Assembly: GCF_040448675.1 (NCBI RefSeq)
Contig: NZ_CP159289.1
Coordinates: 5,439,001 to 5,503,000, forward strand
Direction of reading: 5' to 3'
Length of the DNA stretch: 64,000 nt
DNA from: Dyadobacter sp. 676
Lineage (GTDB): Bacteria; Bacteroidota; Bacteroidia; Cytophagales; Spirosomataceae
Numbering within the stretch: position 1 is the stretch's first letter; every line of letters begins with the position of its first letter. The notes beneath the pieces were generated by a model. That model was not told the DNA's origin and made no database searches. It worked only from the letters and a program-made list of their open reading frames with translations. This document shows, piece by piece, positions 1 to 64,000 of the stretch. The position numbers were made by a program, and so were the translations under genes.

Positions 1-878
1 GTCAATATCTTTGGTTGCATTCCTGAAATAAGCCAGCGTAACGGTGTTTTTCGGATTGATTTGGTAATCTCCACCGAAATAGATCAGCCTGCCGTCGTCG
101 TGACGGTTTTCATGCTGTATTTTATGCACCGAGCTAGCGTCATTGCCCGCTGCAATTTGCCTGGTGGAATAAAACCCGATATAATCCGAATAGCGCCCTC
201 CCAATGTGGTAAAGAGGTCCCAATGGCCGGCTTTATAGTTCAGGTTGGCGTTCAGGTTATAATCATTCGGGTACCCGAGGGTTATGCGCGCCTGGCCGCC
301 GAGCTTATCCTTGCCATTCTTTTTAAGGATAATATTGATAGTCCCGGCTGACCCGGCAGCATCATCCCGCGCGGATGGGCTCGTCATCACTTCAACTCTC
401 TCGATACTGCCAGCCGAAATCTGGGTAAGTATGTTGGCCGGCGAAAGGCCTGACCGTCTTCCATTGATTAACACAGCCACATTACTGTTGCCTCTGAGCC
501 TGATGATCCCGGCTGCGTCGGCGGTAATAGAGGGAATCCCGTTGAGTACATCGGCTGCTGCGCCGCTCTGGGAGAGGATATCTTTGCCAATGTGATAAAC
601 CTTTTTATCAAGCTGCAAATCGACATCTGGCCGCTCGGCAGTAATCCTTACCTCGCGCAGGGAAATTGTATCGTCCTTCATCGACGACCTCCGAACCCTA
701 CCCGTCGAATCGGCAGGCGGCATTGCCGGTAAACCCTGGCCGTAAGCATTGATAGCGAACAGGCTGGCAAGAGCGATGAGAGAAGTCCGAGCGAATGCGG
801 TTCGGGGGGCACCTCCGTAGCCAGTGCGTTTTTACGCTGCGGCTCTTTTAGGGATTTAAAAATGAAAAGTATCGACAT
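1..878 (-). CDS. TonB-dependent receptor, N-terminal part (3' end beyond window; frameshift)
   Basis: Outer-membrane receptor for TonB-dependent uptake of large nutrients. Reading the minus strand gives a hydrophobic signal peptide ending near ...AINAYGQG, then a plug domain with the features IGKDILSQSGAAADVL, GIPSITAD, IRLRGNSNVAVLINGRR and RVEVMTSPSARDDAAGS, which are typical of the SusC/RagA-like and outer-membrane beta-barrel receptor families. The plug runs into barrel strands and leaves the window at base 1. The signal peptide frame has no ATG: the only ATG lies at 878 in another frame and joins it if the G6 run at 804-809 is one base wrong. The gene is divergent from the LytS/LytTR operon, which may regulate it (inference). 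Substrate unknown. Confidence 0.85.
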
Positions 879-1069
879 GGCTGTTCTATTTGGTTCAGCG
901 CAAATGAACGCAATCGCACCAGCCGTTTCCCGGATTTTAGCCGAAGTACGGAGGATGACCTCTATAAAACCAGGACCGCTCGTATCCGTGGAAAATGTGT
1001 CAGAAAAAGTCGAAAGCCGCCTGAAATCGGGAGTCTGTCGAATTTAAATAACCGAAGGTTTCAAATTAT

Positions 1070-1077
1070 TAACTTTG
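1070..1077 (+). promoter_or_regulatory. Bacteroidota -7 box (TAACTTTG)
   Basis: TAACTTTG matches the TAnnTTTG -7 consensus of Bacteroidota sigma-ABfr promoters and lies 40 bases before the ATG at 1117. No clean TTTG -33 box is visible. It argues for the ATG at 1117 rather than the upstream TTG at 1075, which overlaps the box. Confidence 0.4.
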
Positions 1078-1116
1078 GCAGCAGAACCAGCACCACTTAC
1101 TCCCACGAGCCGAAGC

Positions 1117-2169
1117 ATGACCCGACGTTTTTACATCGCAGGCAACCGTTTGCTCACGCACATCCTCTTCTGGATGGGATACCTGTTCGTATACACGGGT
1201 GTCCACGCGGAAAGCGAAGACGGGCTTTGGGCTTATTTTCTGATCGAACTGCAAGGGTTACCTGCCGCAATGCTGGTTACCTATGTCAATATTTACTTTT
1301 TGTTTCCGCGCTATTTCCGACCCAAAAGATATGTCTCTTATGCGGCCGGTGCGGTAGCGTTGCTGTTCGTGGCTTCGCTGCTGAACCGGATACTGATTGA
1401 GCGCTTCATCGAGCCGAGGTTTTTTCCGGACACGACCTATTATGAGCCGATTTTTGTATGGTACCTGCTTTTCAAGGTAATGCTATGGTTTCTGGCCCCG
1501 GTCCTTTTGTTTACGCTTTTAATCAAGGCCGTCGGGCACTGGGTCGAGCAGGAACGGCTACATCAGGATACGATGCGCGAAAAACTGGCAGCGGAACTGC
1601 ACCTGCTGAAAGCCCAGGTGCACCCGCATTTTCTTTTTAATACCCTTAATAACCTGTATGCACTCACAATTCAATCCGCCCCTGCCGCACCGCAGGTAGT
1701 GCTAAAACTCTCTGAGTTGATGAGTTATATGCTTTATGAATCGCGGTCGGAGCTTATTTTGCTTGAAAAGGAAATCGCGCATATCAAGAATTATGTTGCG
1801 CTTGAAAAACTGCGGTACGGCGACCGGCTTGATGTTTCGCTTGCCGCTTCCGGTGAAACGGAAGGTAAAATGATCGCGCCGTTGCTACTGATACCTTTCG
1901 TGGAGAATGCGTTTAAACATGGGGTCAGTGATGAAACGGACGATGTTTGGGTAACCATCGACATTAAAGTAAAAGACGGGTGGCTCGGCGTGAAGGTGGA
2001 AAACAGTCATGCGGGAGGCGAAGGCCGTAATGGCATGGATGCCGTTATGGGAGGGATCGGGCTTCAAAATGTGAGACGAAGGCTGGCGTTACTTTACCCG
2101 GATGCCCATAAGCTAACGTTGACAAAGGAGGCGGAATACTATACAGTAGACCTTAAAGTAAGATTCTGA
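1117..2169 (+). CDS. LytS/YehU-type sensor histidine kinase
   Basis: Membrane sensor kinase that phosphorylates the LytTR regulator encoded 6 bases downstream. The first ~140 residues hold four hydrophobic segments. A short coiled stretch follows, then the His_kinase (PF06580) box KAQVHPHFLFNTLNNLYAL with the phospho-accepting His near residue 169. An HATPase domain follows, with its N box PFVENAFKHG near residue 263 and the GIGLQNVRRRL G box. Length (350 aa) is normal for the family. The ATG at 1117 was chosen over a TTG at 1075 because of the promoter box. The operon continues with the regulator and a secreted esterase. The input signal is unknown. Confidence 0.9.
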   Translation: MTRRFYIAGNRLLTHILFWMGYLFVYTGVHAESEDGLWAYFLIELQGLPAAMLVTYVNIYFLFPRYFRPKRYVSYAAGAVALLFVASLLNRILIERFIEPRFFPDTTYYEPIFVWYLLFKVMLWFLAPVLLFTLLIKAVGHWVEQERLHQDTMREKLAAELHLLKAQVHPHFLFNTLNNLYALTIQSAPAAPQVVLKLSELMSYMLYESRSELILLEKEIAHIKNYVALEKLRYGDRLDVSLAASGETEGKMIAPLLLIPFVENAFKHGVSDETDDVWVTIDIKVKDGWLGVKVENSHAGGEGRNGMDAVMGGIGLQNVRRRLALLYPDAHKLTLTKEAEYYTVDLKVRF

Positions 2170-2175
2170 CAACCA

Positions 2176-2905
2176 ATGACAGCAAGCAAGATCAAGTGCC
2201 TGGTCGTGGATGACGAGCCGTTGGCGATATCGGTATTACAGGATTACATCAGCCAACTCGAAACGCTGGCGCTCGTGGGAACGTGCAGTAATGCGGTCGA
2301 GGCGCTGCTTTTTTTACAAAAAAACAAAGTGGACCTGCTCTTCCTTGACATTCAAATGCCCAAACTCACCGGTATCGATTTCCTGAAAACCTTAGCCAAC
2401 CGCCCAAAAGTGGTCTTCACAACGGCTTTTCGCGAATACGCATTGGAAGGTTTCGAATTGAATGTACTGGATTACCTGCTCAAACCCATTCCCTTCGACC
2501 GGTTCCTGATCGCGATCAATAAGTATTACCCAGCTGATAGGCCGCCATTCGCTGCCATCCATGCTGATACCATCTGGGCAGGAAAGCGCCGGCGAGCAGT
2601 TTATTTACCTGAAATCGGACAAGAAAATGGTGAAGGTGTTCCTGAGCGAAATCCTTTACATCGAAAGCCTTAAAGATTATGTCAAAGTTAAAACCATATC
2701 AGGAGAGGTTATAAGCTACCAACGGATCAGTTACCTGGAAGAGAAATTGCCCGATCGCCGGTTCCTTCGCATCCACCGGGCTTTCATTATTGCTACCGAC
2801 AAGATCCGGTCGTTCAGCGCTTCGGCGATCGAAGTGGGTGGACAGGAGCTGCCCATCGGTCGCCAGTACAAGGCGGATGTAATGAAAGTACTGGGGATTC
2901 AATAA
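2176..2905 (+). CDS. LytTR response regulator (frameshifted)
   Basis: DNA-binding partner of the upstream kinase. The first ~120 residues are a receiver domain: VVDDEP acidic pair, phospho-acceptor Asp near residue 57 in LLFLDIQMP, FTTAF, and DYLLKPI with the conserved Lys. The second half is a LytTR domain (FIYLKSDKKMVKV, ILYIESLKDYVKV, FLRIHRAFII). The two halves are in different frames and the switch lies in the linker at about 2545-2580. Removing a GC-rich 16-base block at 2549-2564 restores one open frame of about 237 aa, but a one-base error is also possible. The LytTR half is well conserved, so recent breakage or assembly error is more likely than long decay. Confidence 0.85.
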
Positions 2906-2919
2906 AACTACCAACAATT

Positions 2920-4323
2920 ATGCGAGCTCGTTTATTCCTCGTTGCTGCACTGTCAATTCTTTATTCGGATGTGCGTGCACAGTTTGCCGCACCCATAAAG
3001 GATTCGATTTATTCCGCTGTCCTGGGTGAACAGCGAAATATCGTGGTCACGCTCCCTTCAAATTATGCGAATGACACCGCCAGCTACGATGTGTGGTATG
3101 TGCTGGATGGAGAATGGGACGGCCCGCTGTTTACAACGATTTTCAGCTACATGGTCAATATGAAGTTTGCGCCGCCGGCTATCCTGGTGGCGGTGCCAAA
3201 CCGCTATGTCGCAGGTTTTAACCTCCGCAACCGCGACCTGACGCCCACAAAATTTCGGGATGTGGACAGTTCCGGCGGTGCGGCCAACTACCTGTTGTTT
3301 TTCGAAAAAGAACTGTTGCCGTACATCAACAAAAGATACCGCACAAACTGGGAGAATGGCCTGATGGGCGGCTCGTTCGGCGGCCTGTTTACGATCTATG
3401 CGTTGCTCGAAAGACCTTCTTTGTTCCACTTCTATGCGACGGCCGACCCGGCCCTCCACAACGACGGTCAACAGATTCCGCGGCTTGCCGCAAAGCGATT
3501 GCCCACAATGCATTTTCCTAACACTGTGCTGAGCATCGGCGGACGGAGCGAAAGCGTCTCATACCACACAATGGCCCGGGCAATGATGGATAGCGTTCTT
3601 GCAGTCGCAGCACCGGCCGGTCTGCACTGGCGTTCGGTGCTCTACCCCGACGAAATTCATAGTTCTACACCATTCAAGTCCATCTATGACGGGCTCAAAT
3701 TTTCTTATCTGGGGTACTACGTCCGATCCGCCCGGACCTATCCGAACCTGGGCATTGTACTGAAAGACCGTCCAGTGAAGCTCTTCGTGCCGACTGATTA
3801 TTCGGACATTCGTTACACCACGGACGGTACAACTCCAACCCGGTCAAGTGAAAAACTGGATGACCATATTTTGGTAAGTGAACCGGAAAAATTGAAGCTT
3901 TTTTCGTTTTCACCAAGCGGTCGCTGGGACCACCAGATTCCCGTTGACCTGCGGTCCGGCGACTACCTTCTCCCTTCGCATAAAATGACAAAGTTCAAAC
4001 CAGACCGCAAATTATCCGGCAATTTTAAAGGCAATTCGGCGGGCGTAATGGATGGCTGGGTGCAGATCGATTCGGACGGTTATTATGTTTTGCAGTGCAC
4101 TCCGCCGGCAGGTACGAAACTCCTGTTTAACGACTCTTTGCTGCTACATACGGATGCAAAGACCGCGAACACGCGTCAGGCAATCATTCTTCCACTGCGC
4201 AGTGGAAAATACTCGCTGCGAGTTGAGTGCCTTGCCTGCGGTACAGCGCCGCTCTATTTCGGTCTGTATTATAGCAAAAGTGGTCAGGACGACTGGTGGA
4301 TGAACCCGATTGTGAAGTGGTGA
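2920..4323 (+). CDS. Secreted esterase (esterase D-like alpha/beta hydrolase) with C-terminal accessory domains
   Basis: Signal peptide (residues 1-20, ends near VRAQ), then a PF00756 esterase domain to about residue 270. The nucleophile elbow GGSFGG places the catalytic Ser near residue 151; YPDEIHSS near 246 probably supplies the His. The stretch IRYTTDGTTPT at about residues 300-315 resembles the chitobiase/hexosaminidase C-terminal domain. The last ~120 residues, with GYYVLQCTPPAGTKLLFND, look PA14-like and may bind carbohydrate. It starts 14 bases after the regulator and is probably co-transcribed with the kinase pair. The likely role is removal of acyl or feruloyl-type esters from polysaccharide; the substrate is inferred only from the family. 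Confidence 0.85.
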   Translation: MRARLFLVAALSILYSDVRAQFAAPIKDSIYSAVLGEQRNIVVTLPSNYANDTASYDVWYVLDGEWDGPLFTTIFSYMVNMKFAPPAILVAVPNRYVAGFNLRNRDLTPTKFRDVDSSGGAANYLLFFEKELLPYINKRYRTNWENGLMGGSFGGLFTIYALLERPSLFHFYATADPALHNDGQQIPRLAAKRLPTMHFPNTVLSIGGRSESVSYHTMARAMMDSVLAVAAPAGLHWRSVLYPDEIHSSTPFKSIYDGLKFSYLGYYVRSARTYPNLGIVLKDRPVKLFVPTDYSDIRYTTDGTTPTRSSEKLDDHILVSEPEKLKLFSFSPSGRWDHQIPVDLRSGDYLLPSHKMTKFKPDRKLSGNFKGNSAGVMDGWVQIDSDGYYVLQCTPPAGTKLLFNDSLLLHTDAKTANTRQAIILPLRSGKYSLRVECLACGTAPLYFGLYYSKSGQDDWWMNPIVKW

Positions 4324-4609
4324 AACACGCCTTCTGAGACGGATCGCTTAAAAATGGTTAAAAGAGGTACACTGAAACGCCTTATGTTACCTCTTGCCAT
4401 TTACATAGATCATCCCATCGCATGACCCTGCAAGTCCTATTCATTTTTTATCCTTTCTCAAACCGCTTAAAATGTGGCATTTAGGCTCGTGAAAAAACTT
4501 GACAAAATTTGGACACATTTTGAACGGGTTCAACTGATAGAATTTTGAATGTTTACCGCATTCCCGACATCGCTCAACCCGAGCATGTCTTCATTTAAAC
4601 AGACAAACG

Positions 4610-5164
4610 ATGAGAATGCAAAATGTACGTCAGCTGACGCTTGGAATTATGATGATCCTGATGACAGGAGAACAGTTCTGCCATGGACAATTAGTAAACT
4701 CAGACTGGAAGGTCTTGTCAGAAAACAATGAGCCTGCAAGGTTTACAGATACTGTCTTTATGAATAAGGCTTGCCTGCGTTTGACGGGTAAAACGGAGGC
4801 GATCGCAATACGAAATGGCCCGCCTTTGAAAAACTTCAGAATAGAACTCGATATTGCCGGTGAGGTAATGTCGGGTGTGGGTTTCCGGGCTGTGGACGAG
4901 CAGAATTATCACTTCTTATATTTCCGGCCGGGGTATGGCAATACCAGAGAGGCAATACAATATGTCCCTATATACAATGGTACTTTGAATTGGGTGCTGT
5001 ATAATTATCCCATCTACGAAACAACAGCTGACATAAAGCCGTTGACTTGGTTCCATGTGGCTTTGGAAGTGAGAAATACAAACATGAAGGTCTTTGTCAA
5101 CAACAGTCCGAGCCCGCAAATGGAGATTAATCTGATTACTTCTGATTTCGAGCGGGTAGTGTAA
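4610..5164 (+). CDS. Secreted concanavalin/LamG-like protein, C-terminus probably incomplete
   Basis: Residues 1-26 form a signal peptide (LGIMMILMTGEQFCHGQ). The rest reads as a beta-sandwich of the DUF1080/LamG type: FRIELDIAGEVMSGVGFRAVD, YHFLYFRPG, LTWFHVALEVRNTNMKVFVNN. Such domains normally end in a further G-x-V-G strand pair (about 20-30 residues), but here the frame stops after TSDFERVV. The IS3-family element begins 16 bases after the stop, so it did not cause the truncation. A sugar-binding or surface role is likely; no catalytic residue can be named. The 286 bases upstream hold no other gene. Confidence 0.6.
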   Translation: MRMQNVRQLTLGIMMILMTGEQFCHGQLVNSDWKVLSENNEPARFTDTVFMNKACLRLTGKTEAIAIRNGPPLKNFRIELDIAGEVMSGVGFRAVDEQNYHFLYFRPGYGNTREAIQYVPIYNGTLNWVLYNYPIYETTADIKPLTWFHVALEVRNTNMKVFVNNSPSPQMEINLITSDFERVV

Positions 5165-5334
5165 ATCGTCAGCGAAAAGTGGACAACTTTGAATGAAAGT
5201 AAAGAGAGTGTTTTCCTAAAAATGAGTACTTTAAATCATGGGAAACACAAAAAAAGCCTACACCTGAGAATTACATTAAGGACATTCGCCGTAAGACCCG
5301 ACGGCTTTTCACTGCCGAGCAGAAGGTACTGATC

Positions 5335-5592
5335 GTGATGGAAGCGCTGCGTGCGGAGATCTCGGTCGCCGAGCTGTGCCGCAAACACCAGATCAACGAA
5401 TCTCAATTCTATAAATGGAACAAGGAGTTTTTGGAAGCTGGAAAGAAACGGCTGGAAGGTGATCTGACGCGAGAAGCCACGACAGACGAAGTCAGCGAAC
5501 TGCGTAAGGAAAATGCCCGACTGAAAGAAATGGTGGCAGATCTGTTTTTGCGGTATGATATCGTAAAAAAAAGTTTGACGATGCTGGATTAA
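5335..5592 (+). CDS. IS3-family transposase OrfA (helix-turn-helix)
   Basis: HTH_Tnp_1-type DNA-binding subunit: EISVAELCRKHQINESQFYKWNKEFLEAGKKRL followed by a leucine-zipper-like coil (VSELRKENARLKEMVADLFL). The frame is open upstream to about 5210 and encodes KDIRRKTRRLFTAEQKVLIV, which belongs to the family, so the true start is upstream of the GTG given here; no ATG is visible in frame. OrfB follows after 20 bases. Confidence 0.75.
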   Translation: MMEALRAEISVAELCRKHQINESQFYKWNKEFLEAGKKRLEGDLTREATTDEVSELRKENARLKEMVADLFLRYDIVKKSLTMLD

Positions 5593-5612
5593 ACCTCAAA
5601 TACCGAAGATTT

Positions 5613-6610
5613 ATGAGATTATCGGCATCAGAAAAATACGAGATTATCCAGACTGTAACCCAATCCGAACTGGGTGTCAAAAAGACGTTGCAGGAGCTTG
5701 GTATTGCCAAAAGCACGTTTTATAAATGGTATAGCAAATTCCTGGATCATGGATACGATGGCCTTTTGAGCACGAAGAAAGCGTCGAACCGGCAATGGAA
5801 CAGCATCCCTCAACAGCAGAAAGACCTGGTTGTCCAGCTAGCCCTGGACCAGACAGACCTGTCCTCCCGTGAACTAGCCCATTACATTACCGACACGCAG
5901 CAGGTATTCATCTCTGAGTCAAGCGTCTACCGGATACTCAAAGAACGTGGATTAGTCAGTGCCCCGACCCATATTTTAATAGCGGCATCGGATCAGTTTA
6001 AGGACAAAACCGCTTTTGTCCACCAGATGTGGCAGACTGACTTTACCTATTTCAAAGTAGTCGGATGGGGGTATTACTACCTGAGTACGGTTCTCGACGA
6101 TTACAGCCGGTACATCATCCACTGGGAGCTGTGTAGCAGCATGAAGGCAGATGATGTGAAAAGGACCGTTGAGCTTGCTATAAAAAAGGCAAGAATAAAA
6201 ACCAAAGCTAAACCCAAGTTGCTCTCAGATAACGGGGCGTGCTACATATCCAGCGAGTTGGGCGATTATCTGAAAAATACGCTTCAAATGCAACAGGTGC
6301 ATGGCAGACCGGCCCATCCGCAGACGCAAGGAAAGATAGAACGTTACCACCGGACCATGAAAAATGTGGCCGCCATGGAATGGTCAAGCTCGAAAATTTC
6401 TTTCACCCAGACCAGCTAAGGGAAGCAATCGGCAAATTTGTAGAACGCTATAACAACCAGCGGTACCACGAATCGCTGAACAATCTGACGCCTGCTGACG
6501 TCTACTTTGGCCGCGGTGAACTCATTTTGAAAAGAAGAGAGCAAATCAAAAATCAGACCCTGAAACAGCGCAAAATCCAGTATCTAAACCAAAAATTAAT
6601 AGCTTTATAA
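5613..6610 (+). pseudogene. IS3-family transposase OrfB (rve integrase core), frame-broken
   Basis: DDE transposase. An N-terminal helix-turn-helix (ATG start; LGIAKSTFYKWYSKFLDHG) precedes the integrase core with first Asp in QTDFTYFKV, second in LSDNGACYIS and the Glu in QGKIERYHRT. The reading frame breaks at about 6370: after RTMKNV the expected continuation VKLENFFHPDQL is in another frame, separated by a 14-base block, GCCGCCATGGAATG. The remainder (FVERYNNQRYHESLNNLTPADVYFGR) is well conserved down to the stop at 6610. Confidence 0.85.
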
Positions 6611-6625
6611 ACCTGAAAATACTCT

Positions 6626-7393
6626 CTAAGCTGTTGTCCAAGTTAGTTTGAAGACATACACGTTTTTGTTCCCGCTGTACATCCCGCCTTTGTAGATAGG
6701 GGCATTTTCATCCGTCAGGAAAAGCACCAGCTCGGCATCTTGGCTTGACCGGATTGCAATGGCCTCGCCTTTGACGACCAATGCTTCTTTTTTTACTAGT
6801 GCAGTTGTTTCGTTCACACTGATCTGGCCCTGATAAACGTACAGTAGCACCGTTAGTCCGGTAGCCGGAAGTGGCGGCAGGTCAATTTTCGTTCCGGGCG
6901 AGAGTTTGGCATCATAAATCCAGGTTTGGCTACTGAATTGAAGTGGTGTTTCGGGATTGGGCGAAGCGAGCAGGCGCCACCGGTCCTTACTGCCGATTGG
7001 TTCAATGTCCTGAAAAATGACTGCGGGTGTCAGATCTTTGATACCCGGCCGGATAAATATCTGCAATCCTTCATGGGGTTCTGCTTCTCCGTCGATCCAT
7101 TCTTCGTGATAGAACAGCTTTCCTGCTTTCATGAGCATCAGACGGTTTTGCCCGATCGTCTCGCTGAAACCCTCGGAATCAAGGTGTCTGACCTGCCCGG
7201 TGCGGAAGTAGGAGAGGATCTCGTCGTTGACATGCGGGTGCATAGGAATGTGATGGGTGCCCTGGAACCTGGCATGGTCTATTCGGCCTATACTGCCTAT
7301 GCCGGAGTCATGACTGGATACGGCGGTGCCTGGATAAAGCATTTGAATTGGACCGTAGCCGGAAAATGCTTTGGTTGAAATTTTCTGTAACAT
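6626..7393 (-). CDS. Pirin family protein (YhaK/YhhW type bicupin), C-terminus rewritten by the IS
   Basis: Cupin metalloprotein of about 255 aa. The metal-binding region GTHHIPMHPHVND (His near residues 47, 48, 52, 54) is the pirin N-terminal cupin signature, and YHEEWIDGEAEPHEGLQIFIRP is also characteristic. Some relatives have quercetin 2,3-dioxygenase activity; the cellular role is unknown. The last residues, LTWTTA, and the stop codon lie in the IS inverted repeat. Without the insertion the gene would read VFKLTFR and stop at TGA, so the IS changed only the tail. A hydrolase gene begins its own coding 51 bases upstream on the same strand, and the two may be co-transcribed. Confidence 0.85.
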   Translation of the reverse strand: MLQKISTKAFSGYGPIQMLYPGTAVSSHDSGIGSIGRIDHARFQGTHHIPMHPHVNDEILSYFRTGQVRHLDSEGFSETIGQNRLMLMKAGKLFYHEEWIDGEAEPHEGLQIFIRPGIKDLTPAVIFQDIEPIGSKDRWRLLASPNPETPLQFSSQTWIYDAKLSPGTKIDLPPLPATGLTVLLYVYQGQISVNETTALVKKEALVVKGEAIAIRSSQDAELVLFLTDENAPIYKGGMYSGNKNVYVFKLTWTTA

Positions 7394-7443
7394 TATCAAT
7401 GAAGTTTTTGTGGCGCCGGTCAGCTGCCGGCGCCATCTGATTG

Positions 7444-8039
7444 CTATTTGAATAGTTTCGAATAAATCTCCTCGAAAAGGATCGGTTTGACTTTTTCGCC
7501 TTCGGGAGTAGCCCAGCTGTGGATCAGCTCGGAAACAAACTGACTGATTGTGGTCGTCCGCACGCCCTGACTTTCCCAGGTTTTGCGGGCGACGTCTTCG
7601 GCGATCTCGCTGGGGAGCCGCCGCCATCAATGACCACCTGTACATCGAAGCCCTCCTCCTGCATGGAAATGGCCGGCCACACGATACAAACGTCGTTGGT
7701 AAGCCCTGCCATCACCACATTCTTTCTGCCATCGGCCGCTTTAAGCACCGCCGCTTTGAATTCCTTGTCATCCCATGCATTGGTAATACCTTGTCGTTTG
7801 ACCCGTTCGGCGAACTGCTGCGGCAAGATCTCTTCCATATCTTTCAAAAGTGGCCCTTGCGCCAGTTCTTCCTGGCTGGATGTAAGCACCACAGGAATAC
7901 CCAGGTCTTTGGCCATTCTCGCCAGCGTACGGGCGCGGGATATGATTACTTCGTGTGGGCGGTTAGCCGAGAAATTGAGTGTACCTTCCTGATGATCGAT
8001 CAACAGCATCACTGTGTCTTCAATTGTGAACTTTTTCAT
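7444..8039 (-). CDS. Isochorismatase-family cysteine hydrolase (frameshifted)
   Basis: Rossmann-like cysteine hydrolase of the YcaC/nicotinamidase-like group. Asp15 in MLLIDHQEG, Lys81 and Cys118 in AGLTNDVCIVW fit the catalytic triad, and VVIDGGGSPSEIAEDVARKTWE is a family hallmark. The frame breaks at a G4 run (7612-7615). Beyond it the correct frame reads SEIAEDVARKTW...SKLFK and stops at 7444, giving about 198 aa, the normal length. The start at 8039 (MKKFTIED) fits the family; codons further upstream do not. The substrate is not predictable. Confidence 0.85.
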
Positions 8040-8155
8040 GATTTCCAATTTTTTGTTTTGCTTGAATGCCATTTGAAACATCGTGTTTCCTCTGGACTTG
8101 CAATGCAAAATTACCCTGAGCGACTGGCCCGGAACGGTGAGATTTGTCAAAAAAA

Positions 8156-8177
8156 GAGCGTGATATTTGTCACGCTC
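8156..8177. promoter_or_regulatory. Perfect 8-bp palindrome upstream of the hydrolase gene
   Basis: GAGCGTGA-TATTTG-TCACGCTC lies 117 bases upstream of the minus-strand start at 8039. It could be an operator or a hairpin; it is not followed by a clear T tract, so a terminator is less likely. The stretch 8178-8552 holds no convincing gene. Confidence 0.35.
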
Positions 8178-8552
8178 GACACGGGCGTTAGAAGGTTTCG
8201 TCAGATGATGAGACTTTCTAATTTGTCATAGGCAGTTGACTTTCTCCAAACGCCTGCTGGCCGATGCGAAATGGGGAACAATCATTTGCATCATTGCTGG
8301 CAAGGTAAATCGGGAAAGCTTACAAGATCACGAATACTATTTGTTATCTAGTTTGTGTTGTGAGCGAACTCAATGTCTGATTTGATTTTCTCAAAAAGAG
8401 TCAAAAGCTTTATTAGGTGTTCGATTTCATTTCTCTCAACTCCACAGGATTTAAACGTCTGTAAATCAGATAGTTGCAGATGTTTTTTATTGCCCGGAAG
8501 TGACTCGATGCCAACTAGGTGCCAGTTAATCGTGCAATTACAGTGTTTAATT

Positions 8553-8975
8553 ATGAGTGTTAACAAGGCGAATTACCCCTATAAGGAGGCGATATTATCA
8601 GATGCAAAGGGGGATCTGAAAAAGGCGTGGTATATAAATTACTAGGTGTGGTCGGAGCGCAGAGAGCAATTAGTCCGTAAGCGTGGAGTTTTCAATCAGT
8701 CGACGGCAAAGGAGCGTTATGCTGCGGCGAAAGAATTTATCGAGGTCATAAATGGAGCCTTGCGCGAAGGGTACATTATTGAGGAAGTTGTTTCAACCGG
8801 AGTTGATCTATCGAAAAAGACCACTGTTAAAGATGCCACTAAGTTTTTCCTGTCGAACAAGGGGAAGACATCGTCCAAAAATACGATCAAGGGCTACACT
8901 AAGGACATCAAGATTTTTCTGGAATGGGCAGAAGAAAACGGAGTGGACAGAATGCCTGAAAGGCTACTTCTCGAT
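8553..8975 (+). pseudogene. Tyrosine recombinase N-terminal remnant with in-frame amber codon
   Basis: Starts MSVNKANYPYKEAILSDAKG and continues DLKKAWYINY, TAG stop (8643-8645), VWSERREQLVRKRGVFNQ, all in one frame. This is the arm-binding domain of Bacteroidota phage/transposon integrases. A core-binding (SAM-like) segment follows, TVKDATKFFLSNKGKTSSKN...IKIFLEWAEENGVD. The catalytic domain is absent: the sequence passes at about 8970 into an AraC fragment. Both the nonsense codon and the truncation make it non-functional. Confidence 0.75.
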
Positions 8976-9114
8976 ACTCCGGGCCGGGACCGCACTCACA
9001 GCTTATGCCGCGAACGATGAATTTGACCAGTGTGCATTTGGCTACTACGACAGCAGCCATTTTTACAGAGAAGCGATGAAATTTACGGGTATCCATTTAT
9101 CAAGCATTAAATAA
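8965..9114 (+). pseudogene. AraC-family regulator C-terminal remnant
   Basis: In a different frame from the recombinase remnant, the last ~30 residues before the stop, QCAFGYYDSSHFYREAMKFTGIHLSSIK, match the second helix-turn-helix of AraC regulators (GYYDQSHF...KFTG pattern). Nothing of the N-terminal part remains. It marks a rearrangement junction with the recombinase fragment. Confidence 0.65.
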
Positions 9115-9178
9115 GATGCTGCGTCTTCATTGTGAGTAGCAGTTCCGATCATGGAAGTAGGACATTAGTCAAAAGCCT

Positions 9179-9209
9179 GTAAAGTTAGGAATTGAATTCC
9201 CAACTTTAC
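9179..9209. terminator. Long hairpin, possible terminator
   Basis: GTAAAGTT.GGAATT and AATTCCCAACTTTAC pair over about 14 bases around a 1-3 base centre. A smaller hairpin, AATCTTC-AGAC-GAAGATT, follows at 9232-9249. Both sit between the AraC remnant (+) and the convergent SDR gene (-), so a bidirectional terminator is plausible. Neither has a strong T tract. Confidence 0.4.
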
Positions 9210-9307
9210 GGATTCTATTTATAAGATAACTAATCTTCAGACGAAGATTTAGCCAGTATCACCAATTTATTTGAAATGGCAATACTGGCCTTAACAACCG
9301 CTGATTA

Positions 9308-10054
9308 TCAAGCATTTATACCGCCGTCGACAGTGAAGCTGCTTCCTGTAATGTAGCTTGCCTCTGGGCCTGCAAGGAAGTTTACCATCGCAGCAATCTC
9401 CTGGGGTTTCCCCAACCTTTTTAGTGGAATTGCATTGGTGAAAGCCTCACGAACCGCTGGATCTGTCGGCATCATGTCAGTGTCGATCGCACCCGGTTCA
9501 ACCGTATTCACGGTTATATTCCGGGGCGCCAGATCCCAGGCCAGTCCACGGGTGTAGCCGCTGATGGCGGCTTTGGTTGCGGCATAGTCTGACATAAACG
9601 GTCCACCGATCCTTTTGCCACCTACTGAGCCGATATTAATGACCCTGCCGCCTTCCGGAATATATTTCACAGCAGCCCGCACAGCTTCGGATACTGCCCG
9701 GATGTTCACATCAACCTGACGATCATAGTCCCCAGACCTTTCGGCAGCCTGATCCAGTGGCCCTGCGACTGCGATTGCCGCATTGTTTACCAGAATATCG
9801 ATTTTTCCAAATTTTTCGGCGGTGTCGTCTATCGCCTTGGTCAGTGCGCCACTCTGTGCTGCATCTGCTTTGATCCCCAGGGCTTTCCCTCCGTTTTGTG
9901 CGATCTCCTCCGTCAATTTCTGCGCTTTTTCATCCGAGCTGACATATGTGAAGGCAACGCTTGCGCCTTCCGAGGCGAGTCTTCTGACGATTGCTTCGCC
10001 CATCCCGCGTGTACCACCTGTGACAAATGCGACCTTTTCTGCTAGAGTTTTCAT
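9308..10054 (-). CDS. SDR-family oxidoreductase (FabG-like)
   Basis: Classical short-chain dehydrogenase of 248 aa. The cofactor motif TGGTRGMG lies at residues 12-19, NNAA at 90-93, and the catalytic Ser143-Tyr157-Lys161 set in INIGSVGG and YAATK. It ends in SSFTVDGGINA. It probably uses NADP(H) to reduce a carbonyl; the substrate is unknown. It is divergent from a TetR regulator across a 115-base region with two identical palindromes, so control by that regulator is likely. It reads intact. Confidence 0.9.
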   Translation of the reverse strand: MKTLAEKVAFVTGGTRGMGEAIVRRLASEGASVAFTYVSSDEKAQKLTEEIAQNGGKALGIKADAAQSGALTKAIDDTAEKFGKIDILVNNAAIAVAGPLDQAAERSGDYDRQVDVNIRAVSEAVRAAVKYIPEGGRVINIGSVGGKRIGGPFMSDYAATKAAISGYTRGLAWDLAPRNITVNTVEPGAIDTDMMPTDPAVREAFTNAIPLKRLGKPQEIAAMVNFLAGPEASYITGSSFTVDGGINA

Positions 10055-10072
10055 GATTGAACTGTTTAATTT

Positions 10073-10116
10073 TGGAATTATAGTTCCAGAATCAAAATTT
10101 TGGAATTATAGTTCCA
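10073..10116. promoter_or_regulatory. Tandem TetR-type operator (two copies of TGGAATTATAGTTCCA)
   Basis: The 16-base palindrome TGGAATTATAGTTCCA occurs at 10073-10088 and again identically at 10101-10116, 28 bases centre to centre, in the gap between divergent SDR and TetR genes. TetR repressors bind such short inverted repeats and usually control the divergent neighbour and themselves. The copies overlap the AT-rich stretches expected to hold the minus-strand promoter. Confidence 0.75.
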
Positions 10117-10169
10117 ATAAGTTTGTATTTTTATCACGGTAGTATTTTATGGAGCTAAATCACAACTAA

Positions 10170-10751
10170 ATGGCCAGAAACCGTAATTTCGACGAGCAGG
10201 ATATTCTAGACAGGGCAATCGAGCTATTTAAAATTCGCGGGTATCGTGGTACAACGCCTGAGGATTTGGTGAACACCTTGGGTATAAGCAGATCCAGTCT
10301 GTACAACACGTTTGGGGACAAACATTCATTGCTGCTCAAATCACTTCACCGGTATCACGAAAAGACGGTTGCGGCGCTGGAGAACGTTATTTCGAACACG
10401 AGAGAGCCGCTAGCGGGCATAAAGCTTATTTTCAAACTGTCGATTGAGGGCACATATCCCGGCGGTATGCCGCCTGGCTGCTTTTTGATCAATTCCATTA
10501 TCGAGTTCGGCCCGGACGAGCCGGCAGCGGCCGAAATCGTCAGGAAAAGTATTGATGCTACCAGGGGGGCATTGCTTCATTTTGTGCTTGACGGCAAGAA
10601 GTCGGGGAAGTTTTCTGATAGTCTCGATGCTGAAACGATGGCAGATTATTTACAGAACTGTATTAACGGGATCGTTGTTTCGGCCAAAGCGGGAATGACT
10701 CAGGCCGAATGTGAAAGAATGGTTGAGAGCACGCTGATACTGCTACACTAG
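10170..10751 (+). CDS. TetR/AcrR-family transcriptional regulator
   Basis: 193 aa. The N-terminal helix-turn-helix spans about residues 25-55 (TTPEDLVNTLGISRSSLYNTFGDKHSLL), with the YNTFGDK recognition helix typical of TetR proteins. The C-terminal ligand domain carries GGMPPGCFLINSIIEFG, close to the PF16925 group of TetR proteins that respond to electrophiles or small aromatic compounds. It probably represses the divergent SDR gene and itself through the operators at 10073-10116. Intact. Confidence 0.9.
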   Translation: MARNRNFDEQDILDRAIELFKIRGYRGTTPEDLVNTLGISRSSLYNTFGDKHSLLLKSLHRYHEKTVAALENVISNTREPLAGIKLIFKLSIEGTYPGGMPPGCFLINSIIEFGPDEPAAAEIVRKSIDATRGALLHFVLDGKKSGKFSDSLDAETMADYLQNCINGIVVSAKAGMTQAECERMVESTLILLH

Positions 10752-10797
10752 TGTCTGTTTTTCCCTAATCGTATATACGCAGCCGTTCCAACAGCAT

Positions 10798-11166
10798 TTA
10801 ACGCTTCGTCATTGGGATAGCCTTGCCGGTAATAACCTTTTGATGGTTCTGGCCCCACCTAATCATTTCCAGTATCAAGTTCCCATATTCAAGGGCATAC
10901 TGGGTGAACTCGTATTCGATCGTTGCTGTAAAATCGGGATCGACCTTCCTGACGACCAACTTATTATCTTCTAATTCTTTCAGGCTCCTGGACAGCATCC
11001 GCTTGGTAATACCTGGAATGCTGTGCTGAATATCCGAAAACCGTCTGTTGCCCTTACAAATGGAATGGATAATCGGTAGCTTCCACTTACCACCGATCAC
11101 GTAGATCGTATCCTGCAATGCGCGGATTTGGGCCTGGATCTGGGTTGTGTTTTCTTTTGGGTTCAT
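10798..11166 (-). CDS. HxlR-family winged-helix regulator
   Basis: 122 aa. IGGKWKLPIIHSICKGNRRFSDIQHSIPGITKRMLSRSLKELE is the HxlR DNA-binding signature, followed by the wing and EYGNLILEMIRWGQNHQ. Members sense reactive electrophiles or redox change and control adjacent oxidoreductases. It is divergent from the MDR gene beginning at 11305, and the gap holds a TAATTTTG -7 box (11221-11228) facing that gene. It probably regulates the MDR gene (inference). Confidence 0.9.
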   Translation of the reverse strand: MNPKENTTQIQAQIRALQDTIYVIGGKWKLPIIHSICKGNRRFSDIQHSIPGITKRMLSRSLKELEDNKLVVRKVDPDFTATIEYEFTQYALEYGNLILEMIRWGQNHQKVITGKAIPMTKR

Positions 11167-11304
11167 GACCGGGGAGGTATCAACGGTGATACCTGCGGCA
11201 AAGTTACGCGGAACTTGCTATAATTTTGTTCGCAGTCCCGGGTGGCCAGCAAAAGGCTTCACTGAATAAAGATGATCATAACCGGGGCAGCGTTTCAAAC
11301 GACT

Positions 11305-12249
11305 ATGAAAGCAATGACAATTAAAGGTCATGGTGGAGTTGAGAACTTCGCTATGGCACTGCTACCTATTCCTCAAATAAAAGATAATGAGGTCCTGGTG
11401 CGGACAAAGGCAATCAGCATTAACCCGGCAGACGCTATCGTTCGCAGCAACAAAGATGTAAGTTGGGTGTTTGGCAGCGACCAGCCATTTATCCCTGGAT
11501 GGGATATTTCAGGCGAGGTTGTCGGGGTTGGGTCCAAGGTTGCGGGATTTAAAATTGGCGATCAGGTGTTCGGCGCGTTGCGGCACCCGTACATCGGGCG
11601 GACTTACGCCGAGTACGTGGCTGCACCAGAGGCTGACCTGGCGCATAAGCCTACCACCATCACCCATGAGCAGGCTGCCGCTGCCACTCTTGCGGCGCTT
11701 ACTGCTCTGCAACCGATGATCAAGGTCGGTATTAAAGATGGAGATCGCGTCCTGATCACAGCAGCGGGAGGGGGTGTGGGGCACTTTGCCGTTCAGTTTG
11801 CCAAATATTTTGGCGCCCATGTAATCGCACTTGCTTCAATAGGGAAAAAGGACTTTGTAACTTCATTGGGAGCAGACGAGTTTGTCGACTATCAACAAGG
11901 CCGGTTTGAGCAGCAAATTGCAGACGTCGACCTTGTGGTAGAGGCAGTCAAACAAGATCGGCATATTCAAAGAAGTATGCAGGTCGTCAAGCCGGGTGGA
12001 TCATTGATCAGCCTATGGTCACACGTTAACGATGAGGAAAAGGCGGAGGCAGACCGGCGAAATGTCAATGCATTCTATAATATGGTATTATCAAATGGGC
12101 AGGATATGAAATTCATTGCTAAACTGTTAGAGGAAAACAGGCTGGTGCCCCATATCTCGGCGAGCTATCCTCTTGAAGCAATGGCCGACGCACATCGTGA
12201 AATCGAAAAGGGGCACACCCAAGGCAAAATTGTCGTCACCATCAAATAA
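11305..12249 (+). CDS. NADP-dependent MDR oxidoreductase (quinone reductase-like)
   Basis: Zinc-independent medium-chain dehydrogenase of about 315 aa. The N-terminal GroES-like domain has VRTKAISINPADAIVRS, PFIPGWDISGEVVGVG and VFGAL; the Rossmann cofactor motif is AAGGGVGHFAVQFAKYFGAHVIA. The C-terminus, PLEAMADAHREIEKGHTQGKIVV, is typical of the QOR group. It lacks the Cys ligands of zinc alcohol dehydrogenases. ATG at 11305 gives the usual MKAM start; a further ATG lies at 11272. A nitrilase gene follows after 20 bases, and the two probably form an operon under the HxlR regulator. Confidence 0.9.
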   Translation: MKAMTIKGHGGVENFAMALLPIPQIKDNEVLVRTKAISINPADAIVRSNKDVSWVFGSDQPFIPGWDISGEVVGVGSKVAGFKIGDQVFGALRHPYIGRTYAEYVAAPEADLAHKPTTITHEQAAAATLAALTALQPMIKVGIKDGDRVLITAAGGGVGHFAVQFAKYFGAHVIALASIGKKDFVTSLGADEFVDYQQGRFEQQIADVDLVVEAVKQDRHIQRSMQVVKPGGSLISLWSHVNDEEKAEADRRNVNAFYNMVLSNGQDMKFIAKLLEENRLVPHISASYPLEAMADAHREIEKGHTQGKIVVTIK

Positions 12250-12269
12250 GCACCATATCCATTCACAAA

Positions 12270-13055
12270 ATGAGAGTAACAGTTTGTGAGCTGAGCGACG
12301 ACGAAGACAAGTTCCTGCTGGACTGGAAGGACCTGAAAGCTCACATCGCAGAAAACCGGCCCGACCTGGTGCTACTGCCGGAGATGCCTTTCTGCCGGTG
12401 GATGGCGGCTACTCCTGAACTAACCCAGGAGCTCCGCTTGCGAGGTATTCAGCGCCATAAGCAGTGGCTAGCTGAAATTGAGGCGCTCGGCGTGTGCGCA
12501 GTTGTGTATTCGATGCCGGTCATCGAAGACAGCAGGAATCTGAATATCGCCTATGTTTATACGCCAGAAAAAGGACATCAGCGGCTGCATAGCAAAGCCT
12601 ATTTTCCGCAGGAGCCGCATTTTTGGGAACAAACATGGTTTGAATTGGAACAAGCCGTGACTTTCGACGCCGTTGATATTGGCGATTACCGTGTTGGCGT
12701 TCTGCTCTGTACCGAGCTATGGTTTACCCAGTGGGCGCGCCACTATGGCAAAAAAGGTATTGACTTGTTATTATGTCCCCGGGCTACGTCACAAGGCAGC
12801 GTTCAGCAGTGGGTAGACTGCGGCAAGGTATCAGCGGTAGTCTCGGGAGCATATTGCCTCAGTTCGAACCGTGCCGGCGAAGGGGACAACGGGTTTTTAT
12901 GGGGAGGGGCCGGTTGGGTTACAGAGCCTGTGACCGGCTCGATTTTAACTTTAACTTCGTCAAAATCTCGATTTTCAACTATTGATATTGATTTGAAAAA
13001 GAGTCGGGCTGCAAAATTACAATATCCGTTATATGTTAACTATGTGGCCCAATAA
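12270..13055 (+). CDS. Carbon-nitrogen hydrolase (nitrilase superfamily)
   Basis: 261 aa with the Glu-Lys-Cys catalytic triad: Glu38 in LLPEMPF, Lys109 in LHSKAYFP and Cys147 in VGVLLCTELWF. The fold and order match PF00795. Such enzymes hydrolyse nitriles, amides or N-carbamoyl compounds; the substrate cannot be read from the sequence. It lies 20 bases behind the MDR gene. The gap after the stop (13056-13231) holds no gene. Confidence 0.85.
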   Translation: MRVTVCELSDDEDKFLLDWKDLKAHIAENRPDLVLLPEMPFCRWMAATPELTQELRLRGIQRHKQWLAEIEALGVCAVVYSMPVIEDSRNLNIAYVYTPEKGHQRLHSKAYFPQEPHFWEQTWFELEQAVTFDAVDIGDYRVGVLLCTELWFTQWARHYGKKGIDLLLCPRATSQGSVQQWVDCGKVSAVVSGAYCLSSNRAGEGDNGFLWGGAGWVTEPVTGSILTLTSSKSRFSTIDIDLKKSRAAKLQYPLYVNYVAQ

Positions 13056-13231
13056 GGCAATAGTCACTACGGCGGTGTTAAATATATATTTTTCAACATC
13101 ATAATTTAATTTTAAAGCCGGTTAGCAGGTATCTTCATGCAATTTTTTGCTGAGAAAATACCGGAAATCTGAATTTGAAAGCCGATGATTAGGCCTGATT
13201 GTCAAGACTTGATGGGTGGTTTCGTTTTCAT

Positions 13232-13774
13232 ATGGTGACTAGTAAAAAGTACTTCGAGCTCTCGATTGAGCATTTGCAATCAATTGCCGGATGGGCTGCT
13301 GAGTGTGCACAAAGGTCCCTGGACATTTACGAACAATGTATGAGAAATGATGACCGCCCTCGCAAAGCGATCGATTTGACCAAAGAATTTGTGGTCACAG
13401 GAAAGCGGACGAATTTGCTTAGAAAGGCTGCAATGGATGCACATAGGGCGTCTATGCAAACGACTGATGCGGCAGCATCAGCGGCAGCAAAGGCTGCAAG
13501 TTTGGCGGCTGCAAGTGCATTTACCCACCCATTCAGCGACATATATCAGGCCCGGCATATCTTAGGCTCCGCAGCCAACTCTGCTTTCGCCATCGAGCTC
13601 TCTTTTAAAGAAAATAGTCAGGTCGGCGCCAAAGAAATCGAATGGGCCGCCATTAACGCAGACTATAAAGTTGTCCAGATACTAAGAAAGATGCCAGAAC
13701 AAACCGGGCAGGGTAGGAGACTGGACGAGCTGATGAAGGTGCTCGATCAACTATTAAGGAAGCCAAATGGTTGA
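13232..13774 (+). CDS. Imm-5-like putative immunity protein
   Basis: 180 aa, all-helical. The pattern IAGWAAECAQRSLDIYEQ...DDRPRKAIDLTKEFV...RKAAMDAHRASMQ and the Ala-rich SAAAKAASLAAASAF...HILGSAANSAFAIELSF fit the Imm-5-like group of immunity proteins found in polymorphic toxin loci. The ATG at 13232 (MVTSKKYF) is preferred; an alternative lies at 13199. No toxin gene is recognisable nearby, so it is an orphan here, close to IS and recombinase remnants. The family match is from memory of the pattern, not a search. Confidence 0.6.
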   Translation: MVTSKKYFELSIEHLQSIAGWAAECAQRSLDIYEQCMRNDDRPRKAIDLTKEFVVTGKRTNLLRKAAMDAHRASMQTTDAAASAAAKAASLAAASAFTHPFSDIYQARHILGSAANSAFAIELSFKENSQVGAKEIEWAAINADYKVVQILRKMPEQTGQGRRLDELMKVLDQLLRKPNG

Positions 13775-13910
13775 TCTCAATTTTTCGTCCGGGAAGTTAG
13801 CTCTATCATCCTCAGAGACATCGATCAAAAGTGAGCTTGATGGTTTGCACATATCGTGCGAATTGTGAAGGTTTGCGGATAAACTTCATAAGTCGTGCTC
13901 GTCGTAAAAA

Positions 13911-14351
13911 ATGGAATCCGAAATAACTCTTCAAATCATCCTTATCAAACCAACGCCAAATGTAGTTTTTGGACTACAGAAGGGCACTGGTACCAATTAC
14001 GCAACGGTCCAAAAGCAAATTCCTACCTCGAACGATTTAGACTTTACGTTTACAATTATTGTGAAAGGTGATAGATCCAAAGATCAATTTCCAAAATTGT
14101 CAGGCAGTTTTGTTCAGGGTTCCGCAGATAATAGGTTCGTGTATATCGACATCGGCACCTATGCCGGCCAAGCTGATTCAAAATGGTCGAGACGGCTTAA
14201 AATACCTTTAACAGGGATTACTTGGGAGGACATCGATTCATTATCTGGCAACTCGATACTGCAGACTGTTGTACCTGGAACTGGTAGGGACGGGGGGCCA
14301 AACTGTGCGACAGTTAAACCTTTTGCAGGTTGGCATCTTGAACGATCATAG
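13911..14351 (+). CDS. DUF5990 family protein
   Basis: 146 aa, no signal peptide. FGLQKGTGTNYATVQKQ, GSFVQGSADNRFVYIDIGTYAGQ, WSRRLKIPLTGITWEDI and GTGRDGGPNCATVKPFAGW are the conserved blocks of DUF5990, a small soluble protein family common in Bacteroidota and Actinobacteria, of unknown function. It appears intact. It lies 136 bases after the Imm-5-like gene, too far to claim an operon. Confidence 0.75.
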   Translation: MESEITLQIILIKPTPNVVFGLQKGTGTNYATVQKQIPTSNDLDFTFTIIVKGDRSKDQFPKLSGSFVQGSADNRFVYIDIGTYAGQADSKWSRRLKIPLTGITWEDIDSLSGNSILQTVVPGTGRDGGPNCATVKPFAGWHLERS

Positions 14352-14731
14352 AAGTGAAATGACGTATTCTATTTAACATAGTACGTTTTTTACAACAAAT
14401 GAAAAATGTAAATATTCAATGCTGAATTCGGTAAATGTGCCACCTGAATTGAATTATTTTGCTTTAATGGTAATACGATTAATATCGTATTGCTGCCTTT
14501 GGGCGGCTTTAATTTCTTCTTTTGTTTTGTTGAAAATCTGCTTATAAAAAGTTTTTGTGCAAATTATTGTAAAAATAGTTTTATATCATAACCTTGAGTA
14601 ACCGTCGGATTCAATTTTTGGAATCAGCCAGCTCAAAGCGCCCCCAATAAGAATTTATCGCGTTGGCGACACACTATTACGGTGTTTCGACCTCACTATG
14701 AAAGCAAAGTACTATAATACTCCCAGAAATC
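14352..14731. other. AT-rich intergenic stretch, no gene seen
   Basis: 380 bases between the DUF5990 stop and the left end of an IS3-family element. It contains scattered T/A tracts and no open frame or repeat I can identify. Confidence 0.5.
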
Positions 14732-14768
14732 TGGACAGCTGCTTAAATTTCTAACTTAGTAGCTGACT

Positions 14769-15056
14769 ATGAAAAAGGAACGTAGAAAATTCAGTGCGAG
14801 CTTCAAAGCCAAAGTGGCTATTGAAGCGATTAAAGAGGTTCAGACCGTGCAGGAATTGGCCTCCAAGTACGAGATTCATCCAACACAGATAGCTGCCTGG
14901 AAGCGAGAGTTTCTGGAAAAGGCTGAATTAGTTTTCAGTAAAGAGGCACCCACCACTGGTAATGAATCCGAAAACACAAAAGAGAAGGAATTGTATTCTA
15001 AAATCGGTGAACTTCAAGTCCAAGTCGATTTTTTAAAAAAGGTCTTGGGGAAATGA
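14769..15056 (+). CDS. IS3-family transposase OrfA
   Basis: 95 aa. RRKFSASFKAKVAIEAIKEVQTVQELASKYEIHPTQIAAWKREF is the HTH_Tnp_1 domain, followed by a leucine-zipper stretch (KELYSKIGELQVQVDFLKKVLGK) that mediates OrfA/OrfAB contacts. The end overlaps orfB by 4 bases; an A6 run at 15033-15038 is a possible slippery site. Confidence 0.9.
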   Translation: MKKERRKFSASFKAKVAIEAIKEVQTVQELASKYEIHPTQIAAWKREFLEKAELVFSKEAPTTGNESENTKEKELYSKIGELQVQVDFLKKVLGK

Positions 15057-15899
15057 GTGTTATGGAGAAACGCGGACTTGTTTCCCCTGAGTACCCTGAG
15101 CTAAGCGTCTCGGCACAGTGCAAATTGATTGGTTTACAGCGTAGTAGCTATTACTTTAAGCCGAGAGGTCAGTCTCTGTTAAACCAGCGATTGATGAAGG
15201 CCATTGATCGCCAGTTTCTAGAGTGCCCGTTTTATGGCGTAGAACGCATGCGTGATTACCTGATCGGACTGGGATATCCTGTTGGTGTGAAGCGGGTGAG
15301 AAGACTTTATAGACTTATGAATTTGCGCACAATTTATCCCAAGCGCAATCTAAGCAAATCCAAACCAACAGATTACAAATATCCATATTTGCTGAAGGGG
15401 TTGAAGATTGAGCGCCCCAATCAGGTCTGGCAAGCCGATATATCTTATATTCCAATGTTCAGAGGATTTATGTACATGTTCGCCATTATTGACGTTTACA
15501 GCCGTCGAATTGTGGGATGGAGTATCTCCAATACAATGAGTATGGAATGGTGCCGGGAAACGCTTTTGGATACGATCCGTACACAGGGAAAGCCCGAAAT
15601 ATTCAATACCGACCAGGGTAGCCAATTCACAAGTCAGGGTTTTATTAAGCCGCTCTTAGAGAAAGGGATACAAATTTCTATGGACGGAAAAGGACGGGCC
15701 CTAGACAATGTTTTCATCGAAAGATTTTGGAGGTCGCTCAAACAAGAGTACATATACTTAAATCCTCCAAATGGCGGGATGGATTTGTATCGGGGAGTAA
15801 AAGCATATGTGGAATTTTACAACCGTCGACGCAAACACACAGGAACCGGGTACATTCCCCGATGAATTGTTTTTCCAGATCAATGCAAAAGCATCCTAA
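15053..15899 (+). CDS. IS3-family transposase OrfB (late frameshift)
   Basis: DDE transposase with HTH_21 region (YGVERMRDYLIGLGYPVGVKRVRRLYRLM) and integrase core: Asp in QVWQADISYIPM, Asp in FNTDQGSQFTS, Glu in DNVFIERFWRSLK. As written the frame stops at 15865. One base less in the C4 run at 15857-15860 gives the expected ending GYIPDELFFQINAKAS and a stop at 15897-15899. Probably a functional transposase with an assembly error. Confidence 0.85.
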
Positions 15900-15929
15900 T
15901 TAAACTTAATTTCATCCGTCGGCTGTCCA

Positions 15930-16705
15930 GCAAACCGGGAGTATTTCACTAGATATTCGCGAAGTTAATTTTGAATTTGTCTCAGATTTCTCATTTTGGC
16001 TGAGAACGGTCAAGAACTGTGGTCATAATTCGTCCGTCAAGTATTTGACGAATCTTAAAAAAGATCATTTTGTCTTGCCTTAGAAAAGGTTGGATACCAA
16101 GAGACCCGTTTGCGGAAATCAAATTGGCTAAGAGGGAAGTGGAGCCCGGTTTTCTGACCGAAAATGAACTCGAGAAACTAATATCTAAGACAATTGTGGT
16201 TAAACGGATTGCCCTTGTGCGGGACATTTTCGTTTTCTCTTGCTTCACTGGGCTAGCATACGTGGATGTCAGAAATCTGAGGCGCTCTGCAATTGTGAAA
16301 GGCGTGGATGGAAAGGATTGGATAGTGACCCGACGACAGAAAACAGATGTTCCAACACGGCTTCCATTGCTGCAACAAGCACGAAATGTTATCGAACAGT
16401 ATGGTAACCATGGAAGTGGAGTGAACTCGCCAGACGAATTGGTGTTACCTGTTCTCAGTAACCAAAAGATGAACGCCTATTTGAAGGAAGTTGCAGACAT
16501 CTGCGGAATTACTAAAACACTGACTTTTCATACAGCTCGCCACACCTTTGCAACGACAGTTACGCTGACTAATGGGGTTCCGTTGGAAACTGTTTCCAAA
16601 ATGCTCGGCCATAAGTCGCTCAGGCAAACTCAGCATTATGCTAAAATCATTGATTTGAAGGTGAGCAAGGATATGGATTTGTTGGAGAAGAACTTGCGGA
16701 GGTAG
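15930..16705 (+). pseudogene. Tyrosine recombinase C-terminal part, 5' truncated and frameshifted
   Basis: Core-binding residues (EVNFEFVSDFSFWLRTVKNC, SSVKYLTNLKK) start right at the IS right end. After an A6 run (16049-16054), a one-base shift leads to IILSCLRKGWIPRDPFAEIK and the full catalytic domain. Active-site residues are visible: Arg in GLAYVDVRNLRR, HTARH, GHKS and the Tyr in QTQHYAKI. The arm-binding domain is missing, removed at the IS junction. It was probably the integrase of a conjugative or genomic-island element. The N-terminal remnant at 8553 is of a related but different recombinase type. Confidence 0.8.
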
Positions 16706-16763
16706 TATGCGTGCAGACTACGCTGGTTGTTCAAAAAAGTATTTGGGGCGATCTAGGCTATCA

Positions 16764-16809
16764 CGGGCGGGTTTGTAATAGTCCACCAAGATTATACATA
16801 TCCCGCCCG
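16764..16809. repeat. Inverted repeat CGGGCGGG/CCCGCCCG
   Basis: Perfect 8-base GC-only arms separated by 30 bases, about 60 bases downstream of the recombinase. It could be a structured RNA 3' end or part of an attachment region. The rest of 16706-16989 has no gene. Confidence 0.35.
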
Positions 16810-16989
16810 CTACCAGCGCACTTAACAGCAAATATAGTGTATTTTGTGTGTCCAACTTATTGCAGCCATGCTTAGAACGCTATCGGACAGTTTAAGGAGG
16901 TATTCAAATTCTGCGTTCAAAACGTATTTGACAAATAACTCGGCAAAAGGGCAGCTAAATAAGTGGCCCTAGTATTTCAGTGATCGTTT

Positions 16990-17025
16990 AAAGCCGCCAA
17001 AAGCTTCCGGCATAATGGCGGCTTT
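16990..17025 (+). terminator. Rho-independent terminator
   Basis: AAAGCCGCCA and TGGCGGCTTT form a 10-base stem with a 16-base loop, followed by TCTCTATTG. The flanking A and T runs make it potentially bidirectional. It separates the recombinase region from the DUF932 gene. Confidence 0.7.
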
Positions 17026-17211
17026 CTCTATTGTTTAGACCTACCAAATCACGCCGCAGCCCATTCAGGCACTTATTCCGTTTCCTTTTGGCTGTTGTGG
17101 GGCCACTGTTAGAAGGGCTTTCTTTTTTTCGTTTTTCTTTGTCAAACATTCATTTTCAAGGGAGCGAGAGGAAGAAGGAAAACAATCTCTAACTTCTAAC
17201 ATGTTACTATC

Positions 17212-18264
17212 ATGGCTCACAATCTGAATTTCAACGAGACTACCGGCGAACACTCATTCTTTTCAGTAAAGGAAAAAGCATGGCACGGCCTCGGACGAAT
17301 CGTCGATCAGTACCCAACCAGTAACGAGGCAATCGCGTTTGCAGGTCTGGACTACCAAGTTCAAAAGGCTAATCTTTTGGCTCATTTACCATCTGAGGGA
17401 TGCGATCATTCAGAATCTACCGTGCCAGTCGGAGGATATTTCGCAACTATGAGAACTGATACCAAAGCAGTACTTGGAGTAGTTGGCAGGGAATACCAGA
17501 TTGTTCAAAATCGCGATGCATTCACGTTCTTTGATAGCATCGTGGGTGGGGACGGAATTTTGTATGAAACTGCCGGTGCGTTGGGCAAAGGAGAAAGGAT
17601 TTTTATTACCGCCAAGTTGCCGGGTTATATTCAAGTTGGGGCCGATGATCTGATTGAAAAATATCTCTTTCTTACGACCTCCCACGACGGTAGCGGTAGT
17701 ATCACTGCTGCGTTTACACCAGTCCGGATCGTATGCGCAAACACGCTGAATGCTGCTATGAAAAACATGACCAATGTTGTTAAAATTCGCCATACCAGCA
17801 ATGCTAAAGACCGGCTCAGAACAGCACATAAAATGATGGGTATAGCCAACCGGTTTAGCGACGAAGTCGGTCAGGTATTCAACACTTGGGCGAAGAAGCG
17901 TATTAGTGATCCCGAGCTAAAAAAGCTTATCGAAATTGCGATGGCACCAAACAAGGAAGTCCTCGGGAATATTCGCGACGGAAAGGTTCATGCGCTGTCT
18001 ACCCAGTTCCTTAATATTGTCGATGATGTGTATGAATATGCGCTTAGTAATCCTACTCAGCAGCTCCCGACCACAATGGGAACCGTGTTTGGTGCGTACA
18101 ATGCAATCACAGGATATTTTCAGAATGTCCGCAAGTTTACCGACGAAGAAGCAAAACTCAAATCAATCTTGCTCGGTGGAACAGGTCAGCTGCGAGGACA
18201 GGCAGCATTTAACTTGTGTGATGAATTTACCCGCCGAGGTACAAATGCTTTCAGCCTTAACTAG
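17212..18264 (+). CDS. DUF932 domain protein (phage/plasmid-like, TIGR03299 type)
   Basis: 350 aa, cytoplasmic. AWHGLGRIVDQYPTSNEAIAFAGLDYQV, REYQIVQNRDAFTFFDSIVG, GERIFITAKLPGY, TPVRIVCANTL and a C-terminal FDxR-like region match DUF932 proteins. These are carried by phages, plasmids and integrative elements and also found near some defence islands; the function is unknown. It reads intact, starts at the ATG after a terminator, and lies near a recombinase remnant, so it is probably cargo of a decayed integrated element. Confidence 0.8.
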   Translation: MAHNLNFNETTGEHSFFSVKEKAWHGLGRIVDQYPTSNEAIAFAGLDYQVQKANLLAHLPSEGCDHSESTVPVGGYFATMRTDTKAVLGVVGREYQIVQNRDAFTFFDSIVGGDGILYETAGALGKGERIFITAKLPGYIQVGADDLIEKYLFLTTSHDGSGSITAAFTPVRIVCANTLNAAMKNMTNVVKIRHTSNAKDRLRTAHKMMGIANRFSDEVGQVFNTWAKKRISDPELKKLIEIAMAPNKEVLGNIRDGKVHALSTQFLNIVDDVYEYALSNPTQQLPTTMGTVFGAYNAITGYFQNVRKFTDEEAKLKSILLGGTGQLRGQAAFNLCDEFTRRGTNAFSLN

Positions 18265-18359
18265 AAGAATCGCCGCCCGGTGAGGGGGCTACATTCAAAC
18301 TGTTGTTACCGGTCTGGTAGCAACCGAACCTTGCATGAAGTGGAGAATTCAGTGGCTTG

Positions 18360-18550
18360 GCTGGAGAATACGGCGCAACAGACCACCCCGTTCCGTGGCA
18401 AATTGACCGATAATCCAAATTCTTGAATTTTGTGTAACTCGCTGACAAAAAAAAGATTTGGTGGTCAATTTTGACCGAAATGATCTGGTCGGCTCAAATT
18501 GAAATGGGCGGGGCCGCCCGGCGGTGGTTACTGGCACCGTAATTTCCAGC
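18360..18550 (-). repeat. Palindrome-ended mobile repeat, copy 1
   Basis: 191-base element bounded by GCTGGAGAATACGGCGC and CACCGTAATTTCCAGC, which are imperfect inverted repeats. Inside are repeated GTGGTCA/TGACCAC motifs and a conserved core around TTTTGTGTAACTCGCTGAC. It matches copies at 19825, 31764 and 42496. This copy has an extra GC-rich block of about 15 bases near 18507-18521 that the others lack. It encodes no protein. The multiple GTGGTCA motifs resemble IS21-family ends, so it may be a MITE mobilised by an IS21-type transposase (inference). Confidence 0.75.
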
Positions 18551-18564
18551 TTATCAACCGTTTG

Positions 18565-19309
18565 TTATTTAAGCATATACTGAATCGAGCCCCCGTCAAC
18601 GGCGATATCGGCACCATTAATGTAGGCAGCGCTATCAGACGCCAGAAACAATACGGTATTGGCAACTTCGTGTGCATTTCCCAGGCGTTGGAGGGCACTT
18701 CTCGACGCCAGATAATCCTGAATTTCCTCGGACGCAACAGTGAGCAGTCCGGGAGTCTGAATCGGGCCCGGGCTGACGACATTGATCCGGATTTTCCGTT
18801 CCGCCAGCTCATTGACGGCAATATCGGCTATTTTGTTCAATGCAGCCTTGGTCGCAGAGTACACGCTGCTTGCGACACCAGCGGCAGCCGCTACACGGGA
18901 TGAAGTGAAGATTACGGAAGCGCCGTCAGCCAAATGCGGTATCAGCTTTTGAAGAGTAAAAAAAGTGACCCTTCACATTGGTATTGAACTGCGCGTCGAA
19001 ATCAGCTTCGGTGACATGCTGAATCGGCGCGTAAATGCCGATGGCCGCATTAAGGTAAAGTACATCGACTTTCTTGCCACTTTCCGCTACCCATTTTTCC
19101 AGGACCGCGATCCCGGTCATATTCGAGGTGTCAGCGGCAAGTGTTTGCAGATTCGCACTGTCGATCTCTTTGGCTGCTTTCTGTAAAGTTTCAGGATTTC
19201 TTCCGGTGATCAGCACATTGGCGCCCTGTTGAATAAATGCTTGGGCAGTAGCAAGTCCAATGCCCTGGCTGCCGCCCGCTATGACTACATTCTTGTTGCT
19301 GAAATTCAT
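18565..19309 (-). CDS. SDR-family oxidoreductase (frameshifted)
   Basis: Short-chain dehydrogenase of about 247 aa in two frames. The first part has the NAD(P) motif AGGSQGIG, a D-T-S segment and LYLNAAIG; the second has SSRVAAAAGV, catalytic YSATKAAL, VVSPGPIQTPG and the C-terminal DGGSIQYML. They join if the T7 run (plus-strand A7, 18957-18963) is one base shorter, giving GHFFTLQKLIPHLADGASV. The substrate is unknown. It is divergent from an HxlR regulator with an inverted-repeat operator between them. Confidence 0.85.
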
Positions 19310-19333
19310 TGCTTTAAAATTTTAAATACACTA

Positions 19334-19409
19334 CAAAATTATATCCTGAACATTTACTTTTGTAACTTGGTTACCAGAAGTAACAGTATATTCCAGGTAA
19401 CCAGGTAAC
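19334..19409. promoter_or_regulatory. Divergent promoters and HxlR-type operator
   Basis: GTAACTTGGTTACC (19362-19375) and GGTAACCAGGTAAC (19396-19409) are near-perfect inverted copies 34 bases apart. TACTTTTG (19355-19362) fits a -7 box for the HxlR gene, and the reverse complement TAATTTTG (19334-19341) fits one for the SDR gene. The second operator half abuts the HxlR ATG at 19412. This arrangement suits co-regulation by the encoded HxlR protein (inference). Confidence 0.65.
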
Positions 19410-19411
19410 TT

Positions 19412-19810
19412 ATGGAGGAGCAAATTTGTCACAAAGCAGATATCAGGGCGATCCACGACGCTATGGATATTTTAAGTGGAAAGTGGAAGATTTCCATTCT
19501 TTCTTCAATGTGTTATTACAGCGAGAGACGGTTTTCAGAAATCCTGAATGACCTTGAAGGCATTTCCAACAAACAGTTGAGTAAGGAGCTCAAAGAGCTT
19601 GAAATGAATAAGCTGGTTAAAAGGACGGTCCTCGACACACAGCCTGTGACGGTTCAGTATAATCTGACTGAATATGGCTGGACACTGCAAGATCTCATTC
19701 ATGATCTTGCCGCATGGGGAACGAAACATCGCCAGGTGATTATGGGCGACCGAAGTGCACTTGATGAGGTATCAAATAGAGGCTCACTCCTTCAAATGCC
19801 ACCCAATTGA
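19412..19810 (+). CDS. HxlR-family winged-helix regulator
   Basis: 132 aa. MDILSGKWKISILSSMCYYSERRFSEILNDLEGISNKQLSKELKELE is the HxlR domain core, followed by the wing (VQYNLTEYGWTLQDLIHDLAAWGTKHR). Cys residues near positions 5 and 35 could act in redox sensing, as in related HypR/QorR proteins, but this is speculation. It is divergent from the SDR gene, which it probably controls. The copy-2 mobile repeat begins 15 bases after the stop. Confidence 0.9.
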   Translation: MEEQICHKADIRAIHDAMDILSGKWKISILSSMCYYSERRFSEILNDLEGISNKQLSKELKELEMNKLVKRTVLDTQPVTVQYNLTEYGWTLQDLIHDLAAWGTKHRQVIMGDRSALDEVSNRGSLLQMPPN

Positions 19811-19824
19811 TCTGGCAATGATTA

Positions 19825-19993
19825 GATTGAAAATACGGTGCCACAGACCACCCCATTCCGTGGCAGACTGACCATCGGTCCAATCTTGATTCATAAATAG
19901 CTGATAAAAAGAGGGGATAGGATGGTCAGTCTGGGCCGAAATGGCGTGGTCAAGCTAAATTGAAATTAGGTGGTCACTTTCGCCGTTAACCAG
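19825..19993 (-). repeat. Palindrome-ended mobile repeat, copy 2
   Basis: Begins GATTGAAAATACGGTGCC and ends near CTTTCGCCGTTAACCAG. Internal TGACCA/TGGTCA repeats and the core region align with the other copies, though it is more diverged than copies 1 and 4. It lies between the HxlR gene and the beta-lactamase-fold gene. The remaining bases to 20157 hold no gene. Confidence 0.7.
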
Positions 19994-20157
19994 TCCTGAA
20001 TTAAAGTCACGTAAGTGTGTTCGCTTATGGGTTAAAGGAGTTCTTGAGATAGTTTTTTATCGGAGCTGTCGGGTCAGCGCAGCAAAAGGAAAAAATCATC
20101 CTAATTGTAACCTTTTTATTCTTCGGCAGTTTCCACGTTAAATCACAAAATCGTGCC

Positions 20158-21597
20158 ATGAAAAACCGCCGGACATTGCTTGTAGCGTTGTTATTATTCA
20201 TTTTGAGCGCGAGGGCCAACCTTTTCGCCAATAAACATTTCGAGGGTGATTCTTCCCAGATTAGCACGAAACTTGATGCGTTTATGACGGAACTGTATGA
20301 ACGCGGACAGTTCACTGGCGCTATTCTCGTGAGCAGACGCGGGAATGTTATCTATCAAAAGGCTTTCGGTATGGCCGACCGCAAGCGGAAAATTCCCTTT
20401 ACACCGGACACCCAGGAATATATCGGCTCGGTCTCAAAGCAAATGACTGCAATGGGTATCATGATCCTTAAAGAGCGAGGTAAATTAAGCTACGGGCAGT
20501 CGGTCAGAGATTATTTTCCGGAGTTGCCTGAATGCATGCAACCTGTCAGGATTCTCGATTTGCTCCGCCACACCGGTGGCTTGGAGGATTTCTATGATTT
20601 TCCGGATATGACCGAGCAAGATGTTTTTAAGATCTTAATGAAGCAGAAGACACTAAAATTCGAGCCGGGCACCCGATTCCAGTACAGCAATGGCGGTTAT
20701 ACCCTCTTAGGGATGATTATCTCGAAAATTGCCGGGCAATCGCTTAATGCTTTTCTGACAGAGAATATCTTTGGTCCCTTGAAGATGGATCACACATCGG
20801 TGAACCAGATAACGGCCAGAAATAACGAGCGGGCGATCGGGTATGACCTTTTTGGCAGCGAGAATAACTACGATAGTTTCATTGGCGGCAGTGCCTCCGT
20901 CATCTCGACGGTACGCGATCTATTCAAATGGGATGAGTCTTTTGCTAAATCCCCGCTGGTGAACGCCCAAACGCTGGCCGAGGCATTCGAACCGTCGATA
21001 GTCCAAAAGGATGATACCTATGGAGAGCGAAGCTACGGTTTCGGCTGGTGGATCGGACGGTATAACGGACAAATGAACCTGTTTCATAACGGATCATTCG
21101 GGGGCTACAAAGCCTACAACGAAATACTGACCGGTGACCGGATCAATATTATCCATCTTAGTAATCTCAGGCATTCATCAATGATGGGCATCAGAGCGGC
21201 AATTGTCGATATTCTCAATGGGAGACCCTACAAACCGGTTCCCAGATCGATTGGCGCCTGGATATACCGGGAAAAGCAAACAGCGGGTGCGGATTCGATG
21301 ATACATCTTTACCGGCAAATCAAAGGCTCGGCCGCCAAAGACGGCTTTGACTTTGGGGAAGGTGAGCTTAATACACTTGGATACCACCTGATGAGGTCCG
21401 ATCGCGTCGATGATGCCATTAAGATCTTTACACTAAATACCGAAGTCTACCCGGAGTCAGCTAACGTATACGACAGCCTGGGAGAAGCTTATCTAAAATC
21501 CGGAAATAAAGAGCTCGGCTTGAAAAATTATCAGAAAGCGCTGGCTATTCACCCAGATGATAAGGGTTTACAACAACGGATAGCGAATATCCGGTGA
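20158..21597 (+). CDS. Serine hydrolase, class C beta-lactamase fold, with C-terminal TPR
   Basis: 479 aa with a signal peptide (residues 1-25). The beta-lactamase domain (PF00144) has SVSK with Ser91/Lys94, YSN near residue 174 and HNGSFGG near 310 replacing KTG. The last ~70 residues (ESANVYDSLGEAYLKSGNKELGLKNYQKALAIHPDD) form one to two TPR units. Members act as D-aminopeptidases, esterases or peptidoglycan-related hydrolases; antibiotic resistance should not be assumed. The exported enzyme probably works in the periplasm. Intact. Confidence 0.9.
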   Translation: MKNRRTLLVALLLFILSARANLFANKHFEGDSSQISTKLDAFMTELYERGQFTGAILVSRRGNVIYQKAFGMADRKRKIPFTPDTQEYIGSVSKQMTAMGIMILKERGKLSYGQSVRDYFPELPECMQPVRILDLLRHTGGLEDFYDFPDMTEQDVFKILMKQKTLKFEPGTRFQYSNGGYTLLGMIISKIAGQSLNAFLTENIFGPLKMDHTSVNQITARNNERAIGYDLFGSENNYDSFIGGSASVISTVRDLFKWDESFAKSPLVNAQTLAEAFEPSIVQKDDTYGERSYGFGWWIGRYNGQMNLFHNGSFGGYKAYNEILTGDRINIIHLSNLRHSSMMGIRAAIVDILNGRPYKPVPRSIGAWIYREKQTAGADSMIHLYRQIKGSAAKDGFDFGEGELNTLGYHLMRSDRVDDAIKIFTLNTEVYPESANVYDSLGEAYLKSGNKELGLKNYQKALAIHPDDKGLQQRIANIR

Positions 21598-21759
21598 TTT
21601 AACATTTGCATTATTGATCATGTGACAGATAGTCGAACCACTGGTGCTCGAATGTATCTACAGCAATTATGGTAGATTTCTGACGACAGGAGTCCACCGC
21701 CGATGGGGAAAGCGAGGCGGATCTTTGCTACGGTCGATTCTGGTCGAGTACACACATCA

Positions 21760-22390
21760 TATGTGCATTGTAAAACGGAATATCAGCTACTATAATCTGG
21801 ACGTGATCATTTCCGTAGGTTATAGAGTGAAGTCACGCCAGGGAACAAAATTCCGGATTTGGGCAACCCAACGTTTAAAAGACTACTTGATTCAAGGCTA
21901 TGCGATGAACGAGCGCCGATTGGCTGAAAAGGAACAGCAGGTACAGATCCTGAAAGATGGTATACGTATTCTGGCACGTTCAATTGAGGACAAAGTGGAT
22001 TCAGAGGATTTGGACTGGCTTGCTACGTTTGTGAAAGGCTTAACATTACTAGATGACTACGACCATGAGCAGCTGGACAGGAAAGGCCGGACCGTGCGCC
22101 CGTCGCGTATCCAGGTTTAACCGAGTATCATGTCGTCGTCGAAGCTATGAAAGCTGACTTTGGTTCGGCTGTCTTTGGAAAGGAAAAGGACGGAAGCTTC
22201 CAGAGTGCTATCGCGCAAATTAGCAAGGGCTTTGGCGATGAGGATTTTATCCATCTGTGGAAGAAAAGGCAGCGACTTTACTCTATCTTATCATCAAGAA
22301 TCATAGTTTTGTAGACGGCAACAAGCGTATCGCCGCGGCATGTTTCCTGCTATTTTTAGAAAGAAATAATTTGTTAATATCTGACAGTGG
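21760..22390 (+). pseudogene. RhuM-Fic fusion protein remnant
   Basis: The RhuM part starts abruptly at VKRNISYYNLDVIISVGYRVKSRQGTKFRIWATQRLKDYL; the first ~90 residues of RhuM proteins are missing. After two frame changes (near 22105, and a T4 run at 22245-22248 that should be T5) it continues LTEYHVVVEAMKADFGSAVFG...PSVEEKAATLLYLIIKN and the Fic motif HSFVDGNKRIAA. The C-terminus is cut after LERNNLL. RhuM-Fic proteins are putative virulence or toxin-like AMPylases. Both ends are lost, so this is a dead gene. Confidence 0.75.
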
Positions 22391-22715
22391 TGCAAGCAGT
22401 ATCTCCGTAAATGGGGACATCGCTATTTTATCTGCGAATTTTCCACCTACCCATTCCTGGAACATCGTTTGGCGGGAAGAGACCTTCTCCGTAATGCTCA
22501 ATCAAGGCAATAACGTGGTCAGGATACAGGGACTACCGGGCGCCAGCATTCGTCAGGATAAGATCTGCGTGACCGGTCCGGGAAGCGGGCAGCCAGCATG
22601 TGCATTCGAAATAGACCCCGCATCCAATGCCCCAATATACGACCGGAGCAAGCCCATGTCTTTCACCGCCAATTGCACCGGGGATTGCGCAGGTGTGACC
22701 TACACCTGGAAAACA
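22391..22715 (+). pseudogene. Carbohydrate-binding-module-like protein fragment
   Basis: In frame with the end of the Fic fragment the sequence becomes SSISVNGDIAILSANF...VMLNQGNNVVRIQGLPG...ICVTGPG. The NxVRIQGL pattern is typical of the last strands of CBM6/malectin-like domains of secreted Bacteroidota enzymes. A short Cys-containing segment (FTANCTGDCAGVTYTWKT) follows before sequence passes into the opposite-strand Fic gene near 22715. It is an internal fragment of a larger secreted protein, without start or stop of its own. Confidence 0.5.
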
Positions 22716-23710
22716 CTCCTTTGTTCTGATGCAAAAAAATAATAAGTTGATTCAGGTCCCTGTCGGGCATATCGATCCTGTTTTGAATCGTTGCTTTTAA
22801 CTCATCATATTTCTGAAGGAAGCTGAGCTCATCAGACATATCCGAAGAAATTGCTTCGCCAATTACCTTTGACAAATAGATACATTGATAAGTTAGATTC
22901 GGATACCGAAAGTATGCTTCTACCTCGGATGTATTGGTGATACTGACTTGTCCGTCTTGGGAGGACTGGTAGCGCACACGTCTCATTAAAGGTCCCGAAA
23001 AAGCCTCGAGCGCAGCATCGTAGTCCTGTATCCGATGGATCATACGGGCAGATACCAGTATGATCAATCCTTTCTGGACAACACCGTCCCTTGCCAGTAT
23101 ATCATGAATCAGAAAGCGGTGGAGCCTGCCGTTTCCATCTTCGAAGGGATGAATAAATACAAACCCAAAAGCGATCATCGCTGCCCTGAGAATCGCATGG
23201 TTCCCTTCCGATTTTCCTTTCGGTTTCCCTCAAACCTGACATCATCGACGTTACCATATCAGGTGGCGGGCAGATATAATGGTAGATCTCGCCGTACTGT
23301 AACGTCGTCTGCCCTATGTAGTTCTGAAAGTCCCTGTACTTTTGGACTGCAAAGCGCTCATCTACTATCGCATTTTGCAAAACTGTCAAATACTCTTCAC
23401 TCAGGGTTTGATCTGCCGGGACTGTTCCTGCCTTGCTTAGCAGGGCGATAAAGCGGTCCATTCTGTCGGATGGCGGACTTTCCCGCTCTATTTAGTAGGA
23501 AGATTTTGTCTCCTTTCGGTATAGGTATTGCGCTGCACGGTGAAATATCTGCGCAGAATACTCTGTTTTCAGCCGTTCGATCTCGGCTGTCAGGTCCAGA
23601 TTCAGCGATTGTTGCAACGCTGCTGCTTTCCTGATTATCGGGCAAAAATCCCGGTCGCCCAACAAATTGTCATTGATCCGCCATACATGCTGTAAAAACA
23701 ATAAATTCAT
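22716..23710 (-). pseudogene. Fic family protein, broken by nonsense, frameshift and 3' truncation
   Basis: Begins MNLLFLQHVWRINDNLLGDRD and carries the Fic catalytic motif HPFEDGNGRLHRFL, so it resembles Fic/DUF4172-type AMP transferases of about 370 aa. The frame meets a TAA at 23489-23491, in SSY-stop-IERE, where the family usually has SSxIEGE; reading continues in the same frame afterwards. A one-base excess in an A4 run near 23211 precedes AILRAAMIAFGFVFIHPFEDG. The 3' end is lost after FLHQNKGVF at the junction with the carbohydrate-binding fragment. Confidence 0.8.
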
Positions 23711-23963
23711 GTTTCAACTTTTTGCGGTAAAATGATTTGACGGGTAGGTAATTATATTAAAACAAATAGCTTTCTACTGTAAAATAGCTATCCAACCCAT
23801 AAGTCAGGGCATCTAAAAAGAGCCCCGCTTACGAGCCCCTCCCAGGTGTTCAGACGGTTGAAAGTGGAGTTCCCGGTGTTTCTTGATGTAAATTAACAAA
23901 TTCCTTCGGGACCGTCCGCGGCTGAAGTTAAATCATTCAGTACACTGTGCGGCGTCGCGTATG

Positions 23964-24384
23964 CTACGGAATACCCACGTCGTTCGTTATATCCTCCTTT
24001 GTCGGCAGGTCGCCCTCATAAGCGTAGGAGGTCGTGTTTGCCAATGTGACGGCGTTTACAGGGCTTGCGTACACTTTTTCGGTTACCTTCCGGCCATTGA
24101 TGTAAGTGTAGGTTTTGTAGGTCGAAAGCAGTTCGGGATCATAGTAATAGGACTGGCGCGTCAGATTTCCTGCTTCATCGTAAGTGAATTCCACATATCC
24201 GCCGGGCTCCGGCGAATCCGATTTAGTGAAATTGAGAATTTTCGTCAACCGGCAGTGGCCCACGTTGTAAACGCTCGTATCGCCTTCATTCGGCCCCGGC
24301 GGCCCCTGGAAAGTTTCGATTCTCTTGTCTTTACAGCCTGCCAGGAAATACACAGTGAGGACCAGGGTAAAAAAGCTTTTTCAT
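23964..24384 (-). CDS. Lipoprotein with YD-repeat-like segment (frameshifted signal peptide)
   Basis: With one base removed from the A6 run at 24369-24374, the start reads MKKLFTLVLTVYFLAGCKDKR, a lipoprotein signal with lipobox LAGC. The mature part (about 118 aa) includes EFTYDEAGNLTRQSYYYDPE and KTYTYINGRKVTEKVY, which resemble single YD/RHS-like beta-hairpin units. It is probably outer-membrane or periplasmic; function unknown. No partner gene is adjacent: the neighbouring plus-strand protease is divergent. The 253 bases between it and the Fic remnant hold no gene. Confidence 0.65.
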
Positions 24385-24535
24385 GGCGAACGATCTGAGT
24401 ACTACCCTCATCAGACAAGAAAATCCTTGAAATAATTGCAAGGTTACTTTTGTTTAATCGCAACGCCGGTGGCCTTAAATTGTGTCTATCTGGATGATTC
24501 CGGCCTACCGGATATTTCCTGAACAATCCACCTGC

Positions 24536-27500
24536 ATGATTATGAATTTGAAATTTACATCCTACGGTCTCCGGCTTCTTGTAACGCTTTCTTTTTTGCT
24601 GCCAAATGGCCTTTGGGCAGGGAAAACCGGTTTTGTGCGGCACCCGGGATGCCGACGCACCGCCGCAAATAAGGCGGATGATGAGCCAGCTGCCGGCCAT
24701 CATGGCCAGGCAAAACACGCGCACTGCCGCAGGAGAAATGAGAATATGCCGCGTTGCGGTAGAGATTGATTCGGATACATATGTGAAATACGAGCGCGAC
24801 ACAGCGGCGATTATCCAGGCGGTGATCCGTAATGTCGAAAAATGTTCAAAATTTTATGAGCGGGAGGCAAGCTTCCGGATGATGGTCACAAGCATCCGGA
24901 TTTTCAAAGACACCGAGCCGAATCCTTACGCCAATGCACACGATGTGCATGCCATGGTGACGATCCTGGCCAACAGGCAGGTGTCGGACCAGAATTTTGA
25001 CAAACGCATTTACCTTTATACGAAGCCGGTCGGTGGCGGTGCTTCGGGTGTGGCGTTCATCGGCGGCGTTTACAATGTGTCGCCGCTCGAAAATGTCGCA
25101 ACACTTATGCACGAGTTTGCCCATAATTTCGGATCGTACCATACCAACAACTGCGGCTGGCCTGGCGGCCCGCTCGATTACTGCGGCGGAGTAGAAGGTG
25201 ACTGCTACACCAAATCTTCGGAAGTAAACACAAAAGGGTCGCTCATGAGCCGGTGCGGCAACAATGGAGCCGGAGAAGCGCTTCATCCGATGGTGCAGGC
25301 GGTGATAAAACAGCACGCCGAGGTCACTTTTGCCAAAATGGAATCCGCGCCGCAGGCGCCTTCACTACCGGGTGACATTACTGCTGTGAAAGGGGATTTT
25401 TACACGTGGCCGGCGTCGACGCTGGCCAGCACTTATGAATTCAGCTATTCGACGGATGCTAATTTCAATGGCGAAACCGTCGAAACCACCACCGTAAATG
25501 GCATTAACTTATTGAAACAAACATTAGGCGCCGACTATTTCGTGCGGGTCAGGGCACGCAATGCATTCGGCACGTCCGATTGGTCCAATACGGTTAAAAT
25601 CCGCATCGACCCTGACCAGCCCGACTTGCCGGTGCTTCTGGGGCCTGCCAAACACGCATTTCTTCCGGCGCAGCTTCCGGTGACATTGTCGTTCTCGAAT
25701 GTTCCGGGTGCAGCCTCGTACCAGGTGCAGGTGTCGCCGCTCTACGATTTCGACTTTGCTTATCCGGCCAGCGAAATCATTTACGGAAATCAATATAACT
25801 ATGTGCCGTATTTCGGCGGGTTCAAATGGCGGGTAAGGGCAATTGTGAATGGAAAAACAGGCAAATGGTCGGAAATCGGATATTTTTCGGCGAATGCGCG
25901 CCTGAACATGGTAGGGCTGTACCTACCTATCCCGGATAACCTGCTCGATGTGCCCCGCACGATCCCGATCGCCTACACGCCATCAACTTACTATTCAAAC
26001 ACGCGCATAACGGTCGCCGACAATCCGGAATTCAATAATCCGCTCTTCCAGCGCAATTACGAGCCATTTTTGGAAATCGCGGACGTGCTGAAAGATCTGC
26101 CTGCCAACACGCAGCTCTACCTCCGTGTGCAGGAACGGCAAACAGACCTTATCAATTATCCCGACCGCGACTTGGTCGACTACACCATTCAGTTTGCCAC
26201 CGGCAGCGCCAACAGCCCTTATGCCCTGACGTTCCTCAGCGAAAAAGACCAGCCCGTTTTTGGAAAACCCAACCCCAAAATCGCCGTTTCCAAAGACCAT
26301 GTATGGCTGGGCGTGATCGATGCCGGTTTCATAAAACTCGACCAGAAAGCGCTTACATTCCAGACATTTAACCGCGCCAACACCGATGGACTTCTCGGTG
26401 TGGGAATGGACAATTCCGTCCGCACGGATAACGAGCGGAACATCTATACCATCAACCCCGCGGACGGTTACCGGTTCCGCAAAGTGAAGCTTGTCAACGA
26501 AAGTCCTTCTGGCGACGCGACCGTGACAACCATTCCATTTGTCGGTTACATCCAGGATTTCAGTCCGCAGCACCAGGTGTTCTGGACGCAGCGGGTTATT
26601 TACAAGGAAACGCCCGACGGTTTTATCGCGCTTCGCCAGGTGTCGGACAGTCAGTTGATCAAGGATATCCGGTTCCGGGACAATAAAGCCTGGATTCTGA
26701 TTCTCAACATGGACCGCGATTACAGTACCGAAATCCTCGTCATGGACCTCAATGACCACGATCTAATCTACACGATCGATTACCAGACCAGCCCTGCCAT
26801 CGAAAATGTGATCGACCAGATCGAGATCCAACCCGACGGAAAAGTATGGCTCCGGCAAACGGATTATTTCACCCAATTCAGCTCCCTGGCCTATTTCGAC
26901 GGCACCTCCTGGTCGCTTTTCGACTCGGGTAATGCACCATTCGGAACCCGCATTTCCAGCGTCAGCATTTCGCCCTCCGGTCAGCCTTACGTCCTGGCTG
27001 TGGGCCGTGAAACGCAGGTGTACAAATTCCATAATGGCCAATGGGAGAAAGCAGGCGATGCATTGCCATACCAGCGGTTTGACGGCGACTTGTGGGTAGA
27101 TACGTATGATAGTTTCTGGATTTCGAACCGCTTCGGGCTGGCACGGCTCGGGTCCGACGCCGCATTTCCTGTTACGCTGGTGCATTTCAGAGCCACTCCG
27201 GAAAACAATACCGTGGTACTCAACTGGAAAGTCGCCGACCAGGTAGACATGGCGCGTTATGAAATCGAGCACAGCAGCGACGCAAAGCGCTTTCACGTCA
27301 TCGGAGAAACGCCGGCGATTGACACGGCTTTGTACAATTTTGTTCACACCAGCCCGGCACCCGGCACCAATTATTACCGGCTCAAAATGATCGAGTCCAA
27401 CACGGATTTCGCCCTCAGCAAAATAGTGAAAGTAAATATGAATGATCTTGCGGAAATTGTCATTTATCCAAATCCGGCTGCCAGCCTGCTCCATGTGAAA

Positions 27501-27698
27501 CCGAGGCCGGAACTCATTGGTCGGTCCGGCCGGATCACGGTGTTCAGCATAGACGGAAGGAGAATTTATGCGAAAAAAATAGACCAATTCCGGGCGCAGG
27601 AGCCGGTCGATGTGTCTACTCTGGCTGCGGGCAACTACCTGATCAAGGTCGAAAATGGCACCTCTGCCAGCAGCAGGGTTATGCAGATCGCCAGATAG
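24536..27698 (+). CDS. Secreted metzincin-type zinc metalloprotease with T9SS sorting domain (frameshift in signal peptide)
   Basis: About 1053 aa. The signal peptide (LRLLVTLSFLLPNG) begins at ATG 24536 or 24542; the frame then shifts near 24610 into AFGQGKPVLCGTRD. The catalytic site HEFAHNFGSYH matches HExxHxxGxxH of metzincins near residue 190, and GSLMSRC supplies the Met-turn, as in reprolysin-like M12B enzymes. Two fibronectin-III-like regions follow (about 270-480), then a beta-propeller-like middle, then PVTLVHFRA...YYRLKMIE and the type A sorting domain (IVIYPNPAASLLHV...LAAGNYLIKVE). Exported by T9SS and probably cell-surface bound. Substrate unknown. Confidence 0.85.
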
Positions 27699-27712
27699 CG
27701 GAATGCATTCCT

Positions 27713-27860
27713 TCATGCGAATGGCCAACACGCAGCATTAGCGCGTAAGCCCAGCTCGGCGGCCATTCGCACCACCGTAGACGTGTTGGGCGCACCGAAT
27801 TTTCCTTTCAGGTTTTGCAGCGTCTTTGAAACAACGTTACTATCCAGGCACTTCGGTTCA
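27713..27860 (-). pseudogene. LuxR-type HTH remnant
   Basis: SNVVSKTLQNLKGKFGAPNTSTVVRMAAELGLR reads like the recognition helices of a NarL/LuxR DNA-binding domain (SKTLQNLKGKFGAPNT...V). No receiver or start codon is attached. It is a short relic downstream of the protease gene. Confidence 0.45.
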
Positions 27861-28389
27861 CCCCGACTCTCCCAGCTTCATCGCCTTGGCGATTACCGCT
27901 TTTTACTAGCTCTCCACTTTTTCCAAACGCCTACGAGCGACTCCAAATTACAGATTAAGGCATATCCGTTTTGCCCGAGGATAAACAATTTACTATAAAA
28001 ACACTCTGCCGCTTGCATTTCAACATAGAAACACGCAGCCAGTTTACTATGAGATTAATTTCTGAAATACACAATAAACCAAAGCGCGCCGCTCAGAAAT
28101 GCCGGGCTGCCTGTGAGTAACTTGTTTTTGGCTGATCTAGGAATCTCTCGTGTGGACCTGTTTTGACTATTGCTACCCAACGCTGGACTATAAGCGGCCA
28201 CAAATGCGCCAGTAAAAGACAACAGTAGACAATCACGATCAGGACCCCCATCGTTTCATCAGTTGGCATGGACGAGCGATTATGGTTTTGCTCAATACAT
28301 CAGAATAAGCATTTTGACCTAAGCTTTGTCACTTAACATACTGTTCTTATCAGAATAGCCAGCGGGGTAAACATTGACACTTACAGAAA
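27861..28389. other. Intergenic stretch, no gene seen
   Basis: About 530 bases between the LuxR relic and the stop of the beta-helix gene. I see no open frame with family features and no repeat shared with the rest of the window. Confidence 0.5.
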
Positions 28390-30066
28390 CTACTGGACGA
28401 TCAGGCTAAAAGTACGCTTGACCGCTCTTTCTTGGACTGTTATCAAATAGGTTCCCGGCAGTAGAGAAGCTAATGGTGAAATCTCCACCGCTTGCGTATC
28501 CAGGGGTTTGCGCCTGAAAGGTATCGTCTGACCCGATGCGCTACGAGCTTCGATCTTGGCCGTAACCGGTTCGTCTACGCTGACTCGAAAAGACTGGCTT
28601 TGAACGAGGTTTGGATACACTGCGTAATCCCGAGAACGTGCGATGACTGAAACAATGCGTGACACAGTGCGCGTACCATCAATATCGTATTGAATCAGAC
28701 GGTAGTAGCTTGTACCGGAATAGGGCATCGGATCAACCGCTTTGTATGTTTGTAATGTGCTGGAATTACCGGCGACGTCGCGGATTTCAACCACTGGCTC
28801 AAACGAGACAAGGTCTTTGCTGCGCTCGATCACAAAACGCGCATTCTGTGTTTCCTGTGCAGTTGCCCATTCTAATTCTACCGAATGAGTTGCAACCGGT
28901 TTGGCCGAAAAAGAAATTAATGTTACGGGAAGCGTGTTGCCGAACTCGTAGGCGCCCATATCTACCGACTCGCCGGCTATTCTTCCCTTGCCTGCCAGAT
29001 CGGCAATACCAATATTTAAACCTGTAGTATCCGGCGTACCTGCATCTATGCAAGGGCTACCGCTTTGCAAGGTAAAATCCATACTTGCGGCGTCGGTAAA
29101 CAAGGGGTCCAGGCTAAGATTACCCGTGCCGCTAATGACGCCATCTTGCAAATTGCTGTAAGTGACGGTGACTGTCGAGTTCAGGCTAACCAAACCACTT
29201 GTATTGCCCCAGATTATGGTATTGGAAATAACCGCACCAGCACGAGAATTAAGTATACCGCCACCGGAGCCGGCCGAATTTGCCGCAAATGTACAGTTCG
29301 TAACGGTAACAGATAAAGAAGTATTACATAGGCCACCGCCATATGCGATTGCAGTGTTGCCAGCAAAAGTACAATTGGTAATAACCGAACCCGTAGACGC
29401 AAATTCATAAATGGCACCACCATTAAATGCTGAATTTCCTGTAAAAATACAATTCATAATAACCGGCCGGGAAGTACCCGTATTAGCCATGCCGCCGCCG
29501 CCGCCGGATTGTGTTGAATTGTTCGAGAAACCACAGTTCGTAATAGTTGGCGAAGAATTATAGTTAAATATACCGCCTCCATAAGAGGCTGCCTGATTGT
29601 TGGAAAAAATGCAGTTGCTGATAGTGGGCGAAACACTGCTGTTATATATACCGCCACCAAGGCTTTGGTATCCACTTGTAATGAAAAATCCGTCTAACAA
29701 GGCGGCACTCGTCAGGCCGTTGTTGACATTAAGCATAACGTTTGCGCGATTGCCTTGCAAGGTAGCTTTGTTGGCAAGATTGCGCTGCGCGAAATCGGTC
29801 TCAGTACCAATGAAACCACCGAATATTTTAACGCCTTCTTTCATGGAAAAAGCGGTATTGGTCGCTGGCTGATACGTCGCTTGGGCTACAAAAATGCTGT
29901 CGCCGCTTGCGGCTGCATCAATAGCGGCTTGCAAATTGGTATAAGCATTAGCCCAAGTGGTGCCATCATTATTTCCCGTAGCATTCAGGCTTACATAAAG
30001 AACCGTAGCGTTTGTTTTAATAAAGCTGCTTACCAGCAAAGCAAAGGCTAGGAAAACTCTTCTCAT
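28390..30066 (-). CDS. Secreted right-handed beta-helix protein with T9SS sorting domain
   Basis: 558 aa. Signal peptide (residues 1-20), then LYVSLNATGNNDGTTWANAYTNLQAAIDAAASGDSIFVAQATY, the usual start of parallel beta-helix (choice-of-anchor Q) surface proteins. Repeats of the form GGGIYNSSVSPTISNCIFSNN recur about six times between residues 125 and 290 and form the helix coils. LDPLFTDA...GSPCIDAGTPD closes it. The C-terminus has PVTLISFSAKP, an FN3-like module with YYRLIQYDIDG, and a type A sorting domain (YAVYPNLVQ...LLPGTYLITV). Probably a surface adhesin or polysaccharide-active protein; no catalytic residues are evident. Intact. Confidence 0.9.
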   Translation of the reverse strand: MRRVFLAFALLVSSFIKTNATVLYVSLNATGNNDGTTWANAYTNLQAAIDAAASGDSIFVAQATYQPATNTAFSMKEGVKIFGGFIGTETDFAQRNLANKATLQGNRANVMLNVNNGLTSAALLDGFFITSGYQSLGGGIYNSSVSPTISNCIFSNNQAASYGGGIFNYNSSPTITNCGFSNNSTQSGGGGGMANTGTSRPVIMNCIFTGNSAFNGGAIYEFASTGSVITNCTFAGNTAIAYGGGLCNTSLSVTVTNCTFAANSAGSGGGILNSRAGAVISNTIIWGNTSGLVSLNSTVTVTYSNLQDGVISGTGNLSLDPLFTDAASMDFTLQSGSPCIDAGTPDTTGLNIGIADLAGKGRIAGESVDMGAYEFGNTLPVTLISFSAKPVATHSVELEWATAQETQNARFVIERSKDLVSFEPVVEIRDVAGNSSTLQTYKAVDPMPYSGTSYYRLIQYDIDGTRTVSRIVSVIARSRDYAVYPNLVQSQSFRVSVDEPVTAKIEARSASGQTIPFRRKPLDTQAVEISPLASLLPGTYLITVQERAVKRTFSLIVQ

Positions 30067-30203
30067 ATTGCAGATGTGAAATGTTTAATAAAAAATGTCC
30101 GTGAATTAACCTAATAGCCAGTAATCATTTAATCGTTTATTTCCAATATTTGATCAACAACTACTACAATTGTTTCTTGCCCATTTGCCTGGTAGTATAT
30201 TTT

Positions 30204-31231
30204 ACCCGTTGTGCGGTTAACGAAGGAGCGCATGTTTAATTTGCCCTAGCGGCTTACTGGCCAGTAACTTGATTGCTTTCAGTATGGAAACGGAAGCTAT
30301 TTTGGCTACAATCCTGGTAAATAGCCCTTCCGAGGTTTTGGCGTAGTTCCGCTTAATCAGTTGTTGATCGCAGAGTTGAGAGAAAAGAGTTTCTATAATT
30401 TTACGTGTTTTCCGACGCCGGTAATTCCACAGATTTTCGATTTTCATATTGGCTTTTAACGGGGTTATTATCTTCACGCCTGCTTGTTGGAACAACGCAA
30501 GCTGCTGGCCAGCTGAAATGTAACCGCGATCCGCAAGAAGCTCACATTCAGGTAGATTATCATGTTTTAAAAACGGAATGTATTGAGAGTCATGCATACT
30601 CGCCGTGGTCATGCCGGTGGCAAACGGAAAGCCACTTTTGGAAATTACCAGGTGCATTTTGAAACCGTGGTAGTAGCTCTTATGACTTGCATGCCAGGCA
30701 GTAGAAGGTAGGACTAATTCATCGTCACGGCATATTTTAAGGCGCTGAATTCGAGGTTTTTGACAAATAGGGATAGGAATTGAATCAATTACATACTCGC
30801 TGTCTTGTCCAGAAAATTTTAAGCAGACTAGCTTTGACAATTGGGCTGTCTTCTCAGAAAGCCTGCGTCGTCTCCTGTTATACGTTGTCCTGTGAATCAG
30901 GTTGGGAAACATTCTGGGATACCCAGCGCGAAGCTTTCCGAACAACCAATTCTCCGAGCGGTCCGCCGCAGCAGTCTATGGACAAAGATTCGGCCAAACA
31001 AGATAAGGCAATCACTTGTATATCAGACATCTTTGGTTTATTTGGATAGAATTTAAAATTACCCTCGACGTCTATTTCGTCCCGAAAAACTGTTTTGGCA
31101 ATCGCAAGAAATTTGCTGAAATTGGCTCTAAGATTGTGCATCGTTAATACGGTTTGGTACCCTTATTAACTTACTGAATTCAGGAAAATGCACAATCCTT
31201 TTTTATGCCAAATTTCAACCGCACAACGGGT
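30204..31231 (-). mobile_element. IS982-family insertion sequence with 8-bp target duplication
   Basis: 1028 bp. Terminal inverted repeats ACCCGTTGTGCGGTT (30204-30218) and its exact complement (31217-31231) are the IS982 signature. The flanks carry the direct repeat TATATTTT at 30196-30203 and 31232-31239, so it is a straightforward insertion. It holds one transposase gene, which is frame-broken. Confidence 0.95.
30217..31141 (-). pseudogene. IS982-family transposase, interrupted by a 16-base insertion
   Basis: N-terminal part MHNLRANFSKFLAIAKTVFRDE...MSDIQVIALSCLAESLSID; C-terminal part SENWLFGKLRAGYPRMFPNLIHRTTYNRRRRRL...DSIPIPICQ...HGFKMHLVISKSGFP...LADRGYISAGQQ...RRKTRKIIETLFSQL. These join as the conserved IDSEN core if a 16-base GC-rich block (30961-30976, plus strand GCGGTCCGCCGCAGCA) is removed. 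The DDE residues (DSIPI, LADRGY, Glu in IIETLF) are present, so the break looks recent. Confidence 0.9.
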
Positions 31232-31593
31232 TATATTTTCTATCCTGGTATAAGATCGTAGCAAGACATGCAAGTTCTTTGGATTTTTTTGTTGATCCTT
31301 TTTGGATATTCCTAGCCAGTGTTCCCGGGCAAAGTACGTCGTCTGAAAGTGGCTTGACATCACTGAGCGAGAATGATCAATAAACTTACAGATTTTTTTC
31401 TTTTTCTCAGAGATTTCGAGCTAAAGCAATTCTGTGAGCGGATGCAGGGAGCCGGCTCAGGATTGTGAAATTCGATAACCTCGGCCAGTTACTTGTGCCG
31501 CCGCCAGTAGCCTCCTCAACTTATGTTCTGCCCCAAGTGTTACTTGTAAATTACAAAATCCGGCAATTATAAGGTATGCAAGCTTCCGAGCCT

Positions 31594-31763
31594 CTACAAA
31601 TTCGCTTCCCTGAGAATCATCACTTGTCTTCGCTTCGCCCCCCCAGTGATAGTGCCCAAGCTCCCCTGTCGATTTCATCACACGATGGCATGGTCTTAGC
31701 ATTGCGATACGGTTTTCGCCCATTGCAATTCCTATATCCTGTGCCATATGCCCGGTGCCCCTG
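31594..31763 (-). pseudogene. ogt: O6-methylguanine-DNA methyltransferase C-terminal remnant
   Basis: VAQDIGIAMGENRIAMLRPCHRVMKSTGELGHYHWG contains the PCHRV active site of alkyltransferases. With one base less in the C7 run (31642-31648) it continues AKRRQVMILREANL and stops at 31594, the expected C-terminus. The first ~100 residues are absent: the coding sequence ends at the left boundary of mobile repeat copy 3. The remnant retains the acceptor Cys but not the DNA-binding helix-turn-helix. Confidence 0.75.
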
Positions 31764-31939
31764 GCTGGAAATTACGGCGAAACTGACCATCTGATTTCAA
31801 TTCAGGTTGACCAAGTCATTTCGGCCTCAACAAACCACTATATACATCTCTTATCAGTAGATTACACGAGATTGCGCGAATCTTAACCGGTGGTCAATCT
31901 GCCATGGACTAAGGTGGTCAGTGCCACCGTATTTTCAGC
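31764..31939 (+). repeat. Palindrome-ended mobile repeat, copy 3
   Basis: Starts GCTGGAAATTACGGCG and ends CCACCGTATTTTCAGC, the best-preserved termini of the four copies. Internal TGACCA/TGGTCA repeats are present. The element abuts the truncated methyltransferase gene, consistent with insertion into it followed by loss of the 5' part. The bases to 32066 beyond it contain no gene. Confidence 0.75.
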
Positions 31940-32066
31940 TATTTTACCGGACGTGTTTTCCGGCTGCACGCCACCAGTTTGTGTACTCTGGCAATTATCG
32001 AACAAATGCGAGGTAATATTTCTACATTAACAAGTTAAATATTATGTTTACATAATAGAACTTTCC

Positions 32067-35000
32067 TTGTATTCCGTTTTGCTATCGATTGTTCGTTTTG
32101 CTTCAAAAAGATGTGCTTCCAGTTTTGCATGTCTATTTTTCCTGAACCTTCTAATATGCCCGTCACGAAGTTTATTCGCCCAGCAGATTGACTTCTATTC
32201 CCCCAATTACAGTTTTCAACATTTTACCGCTGAAAACGGACTTCCCCAAAATAGTGTAAAAGCCATAGCGGCTGACGAGATGGGATTTGCCTGGCTGGCT
32301 ACGGAAAGTGGTTTGGTAAGGTTCGACGGTAAGGATATGACCGTTTTTAACAAGAACAACCTGAATATCTCGGCAAACCGCTTTTTCCAGAGTCAGAAAA
32401 GCATCTTCAATGGACAGCTGTATTTTAGAAACGAAGATAACCAGGGGATATTGATCGAAAACGGGCGTGCCGAGGTCGATACCCAATACGTTTCAGAATG
32501 GCGAGGCATGTTGAAGCGAATCGGTTTGACATCGCGTCGTGCACTGCAGAGCAACGATGGTTCGGGCAGGCCTCTATATGACTATGACTGGCAGGATTTG
32601 ATAGTTGCCGGTCGCCCCGGGTCGTTCTTTGTTTGTGACACTACGTCGGTTACCTGCTACGAGGGCGACCGGTTAAAATACAGGGTCGTGTATAAGGTGC
32701 GTAACCCGCTTACCTATTTTTATATCGATGACAAGTTGTTCCACTGGCACCGGGAGAACGGAAAGATTACACGGATTTCCCATGATAAAACGGAAGATGT
32801 AGAAGTCGTGGGCGATATACTTCGGAATGAAGACTTCAGAAAGTTGAAATCGGGTTTTGAAATCTTGTGGAATGGATCGTCAAACCATCCGATGCTCTAT
32901 TTTGGAGGTAAGCTGTACGGCCTAACCCTAACGTCCCCCAACCAATTTACGTCAAAATATCTATTGGAAGGATTCGATCTGAACAAGAGGCGTGTCGTTA
33001 GTTCCTATTATGATCCAAAAAACGGCATGATAATGCTGGGAAGCCTCACAGAAGGTCTTTTCGTGTTTCATAGAAAGCATTTTTCGGTCCTACAAGGCAG
33101 CGAAGGCAATGCTTTTTACGAGCAGAGTTTTTTTTGCGGCCGATATATTATTAATGGGTCCGGCGAGGCCTTCGATGTTTTCAACGGAGAAAAAAGGGTA
33201 CTTCCTCTCGGGAAACAGTTTTACAAAGCGTCAGCATTTGTTGCCAAAGACGGCCAAATATGGTCCTGGAAAAATAGATTCCTGTATTTGTTTTCACATG
33301 ACGGAAAAAAACTGATACGTAAATGGCCAATTTCAGGAAATACTATCACCGTCTTTCAAGCGGACTCCGGCACTTACTGGCTCGGAAACGACCTGGGAAT
33401 TGTTCGCAGGGTGACCACCAGCGAAAGTGCTGTTAAAGAATACGATCTGCGCGATCCCTATGCCTGTATCAATTACATTGTCCCGGCAAAGGGACCGGAT
33501 AAGGCGGCCTTGTGGATTGCGACCAAAAATGGCCTTTATCAGATGCGAACGGATGGAAAGGCGGCCCAAAGGATACGCGGCACCGAAGGGATAAATGTAC
33601 GGTCCCTTCTTGTTGTCGGAACGGGTGCCGCGGAAGGCCGATCGGCGGAGTTGTGGGGCACCACCTATGAAAACGGCTTTTTCCTTTACCGTAATGGTCA
33701 GTTAACGTGGTTCCCGCCCGACCGCCGGCTATATCTCAAAACAGCGCATTGCATCGTTCATGATCGCAATGATTTTTTCTGGATTACCACCAACAGCGGA
33801 CTGTTCAGGGTACTCAGAAAAGACCTGCTCTCCTATGCGAACGGGATGCAGCAACAGATTTACTATGAGTATTACGACCAGAAAGCGGGATTTCTCTCCA
33901 ATGAGTTCAATGGCGGTTGCCAGCCTTGTGCTTTAAGGCTTCCGGATGGCAGGGTATCCCTGCCTTCCATAAACGGACTAGTTTTGTTTCACCCGGAACG
34001 GACACCCACCAACACGCCCGACCGGCCGCTGCTAATCGATCAGGTCGAGTACAATGGCCGGAGTGTACCGGCAAGCGACACGATAATCCTCGATGCCGAT
34101 TTCGAAATTTTGAGCATGAAAGTGCTTACTCCTCATTTTGGCAACCCGGAAAACCTGAACATGTTTTATCAGCTGTCATCGGATCAACAGCCGGGTTCGT
34201 GGTTGCGGGTACCCCCGAGCGGTGTGCTATCTTTCAACCGTCTTGCGGGCAATGATTACAAGCTCACTATTCGTAAACTTTCCGGCTTTGGCACCGGCCA
34301 TTTCACGGAAAAGACGATCCATATCATCGTGCCGCTTAAATGGTATCAAACAATGTGGTTCAGCGTTTTGGCTTTCCTGCTTTTTTTGATCGGCGTTTAC
34401 TTCTATGTTAAATGGAGGACGATGAACGTGAAGAAACAAAACGCCCAGCTTGAAAGGTCGGTAGCCGAAAGGACCGCCAGCCTTGAAGACAGCCAGATGG
34501 AGCTGAGCAGGCAATTACATATTCAGGCGCGGCTGATGGCTGCTATTACACATGACGTACGGGCACCCTTGAAATCGATCCTGATCACCGCCGGCAATAT
34601 CAAGGAATTGAACACCCAGCGAAGGTATGATCTGAGTTCACGGATCGGCGACGCGATCGAGCAAACCACTTCCCAATTGTTGATCTTCATAGAAAACCTG
34701 CTGCAATACGCCCGGACGACGGTTTACGATGAAAAAATAAAAATCGAGGATTTCGATTTAGGCGAATTGATCGAAAGCAAGGTAAAGCTGTTTGAAAACG
34801 TCGCCAGGTTATATGAAAACCGGGTGCTGAACCAACTGCCGGCTCGTTTAATAGTAACGTCAAATCCGCAACTGCTCTCGGTGATTATCCACAACTTGCT
34901 GGATAATGCGCTCAAATATTGTTACCGGGGTGAAATCCGGATATATGGAAAAATGGTCGAAGAACGGATGTATATTTTCATCGCCGATAATGGTCCGGGA

Positions 35001-35174
35001 TTGTCGGAGGATATTTTGTCATGGTTCAACAAAAAGATCAGCCACGAAACTCCGTTCAACAACTCGGTGTCGGGTGGGTTCGGACTGACGATCGTAAAAG
35101 AAGTTGCTAAGCTGATCAACGTAAACATACAGGCAGGGAACCAGGATGGTGCTGTTTTTCGCCTTGAAATTTAG
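32067..35174 (+). CDS. Two-component sensor histidine kinase with periplasmic beta-propeller (Reg_prop) sensor
   Basis: About 1035 aa. After a signal-like hydrophobic N-terminus come propeller blades: FTAENGLPQNSVKAIAADEMGFAWLATESGLVRFDG, DFFWITTNSGLFRV, and ...DQKAGFLSNEFNGG...GRVSLPSINGLVLFHPE, the classical Reg_prop/Y_Y_Y set of Bacteroidota glycan-sensing kinases. A transmembrane helix lies near residues 760-780. The kinase core has the H box AITHDVRAPLKS (His near 827), N box HNLLDNALKY, DNGPGL and GFGLTIVKE. There is no receiver or AraC domain, so it is not a full hybrid kinase. No ATG fits; TTG at 32067 is the best start. It probably senses an extracellular polymer and may work with the regulator at 41600. 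Confidence 0.85.
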   Translation: MYSVLLSIVRFASKRCASSFACLFFLNLLICPSRSLFAQQIDFYSPNYSFQHFTAENGLPQNSVKAIAADEMGFAWLATESGLVRFDGKDMTVFNKNNLNISANRFFQSQKSIFNGQLYFRNEDNQGILIENGRAEVDTQYVSEWRGMLKRIGLTSRRALQSNDGSGRPLYDYDWQDLIVAGRPGSFFVCDTTSVTCYEGDRLKYRVVYKVRNPLTYFYIDDKLFHWHRENGKITRISHDKTEDVEVVGDILRNEDFRKLKSGFEILWNGSSNHPMLYFGGKLYGLTLTSPNQFTSKYLLEGFDLNKRRVVSSYYDPKNGMIMLGSLTEGLFVFHRKHFSVLQGSEGNAFYEQSFFCGRYIINGSGEAFDVFNGEKRVLPLGKQFYKASAFVAKDGQIWSWKNRFLYLFSHDGKKLIRKWPISGNTITVFQADSGTYWLGNDLGIVRRVTTSESAVKEYDLRDPYACINYIVPAKGPDKAALWIATKNGLYQMRTDGKAAQRIRGTEGINVRSLLVVGTGAAEGRSAELWGTTYENGFFLYRNGQLTWFPPDRRLYLKTAHCIVHDRNDFFWITTNSGLFRVLRKDLLSYANGMQQQIYYEYYDQKAGFLSNEFNGGCQPCALRLPDGRVSLPSINGLVLFHPERTPTNTPDRPLLIDQVEYNGRSVPASDTIILDADFEILSMKVLTPHFGNPENLNMFYQLSSDQQPGSWLRVPPSGVLSFNRLAGNDYKLTIRKLSGFGTGHFTEKTIHIIVPLKWYQTMWFSVLAFLLFLIGVYFYVKWRTMNVKKQNAQLERSVAERTASLEDSQMELSRQLHIQARLMAAITHDVRAPLKSILITAGNIKELNTQRRYDLSSRIGDAIEQTTSQLLIFIENLLQYARTTVYDEKIKIEDFDLGELIESKVKLFENVARLYENRVLNQLPARLIVTSNPQLLSVIIHNLLDNALKYCYRGEIRIYGKMVEERMYIFIADNGPGLSEDILSWFNKKISHETPFNNSVSGGFGLTIVKEVAKLINVNIQAGNQDGAVFRLEI

Positions 35175-35227
35175 GCGCCGCCCATGCCTTACTTAGCATT
35201 GGCTATTTCATAATCCCGGTTCACAAA

Positions 35228-35257
35228 AAAAGCGCCCTCAGTTTTGAAGGCGCTTTT
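35228..35257. terminator. Bidirectional terminator
   Basis: AAAAGCGCC and GGCGCTTTT form a hairpin around CTCAGTTTTGAA, flanked by A and T runs. It lies between the kinase stop (+) and the stop of the convergent giant T9SS gene (-), where a shared terminator is expected. Confidence 0.85.
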
Positions 35258-35277
35258 CGATTCACTTTAAACAGGTA

Positions 35278-38200
35278 TTATCTACGGATAACGAGCTTAT
35301 GCGTACTCCTGGTGCCGTCTATACCTTTCAGGACCAGCAGGTACATCCCCGCCGGAAGATGCTTCACATCGATTGATCCGGACAGAACCTTGTCGGACTG
35401 ATAGACCTTGACACCGCTCGCAGCGACGATCTCAACCTGACTGATTCCCGAAAGATCATTCGCCTTGATGTTCACTTTTTCGGCAGCCGGATTCGGATAA
35501 ATTTCGATAGAAATCTCATCCGCGAAGTTGATGCTCTGGATACGGCTATACGTGAAAGTATCATCAAAATCAATCATTTTGAGGCGATAGAAACTCCGGC
35601 CTCCAAGTGGACGATCATCGGTGAAGCTATATGTGACGAGTACATTGCTTTCGCCTTTTGCCTGGCGTGTACCGATTGCCGTCCATTTCTTACCGTCGGC
35701 ACTGCGCTGCACCTCAAACACCTTGCTATTGGTTTCTTCGGTGGTCTGCCAGTTCAGCGATGCGGTGCTTCCCTCTTTCGAAACTTTAAACGAAACCAGC
35801 GTTACAGGAAGCGGGTTGGTTTTGCTACCGAGGAATCCGAATGTAGAGAAAATCTGTATGCCGTCGAACTGCACGTACGGGATACCGTTTTCCAGGCCGG
35901 TCGAGGACGCCACAAGGCTGTCCTTTCCAACGACATCATCGACAGTCAGGTTATCCAGCACGTCCTGTTTGGAACCGCTCAGCTTGAACCAGGTCTTGTA
36001 TGGGTACGCATCGATGATCGCTTTTTGGGCCGCGGGGTAGAACATTCTCACCTTGACGCCGCCGTTGGTGCTCAGCGTTCCATCCTGTACTATTTGCAGC
36101 ATATAGGGCATTACTTCTGCCGTTTTGGTCGAACCGTCGGTTTCGAGGTGATCGGCATCGCTGCTTGTGCCGGTGTTGTAAATCACCACACTGGCCGGGT
36201 TAAACGTATTTCCGTTCGGATCTACGGCCGCCAGAAGTTTGGAAGGGGCCGCAGGATCGAAGTAATAATACCAGCCATTGATGAACTTGCAATTGTTCGT
36301 TGCCAACTCGGCGCTAACAGTTCCGTCTGCGATCACGCCGGCCAACGGGCTCGATGCGCAGCACGACGCCGGATTGATGGTCCAGTTAAATGTCGTCGGG
36401 TTGCTGGTACAATAGCTGTTCACATTGAGGTCAAAGAAGTAATTGTAGTCGGTTGTCTCACTATAACTAAACATTCCCGATTCGCTGTCATAAGCCAGGT
36501 CGCTCACGCCGCCCGTTACCTGGAAAGCAGGCGTAGTGGTAGCAGGCGAGCTGATGGGGAAATCCGGCGTGGCAAAGGCAAGTGAGTTCGTAAACGTCGC
36601 AGAAGGGTCTGCCACTTCGAGCACCAGCAAATACTCACCCGGCGCAATGTACCAGTTAGGCAATGTCGCGGTAATGGTAGCGCCATCAGCGATGTTGGCC
36701 GTGTTGGTGAATGAGTAAAGCAGGAACCCGTCAGCAGAATACAATCGGATAAAGAAGTCGTCATGAGATGGCGTATTGTCTTCATCGTCTACGTCTTTGA
36801 TTTTGACGGAATTGAGCTTGACAAAGCTATTGACACTCAATTTTACACCGCTGCCAATATCAAATTTACCGCTTTCGGTACCATCGAGTTGCGATGTTCT
36901 GTATCCCTGGTCACCCAATACACTGGCTGTACTGCTGGTGACGTAGCTTTTCCATTGGCCGCTGTGAGCGGTGGTATCGGGAGTTACATTCAATGTCGCA
37001 GTGCCGGTTGTGTTATTCACAGGCGCAACATTGAACACTTTCGATTTGGGGCTGGTGAGCCAGTAGAAACGGCCCATGTTGGCAGGGTTAGCCGTGCTCG
37101 TCAATGTCGAAGACTGCGCCACACCCACACAACTGTTCTTATCCGCAATCGCGCTGGTGTTAACCGGTGTTTCACTTGCTGTCACAGAGGCGTACGCGGT
37201 GTTGGTATTAGGCACCGGCGTGCCGCCGCAAACCATGAATGCACGTACATATTTGGTTCCTGCCGCCGCCATGGTGTAGGTAAAGATGCTGTCGCCCTGG
37301 TTGAAGGTTTCCAAGCCGTTGGTAAATGCCGCGTCGTTGGCTACCTGAAACTGCCATTGGCTGCCCACTGCATAGTCGCCTGTTGCATTCACATAGTAAT
37401 GAGCGATCGCTTTGATTTCGCCTCCGATGCAGGTCGTCGCCGCAGCGGTGTTCGGAGTGGGTGCGCCGGTACCAAAATATTTGACGGAGCTTCCGTTATT
37501 AACCAATTCGATACCGCGGTTCAGGTCCTGACCCCGGAATATGGTGTAGTTGTCCTGTACGGAGTTGTCGTCGAGTGTGGTCGCCAACGGATCAAGCGGC
37601 ACGGGCGGGACCGGGTAGGATTCCAGCTCCACGGTACCAGGGCAGGTACTGGCGACATTGGCACTCCAATCGCCGCTGGTCCAGCTGCATACAGTCCCGT
37701 CGGACGTTTCTGCAATAACAAAATACTCGATGGTATAAACAGGATTGGTCACCGTGGCCGAGCGCAGAATGCTCAGATCGATCGTAAAATCGTAGTCATT
37801 GCCATTGTTGCCGGTCGGGTTAACCCACCGCCAGCCGCTTGGGCCCGAAGCCGAATTCGCGGCCGCATTGGCAGGCATTACATTGGCGTCGACAGCAGCG
37901 TAGGCAGCGTTGTTATATACCCTGCGGTAATACAAACGCGGCGCCTTGGCTCCGGTAGCTATCATTTGGCCATCGGGTGGTGTGATAGTCACTTTCAATG
38001 GTTTGTTACCACCACAAATACTGTCATTGATAGGCTTGTAGTCGAATGCAATAACCCCTGCGATGTACGGTGCTATAATGCCGCTGGTTTCATGAGCACC
38101 TGCCGTCACTTTGCCGGTACCCCTGCCAACCCCGAAATAATCCTGATTCACATTTACCGGAGTGCCGATATATTTAGCATTAAATACAGCGGACGTCGCG

Positions 38201-41192
38201 CCGGATGTTATTTTAAGATTGTCGGGAGCGCTTCCGCTGTTGACAAACGGGGATGGTTTTGGCGTCGTATTATTGACAGGATCCAGTTCTGCGTAACTTT
38301 CCTTGTCGGCCCCTGCCATAAACGTTTTGTAAATACCGCAGGCAATATTGAAATCGGGGTCATTGACCAGATAATTGGCCGCATTGGCGGTTGCACCACC
38401 GAAGGCAAAGCTGTTCCGGATGCCACCTGTGCCTGCGGCATTGTAGACGCTGCCCTGGCCGTAAATGTAGTTGGCCGGAGCTGCATTGACGAAATACACA
38501 TTGCCGCTACTTGTTTTAGCCGTTCCCAACGGTACCTTTTTAGCGGCGGTCACACTGAAATTACGTACGGCCATGTTGGCTGCGGTACCTTTGGCGATCG
38601 CATTTACATGCACGATGTTGTTACGGTAATCCGTCAGATAGGTTTTGGTGTTGTAGTAATAAGAGGCGATGAGGATCCCTGTCACACCAAATGATGTGGC
38701 GGTGCTTGTCAGGGCACCGGCCGAACCGCCGTCCGCGGCTCCCAGTACGATGGTGTTGTGATAAATATTGGAACGGAAGATCGAGCCGGAAATAATAATC
38801 CCATTGATCGCCAACCTGCTGCGCATTGCGGGCGCTTTCAACTCACTGATAAAGTTGTTGTAAATGTTCTGGGTGGTGTTGTAATCTACATACGGACTAA
38901 ATGTAGTGATGCCGACCGGTCCGGTCGCATAGTTGCCATCCGCCTGGTAACCCGTCGATAACGTGCCTGCATCCAGATTGGTGATATTATTACCATAAAT
39001 ATCGAGCTTGTTGTAATATTCGGCGGCAATACCGGCCAGCGGATATTTGTCATAAACATTATCGTAAATTCCGATCAATTTGCTCGAAGCGGCCACCATA
39101 CCCGACAGGTTGCGAATCGTATTTTTGAATATGGAAACGTTGTGCCCGATCGTGTAGCTTCCTTTGGTGTAAATGCCCCTGATCATTGAATAACTATAAG
39201 CATGGTTGGCGGCATTGGCCGTTTGCGACATGTTTTCAATGAGGTTATTCGAAATAATCTTGGTCTGCAAGGCTCCGGTATAATCGGCCACAATGCCACG
39301 GAACTGGGCCTGGTAGCCATAGCCACTCGACGCATACAGGCCGGTACGCACGTTGTCGGTTAATTGGTTATTGTCAATGGTAACAGTGCTCGGACCGGTG
39401 CGTGGTTTTCCCTGCACACGGATCAGGTCGGTGTGGAAAACCGAGTTGCTGTTCGCCGCATTGTAAAGCTCGTTGCCCGAAATGGTATTGCTTTGTACGA
39501 TCGAGCTGATACCACCGCTCTGGGCAAATATCATCGATGCGGAGACAGGGTTTCTGGCGCCGGCAGGCGCAAGGATATCGTTGTTGGTAATGTTGTTGTT
39601 TTTGATTTCCAGCAAATCCCGCGTTACCAGGTTCAGGTAAGAATAGGTGTAAATCAAATGCATGCCGGCGGTCAGTGCGATTGGTGTGTTGGTTGTATTT
39701 CCCAGGACAAAATTCGAGATGTTGTTGCCGTTGATATAAAGATTCTTGCTCGAATGCTTCCAGTTGATGGCGCTCAGCAGACCGCTCCTCACATGGCTGA
39801 GCCTTGAAAGGCCTGTGATGGTATTGCCCGTAATGGACACGTTATTGCCATTCTGGAAACCTTCACGCCGCCATGTATTCAATGTCACTGTCGGGGCGTC
39901 GGCATACCAGTACGAGTTAATTCCAACCACATCCCCGGTCCGACCTTTCAGGTTGGAAATATTGTTGTTATTGATTTCGATGTTCCCGGCAGGTTTGGCG
40001 CGCTCGGTGGCATCGTCGTTGGCAGCAAAAATAATCCCGAAGGCATATTTCAACGAGGCAGTCGTGTTGGTGGTCAGATCTATATTACTGATTGTATTAT
40101 TATTGATCCTGAACAGCCCCGTAGCGGTGCGTGGCAAGGCGAAGCCACCACCCGTGGACATACCAGCCCAGATACCCGCAATGCTTCTGAGGTTGTCACT
40201 GATAGTTCCCCCGGTTGCGCCACTAACGTTGTTGTGCTCGATGGAAAAATCTTTTTGGCCGCCCACCGAAATGCCCGCCACGGCCGCGTGGTAAGTGCCG
40301 CCATACGCAACGCCCGAAGCCGGACCGAAATTGGTAATCGTGTTACCTTCCCCCGCTCGCCCGATGACGAGCCCTGTGCCGGCAAAAGCATTGGCACCGC
40401 TGATAAGATAGCCGTCCGTGACCCTGATACCGAAGAAGCAATTGTCGATGGTGTTACCCACGATCGTAATATTGCTGTGTACATCGGCCGCAGATTTGAT
40501 GCCTTGTGTCGGGTTACTGTACGTCCAGTAATACGAACCGCTGTTGCTCCCCTGATGGGTACTGGTAAAATGGTTCAGGTCGATACCCGCACTCTGGTGA
40601 TTGTAATGGATATAACCGATCATCTGGTGGTAATTGGGCTGGCGGGTCAACTGGATTTCACAGTTTTTGATCGTGACGAATTGGCAGCCATTGTTGCCCA
40701 GCGAGGTACTGTAACGTTCCTTAAACAGTGCGATACCCAGTTCAGCCCGTGCCGCGTTGGTGGTATGGGCTGCGTTTTCGACAATTTTAAGACCGTCGAT
40801 CGTAATGTAATCCTGCCCGGCGATTCCGATAACGAAGTCGAAGTTGCCGATACCGTTACCGGCGGTAAACGTAGGTTTGGCGCCGTTACCGTCCCAGCGG
40901 ATAACAACCGGGTTCGCTGCCGTCCCTCCCCCTGTTAATCAGAAGCCCTGCGGGAACATCGGGGTTTGGCGTAGTGTTGCCATTAGCCACCGTTTCGGTG
41001 TGTCCGCCCAGTACATTGAAGGTCACGCCACCCGAACCTACCCCCTGGGCGTTGAGATCGGCTACGGCTGCGGCAAGGGTCGGATAGTCGCCCCCCTGCT
41101 CCGACGGATTTGCTACCCGTCAACTGTGCATTCGCCCTTACAGCGCCTAGCAAGACCGCGGCAAGGGCTATTCTGGTAAATAGTCGTTTCAT
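35278..41192 (-). CDS. Giant beta-helix/Ig-like T9SS surface protein (two frameshifts near N-terminus)
   Basis: About 1970 aa when reconstructed. Signal peptide RLFTRIALAAVLLGAVRANAQ begins at 41192. The reading then shifts at a C6 run (41092-41097) to DYPTLAAAVADLNAQGV...VTFNVLGGHTETV, and again at a G5 run on the minus strand near 40928-40932 to GGTAANPVVIRWDG. Long PbH1-type repeats (NNNITN, NNTIS, GNTI...) cover the next ~900 residues; Ig/PKD-like domains and a proprotein-convertase P-like region (ADGATITATLPNWYIAPGEY) follow. The end has PVTLVSFKVSKEG...YRLKMIDFDD and a type A sorting domain (IEIYPNPAAEKVNI...LPAGMYLLVLKG). Likely a surface adhesin or glycan-interacting protein. Confidence 0.85.
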
Positions 41193-41599
41193 AAAAGATT
41201 ATTTAATAACATGAAGTAGAGAGGATAGAACTGTCATTGACAAGGTGGAATCATAGGCGTCTGTCGGGGTTAGGCGGTTAATGGAACAATTGATGTGTGT
41301 GCACAGCGTGTGTGGAGATGCGACAGTTCGCGTCTCCTGAACATTCAAGCATAACTGGTGGTTAAAGAAGCCGGCATATGGGGAGGGTTCACATGCCTGC
41401 TGAACTATGCAGCCAAAAGTAGATTCTTAATACAAAGTAGATTGTAGTTTTACGTGGAAATAAATTGATTTTTTTATGACCATCAACTGAAAAAATTCTA
41501 CAATTTGATTAGGCTATTCAGCCACAAAAATCACTAATGTAACTATCGTCAGGAATTAGGATAGCGTTACATTTGGGTTGTCGTTTTTCCTTTTCCTCT
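41193..41599. other. Divergent intergenic region
   Basis: About 400 bases between the start of the giant surface protein (-) and the NarL-type regulator (+). It is AT-rich next to the regulator, where the promoters for both genes must lie. I cannot point to a clean TTTG/TAnnTTTG pair. Confidence 0.4.
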
Positions 41600-42238
41600 A
41601 TGAAAAAAGTACTTATCATCGAAGACCACCCCGTTGTACGGACTGGCACCGAAATGTACCTCCAGACACTGATCCCGGACGTTGATATTCAATCTACATC
41701 CCATTTCGCGCAGGCGCAAACCATGATTGCGTCGCAGACTTTTGAGCTGATTACACTGGATATCAACATCCCGGGCGGCGATAAGCTTGAAATCATCGCC
41801 AGCGTTCGGCAAAAACAACCTCATGCCAAAATCCTGGTTTTTTCGGGGTACGACGAAGAATTGTATGCGGTTAAGTCCATTAAGTTGGGAGCTGACGGAT
41901 TTCTTTCGAAGCATTCGTCAGCCGAGGAATGCAAGAATGCATTTAACACTGTGATAAACGGCGGCAAATACATCAGTTCCAAAGTGCAGCAACTGATGCT
42001 GGACCGGCTGGTCGAGCACAGTAAAGCGGCTCACCATGGGGCGGCCGATTTGACGGCAAAAGAGGTGAAGATTGCAAAAATGCTCGTGGACGGCCACACT
42101 GTCAAGGAAATTGGCGGCGAACTGAATTTAGCCCCCTCGACAGTCAGCACCTACAAAGCAAGGATTTTCGACAAGATGAACGTACGGAACCTGGTAGAAC
42201 TTTTGAAAAAAATGAAGAAGGTCGGCGACCATTTGTAG
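41600..42238 (+). CDS. NarL/FixJ-type response regulator
   Basis: 212 aa. Receiver domain: LIIEDHP acidic residues, phospho-Asp in LITLDINIPGG near residue 53, FSGYDEE, KLGADGFLSKHSS with the conserved Lys. LuxR-type helix-turn-helix: LTAKEVKIAKMLVDGHTVKEIGGELNLAPSTVSTYKARIFDKM. Start taken at the ATG giving MKKVLIIEDH. No kinase gene is adjacent. It sits immediately upstream of, and divergent from, the giant T9SS gene, so it may control it; the propeller kinase at 32 kb is a possible but unproven partner. Confidence 0.9.
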   Translation: MKKVLIIEDHPVVRTGTEMYLQTLIPDVDIQSTSHFAQAQTMIASQTFELITLDINIPGGDKLEIIASVRQKQPHAKILVFSGYDEELYAVKSIKLGADGFLSKHSSAEECKNAFNTVINGGKYISSKVQQLMLDRLVEHSKAAHHGAADLTAKEVKIAKMLVDGHTVKEIGGELNLAPSTVSTYKARIFDKMNVRNLVELLKKMKKVGDHL

Positions 42239-42334
42239 CGACGACAAAACTGCTTATGTGAAGTAAAGTGGTCAGCTCAAGCTGGAGAATCCGGTTAAGT
42301 GTAGTGGCTCTATAGCTCCGCTACATCTCGCAGT

Positions 42335-42495
42335 CAGCAAATTGTAGAACAACCCTGGCTCAACCAGCGATCTGACCGCGGTATCGATCCCCACCACACC
42401 AACCGAATTAAACGATTGGTCGTTCAATTCTACCGATGGCATGATCTATGCATTCGGTACGAACAAAGTGCTGTATCGGTTCGATCCGGTAACCT
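42335..42495 (+). pseudogene. DUF6923-like secreted protein fragment
   Basis: NNPGSTSDLTAVSIPTTPTELNDWSFNSTDGMIYAFGTNKVLYRFDPVT is a typical repeat of DUF6923-type beta-propeller domains of secreted Bacteroidota proteins. It has no start or end, and is cut by mobile repeat copy 4 at 42496. It is a relic of a larger surface protein. Confidence 0.55.
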
Positions 42496-42670
42496 GCTGA
42501 AAATTACGGTGCCAGTGACCACCCCATTTCAATTTGAGCTGACCAGATCATTCGGTCAAGATTGACCACCAAATCTTTCTTTCGTCAGTGAGTTACACAA
42601 AATCGAAGAATGTGGATTACTGGTCAATCTGCCACGGAATGAGGTGGTCTGTTGCACCGTATTCTCCAAT
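42496..42670 (+). repeat. Palindrome-ended mobile repeat, copy 4
   Basis: Starts GCTGAAAATTACGGTGCC and ends GCACCGTATTCTCCA. Its reverse complement aligns with copy 1 almost base for base over the whole length except for the GC-rich block unique to copy 1. It separates a secreted-protein relic from a recombinase relic, both truncated at its edges. Confidence 0.8.
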
Positions 42671-43164
42671 AGGCCTTCGATGTCCTGAAATTCGCCCTTC
42701 CGTTTCAGCTTAGCCAAGCGATCTGTTAACGCGTCGAGCCTTTCTTCGTAAAGGGCAATGCGTCTTCTTAAATTGACGGGCTTATCCCGTTTCAAAGCTT
42801 CAATTTCGGCGAGTATCGGTGCCTCTTTTCGGCTCGGCACCTTTTCCTGCTTGATCTTTCCAGAAAACTCCTGTAAATATGCTGTTATTAACTCTGCCGG
42901 CGTTACAGGACCGTGTGGCCAGAGGTCGCGGTAGATTTTTGCGTACCGGTTCTCGATTTCAGCGAGCTTCGCGTTTTGCTTTTCTGATCCTTCACCTGTA
43001 AACATCCGCATTTTGGAATGCCATCGCGATTGATTGAACTCGAAAGGCTGTTTCAATGTGGATGTCGTGCCCTTAATCGCGATGTAAGACACGACACATT
43101 TATCGATAAAATAAAATCTTACCTTCAACGCGCCCGGGATAATCGTCCGAATATGTCCATTCAT
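42671..43164 (-). pseudogene. Tyrosine recombinase N-terminal remnant
   Basis: MNGHIRTIIPGALKVRFYFIDKCVVSYIAIKGTTSTLKQPFEFNQSRWHSK...AKLAEIENRYAKIYRDL...ITAYLQEFSGK resembles the arm-binding domain (PF17293 type) of Bacteroidota integrases, followed by a charged helical linker. Mobile repeat copy 4 replaces everything downstream, so no catalytic domain exists. It is the third recombinase relic in the window. Confidence 0.65.
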
Positions 43165-43194
43165 TCTTGTTCATAGTAATTAGTGGATTGGTGA

Positions 43195-43325
43195 TTAAAT
43201 ATTGGTGTCGTTAAACATGTCGGCGGGTTTGGCCGGCTTTGGAGGTTGTGAAGCCTACAAAGGCAATGGGCCGTATGATTGATCCTTATCTATTGGAAGA
43301 TAAGGACGAACCGGGAAAGTGGTGG
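43195..43325 (+). pseudogene. GH43-like glycoside hydrolase, left fragment
   Basis: GFGGCEAYKGNGPYD, a one-base error at TT (43279-43280), then DPYLLEDKDEPGKWW, ending exactly at the insertion site. It joins in frame with CFYKQNGVSMSSSYDLKTWNYVG on the far side of the IS element, the usual C-F-Y-K...DLKTW blade pattern of five-bladed GH43/GH62-like propellers. The 5' part of the gene is missing beyond 43195. Confidence 0.65.
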
Positions 43326-43375
43326 TGAGGTGGTTCCAAAAAAGCGGCACACATTCTTGCACAACCTGAAGTACA

Positions 43376-43703
43376 ATGGAAAACCGAACTGGGGTAAAAT
43401 CCCGAAGAAGTTATGACGCTGATTTCAAGCAAGAACTGACTACGATGTTGGTGTCCGGCAGGAGTGCCAGAGAACTTTCTCAGAGTTTTGGAATTGCGGA
43501 AAATCTTCTCTATCGTTGGAAAAGCATGGCGATGATGAAGACAAAAGTGGTCCGCCACCGCGGCGAAAACGGGTGACACTGAAAGCAGTAAGTCTGCTAA
43601 GCTTACGGCTGAGAACGCAAGATTAAGGGCTGAGAACGAACGTTTGAAAACCGACCGTGAGATCCTAAAAAAAGCGTTGGGTCTTTTCAGCAAGTCCGAC
43701 TGA
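43376..43703 (+). pseudogene. IS3-family transposase OrfA, frame-broken
   Basis: RSYDADFKQELTTMLVSGRSARELSQSFGIAENLLYRWK is the HTH domain; after frame changes the C-terminal zipper reads AKLTAENARLRAENERLKTDREILKKALGLFSKSD, ending at 43701-43703. Two events are needed to connect them: a missing A at 43517-43520 and a GC-rich 17-base block at about 43550-43566 (GGTCCGCCACCGCGGCG). The zipper and HTH are otherwise conserved. Confidence 0.75.
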
Positions 43704-44514
43704 GAGACGTCTATGACTTGATTTTCAACCTGTCGAAGACCAATAAAGTAAGCTATCTGTGTCGATTATTTGACGTCAGCAGAACTGCCTACTACCGATA
43801 CAGGCGTGGGGGAAGTCATAACTCGGACAAGAAATACAACCGCCCAAAGCATGAAGTCCGGATCGAATTTATCCGGAACATGAAACGCTATGGAAGTCGA
43901 CGAATCAAGGAATCTTTGAAGCAAAAAGGCATCAGAATCGGTCGTCGAAAAGTTGTTGAAATCATGCGAAAAGAGGGTTTGAGAGCGATTCAGCCTCCTA
44001 GATTCATCCGGCAGCGGCCGACCGTCAAGGACTACTGACAGTAAGCACGGCAAACGGGTTTGCGATAATCTGCTGCTCAATCAGCCAAAGCCAGATCACC
44101 CAGATGCAATATGGGTGTCGGATATCAGTGCGCCACGAATGTGTGATGATAAAACATCATGCAGGCTGGTTTTTAACCGGCAGTTGTAATACTGCCCCAT
44201 CGAACAAGGGAAGTTCGATTGGAAGGGGGCTGCGAAGTCTTACCATGTGCTGTTGGTAAGATGAAATGAGCAGAGCAGCCTTAACTGTACCGGAGGCAGT
44301 CCATTTATTGCCGGCCGGGCTACCGCAGAATCTATGATGAGACAACAAAGCATGCGTAGGAAGCTTCTGTATTTAGACGACCGACCTCCCGTAAGTGAAT
44401 GGACTTGGAGGAATGTGGTGCGCTCAGTCGGTTTTGATGTTACCGATAGAGGAATGTTACATTCGGTGATGGGGTTTCTCCCTGGCCATCATCCCAAACC
44501 ACCAGGAGTAGAGC

Positions 44515-46209
44515 ATGCCATCTAAGGATTCGAAGGTTAAAAACTGGAACATGGGAACTCGTTCTTCTCCGCCTGTAAGGAACACAGGCTATCGGCAGCG
44601 ACCCGGGAAGGAGAGGCATGAGGGCGGAGCCAGCATAGTAGTCAGAGATCGGGAAAGCCGGTTACAGGGCGAAGGCTGGCAGGGAATCGATACGCTTCTA
44701 AAGACGGGGAAGAAATCCATGGACTTGGATTACCAGGCAGATTATGCCTGGGTACTCAGCGTTCAAAGAAAGCTGTATCAGTGGAGTAAAACAAATCCGG
44801 AGGAGCCTTACCGAGAATTATGGAACTGGATTACTGATCTCCGTAATTTGAGATGTGCTTGGGTACGTGTGGCCAAAAACAAAGGCAAACGTACACCCGG
44901 TATTGATGGGAAAACCGTAGGTAGCATTACTAGGAACATGGGGATCAACTCTTTTTTAGTCAAGCTGCAAACTGGGCTTAAGGAAGGCACTTACCAACCA
45001 AGCCCGTGTCGTAGAAAACTGATCCCTAAGGCTGGTAAACCGGGAAAATTCCGCCCGCTTGGCATACCTACAATCGCAGACCGCGTCGTTCAAAGCGCGG
45101 TCAAACAAGTATTGGAACCACTTCTGGAAGCTAGATTTGAGCATGTTTCTTATGGATTCAGGCCAGGGAAGGGTTGTCATGGCGCATTAGAGCATATTCG
45201 CACAGCGATCAGGCCAAGGGGTAAGAATCCAGAAAATGGGAAACGGGATCAGATGCCTTATCAATGGGTTATCGAAGCCGATATTCAAGGGTGTTTCGAT
45301 AATATCGATCATCACTTGCTCATGGAAAGGGTGCGAAAACACTCTTGTGACCGGAAAGTGAACCAACTACTTGTAAAGTTTTTGAAAGCAGGGATCTTGT
45401 CTGAAGAGCAATTTCTAAGAACTGAGACTGGTACTCCGCAAGGAGGTATCATCTCACCCTTACTTGCCAATATCGCACTCGGGATAGTCGAAGAGCGATA
45501 CGAAAGATGGGTTAATCACAAATCCAAGCTTCGGCAAACGCGAAAGTGTGATGGAATTACAGCAGCTATGAGGTCACGGGCAACAGATCGAAAAGCCGGT
45601 CGAAACGTATTCTTCCCAATTCGATATGCTGATGATTTTGTAACACTGATTTCAGACTCTGAGTTGGAGGCCCAGCAGGAAAAAGCCGAGTTAGAAACCA
45701 TACTGAAAACAGGGATGGGGCTAACTCTTTCTGCCGAGAAGACCAAGATCACACCGCTGACTCAAGGGTTCCAATTTCTGGGGCACCGGGTAAGCATGCG
45801 CTGGGATGAACGCTACGGATGGACACCGCGTATTGAGATACCGAAAGAAAAATTGGCTGATCTTAAATACAAGGTTAAATATTTGACCGGACGGTCTACA
45901 ATTAAGTGGTCACTAAGCGAACTGCTGCAAAAACTTAATCCAATTCTCAGAGGATGGGCAAACTTCTATCACTACTGTACAGGCGCCAAGAAAATCCTGA
46001 CCAGCCTTGACTGGTATACAAGAGATCGAGTCTGGCGGTGGTTAAGAAAGAAATATCCCAAAGCTAATGCCGAAATGATATTGGGACATCGTAAAGCAAG
46101 TAAGGCTCGGCCTACATGCAAAGTCTGGAGCACAGACGGGATAGAACTGTATCAAACAGGCTGGCTGAAGGTAATGCGGTACCGAAGAGGTTGGATGATC
46201 CCCCCCTGA
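44515..46209 (+). CDS. ltrA: Group II intron reverse transcriptase/maturase
   Basis: 564 aa. RT0 and RT1-7 motifs: LRCAWVRVAKNKGKRTPGIDG, RRKLIPKAGKPGKFRPLGIPTIADRVVQ, YGFRPGKGCHGALEHI, WVIEADIQGCFDNIDH, ETGTPQGGIISPLLANI and the catalytic IRYADDFVTL near residue 371, then GFQFLGHRV. The maturase (X/GIIM) domain follows: LNPILRGWANFYHYCTGAKKILTSLDWYTRDRVWRWLRKKYP. No HNH endonuclease domain is attached, so mobility would rely on replication forks or single strands, as in endonuclease-free lineages. It binds and splices its own intron RNA. Intact. Confidence 0.95.
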   Translation: MPSKDSKVKNWNMGTRSSPPVRNTGYRQRPGKERHEGGASIVVRDRESRLQGEGWQGIDTLLKTGKKSMDLDYQADYAWVLSVQRKLYQWSKTNPEEPYRELWNWITDLRNLRCAWVRVAKNKGKRTPGIDGKTVGSITRNMGINSFLVKLQTGLKEGTYQPSPCRRKLIPKAGKPGKFRPLGIPTIADRVVQSAVKQVLEPLLEARFEHVSYGFRPGKGCHGALEHIRTAIRPRGKNPENGKRDQMPYQWVIEADIQGCFDNIDHHLLMERVRKHSCDRKVNQLLVKFLKAGILSEEQFLRTETGTPQGGIISPLLANIALGIVEERYERWVNHKSKLRQTRKCDGITAAMRSRATDRKAGRNVFFPIRYADDFVTLISDSELEAQQEKAELETILKTGMGLTLSAEKTKITPLTQGFQFLGHRVSMRWDERYGWTPRIEIPKEKLADLKYKVKYLTGRSTIKWSLSELLQKLNPILRGWANFYHYCTGAKKILTSLDWYTRDRVWRWLRKKYPKANAEMILGHRKASKARPTCKVWSTDGIELYQTGWLKVMRYRRGWMIPP

Positions 46210-46228
46210 ATTCACCACGATTCCTGGA

Positions 46229-46264
46229 GAGCCGGATGCGTACCGAAAGACGCACGTCCGGTTC
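46229..46264 (+). ncRNA. Group II intron domain V (catalytic hairpin)
   Basis: Starts GAGCCGGATGCG and ends CGCACGTCCGGTTC around a GAAA tetraloop: the 34-36-base domain V with the AGC-type catalytic triad near its base. It lies 62 bases before the 3' splice site, leaving room for domain VI and its branch-point A. Confidence 0.9.
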
Positions 46265-46862
46265 GGCGAGAAGACAAGCGAAACCAATGATTGAGAGATC
46301 AAACTGGCGCGCTTGTCTTACTCTACCTTACATGCCGTTAAAGACCGGAAAATGGGCGTATTTGTGCGTCTGGATGGATCTTTTCTCCCGCCAGATCGTC
46401 GGTTGGAAGATTGAGGAGCATATGCAGGAAAATCTTGTGAGAGAGCCATTGGAGAAAGCGCTGTTGAGGCGAGGAGTTAAACCAGGGCTAATGATTCATT
46501 CTGACCGGGGAGGTCAATATCTGTCACGCAGAATGAAACTGCTCGTAAAAACTTTCAAGTTGAAACAAAGTATGTCCCGCGCTGACGATCCCTATGATAA
46601 CGCATGGGCAGAGTCTCTATGGAGTCGATTGAAGGCCGAATTGGAAATCCCGAAAGGAGGTTACAGTAATCTCGTGGCTTTGCGATCCATACTGTTTGAA
46701 TACATTGACGGATATTACAATACGAGAAGGTTACATTCATCTTTGAACTACCGTAACCCCGCAGCTTTTGAGGCTGATTACTATCGAAAAACTGGTTGAA
46801 AAAGAAAAACTAAAATCAATTACTAACTAGCAAGAAGTGTAAACCAAAAAGGAACCACGTCA

Positions 46863-47289
46863 GTGGTGTTTTTACAAGCAGAACGGCGTCAGTATGTCAA
46901 GCTCTTATGATCTGAAAACCTGGAACTATGTAGGCCACACCGAATCAGGAGAGAACGTCTGTGTGCTAGTGGAAAATAATGAGTACATTCTGATGCATTC
47001 ACCCAAAAACGGGATTGGCTTAAAGCGTTCTGCCGACTTAAAAACTTGGAAGGATTATGGGTCGTTGATTACACTCGGCCAAGGTGAATGGCCTTGGGCC
47101 AAAGGCCGGATCACGGCAGGCGCGGTTGTAAACCTCATGCATGTTCCTGAGTTTGGCAAATACGTTATGCTCTTTCACGGCTCGGGTCCGCTCACCGAGG
47201 AAGCGGGAGACTTCGACAAGAATGCATCGATAGGTATTGCATGGAGCGACGATTTGCTGAACTGGCAATGGCCAGGAAAACAACCCTGA
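46863..47289 (+). pseudogene. GH43-like glycoside hydrolase, right fragment
   Basis: From the GTGG duplication the frame reads CFYKQNGVSMSSSYDLKTWNYVGHTESGENVC, then HSPKNGIGLKRSADLKTWKDYG...WPWAKGRITAGAVVNL...YVMLFHGSGP and GIAWSDDLLNWQWPGK, stopping at 47289. The repeated S-x-DLKTW motif and WAKGRITAG are typical of GH43/GH117-type propellers active on arabinose or related sugars. Without its left half it cannot fold as a full propeller. Confidence 0.7.
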
Positions 47290-47355
47290 CTGATTCATGG
47301 ATAATGAATATAGAGGTGAATCAGTGCTGAGATGGTGGGAGGGGCATGGATTACA

Positions 47356-47387
47356 AAAAACCGGCCCTGCATTAAGGGCCGGTTTTT
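47356..47387. terminator. Strong bidirectional terminator
   Basis: AAAAACCGGCCC and GGGCCGGTTTTT are perfect 12-base arms around TGCATTAA. It lies between the GH43-like fragment (+) and the convergent T9SS gene (-). Confidence 0.9.
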
Positions 47388-47439
47388 ATACTAGTTGGAG
47401 GTTTTAACTTGTTCCAAAATGGAACTATTTCGCAATGTT

Positions 47440-49491
47440 TTACTTCCCAATTACCACTTTGTGTGTGCTTTGTGTTCCGTCAACGAGGGTCACTTTCAGC
47501 AGGTAAATACCGTTGTGAATATGATTTACCTGAATACCTTCGGCTGAAACAGCACTTGTCTTGTAAACGGATCTTCCGTTCATATCCAGAATAGACACGT
47601 TCGAGATTTTCTTTATATCCACATCTTTCAGGTACAGTTTATCACTACCCGGATTAGGGTAAACCGAAACCTGGGATACCCCAACCAGATCCAAACTTTG
47701 AATGCGGCTATATGTAAACGTCAGATCTTTGTCGATCATTTTCAGGCGGTAGTAGTTCGATCCACCAGCAGGGGCCTCATCGGTAAAGTCATATGTCACC
47801 TGAATCTTGCTTTCTCCTGCTGCGACTCTTTGGCCCAGTACTTGCCATGTACGTGCATCAGCGCTGCGCTGGATCTCAAAACGGTCAGCATTGACCTCCT
47901 GGGTTGTCGACCAGCTTAGCTTTACGATACTGCCTTCTTTCACCGCATCAAAGCTCACCAGTGTCACAGGAAGCGGACTTGGCCAGCTGATCGTGTAAGG
48001 GGCGTTGTTTCCTAACTGGTTATCTGTATCCCGGAAGGTGTAGTTAAAGGTGGTAGAAGTGTAACCAGCACCCACCAGCTTAATGGCCAGGTTGTTGGCA
48101 TCAAAGTTGGTGATGACCTGGTTAAGCGTCACCAGCACATTGTTGTAATACAATTCAGCTCCGTTCGTAGGCAGCTGGGTGATCACCACAGTGCTGGTCG
48201 TGGTTGTGCCGCCCAGAGCGCCGTCCTGTACGTCCGAACCGTTCACGGCAGCAGGATTGGTGCCTCCGTTCAACGTAATAATTGTTCCCGGCACAGGCTG
48301 TACAGACAAGGTGTCGCTGACCGGGTTAGCTACCGGTGGATCGCACGGACCGGTTAAGACTACATTGTCAATGAAAACCTCATCGGCCGAATCGTCGACA
48401 TTGTTCACAGGCGTCGTACCAAATTGTAGTATGCCGGTGGCCGGCTGCCCCGGCGGCAACTGTAAGTTGACATCATAAAAGATCGGACTAGTCCCCACAC
48501 CACCACCGTTAGTACTAGGAATGGTCGACGGGGTTGTCAGCACCGCTCCGTTCATTGCCACAAACGTACCTGTCGTCGTACTGAAGCTGCCATATTGTAC
48601 GCCGTTATATGAAATAGAAATTAAAGCATCCTGGTTGTTCTGTGTAGTCCATGCCAGCGTAAAGTCAAGCACAGGGGCATTGCCTACGCCAGTTACACTT
48701 TGCGAGAGATAACGAGTCGGATTCCCAGGAAGGGTATACGCTGAGGCATAATTTTCAGGATCCCAAATTCGCCACTGAGGAAAATCTACAGTCCAGCCAC
48801 TACTTCCCGTGAACGTACCGTTGGTTACAACGTTGGGGCCGCAAATCGGGGTGCAGCCAGTTGCATTTGCGATCGTGAAGCTGGTTGGGCCTGAACCACA
48901 ACCTGATGCATTCCGCACAGAAACAGTATAATTACCCGGCGCTAAGTTTGTGAAGGTGGGTGAACTCTGGAAGGTAATATTCCCATCTATACTATAACTG
49001 AATCCTGGACCAGTAGGAGCTGATATGACGGCGCTACCAGTGGGCGTGTTGCAAGTGGGTTGACTAAGAATATTTACCGTGGGTCGAGGCGGACGTGTAC
49101 TCACGGTGATAGTCCGTGTACCCGAAGTTGCGTTCCCGCAGGCATTCGTTACGCGAACAGTGTAGTTTGTTGTACCAGCTGTTGTTGTTGGCGGTGTGTA
49201 GGTGCTACTTATTGCGCCGCTGATTGCTGCGCCATTGGCCATCCATTGATAGGTGGCGCCAGTAGCCGTACCTGTGAAAGTCGCGGAAAGTGTAGTAGCT
49301 GCGGCGCCTGCACAATAGGTAGTGTTTGAGCCTGAGATTGTGACTGCCGACGGAGGTGTGCAGACTTGTGCAGATACTGAAGACACTGCCCCCAGCATGG
49401 CTAGCAGTAAAAATACAGAAGCCAGTAGCTGGGACCGAACCCAGGTACTGCCTGTAAAAGGGCTCCGCAGTTGTGTATAATAGTGTTTCAT
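47440..49491 (-). CDS. T9SS-exported protein with PKD/Ig-like and cadherin-like domains
   Basis: 683 aa, intact. Signal peptide ends near SSVSAQ (residue ~42). An Ig/PKD-like domain with SNTTYCAGAAATTLSATF...YTVRVTNACG follows, then a SprB-like segment (PTGSAVISAPTGPGFSYSIDG...NLAPGNYTVSVRNASGC), then a jelly-roll region (NVVTNGTFTGSSGWTVDFPQW...DEVFIDNVVLTGPC) of the choice-of-anchor type. Another beta domain precedes PVTLVSFDAVKEGSIVKLSWSTTQEVNADRFEIQRS and the type A sorting domain (VSVYPNPGSDKLYL...HNGIYLLKVTL). Surface-attached, probably involved in adhesion; no enzyme motif seen. Confidence 0.9.
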   Translation of the reverse strand: MKHYYTQLRSPFTGSTWVRSQLLASVFLLLAMLGAVSSVSAQVCTPPSAVTISGSNTTYCAGAAATTLSATFTGTATGATYQWMANGAAISGAISSTYTPPTTTAGTTNYTVRVTNACGNATSGTRTITVSTRPPRPTVNILSQPTCNTPTGSAVISAPTGPGFSYSIDGNITFQSSPTFTNLAPGNYTVSVRNASGCGSGPTSFTIANATGCTPICGPNVVTNGTFTGSSGWTVDFPQWRIWDPENYASAYTLPGNPTRYLSQSVTGVGNAPVLDFTLAWTTQNNQDALISISYNGVQYGSFSTTTGTFVAMNGAVLTTPSTIPSTNGGGVGTSPIFYDVNLQLPPGQPATGILQFGTTPVNNVDDSADEVFIDNVVLTGPCDPPVANPVSDTLSVQPVPGTIITLNGGTNPAAVNGSDVQDGALGGTTTTSTVVITQLPTNGAELYYNNVLVTLNQVITNFDANNLAIKLVGAGYTSTTFNYTFRDTDNQLGNNAPYTISWPSPLPVTLVSFDAVKEGSIVKLSWSTTQEVNADRFEIQRSADARTWQVLGQRVAAGESKIQVTYDFTDEAPAGGSNYYRLKMIDKDLTFTYSRIQSLDLVGVSQVSVYPNPGSDKLYLKDVDIKKISNVSILDMNGRSVYKTSAVSAEGIQVNHIHNGIYLLKVTLVDGTQSTHKVVIGK

Positions 49492-50645
49492 TTTTTTTAT
49501 TGTTTGGTTATTAAAAAGATTGAGTACTGAGGTTTAATGTTACATTTTGTCTGTCTGGATTGGTGGATAATTCAATTGAATTAGGTATTTGAATTGATAA
49601 TTTTCTTATGAGTAAATGGCCGTTTGAGTGTGAGTTTTACCCATGGGTAAGTCTTTGCCATAAAAGCTCCTTCATAATTTTCCGCCTGTGTTGGTGATGA
49701 CGATACACCGCCCATTGTAGCATGCGTGATTGGGTTGAGGCCTGCTTACCTTTGCCCGCGCCTATAAGCCAATACACGCCACAGTACGCGCATAGCGGCA
49801 CGATCAGATACCAGTGGGTTCGGTCCACCTTAAAATGAATGGATATAAAGAGATGATAACTAAGGGTCACTCGACGGTAACGAAACCGACACGCCATACC
49901 TACTGTCAAAGGTTAGCACCAAAAAGAAAATGCACTGATGATTTAACGCTTCTTTCATGCAAGCCATGGTTATTTAGAGTGAGGTATAATTAGCGCCGGA
50001 CGTACTGATTATATGGGCTAAACCGCTACCAATCCAAATGGACGAAAGGTCTTTTCATCCCAGGTAAACAACTATCCGCGAGCATGGCTGGTGTTCTTGG
50101 CTCTAATTGGCGCCGATATAGCCAAATCGATAGCAATAAAAAACAATTAAAGGTCGTCGCCTTACCATATTTGCGCCTCTGGGCAATCACAAATAAAATG
50201 TTCAACCAACTACAACGAGACGACGAGCTACTAATAAATGGAGCGTAGCATTTTAATTATAGGCTAATAGATATTTAATACTTAAACAATAAGAAATGTA
50301 CTAACATGGCCCAAATATAATCGTTCAGAAATCAAAAAGTATTGAACGTACCGGCTAACGTTCAAACTACTTTTGTGAACAATTATGTTTGTATAGAACT
50401 AAGTCGTATTAATCGCTTATCATGACTTAATTAAATCTTCTGGCTATACTTCAATCAGACTAGGACCCCCTTATATTAAAATTTTGAATTTAGTGTTTCA
50501 TAAAAAATATGTTACATTAAATGGTATATTTAATTTTGTTAAATCGCTCCTGAAAAAGATATTTTGTAATATCAGTGTTATTCATCCAGCCGCAAAGCGC
50601 ATTTATATGCCAAGCTATTTACCTAGGGATATAAATTGAAAAAGC
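49492..50645. other. Long intergenic region with paralogous relic sequence
   Basis: 1.15 kb without a convincing gene. A 90-codon open frame at 49637-49909 (-) has no family features. The part from about 50200 to 50400 (CATTTTAATTATAG, AAAAAGTATTGAACGTACC) is repeated with divergence at 51620-51850 and partly at 58960-59010, so it is a duplicated spacer of the T9SS gene cluster. Confidence 0.55.
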
Positions 50646-50670
50646 CAAAGGCTTCGATTCGAAGCCTTTG
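50646..50670 (-). terminator. Hairpin terminator
   Basis: CAAAGGCTTCG and CGAAGCCTTTG are perfect 11-base arms around ATT. On the minus strand it follows the stop of the chimeric T9SS fragment and is succeeded by a short T-rich stretch. Confidence 0.75.
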
Positions 50671-50688
50671 AGTTACTTACTCGTCCTT

Positions 50689-51552
50689 CTATTTCGAACC
50701 TACCCAAATTCTTTGCGTATGGCGCTCGCCGTTAATGTAGTCGACATACAATAGATATAAGCCTGGCGAAAGCCGTCGGACGTCGAGAGGTTCGCTCAAG
50801 CGATTCGCCTGAATCACCAATCTACCATATATATCAAACACCACTGCCTTATGCATTTGCGACGAATTACGAATAAAAATTCGGCCAAGTGCTGGATTAG
50901 GATACGCGATTGATAGCTCAGTTCTACGGAATTCAAAATGATGTATTGCGCTATACGTAAAAGACCCGTCCTTATCGATCATTTTCAGACGGTAAAAATT
51001 TTCGGCTTCCATGGGAGCGAGATCAATAAACTCGTAATGCTGAACACTATTTCTTTCGCCTCGGGAGGCGACATTGCCGATTAGCAGCCAGTTCTTGCCA
51101 TCTCGACTTCTTTGCACTTCAAAACGGTCACTATTTACTTCGTCAGATGTCGACCAACTAAGTAGACCGGTAGATTCATTAATCATGACTGGCCCCATTG
51201 CTGGAAGGCATCGTTTGAAAGACGGTAGCCACCAACGTCGAAAATGGCGCTAATGGCGTGGCGGGAAAGGGGATATTTTGCCGGCTTTGGGTAGTAATTG
51301 AGCCGGCTGAAAGGCCGCTGGCCCCGCCTAAAAATAGATGTCGCATTTACAACTGACGGTATTGCCACCCATTGCGTGCCATTCCGGCAGGCGATGGCCA
51401 GTTTATTCAGTTACCCATGATTAGGCTGGTAATGTCCCTTCCCGCGTCCCATGTCAGTGTTATCGAAATAGCATTCTCGCCACCAATATCCCAATACTCG
51501 ACCGGCCCGACAGATGTTACAGCCCTTCGAACGAGCTGGTCGGATAAGGGCA
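50689..51552 (-). pseudogene. Chimeric relic of T9SS cluster genes
   Basis: Read on the minus strand: VGPVEYWDIGGENAISITLTWDAG...GGASGLSAGSITTQS (51552 to about 51285) is a degraded copy of the gene at 62354. It is followed directly by FPATPLAPFSTLVATVFQTMPSSNG (to about 51183), a copy of an internal part of the gene at 61565. Then comes a T9SS tail, LLSWSTSDEVNSDRFEVQRS...FYRLKMIDKDGSFTYS with sorting domain LSIAYPNPALGRIF...LSPGLYLLYVDY, stop 50689. The last part is an open frame of about 169 codons but lacks a signal peptide. It arose by deletion or recombination in a duplicated gene pair. Confidence 0.75.
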
Positions 51553-51987
51553 CGTGCTAGCACATCAACTCGTGTGACCCCTGGGACAATCGCAGAAACC
51601 TTGAAGAGCCAAGCCAATCATTTTAACTAACTACAACAAGTGGAAGCAGGAAACATTTTTCCTAGGCATTTTAATTATAGTGTTTGGAAAGTGCATGCCT
51701 TACCATCATCCAAATATATATACTCATAAAACAAAAAGTATTGAACATATCGGCTAGCATTCGAATTTTTTGACAAATGGCGCGACCTATCTCGTACAGG
51801 CATGGAATTAGTCGTACATATCAGTGATCCTTATTTTTGAACATTCCGGCTAGATTAGTTTGAGGCTCGATTTTTCTATGAAAACTTTTACCATACAACA
51901 CTTCTATTTTAGCACATTCAAACAACCGTTGGCTGACGATTAAACTGTTCTAAGTTGCCAATAATGGCAGCATGGATTTCCCATGCC

Positions 51988-52285
51988 AACGCATGAGGTA
52001 CGGATTGAGTTTTATCCGCAATTTTAAGCGGTACGGTAGCAAGCGCATTAAAGAACCCCCTGAAACAAAAGGGTATAAAAAAAAGGTCGTAGGAAAATTA
52101 TTGAAATCAAGCAAAAAGAGGGTTTGAAAGCCATTCAACCGCCGAAATTCGTTCGGCAGCGGCCGACCGTCAAGAACGACAGATAGTAGGCATTGGAAAT
52201 GGGTGTCCCCTAATCTTCTACTGGATCAACCCAAGCCAAGCAAACCTAACTGCGCGTGGGTTTCCGATAACCACGATATCGTCGA
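51988..52285 (+). pseudogene. Decayed copy of the IS3-family OrfB
   Basis: The DNA aligns with 43850-44125: CATGAGGTACGGATTGAGTT here against CATGAAGTCCGGATCGAATT there, and CGGCAGCGGCCGACCGTCAA is identical. Stop codons interrupt every frame. Recognisable peptide pieces are IIEIKQKEGLKAIQPPKFVRQRPTVK. It is a fragment of the same transposase type as the intron host, without ends or orfA. Confidence 0.7.
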
Positions 52286-52457
52286 AGATAATGGAGCGAA
52301 TTAGGGAATTAAGCTAACAAATCTAAGCGAGTAAATATGAATGAAGTCTAGTGGAAACAATTTACGAGTGACTAACCATCAGTCGAAGCATTGGCACATA
52401 AATGGAAAGTTTGGCGAGCATCGAGCACCTTCCACATTTAAAACGGGCATCTATTAA

Positions 52458-53397
52458 TTAAGCTTCCGTAGTAAGGTCAAATACGATCTTACCAGCTAAC
52501 TCCCGCATTTCCAGTTTCCGGTGGATGTCGGCGGCTTGTTCCAATCGGGCAGTGATGGGGGAAAGCGGAGTTATTTCGCCATGATCGACTAGTACCTGAA
52601 TATGCTTCAGCATTTGCTGATTCGGGACTGTCTGGTAAAATACAGCTCTCGCACCGGTAGCAGTTGCAGCTTTCTGGTCCGGCTCCGCTACTGTTGACAG
52701 CAAAAGCCCCCCCTGTGTCGATAACCCTAAAGGCATCGTAGGCTGTCTGCCCGCCGATCAGGTCAAGTACAACTTCAATATCGCTTATCGGGGCTAAGAA
52801 ATCGCGTTGCGTATAATCTATTACCATATCGGCGCCTATTTGCGCTAGTTTATCGGCAGATTCCGGCGTGCCGGTGGCGATTACATGCGCGCCCCGGATT
52901 TTCGCCAATTGCACAGCATACCAACCCACAGATCCGGATGCGCCAAGAATCAATACCTTTTGTCCCCGCCTGATATGCGCTAGTTTGAATAAACCAGTAT
53001 ATGCGGCTCCGGCGACCATAGGGATCGTAGCGGCTTGCAAGTGGTCGACTGACGTCGGCTTCAATGCAACTTCGCTCTCTTCTACCACCACATATTCTGC
53101 ATATGCGCCTTGCTGCATAAAATTAAGCATGGCAAACACGTGATCACCTTGTCTGAAGCCCGTCACATTGGTCCCTGTTTTTACAATGACGCCACTGAGC
53201 TCCCATCCAAGGACGATCGGAAAACGTTTGGGTAAAAATCCCGTCATATAGCCGCTCCGTATCTTGATATCCACCGGATTTACTGCCGCTGCCATAACCT
53301 GAATCAGCACCTGCGTGCCGCTGGGCTTGGGTGGTTCTATGTCCCCAAATCTCATCCATTGAGCAGGCCCGTACTGGTCAACCATCATTGCTTTCAT
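52458..53397 (-). CDS. NADP-dependent MDR oxidoreductase (frameshifted)
   Basis: Quinone-oxidoreductase-like protein of about 312 aa. N-terminal domain: IQVMAAAVNPVDIKIRSGYM, FPIVLGWELSGVIVKTG; cofactor motif ILGASGSVGWYAVQLAKIRGAHVIAT; DIEVVLDLIGG. The frame breaks at a C7 run (52709-52715); removal or addition of a base leads to LLLSTVAEPDQKAA...GARAVFYQTVPNQQML and the C-terminal RELAGKIVFDL, stop 52458. Start MKAMMVDQYG at 53397. A regulator of the AraC family is encoded about 570 bases upstream on the same strand. Confidence 0.85.
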
Positions 53398-53635
53398 TGT
53401 TATAAGAGTCACAGTTTGATAGACACAAATGTAGTCGCGGTAATGTGGCAGGCCTAGAACAAGGCGGCTATGTTTGAGCAGGTAAGTGATAAATTTCCTG
53501 ACCAGCAGAATAGCCTTTTTGTTCTATTCTGGCCTCATGACCATGCCTAATTTTACAGCCGTAGTTGGTCGTCAAAATACGGCAACCATGGTTGTAACTA
53601 CGATGGAAGGGGAAGCTATACACACACTATGCCCA

Positions 53636-53860
53636 TTAACAAGACATTGCGGAATTCAGTCGCTCAACGATTTGGGCACAGAAGTCGTCGAAATAATCAA
53701 TATTTACCGATAATTGGTCGAAACATTGTCGAAGCGAAAACACGCGGTTACGCTGGATGTAGGCCACATCACCGCTGGCCAGCACTTGATACGTGGCATT
53801 CTGTCGGACGGAAGTGTTTTTGTCATTGATATCATCGAGCGTTAAAGGGGTTGCCGGCAT
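53636..53860 (-). CDS. Small hypothetical protein
   Basis: 74 codons, MPATPLTLDDINDKNTSVRQNATYQVLASGDVAYIQRNRVFSLRQ...IVERLNSAMSC. I do not recognise a family. It has no signal peptide. It starts just before the hairpin terminator that follows the AraC gene, and the surrounding 53398-53635 bases hold nothing else. It may be a chance frame. Confidence 0.25.
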   Translation of the reverse strand: MPATPLTLDDINDKNTSVRQNATYQVLASGDVAYIQRNRVFSLRQCFDQLSVNIDYFDDFCAQIVERLNSAMSC

Positions 53861-53882
53861 TAATTTTTCATGGCGTAATAGT

Positions 53883-53915
53883 AATCAGACTTCCGGCAAG
53901 GCCGGAAGTCTGATT
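53883..53915 (-). terminator. Perfect 15-bp hairpin terminator
   Basis: AATCAGACTTCCGGC and GCCGGAAGTCTGATT pair perfectly around AAG. It lies after the AraC stop on the minus strand and is flanked by T/A-rich sequence, so it is probably a strong intrinsic terminator. Confidence 0.9.
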
Positions 53916-53970
53916 TGTTTCTGTGAAGTTTGTGCTTTATTGGCTTTTCTTGTTCGGAAGCCTATAAACG

Positions 53971-54762
53971 TCAGATCAGGATCCTGCTGTACAACATCAG
54001 GTCTTTGGGCACCATTCCAAATATCCGTTTGAAAACCCGATTGAAATGCGGCTGATCCGCAAACCCTGATTTCAAACATGCCTGGGTAAACTTGGACCTG
54101 TCCACTATCACCGCCCTAAGCGTTTCTTTGATCCTTCTCCAAAGCACATATTGTGAGAAGGGGGTGCCCATCTCTTCAACGAACAAATGCCGGGCACGCT
54201 CGGGGGACAAACACATCAGATCAGCAATTGCATCGAGCTCTAAGGTGCTGTCCAGGTTTTGATTGATATACTCTACCGCCCGAGCAATCCGGTCGTCCAT
54301 CCGGCGGTCCGGATCACCTGTGGCAAAGAGCTTATCGAAAAACTCGTTTGCATAAGGGATTAGCTCTTCATTGAGAAGTGTGCCATAATTGCCGGGTAAA
54401 GCCCCGGAAATCTCCTCTTTTTCGAGTAATAGGCTGAGATCCACGAACGGCTGATCGTTCAGAATGGATTTGAGCTTCCAACCCCAGGTGCTTTCCGGCT
54501 CAATGAAACTGACGAGCACCGTCGCGCGGGGAGCCTCACAAGCATGGCTAACAGATTGGTTTACAATAAAACCATTAAGGTTTTTGTAGTCCTTGCCGTC
54601 AATCTGACAATTAAACGAGTGGTCTAGTGATGCCACCAATTTGTAACAATCGTGCGTGTGGACCATAACCTGATCGATCCATGAAACGAAGGTCAGATTG
54701 TAGTTGGAATGTTGACAGGGCTTACCCGTCACATTTTCGATTTCTGAGGTAAATGAATGCAT
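53971..54762 (-). CDS. AraC-family transcriptional regulator
   Basis: About 263 aa. The N-terminal half is cupin-like (VHTHDCYKLVASLDHSFNCQIDGKDYKNL...VNQSVSHACEA) and may bind a small ligand. The C-terminal half is the double helix-turn-helix: LELDAIADLMCLSPERARHLFVEEMGTPFSQYVLWRRIKETLRAV, then FTQACLKSGFADQPHFNRVFKRIFGMVPKDL. ATG at 54762 (MHSFTSE) is preferred to 54789. It probably controls the MDR gene or the adjacent lipoprotein (inference). Intact. Confidence 0.9.
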   Translation of the reverse strand: MHSFTSEIENVTGKPCQHSNYNLTFVSWIDQVMVHTHDCYKLVASLDHSFNCQIDGKDYKNLNGFIVNQSVSHACEAPRATVLVSFIEPESTWGWKLKSILNDQPFVDLSLLLEKEEISGALPGNYGTLLNEELIPYANEFFDKLFATGDPDRRMDDRIARAVEYINQNLDSTLELDAIADLMCLSPERARHLFVEEMGTPFSQYVLWRRIKETLRAVIVDRSKFTQACLKSGFADQPHFNRVFKRIFGMVPKDLMLYSRILI

Positions 54763-54799
54763 AGTGTTGCCAATATTTTGCGTGTACATAATAAGGCTG

Positions 54800-55580
54800 T
54801 CACTGCACGTTACTACTGGTGCCTAGTAAAAATCTTCCCACGCGGTGCAGGGCGTAAGTGGCCCGCTTCGATCGGACAATCGGCATCTGATCGAGAAGTC
54901 GTTTGGCATCGGCGGTACCAGTCGCGTTGACAAAGAACACAGCAGGAGCCAGCGCCTTATAATTCTCGTGAGCCGATTCGTCGATGTAGGCTGTTTCAAG
55001 GCGGCCAATGTCAAAAAGCTGCTTGGTCATCGAGGCCTGCGCCGCCTTACCGGTCGTGTCCTGTCTGGAAGCTATTGGACATACTCCATGTGACGGCGAA
55101 GGTCTCGATATTGACAGCCGAATTTAACCGAGAAGTATTGTCGTTGCGGCCAAGAACGTTTTTGCCGACTTCACGAAGGGTGTAAGTCGCTAACTGATTT
55201 TTAACGAGGACCGTCGTATCGAGTGTAGCCCGGACATCATCTTCACTGGCTGCCTTGATGAAAAAAGCCACTAAGGCAAGCGGTTCGTTATTTTTGATGT
55301 CACCATTCTGCCGGTAGTACACGTTTTCGACGATGCCTTTCTTCCATAGCCCCATTAGTTGCTTTTGGGCGACTGGTATGCTTTGCATGGCTAGTTGCCG
55401 GTTCTGGGTCTTCCAGGAGGTCAGGACAAAAAAAGTTTTAGCTGGCGAGTGTGTTTCCGTCGGGCTGCTTGCCGACCCGGAGGCCGTTTCCTTACTTCCA
55501 TCACTGTTGTTGTCATAGTAGTCGTTGCTTGCGCATGAGAACATGCACAAAATGCTAAGCATAATAAGAGACTTTTTCAT
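54800..55580 (-). CDS. Lipoprotein with two tandem ferredoxin-like repeats (frameshifted)
   Basis: Starts MKKSLIMLSILCMFSCAS with a lipobox ending in Cys16. Two repeats of about 95 residues follow. The first has FFVLTSWKTQNRQLAMQSIPVAQKQLMGLWKKGIVENVYY...LATYTLREVGKNVLG. The second has FAVTWSMSN...TKQLFDIGRLETAYID...ATYALHRVGRFLLG. They resemble muconolactone-isomerase/YCII-like alpha-beta folds. The frame shifts at about 55040, between FQ and DTTGKAAQASMTKQLF, which restores repeat 2 in full. Total about 259 aa; function unknown. Confidence 0.65.
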
Positions 55581-55738
55581 AGATACAGTTGGACTAATTG
55601 TGCTCGTATTCGATATTATAGATGCTTATTACTCATAAAGTAAATTTGGTGAAAGTCGCATTTAATCCGCTCCTGAGCGGGACCTACGTGGGCTCATCTA
55701 ACTAGTTATGCGAAACCCGTATTTAAATGGGAAAAAGC

Positions 55739-55764
55739 CACAGGCTTTCAAATTGAAGCCTGTG
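55739..55764. terminator. Hairpin, terminator-like
   Basis: CACAGGCTT and AAGCCTGTG, perfect 9-base arms with an 8-base loop, preceded by GAAAAAGC. It resembles the terminator at 50646 but no intact gene ends here. Confidence 0.6.
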
Positions 55765-55983
55765 AGCTGACTACTTGTTCTTCTGTTTTCCTCAACAAAA
55801 CCTCTTATGTTAAAACTCGCATTATCGTCGGCTTAAAAGCGCCAACATGAATAAAACGGCGCCTACTAGCCACTTTAGAATGTTTCGAAAATTCATAGTT
55901 GGTGCAGGAATTTAAAATCTGATACCCAAACTACAGCCACTTATTGTTGACTGTTTATCGCCTTATCTAGGGACCAAATAAAA

Positions 55984-56012
55984 GCATGGACCCCGGAAGC
56001 CAAGGCCCATGC
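55984..56012 (-). terminator. Imperfect hairpin terminator
   Basis: GCATGG and CCATGC arms with further internal pairing around CCGGAAGCC, preceded on the plus strand by AAAA. A similar sequence lies at 59047-59075, after the next T9SS gene, so the unit is shared by both paralogues. Confidence 0.55.
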
Positions 56013-56057
56013 CTGATGGTTTATCCCTATTTTATTGTCTTTTGCATTGCCGGCAGT

Positions 56058-58470
56058 CTAATGGGCTATCACAATTTTGACCGCGTTGATTGTCCCATCC
56101 GGCTTTTTAACCCGAACCACATAGGTGCCGGCCGCATACTTCTTCACGTCGATTCCCCCCGAATGGGAAGCTTGTCGACTTGTAAACGACTTTGCCATTT
56201 GCATCCACCAGGGCTACCTCCGAAAAAGAAGATGGATCGATATCGCTGAGCATTAAGATGTTTGAAGCCGGATTTGGATAGGCTGATAATGCTGCCGCTT
56301 TTACATTAACTACCTGAATATTGCTGAATGCGAAGGTCTCATCTAGATCAACCATTTTCAAACGGTAGTAATTGGTCCCATTCGAAGGCTTGGCATCAAC
56401 ATAGTCATAGGACCTTATGACTCTACTGCTACCTTCGGCCCTTACCATACCGATGGAAGACCAAGACTTTGCATCCGTACTACGCTGTATTTCAAAATGC
56501 CCTGCATTGACTTCTTCGGTTGTTTGCCATGTCAACAACGCGGTATTCCCTTCTCTTATGGCTCTAAAACCTTTTAGGGTCACTGGAAGTGGGCAACCAG
56601 CTGCGGCTGTGATGGTAACCTCGTCAAACTGCCCGGTACATGATACGCTCTCGGGCGGACCGGCCATTGTCCAGCGGAAAGTGTAAGTACCTGCCGGCGC
56701 ATCGCCTGTGCCTGTAATTCTTGCACTGGGGTCGTTGACGTCGGTGAAACCCAAACTGTAGCTACCCGGCGGCTGGGAAACAATGGACCAGGTACCAACC
56801 ATGGGTGCCCCGTAATTATTTCCCGCCAGGGCAAAGTTATTGATACATGGAACGGTTTGGTCAGTACCGGCATTGGCCCCCGTGTTGGCTACCACAGTGA
56901 CAGTGAAGGTATCTGAAAAATTGCTGCCGGCACATTGATACAGCTTGTATAAGAGACTATTTTCATCTTGCGCTGGGGCAATTCGGAATGTATGCATGCC
57001 TACCGATAGGCCGTTTACGTTAAATCCAGTATAATAAGCATGGGCGAAAGGAGTAAGAGGTCCCTGAGATGAGATCCGCTCGATGTCCCATTGCCCTATA
57101 TACAGGCCACCAGTTACGCCGCCAGTGAGTGTCCCGAGCTCCAGAGGAAGTACATTCTCATAAGTGTATGAAGCCGTCGGCGAGCCAGGGGCCGTGCAAA
57201 CTGTAACATCGGGCACGTCAAAGTTGATCCATGTACCGCCTACAAAATAAAATTCATAAACCTGCGAGTTCTTGCAAACGCCATTTACATCCCCCCCACT
57301 GGCATATTCGAAATACATTCTGTAACGTCCGGCTTGCCAACCACTGGCTGGTCTGGCAAAAGTTACGGTCCGCGTATTTGTTCCACTGCCAGCAATGGAA
57401 GTTACAGGTGTTCCACTACCCGAGGGTGTCTCCAGCCAGCCGACCCAGCTGTCATTTGTGATTAACGTTGGATCCGTAAAATCAAAGGTGGCATTAACAG
57501 TAGCCGGATTTTCACTCAAACAAAACATTTGTGACGCTGGGCCGGTGACTGCCCCACCCGGTGGTATTGTCCCGCCAATTTTGGTAACGGTCACATCAAA
57601 GGATTTCGTGCCGCAAGCGCCTAAATTTATGGTGAAGCGGAAAGTGTATGTGCCGGCGGTTGTAAAACCAGCTACGCTTCTGCTGATAAGGCCCGTGTAG
57701 GTTAGGCCTGGCCCACTGTATCCGGCAGGATAAACAATATTCGAAAGTGATATAAGTCCTGTGTTAGAGTAGTTGCACCCAGTGGGAAGGGGAGTCATGG
57801 TAAAAGATGATCCACAGCCGTTGATTGTATAATTAGTTTCTAGTTCAATATCCGCAGCACTTTGTTGCCAAAACGCGGCTGAGAAATAATCATAGGTGCA
57901 GCCATTCGGCGACTTAATTGTCCAGGTGAGACTAACTTGATGGCCACATTTAAATTGCTCTGGGTTATTTAATGTTATGGTAGCGGCACTGGCACTTGTA
58001 GGAGTGATAGTAACCTCACTACTCGAAGTTGTCCACTCACCCGTATAACCCGCCGGAAGGAAGCCAGTAATAGTTATAGTTGAAGTACTTCCACAAGCCG
58101 AAAAAGTTGGCAGTCGTTGGTTCGGTGGCGGATATGCAGTCACCGTAACTTCATCGGTCGCCACGCCGGTGCCGCAGGCTTGGGTTATTCGAAAGACGTA
58201 GGTTCCACCCACATTCATTCCTGTAACGTCTGGCGTTAGCGCGTTAGCATCGCTAAAAGTCGCGTTGGCGCCAGCTGGCTGCGAAACAACGGTCCAGACC
58301 GGATTGGCTGTGAATGATCCGTTTCGGTTGGCATCATTCAAACTAACATTCGCTGTACAAACGCTTTTGTCTGTACCGGCATTGATCGTACAGTTTTGAG
58401 CAAAGATTCGAGGGGTTGCTACTGACAATATCGTCACTAGCAACACTTTGAAAAAGATAGATTTTGTCAT
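56058..58470 (-). CDS. T9SS-exported surface protein, paralogue A (late frameshift)
   Basis: About 803 aa. Signal peptide (LLVTILSVATPRIFAQ), then NCTINAGTDKSVCTANVSLNDANRNGSF and a chain of Ig/PKD-like beta domains (TWTIKSPNGC, TFRFTINLGACGTKSFDVTVTK, LYQCAGSNFSDTFTVTVVANTG). The end has LPVTLKGFRAIREGNTALLTWQTTEEVNAGHFEIQRS, YYRLKMVDLDETFAFS and a sorting domain (LSAYPNPASNILML). The frame shifts at the C6 run 56155-56160; the restored end reads GIDVKKYAAGTYVVRVKKPDGT and stops at 56058. It is closely similar to the protein at 59118 over its whole length, so the two arose by tandem duplication. Surface role; no enzyme motif. Confidence 0.9.
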
Positions 58471-59117
58471 ATTGGTTTTAAAATGCAGTGTGATGAGTAG
58501 GTAATAGAATTCAATGAGATTTACCGGTATCGGCTATACGCCATCTAATAATTGCTTCGCGCTTAGGTCGGCCACTGGTTACAATGACTGGCAAGTCACG
58601 CAAAGCGGATTAAACGTTTAGCAAATTGATAACGGTATCTAAGAAACGTTGCAAATCGTAGCACGGCACTGTGAAAACATTTCAATGCCATTTCATTATA
58701 TACTGGCTGGAATTCGCTTGCCGCCGGAGAAGGCTGGTGGAACATATCTGGCGGCACGCGCTGTCGCACTTTTGCAGACTTGGCTCAGGTCACCGTTCGC
58801 GCGAACAAGTTATCGGCCAATACCTGCCGGTTAATCGCCCTGAAGGCATCGAATCAAAGGTTTGCGGGCAGCTGGCCAGTCTGGAACTGCAAACCGATTC
58901 ATGGGTAGTTATTTATTCATAGGCTTTTTTTTAGCATTGATGTACATAACCTTACCAGCATCCAAATTTAAAAGGGTTGAAGACAATAAATATTGAACGG
59001 ATCGGCTAAGGTTAAAATCTCAGGCTCGCAACAAGAAAATTAAAAAGCACGGACTCCGGAAGCCAAAGCCCATGCCTGATTCATATTCCTTATTCTAAAT
59101 TCTATCCATTTTGCTTA
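58471..59117. other. Intergenic region with duplicated spacer
   Basis: About 650 bases. The section 58960-59010 (AATATTGAACGGATCGGCTA) matches the spacers at 50340 and 51740. An open frame at 58671-58922 (+) has no family features and is not called. Confidence 0.5.
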
Positions 59118-61517
59118 CTATGGGGCAATGACGACCTTAGCGCTGCTGCCTGTTCCGTCCGTGTTGCGGATCTGGACCACATAAGTGCCCGGCAGATATT
59201 TTTTCACGTCAATGCCCGCCACTGGTACGCTTGAAGATTCATAGACGATGTTGCCGTTTATATCCAGCAATAAAACCGCCGAAAAACTGCCAGGATCAAG
59301 GTCTGTCAATGTCAGCACATCGGATACCGGATTTGGATATACAGACAATGTTCTGCCCTCGAATGCGACCGATTGAATGCTGCTGTATGCGAAGGTTTGA
59401 TCCAGGTCGACCATTTTCAGGCGATAGTAATTGGTTCCTTTCAATGGCGCGGGATCGATATATTCGTATTTATGCAGCACTGTGCTATTTCCATCGGCTT
59501 TCACCTTGCCGATTTCTGACCAGGCTTTGCCATCCGGGCTACGCTGGACTTCGAAATACCCTGCATTCACTTCCTCGGTTGTCACCCAGCTCAACTGCGC
59601 CGTATTGCCTTCCCTGACAGCTGAGAAACTGGCAAGTGTCACCGGAAACACGCAGCCTCCGGTCGCGGTAATTGTCACATCATCTGTATATACACCACAT
59701 TCGCTACCGGCTGGTCCCTGCACTGTCCAACGGAATGTGTAACTACCCGCCGGCGCACCACCTGTGCCTGTCACGACAGCACTCGGATCATGGATATCGC
59801 TGAAACCCAGGGTGTAATTTCCGGGAGGAGAAGACACAACAGACCAGGTCCCCACCATCGGAGCGGCATAGACGTTTCCTGCAAGCGACTGATTGTCTAT
59901 GCAGGAGACGGTGTTATCGGTACCTGCCGTGGCACCTGAGTTGGCGACAACCGTTATAGAAAAAGTGTCCGAAAAATTGCTGCCGGCACACTGATACATC
60001 CTGTATAAGAGACTATTAGTAATTGATGCAGGAACAATTCTAAATGTGTGGACGCCCACACTTAAATTGCTGAAATTAATTAAAGGGAGATCAGCTGAGG
60101 GGTTTCTAAAAATTCCAGAGTCTGCGCCAATGCCTCTGATGTTCCAATTACCTGGCGACATGGTCAAAGGACCGAGTCCTGCCAGTACGTTAGGAACGGT
60201 GTTTATGGGATAAGCATAGGAAGCTATTGGAGAGCCCGGCTGTGTGCATATTGTTACATCCGGCACGTCGAAGTTGGTCCAGGTGGCGGGCATCATAAAA
60301 AAACGGAAATCCACCTCCCCCTTACACGTTCCGTTGACATCATCCGCGTTCGCATATCCAAGACGCACCAAGTATTGCCCTGCCTTCCAGCCACCAGCAG
60401 GACGGTTGATTGTGATCGGGCGCGTGGAGGTGCCGGCTCCTGAAATGGAAATGGTCGGCGTTCCGCTTCCACTTGGAAGCATTATCCAGTTGCTCCAATT
60501 ACTGTTCATCAATAAAGTGGGGTCACTTAAAGTGAATGCACTTGTTATGGTCGCGGGGTCTGAATTTAAACAGATAATAGGCTCCCCGCCCGAGACCGTT
60601 ACGCCACCCACAGGAGCCGTTCCGCCCGTTTTAGTTACAGTCATGTCAAAACTTTTGGAACCGCAGCTTCCCACGTCAATGGTAAAGCGGAAAGTATATG
60701 TGCCTGCCGTAGTAAAACCTGCAATAAGTTTGCCGCCGTTAAACCCTGCCCGCAACCCAGGACCACTGTACCCTGCGGGATAGACGACGTTAGAAATGGT
60801 TTCAGTAGTTCCGCTCCCATAAAAGCAACTGCCGTCGACGTACGGTATAAACGCAACTGATTGACAGTCTGGCACTGAAAGCGTGGTCTGCAACTCTATA
60901 TCGGCAGCACTAGGCAGCCAACTGACATTTGCGAACGCCGTCCTCGTGCAGCCGTTCGGAGAGGTAACTGTCCAGGTAAGACTCGTTTGACGACCACATC
61001 TGTAGGCAGTCGGATCAGCTAAAGTAACATTCGCCGTATTTGGACCAGTTGGCGTTATGATTACTTCGCTTGGGCCCGACCATTGTCCGGTGAAACCCGA
61101 AGGCAGTGGGCCTGTGACGTTCAACGTTGATGAGCTGCCGCACGCAGATACCGGCTGAATACTGGGGAAAAATGGGGCAAAATAAGTCGTAACCGCCACA
61201 TCATCGCTGACGACCCCATTTCCACAAGCCTGGGTTATCCGAAACACAAAAGTACCGTTACCGTTCATATTAACAGTTGGTGTCAAGGAATTGGCATTGC
61301 TAAAAGCGGCGGTGCCGCCAGCAGGCGCCGAAACAACGGTCCACGTCGGGTCTTCGCTGAATACGCCGTTTCTATTCGCGTCGCTTAGGCTGACGGTGGT
61401 CGTACAAATGCTTTTGTCTGCTCCGGCATTGACCGTACAGTTTTGAGCAAAACTCTGGATTGCTGCCAGCATCAATAATGAGACCGACAGTAAAGTAGAG
61501 AGGATAAATCTTTGCAT
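59118..61517 (-). CDS. T9SS-exported surface protein, paralogue B
   Basis: 799 aa, intact. Signal peptide (LLSVSLLMLAAIQSFAQ), then NCTVNAGADKSICTTTVSLSDANRNGVFSEDPTWTVVSAPAGG and the same string of Ig/PKD-like domains as paralogue A. The end has FPVTLASFSAVREGNTAQLSWVTTEEVNAGYFEVQRSPDGKAW, YYRLKMVDLDQTFAYS and a type A sorting domain (LSVYPNPVSDVLTL...LPGTYVVQIRN). No enzymatic motif. Probably anchored to surface lipopolysaccharide by the T9SS. It lies 48 bases behind the C1q-like gene on the same strand, so the three genes 63676-59118 may form one transcript. Confidence 0.9.
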   Translation of the reverse strand: MQRFILSTLLSVSLLMLAAIQSFAQNCTVNAGADKSICTTTVSLSDANRNGVFSEDPTWTVVSAPAGGTAAFSNANSLTPTVNMNGNGTFVFRITQACGNGVVSDDVAVTTYFAPFFPSIQPVSACGSSSTLNVTGPLPSGFTGQWSGPSEVIITPTGPNTANVTLADPTAYRCGRQTSLTWTVTSPNGCTRTAFANVSWLPSAADIELQTTLSVPDCQSVAFIPYVDGSCFYGSGTTETISNVVYPAGYSGPGLRAGFNGGKLIAGFTTAGTYTFRFTIDVGSCGSKSFDMTVTKTGGTAPVGGVTVSGGEPIICLNSDPATITSAFTLSDPTLLMNSNWSNWIMLPSGSGTPTISISGAGTSTRPITINRPAGGWKAGQYLVRLGYANADDVNGTCKGEVDFRFFMMPATWTNFDVPDVTICTQPGSPIASYAYPINTVPNVLAGLGPLTMSPGNWNIRGIGADSGIFRNPSADLPLINFSNLSVGVHTFRIVPASITNSLLYRMYQCAGSNFSDTFSITVVANSGATAGTDNTVSCIDNQSLAGNVYAAPMVGTWSVVSSPPGNYTLGFSDIHDPSAVVTGTGGAPAGSYTFRWTVQGPAGSECGVYTDDVTITATGGCVFPVTLASFSAVREGNTAQLSWVTTEEVNAGYFEVQRSPDGKAWSEIGKVKADGNSTVLHKYEYIDPAPLKGTNYYRLKMVDLDQTFAYSSIQSVAFEGRTLSVYPNPVSDVLTLTDLDPGSFSAVLLLDINGNIVYESSSVPVAGIDVKKYLPGTYVVQIRNTDGTGSSAKVVIAP

Positions 61518-61564
61518 AGATGTTAAAAAATGAAGTGTGATTGATTCAATGAAACAGTTATAAA

Positions 61565-62293
61565 TCAGTCAGCAATTTTATAGCCGTAGAAGGACGAGAC
61601 AACCACGCCAAAGCTCGGACCGGTTGTAGACGTTCCGGCAGCTTTCAGGGTAACCACGTCGCCGGCATTCAAGTGAATTACATTTGATACACTGGCAGAC
61701 AGTACGGGTTCGGCGTTTGCAACCGAGTTAAGGGAGCATCCCTGCGCAAATGGCGTTGTTCCTTTGTAGAGGCGTAAGCAAGAAGCTACAAACCCAGGAG
61801 TGCCTGGTAAGCTGGTATTATCGAACTGAGTGGATCCGAACATAATGTAATAGCCCGAAGAAGGAGCTGTGAATTCTCCGGACGCGGGGTTAAATGCGTT
61901 GGCCGCATCTGAATTCTCACCTTGGAAAATGACAGTAGTATAAGTCGCTGGCCCATTACTGGAAGGCATTGTTTGAAACACGGTGGTCATCAACGTCGAA
62001 AATGGCGCTAGTGACGTGGCGGGAAACGTGATATTTTGCCAGCTTCCACCGCCGACGGCATCGGAGGTAAAGACTTTGCCCGAGCCTTCGGTTCCATCCT
62101 GGATCGTAACTTGTCCGGTTGTTTTGTCGACCTTCATTTTACGGCTGGGCGTAGAGGCCTCCACTTCCAGGTTAGAATTGGGCTCGATCACCGTCGGATT
62201 ACTGCCGATTTTAACTTGCGCGAAGCTTGAACTGCATACAATGCCAAAGACAGCGCTGAAGAGCAGTTTTTGAAACACAGCTGATGTTTTCAT
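61565..62293 (-). CDS. Secreted C1q/TNF-like jelly-roll protein
   Basis: 242 aa. Signal peptide (LLFSAVFGIVCSSSFAQ), then a short repeat-poor stalk (IGSNPTVIEPNSNLEVEASTPSRKMKVDKTTGQVTI, typical of Bacteroidota tail-fibre-like stalks). The C-terminal ~140 residues form a C1q-like jelly roll: VIFQGENSDAANAFNPASGEFTAPSSGYYIMFGS...VIHLNAGDVVTLKAAG...SFYGYKI. It has no T9SS tail. ATG at 62293 (MKTSAVF) is preferred. It lies 60 bases behind a T9SS gene and is part of the same run. Probably a trimeric surface component (inference). Confidence 0.8.
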   Translation of the reverse strand: MKTSAVFQKLLFSAVFGIVCSSSFAQVKIGSNPTVIEPNSNLEVEASTPSRKMKVDKTTGQVTIQDGTEGSGKVFTSDAVGGGSWQNITFPATSLAPFSTLMTTVFQTMPSSNGPATYTTVIFQGENSDAANAFNPASGEFTAPSSGYYIMFGSTQFDNTSLPGTPGFVASCLRLYKGTTPFAQGCSLNSVANAEPVLSASVSNVIHLNAGDVVTLKAAGTSTTGPSFGVVVSSFYGYKIAD

Positions 62294-62353
62294 TTGACTC
62301 AATTGTTAAATCGTAAAAGAAGTTTTTTGCTACGTGCCGTAACGCTACTGTTG

Positions 62354-63676
62354 CTACCTGTTTACCAAAATTTTTTGCACCGACGTGATCCCACCGTTCC
62401 TGGTTATATGAACAGCGTAAATGCCGGTTGGCAAGGATGTGACATCGATAGCGCCACCGCCAAGGCCTTTCGAATGGTACACTTTCAGCCCCTTTGTGTT
62501 GAACATGGTGACCTCTTTGACAGTCCGGCTTTCTTTTACATGCAGCTTATCCGTTACCGGGTTAGGATATACGGAGAGCTCAGGCGTCGAGCCATCAACA
62601 CGCACATTACGGACGCGGCTATATGCAAACGTCCCGTCCAGATCGATCATCTTCAATCGATAGAGGTTTTCTCCTTCGGCGGGTTGAATGTCAACGAAAC
62701 TATATTCGACCCGAACGGTGCTTTCGCCCCGCGCCGCGACGTCTCCAATTTTATCCCAGGATTTGCCATTCAGGCTCCGCTCGACCTCGAACCTCGCCGC
62801 ATTCATCTCTTCGGTCGTTGCCCATTTTAATGCAACAGCATTGCCCTCGCGCAATGCGTCAAAACTGGCCAAAGTAACAGGCAAAGGCACGTCCCTATAA
62901 GCCAGCGTATAAATAGTGTATGTACTTGGGATAACAGGGCTTTGTGTGGTAATTGATCCGGCTGTAAGGTCACTGGCACCACCCAGGATGGATGTGGCAT
63001 CTACCACCGACGGTATTGCCAGCCATTGGGTGCCATTCCAGCCGGCAATCGTCAGTTTATCGAGCTGTCCTGTCGTGAGCGTCGTGACATCACTTGCCGC
63101 ATCCCAGGTCAATGTGATCGGGGTCGCGTTGTCCCCGTCGATATCCCAATACTCGACCGGACTGACAGAGGTCAATGCTTCCTCGAACGAGCTGGTAGGG
63201 TAGGGCCCTCCGGCGGGAAGGATGGGGTAGTCACCTCCCGCCAGGTTACTGGTGATGGCGGTACTGGCGTCAGCGTGATAGTAGGCGCCAGTGGTTCCGT
63301 CGCCTTGGGCAGCAAAAGGGCCGTAGAACCCGTTGTCGCCCACCGGAAAGACAAAGAGCGTCGTCCCATATTTTCTTACGAAACCATCCACATGCGCGGC
63401 ATCGGCCCCTCCATTGTGTGAAGCTGACGGCGCAAAGTTCAGGATGCCAGGCGTACCGGTCCGCTCGGTACCAATGATACCGGGTAGGGCGCCGGCGCCA
63501 CCGTTGGCGAAATCATGATTTCCAAAAAAGGTCATTTGCGCGCCGCCGAAAATGTACGTGTTACCAGTGCTCCCTTGCTGGGCGAAAGTCGAATGGGCCA
63601 ATAGTGAAGACAATATCACGACATACGCCCGCCTGCCGGTTACTAGCCCTGCAAGGTAAGTAAAACTTAATTTCAT
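62354..63676 (-). CDS. T9SS-exported surface protein
   Basis: 440 aa, intact. Signal peptide (VVILSSLLAHSTFAQ), then GNTYIFGGAQMTFFGNHDFANGG, FVRKYGTTLFVFPVGDNGFYGPF and SVSPVEYWDIDGDNATPITLTWDAASDVTTL, a layout seen in many Bacteroidota surface proteins with no assigned function. The end has LPVTLASFDALREGNAVALKWATTEEMNAARFEVERS, YRLKMIDLDGTFAYS and a sorting domain (LSVYPNPVTDKLHV...LPTGIYAVHITR). A degraded partial copy lies at 51285-51552. It is 60 bases behind the tail-fibre-type gene and precedes the C1q-like gene. Confidence 0.9.
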   Translation of the reverse strand: MKLSFTYLAGLVTGRRAYVVILSSLLAHSTFAQQGSTGNTYIFGGAQMTFFGNHDFANGGAGALPGIIGTERTGTPGILNFAPSASHNGGADAAHVDGFVRKYGTTLFVFPVGDNGFYGPFAAQGDGTTGAYYHADASTAITSNLAGGDYPILPAGGPYPTSSFEEALTSVSPVEYWDIDGDNATPITLTWDAASDVTTLTTGQLDKLTIAGWNGTQWLAIPSVVDATSILGGASDLTAGSITTQSPVIPSTYTIYTLAYRDVPLPVTLASFDALREGNAVALKWATTEEMNAARFEVERSLNGKSWDKIGDVAARGESTVRVEYSFVDIQPAEGENLYRLKMIDLDGTFAYSRVRNVRVDGSTPELSVYPNPVTDKLHVKESRTVKEVTMFNTKGLKVYHSKGLGGGAIDVTSLPTGIYAVHITRNGGITSVQKILVNR

Positions 63677-63735
63677 ATTCCTTGACGTTTAAGTTGGTAC
63701 GGAAAAGTGCGTTGCACCGGGTGCTCCGGTGGCCA

Positions 63736-64000
63736 TTACTTGCTGACGGCATCTGCGTGAATGGTTTGCTCGCCCACCGATTTTTGAAGGGATTTCATTT
63801 GATCAACCAGTGATGCAATTGCCTTCTCCGTGGACTCTGCCTTGGCGGCAATGGCGGCTAACTTTTTGTTTTCGGCCTTTAACGCCTCGATCTGCGCCTG
63901 TTGCTCCTGAATGGCTTTGGTAAGTACTACAGTCATTTCCGCATAGTTGACACCCAATGTTTTCATGGAGTCAGAGGCGATAGTAACGAGCTCAGGCATA
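63736..64000 (-). CDS. Tail-fibre-domain (peptidase S74-type) protein, C-terminal end only
   Basis: The visible 87 residues read MPELVTIASDSMKTLGVNYAEMTVVLTKAIQEQQAQIEALKAENKKL and a long coiled coil, stopping at 63736. This is the usual end of S74 intramolecular chaperone domains, where the chaperone helps trimerise a surface fibre and then cleaves itself. The rest lies beyond the window. It heads the run of surface genes on this strand. Confidence 0.75.
   Translation of the reverse strand, partial: MPELVTIASDSMKTLGVNYAEMTVVLTKAIQEQQAQIEALKAENKKLAAIAAKAESTEKAIASLVDQMKSLQKSVGEQTIHADAVSK

Follow-up and report, generated by a model that had tools for sequence, protein, structure and literature searches.

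Four copies of a short repeat in the window

The window, that is the whole 64-kb stretch of DNA analysed here, contains four copies of a short repeat that we refer to as the mini-element, each ~163-187 bp long and without a transposase gene inside (Table 1). Their resemblance is not due to chance, because they match one another with E values from 3e-12 to 1e-52 in a genome of 7.28 Mb; the initial annotation of this DNA, which had pointed out all four, is confirmed in this respect. Copy c1 has the 3′ end of a DUF932 gene on one side and that of a short-chain dehydrogenase gene on the other, c2 is located 17 bp past the stop of an HxlR gene, and c3 interrupts a gene on its left. For these three copies the earlier proposal that each sits at the edge of a broken or ended gene holds with some qualification; the recombinase said to adjoin c4 gave no Pfam match and is not confirmed. 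The copies are bounded by the tips TGGARAATACGG...CCGTAATTTCCA, with TGA/TCA in some of them; the terminal motif described before includes these tips, but its outer 'GC' belongs to the flank and not to the element. Similarly, c1 and c4 had been reported to align almost base for base in opposite orientation. Their orientation is indeed opposite and they are 83% identical (E 1.3e-52), but an alignment of the copies reveals an additional GC-rich 15 bp in c1, at ~18509-18523 within its L end.

Table 1. Mini-element copies of the window, their ends and the gene cut by c3 (positions are those of the window)
Feature	Position	Strand	Description and basis
Mini-element copy c1	18362..18548	+	187 bp; alignment, tips, whole-genome search
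c1 R-type end	18362..18416	+	Tip TGGAGAATACGG and 2 GACC-type repeats at ~20 and ~44; alignment, positions measured on c4/IS21
c1 L-type end	18461..18548	-	3 repeats counted from the right tip, split by the 15 extra bp; alignment, comparison with c4
Mini-element copy c2	19828..~19993	+	L tip decayed (CGTTAACCA); right boundary +/- a few bp; alignment, tips
Truncated methyltransferase gene emerging from c3	31460..31765	-	Open frame; Pfam PF01035 from profile position 32/81
Mini-element copy c3	31766..31937	-	172 bp; cuts O6-methylguanine methyltransferase gene on its left
Mini-element copy c4	42498..42668	-	171 bp; nearest relative is the fifth copy of the genome (c5)
c4 L-type end	42498..42570	+	Repeats at 20, 44, 67; best match IS21 L end, score 77, z 21
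c4 R-type end	42614..42668	-	Repeats at 20, 44; best match IS21 R end, score 53, z 16

A whole-genome search for further copies, as the annotation had recommended, revealed a fifth full copy, c5, at genome positions 692697-692868, which is 95% identical to c4, along with one decayed copy near 7252200 (7252191) and one end fragment at 37992.

IS21-type ends and distribution in Dyadobacter

The genome also carries four near-identical copies of a resident IS21 element, in which both istA and istB are located between the ends. In this element the repeats are at positions 20 and 44 of the R end and at positions 20, 44, 67, 91 and 114 of the L end, while those of the mini-element lie at 20 and 44 in R and at 20, 44 and 67 in L. 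Each end of c4 scores well above its shuffled controls against the corresponding IS21 end (Table 1; shuffled maximum 30 for L versus L and 26 for R versus R). The earlier suggestion of multi-repeat ends of the IS21 type is thus borne out by both repeat spacing and end similarity, L with L and R with R. The mini-element brings the two end types together within ~173 bp, separated by a spacer of ~50 bp and accompanied by neither istA nor istB. Because each copy holds both, the copies are not just the ends of full-length, transposase-carrying elements, an alternative that the annotation had raised itself.

The annotation had further suggested looking for an istA/istB element with the same ends. 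Such an element is present as far as end architecture is concerned, in the four resident copies, but the tips differ: those of the mini-element are similar, not identical, to the tips of GACCAC-clade IS21. Repeat cores of other IS21 clades, read by eye, are GAGCCA, GACCCC, GGGCCA, ACGCCA, TTACCA and GTGCCA. No IS21 with the exact mini-element tips was found in 22 istA loci (L046, L174-L192, L050 and L051), sampled from the istA matches that occur in 20 of the 48 genomes; for one of them, L175, no end was obtained. An IS21-like element that lies, broken, ~0.8 kb from c5 was considered as a parent and rejected, its IstA being 22% identical and its ends different. On sequence grounds, these comparisons support the assignment of the mini-element to a MITE-like non-coding family of the IS21 type.

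Across Dyadobacter this non-coding family comprises two subfamilies and at least 135 copies in 26 of 48 genomes among the matches listed, counting those of at least 125 positions in a match listing that also contains IS21 ends. A DNA query of family I had no match in the 51 genomes outside Dyadobacter that were among the 99 searched; a pattern scan of viral contigs likewise found no mini-element, and neither did plasmid records with one copy of subfamily II as query. The median pairwise identity of the copies is 64%, and a recent group (G031) is 92-98% identical. Copies tend to cluster: for at least 75 of the 135 listed, another lies no more than 50 kb away, where ~18 would be expected, and 35 of the 51 near neighbours among them share the same orientation (p 0.005). 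For example, at least 10 of the matches listed lie on G030:C7, all of them '+'.

The length of the mini-element is close to constant. Exactly 173 bp was measured for 54 of the 116 full copies listed and 171-174 bp for 89 of them, with a profile that was built from already-found copies and favours lengths near 173. These counts use 132 listed copies; three more (two in G023 and one in G019) bring the total to 135, with 26 genomes and 116 full copies in either case. Constant length goes along with a variable spacer, as compared among copies of exactly 173 bp.

Target duplications, empty sites and breakpoints

Target duplications around IS21 elements of the genus, where present, are 5-8 bp long. 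We inspected the flanks of 95 full mini-elements, chosen from 119 non-overlapping hits by near-complete ends and a score >60; the 24 that were dropped include c2, which failed this full-length filter, and the copy at 7252191. A flanking duplication of at least 5 bp, as expected for the plain MITE insertion that the annotation had envisaged, was present in none of the 95 mini-elements versus 8 of 20 IS21 copies (Fisher p 2e-7), and since the other 12 full IS21 copies also lack one, its absence is not peculiar to the mini-element. One of the 95 has a duplication of 4 bp. The recent G031 group is likewise devoid of duplications.

Empty sites were sought by searching joined flanks, with at most six candidates scored per genome. 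None was found for 24 mini-element copies in 48 genomes, and no match among those listed crosses the joined flanks by more than 14 bp; a few pass a junction by 4-14 bp, including four weak ones at G028b and one of 9 bp at G024. At least 4 of the 20 IS21 copies have an empty site among the matches listed, all four belonging to the eight with duplications. Another IS21 copy with a duplication, L320, has foreign flank matches, none of which crosses among the matches listed. By itself this contrast between mini-element and IS21 is weak (p 0.036).

Comparison between copies revealed where similarity stops. Three pairs of copies have the element and 2.5-19 kb of one flank in common at 93-96% identity, with similarity ending at one tip. 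For example, G010:C41 and G043:C46 are alike over at least 19 kb at 94.7% through the element and then not at all for 4-7 kb, and G030:C12 and G047:C15 have 4.3 kb in common at 93.5%, beginning at the element's first base; in the third pair (G031 C60/C12) the common part consists of the element and ~2.5 kb. The boundary is the R-type tip in all three. Among the 95 full copies no pair has both flanks common to two genomes. A shortened form (L194/L225) does have the same flanks in two species, so that the annotation's counter-scenario of copies at identical syntenic sites in distant relatives applies to this one form and not to the full copies. In general, the mini-element appears to sit at the junction of two DNA segments that are not related to each other, and thus resembles a mobile element that also breaks and reseals the genome. 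An interrupted DNA ligase gene beside copy G028a had suggested a deletion that could be measured, but its flanks correspond to two different reference loci, and the deletion is given no size.

One pair of copies in direct orientation (G010:C6, 390 and 2483) brackets 1.9 kb of DNA and has a 9-bp duplication, CGCTTAATT, outside both copies. The two differ at 2 positions in 173 bp and are the most similar pair among the 95. This is the one convincing outer duplication among 36 same-direction pairs within 60 kb. A 6-bp outer duplication at a G031:C1 pair is weak, the elements being clearly diverged, a third candidate is split over two contigs, and the remaining pairs have no outer duplication of at least 6 bp.

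Candidate mechanism and related elements

We favour the view, to which we give a probability of about two in three, that IS21 proteins move the mini-element in trans through rearranging events. The mini-element would represent a non-autonomous mini-IS21, with one right end of two repeats, a ~50-bp spacer and one left end of three repeats. IstA and IstB from a GACCAC-type IS21 of the genus would bring both ends into a synapse and connect them with target DNA; the usual outcome would be a rearrangement, either a deletion beside the element or a cointegrate-type insertion in which neighbouring DNA accompanies the element. A single copy would then be bordered by unrelated DNA on either side, with no target duplication; where two copies bracket a segment, a duplication would be confined to its outside. 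The length of ~173 bp may be maintained by the need to accommodate the two ends of such a short molecule in a single IstA complex. Missing duplications, missing empty sites and fixed length are more in keeping with movement coupled to rearrangement than with scattered insertions of the simple kind. The similarity of the ends, the breakpoints at a tip in three pairs, the composite with its outer duplication and the clustering in one orientation also speak for this view. Several observations count against it: the exact tips are missing from the 22 istA loci, which leaves the helper IS21 a candidate; a convincing outer duplication is seen in just one of the 36 same-direction pairs; most IS21 copies are without duplications too; the contrast in empty sites is weak by itself; and the three breakpoints lie at the R-type tip, whereas the deletions made by the IS21-family element ISPve1 are found at its 5′ end.

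The strongest competing account is that of an ordinary MITE, which makes simple insertions with duplications and whose flanks are later swapped by homologous recombination between copies. Exactly such a swap is seen for one IS21 pair (L326/L324), between which the 8-bp CTAATATG is split, and a crossover inside the element would also yield one-sided sharing of flanks. However, swapped partners are nearly absent from what is an incomplete census: only 3 of 984 ordered within-genome copy pairs share at least 6 bp (0.24 expected), and each of the same-end tests of flank sharing gave 0 of 492. Elements of this length and median identity are moreover poor substrates for homologous recombination, and the recent G031 copies lack duplications as well. 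Reciprocal swaps were for these counts rejected as the cause of the missing duplications, and we keep the ordinary MITE as a rival that is unlikely.

Direct-orientation clusters such as the one on G030:C7, the locked length with its variable spacer and the flanks devoid of empty sites would all suit a 173-bp recombination joint, attC-like or another recombinase site, at which a recombinase adds and removes segments and so produces direct-repeat arrays. This we judge improbable: the ends have IS21 architecture, the 9-bp duplication outside the composite is a signature of a transposase, and breakpoints fall at the tip rather than within an element that has no conserved fold. It is still harder to regard the copies as old IS21 remnants, presently inactive and decaying, that lie in gene graveyards by chance, although many copies are diverged and adjoin truncated open frames; the lengths of such remnants should vary, yet 89 of the 116 full copies listed measure 171-174 bp, and the dispersal in G031 and the near-identity of the G010 pair are recent. 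A structured RNA or a terminator-like DNA regulatory repeat, as the position of c1 and c2 directly past gene ends might suggest, is hardly credible, given that RNAalifold on 36 copies returned 0 conserved pairs, upon which structured RNA was dropped, that c3 cuts a gene, and that sharing of both flanks across genomes is confined to the shortened form.

Several known systems resemble the mini-element in part. With the IS21 family (IS21, IS5376) it has in common the TG...CA tips, repeats in both ends, their matching spacing and an unequal number of L and R repeats; it differs in the absence of istA and istB, in size (~173 bp versus 2.6 kb) and in duplications. IS21 ends have been described with two repeats each and an IstA tetramer on the intertwined ends (PMC10122671). 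Like other bacterial MITEs, the mini-element is short and gene-free, has the ends of an autonomous IS type and occurs in several copies per genome (PMC10969869); the main text of that review names IS21 zero times, and we found no IS21-derived MITE in the open-licence literature consulted. MITEPsy1 duplicates 4 nt (PMC3189936), as compared to none of 95 mini-elements with 5 bp or more. In Acinetobacter, same-direction copies of a 439-bp MITE bracket integrons as cargo with a target repeat outside, comparable to the G010 composite, but the repeat is 5 bp rather than 9 bp and the ends match no known IS (PMC3934969). The pseudo-compound arrays and translocatable units of IS6/IS26 involve direct arrays, neighbouring DNA that moves along and cointegrate-type products (PMC7986276), as may the mini-element. 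The likeness would be one of behaviour only, IS26 having its own transposase, which is of another family (PMC7986276). For ISPve1 from Paracoccus, 16% of selected clones had deletions, which adjoined its 5′ end, and 7% had simple insertions accompanied by 8-bp repeats; its one-sided deletions are a precedent for those proposed here, although it is a full-length autonomous element studied in trap plasmids (PMC3281130). Integron attC sites, by contrast, are foldable imperfect palindromes of variable length on which an integrase acts, whereas the mini-element has near-constant length and no conserved pairs.

The common view of MITEs is that of passengers which play no active part beyond inserting themselves and duplicating a few bases. 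If the copies mark breakpoints, a tiny non-coding element would actively promote deletions and the exchange of genes. We tentatively extend this idea, with less confidence than the movement in trans itself, to a gene-less 173-bp joint that, helped in trans by IS21 proteins, might behave like an IS26 without its own transposase, moving along with neighbouring DNA with the R-type tip as one boundary and building same-direction arrays, and might thereby serve as a platform for the exchange of accessory genes in Dyadobacter, its fixed length reflecting the geometry of the IstA complex. The question bears on genome reshaping by IS21 elements as well, most copies of which here are without duplications. 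The natural series of copies, with their fixed length and drifting spacer, also provides substrates for studying how IstA holds the two ends of one short DNA.

IS21-type ends and distribution of the mini-element

The initial annotation had suspected a MITE family with IS21-like multi-repeat ends, and this identification stands; the new points are a genus-wide family, a locked length, a consistent lack of signs of simple insertion, and breakpoints at one tip. The four copies in the window (bases 5,439,001-5,503,000) are real; they align over their length at 73% mean column identity (short flanks included). The genome, one contig of 7.28 Mb, holds a fifth full copy (c5) with 95% identity to copy 4, together with two further traces (Table). 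The mini-element (TGGARAATACGG...CCGTAATTTCCA) carries repeats at 20 and 44 from one end and at 20, 44 and 67 from the other. The resident IS21, a 2.62-kb element with istA and istB in four near-identical copies, has GACC repeats at 20 and 44 in its right end and at 20, 44, 67, 91 and 114 in its left end. Local alignment of the mini-element with this IS21 scored 77 for the two L-type ends (shuffled maximum 30) and 53 for the two R-type ends (shuffled maximum 26), with lower scores of 39 and 40 for the cross-pairings. The resident IstA has 519 aa, with a Mu-type C-terminal domain and an rve match below cut-off. IstA and IstB of this clade probably act in trans on the mini-element, and because the tips of the two elements are similar but non-identical, the helper may be another clade member. 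Other Dyadobacter IS21 clades whose ends were inspected (IS21 loci L178-L190, L192 and L050) use different repeat cores, namely GAGCCA, GACCCC, GGGCCA, ACGCCA, TTACCA and GTGCCA; together with GACCAC these offer a natural series in which to read the end specificity of IstA.

A scan of the genome collection with the R-end pattern returned 39 stretches, 36 of them from Dyadobacter. The other three (one from Mucilaginibacter, two from a Bacteroidetes MAG) showed end-type matches only, spaced ~2.5 kb apart in two of the three, as in an IS21. A profile built from 36 mini-element copies was then matched in at least 32 of 48 Dyadobacter genomes, IS21 ends counted in, with at least 135 matches over at least 125 of its 173 positions in 26 genomes among the matches listed. 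Copy statistics (length, clustering) were computed on 132 of these 135; among the 132, the richest genomes were G031 (28), G030 (19) and G016 (11), with six in the genome holding the window. The family has two subfamilies; the tip is ATACGGTGC in one and ATTCGGATGA in the other. A shortened form, whose first 106 bp align to copy 4, occurs in two genomes (L194, G028:C123; L225, G018:C22) and is probably inherited, since both flanks agree between them.

Length was nearly constant: among the matches listed, 54 of 116 full copies measure exactly 173 bp and 89 measure 171-174 bp. In copies of exactly 173 bp, spacer identity over 810 pairs at ≤72% identity was 46.5% in register versus 23-31% at a shift of 1-3 bases. 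The spacers are therefore homologous and have been substituted without net length change, which points to selection on length. In the published IstA structure a tetramer holds two ends that are intertwined (PMC10122671), and a fixed length would be expected if both ends of a single 173-bp DNA must be wound together in IstA.

Coordinates of features near the copies and of two further copy traces
Feature	Position	Strand	Remark
Short-chain dehydrogenase	window 18565-19309	-	split over two overlapping frames
HxlR regulator	window 19412-19810	+	adjoins the dehydrogenase
DDE transposase gene (PF13612, PF01609)	window 30217-30945	-	~0.8 kb from copy 3
Group II intron reverse transcriptase/maturase (PF00078, PF08388)	window 44515-46209	+	~2 kb from copy 4
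Broken IS21-like element, other clade (locus L051)	L051 ~3640-6120 (genome ~693.6-696.1 kb)		~0.8 kb from c5; ends of TATACCACT type (by eye)
Decayed mini-element copy	genome, near 7,252,200		
Mini-element end fragment	genome, near 38,000		

Target duplications, empty sites and breakpoints

Flush duplications of at least 5 bp were found at none of 95 full mini-element copies with flanks (22 genomes; one copy had 4 bp), as compared to duplications of 5-8 bp at 8 of 20 full-length IS21 copies from this clade (Fisher p 2e-7). Age is not the whole reason, because the recent G031 group (92-98% identical) likewise lacks duplications. At two IS21 copies in G022:C2 (L326 and L324) an 8-bp CTAATATG duplication is divided between them, the mark of inversion or exchange.

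Flanks of 24 mini-element copies (5 from the window's genome, 10 from subfamily II and 9 from subfamily I) were joined and searched against the 48 genomes. Among the matches listed, none extended more than 14 bp past the junction for any of the 24. By inspection of these matches, at least 13 of the 24 have a match elsewhere, at another locus or genome, that halts within ~5 bp of the junction, and for four (G028b, G033, G031e, G010) both flanks halt so, on different contigs or genomes. Matches to the left flank of copy 4 in several genomes reach its boundary and end there. Copy 3 has removed the beginning of a methyltransferase domain. The same search with 20 IS21 copies gave crossing matches at four (L047, L049, L174, L327), all with duplications, and therefore can detect empty sites (4/20 versus 0/24, p 0.036). 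Among the matches listed, none crossed for the other four duplicated copies, three of which matched only their own locus and one (L320) had non-crossing foreign matches, nor for the 12 without duplications, which in this respect resemble the mini-element.

When 250-bp flanks were compared among the 95 copies, no between-genome pair had both flanks in common and two had one. G010:C41 and G043:C46 are collinear for at least 19 kb at 94.7%, mini-element included; similarity stops within 3 bp of the R-type tip, followed by 3.9 and 7.1 kb of unrelated sequence and then collinearity at 74-79%. G030:C12 and G047:C15 have 4.3 kb in common at 93.5%, from the first base of the mini-element (R-type tip) to the G030 contig end, and nothing in the 15-20 kb preceding the mini-element. 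Two mini-elements within G031 have ~2.5 kb in common at 93-96% on the L-type side, one with 114 bp extra right after it. Thus the R-type tip bounds the common block in 3/3 pairs, as one-sided deletion, or movement of the mini-element with neighbouring DNA, would leave it. One-sided sharing could also come from crossover inside the mini-element.

Arrays, composites and a possible mechanism

The copies cluster, 73 of the 132 listed having a neighbour within 50 kb versus 17.7 expected if uniform, and near neighbours tend to like orientation (35/50, p 0.003; 35/51, p 0.005, with the three omitted matches added). All 10 listed matches in G030:C7 are on the + strand, and copies abut in the same direction at L404, where the final 5 bp of the first are missing, and at L380 and L401, where one of the abutting copies is partial.

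Sequence outside each copy was also compared between copies, since a bracketed segment would have the same sequence outside both of its copies. At least 6 bp were common in 3 of 984 ordered pairs versus 0.24 expected, and one case is decisive: a direct pair in G010:C6, the most similar among the 95 copies (2/173 differences), brackets 1.9 kb with an HTH_17 and a PIN_3 gene, which we read as toxin-antitoxin-like cargo, and has CGCTTAATT outside both copies. The second pair (G031:C1) has a 6-bp repeat but clearly diverged mini-elements, and the third lies on two separate contigs. Direct copies 1 and 2 enclose a dehydrogenase-HxlR gene pair with no common outer sequence seen, and may be an old composite. 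The same gene pair occurs in several relatives, twice in G042, ~15 kb apart.

Deletion beside the mini-element, or insertion of a circle with one mini-element, would produce the observed pattern of unrelated sequences on either side, direct arrays, and duplications only outside pairs. Events of this kind are documented for IS26 (PMC7986276), and 439-bp MITE pairs in Acinetobacter are reported to bracket cargo with the target repeat outside (PMC3934969). For a Paracoccus IS21-family element, selected clones comprised 16% deletions, adjoining its 5′ end, and 7% simple insertions with 8-bp repeats (PMC3281130). The greater frequency of clean insertions for full IS21 would plausibly reflect resolution by homologous recombination, available to 2.6-kb copies and not to 173-bp copies.
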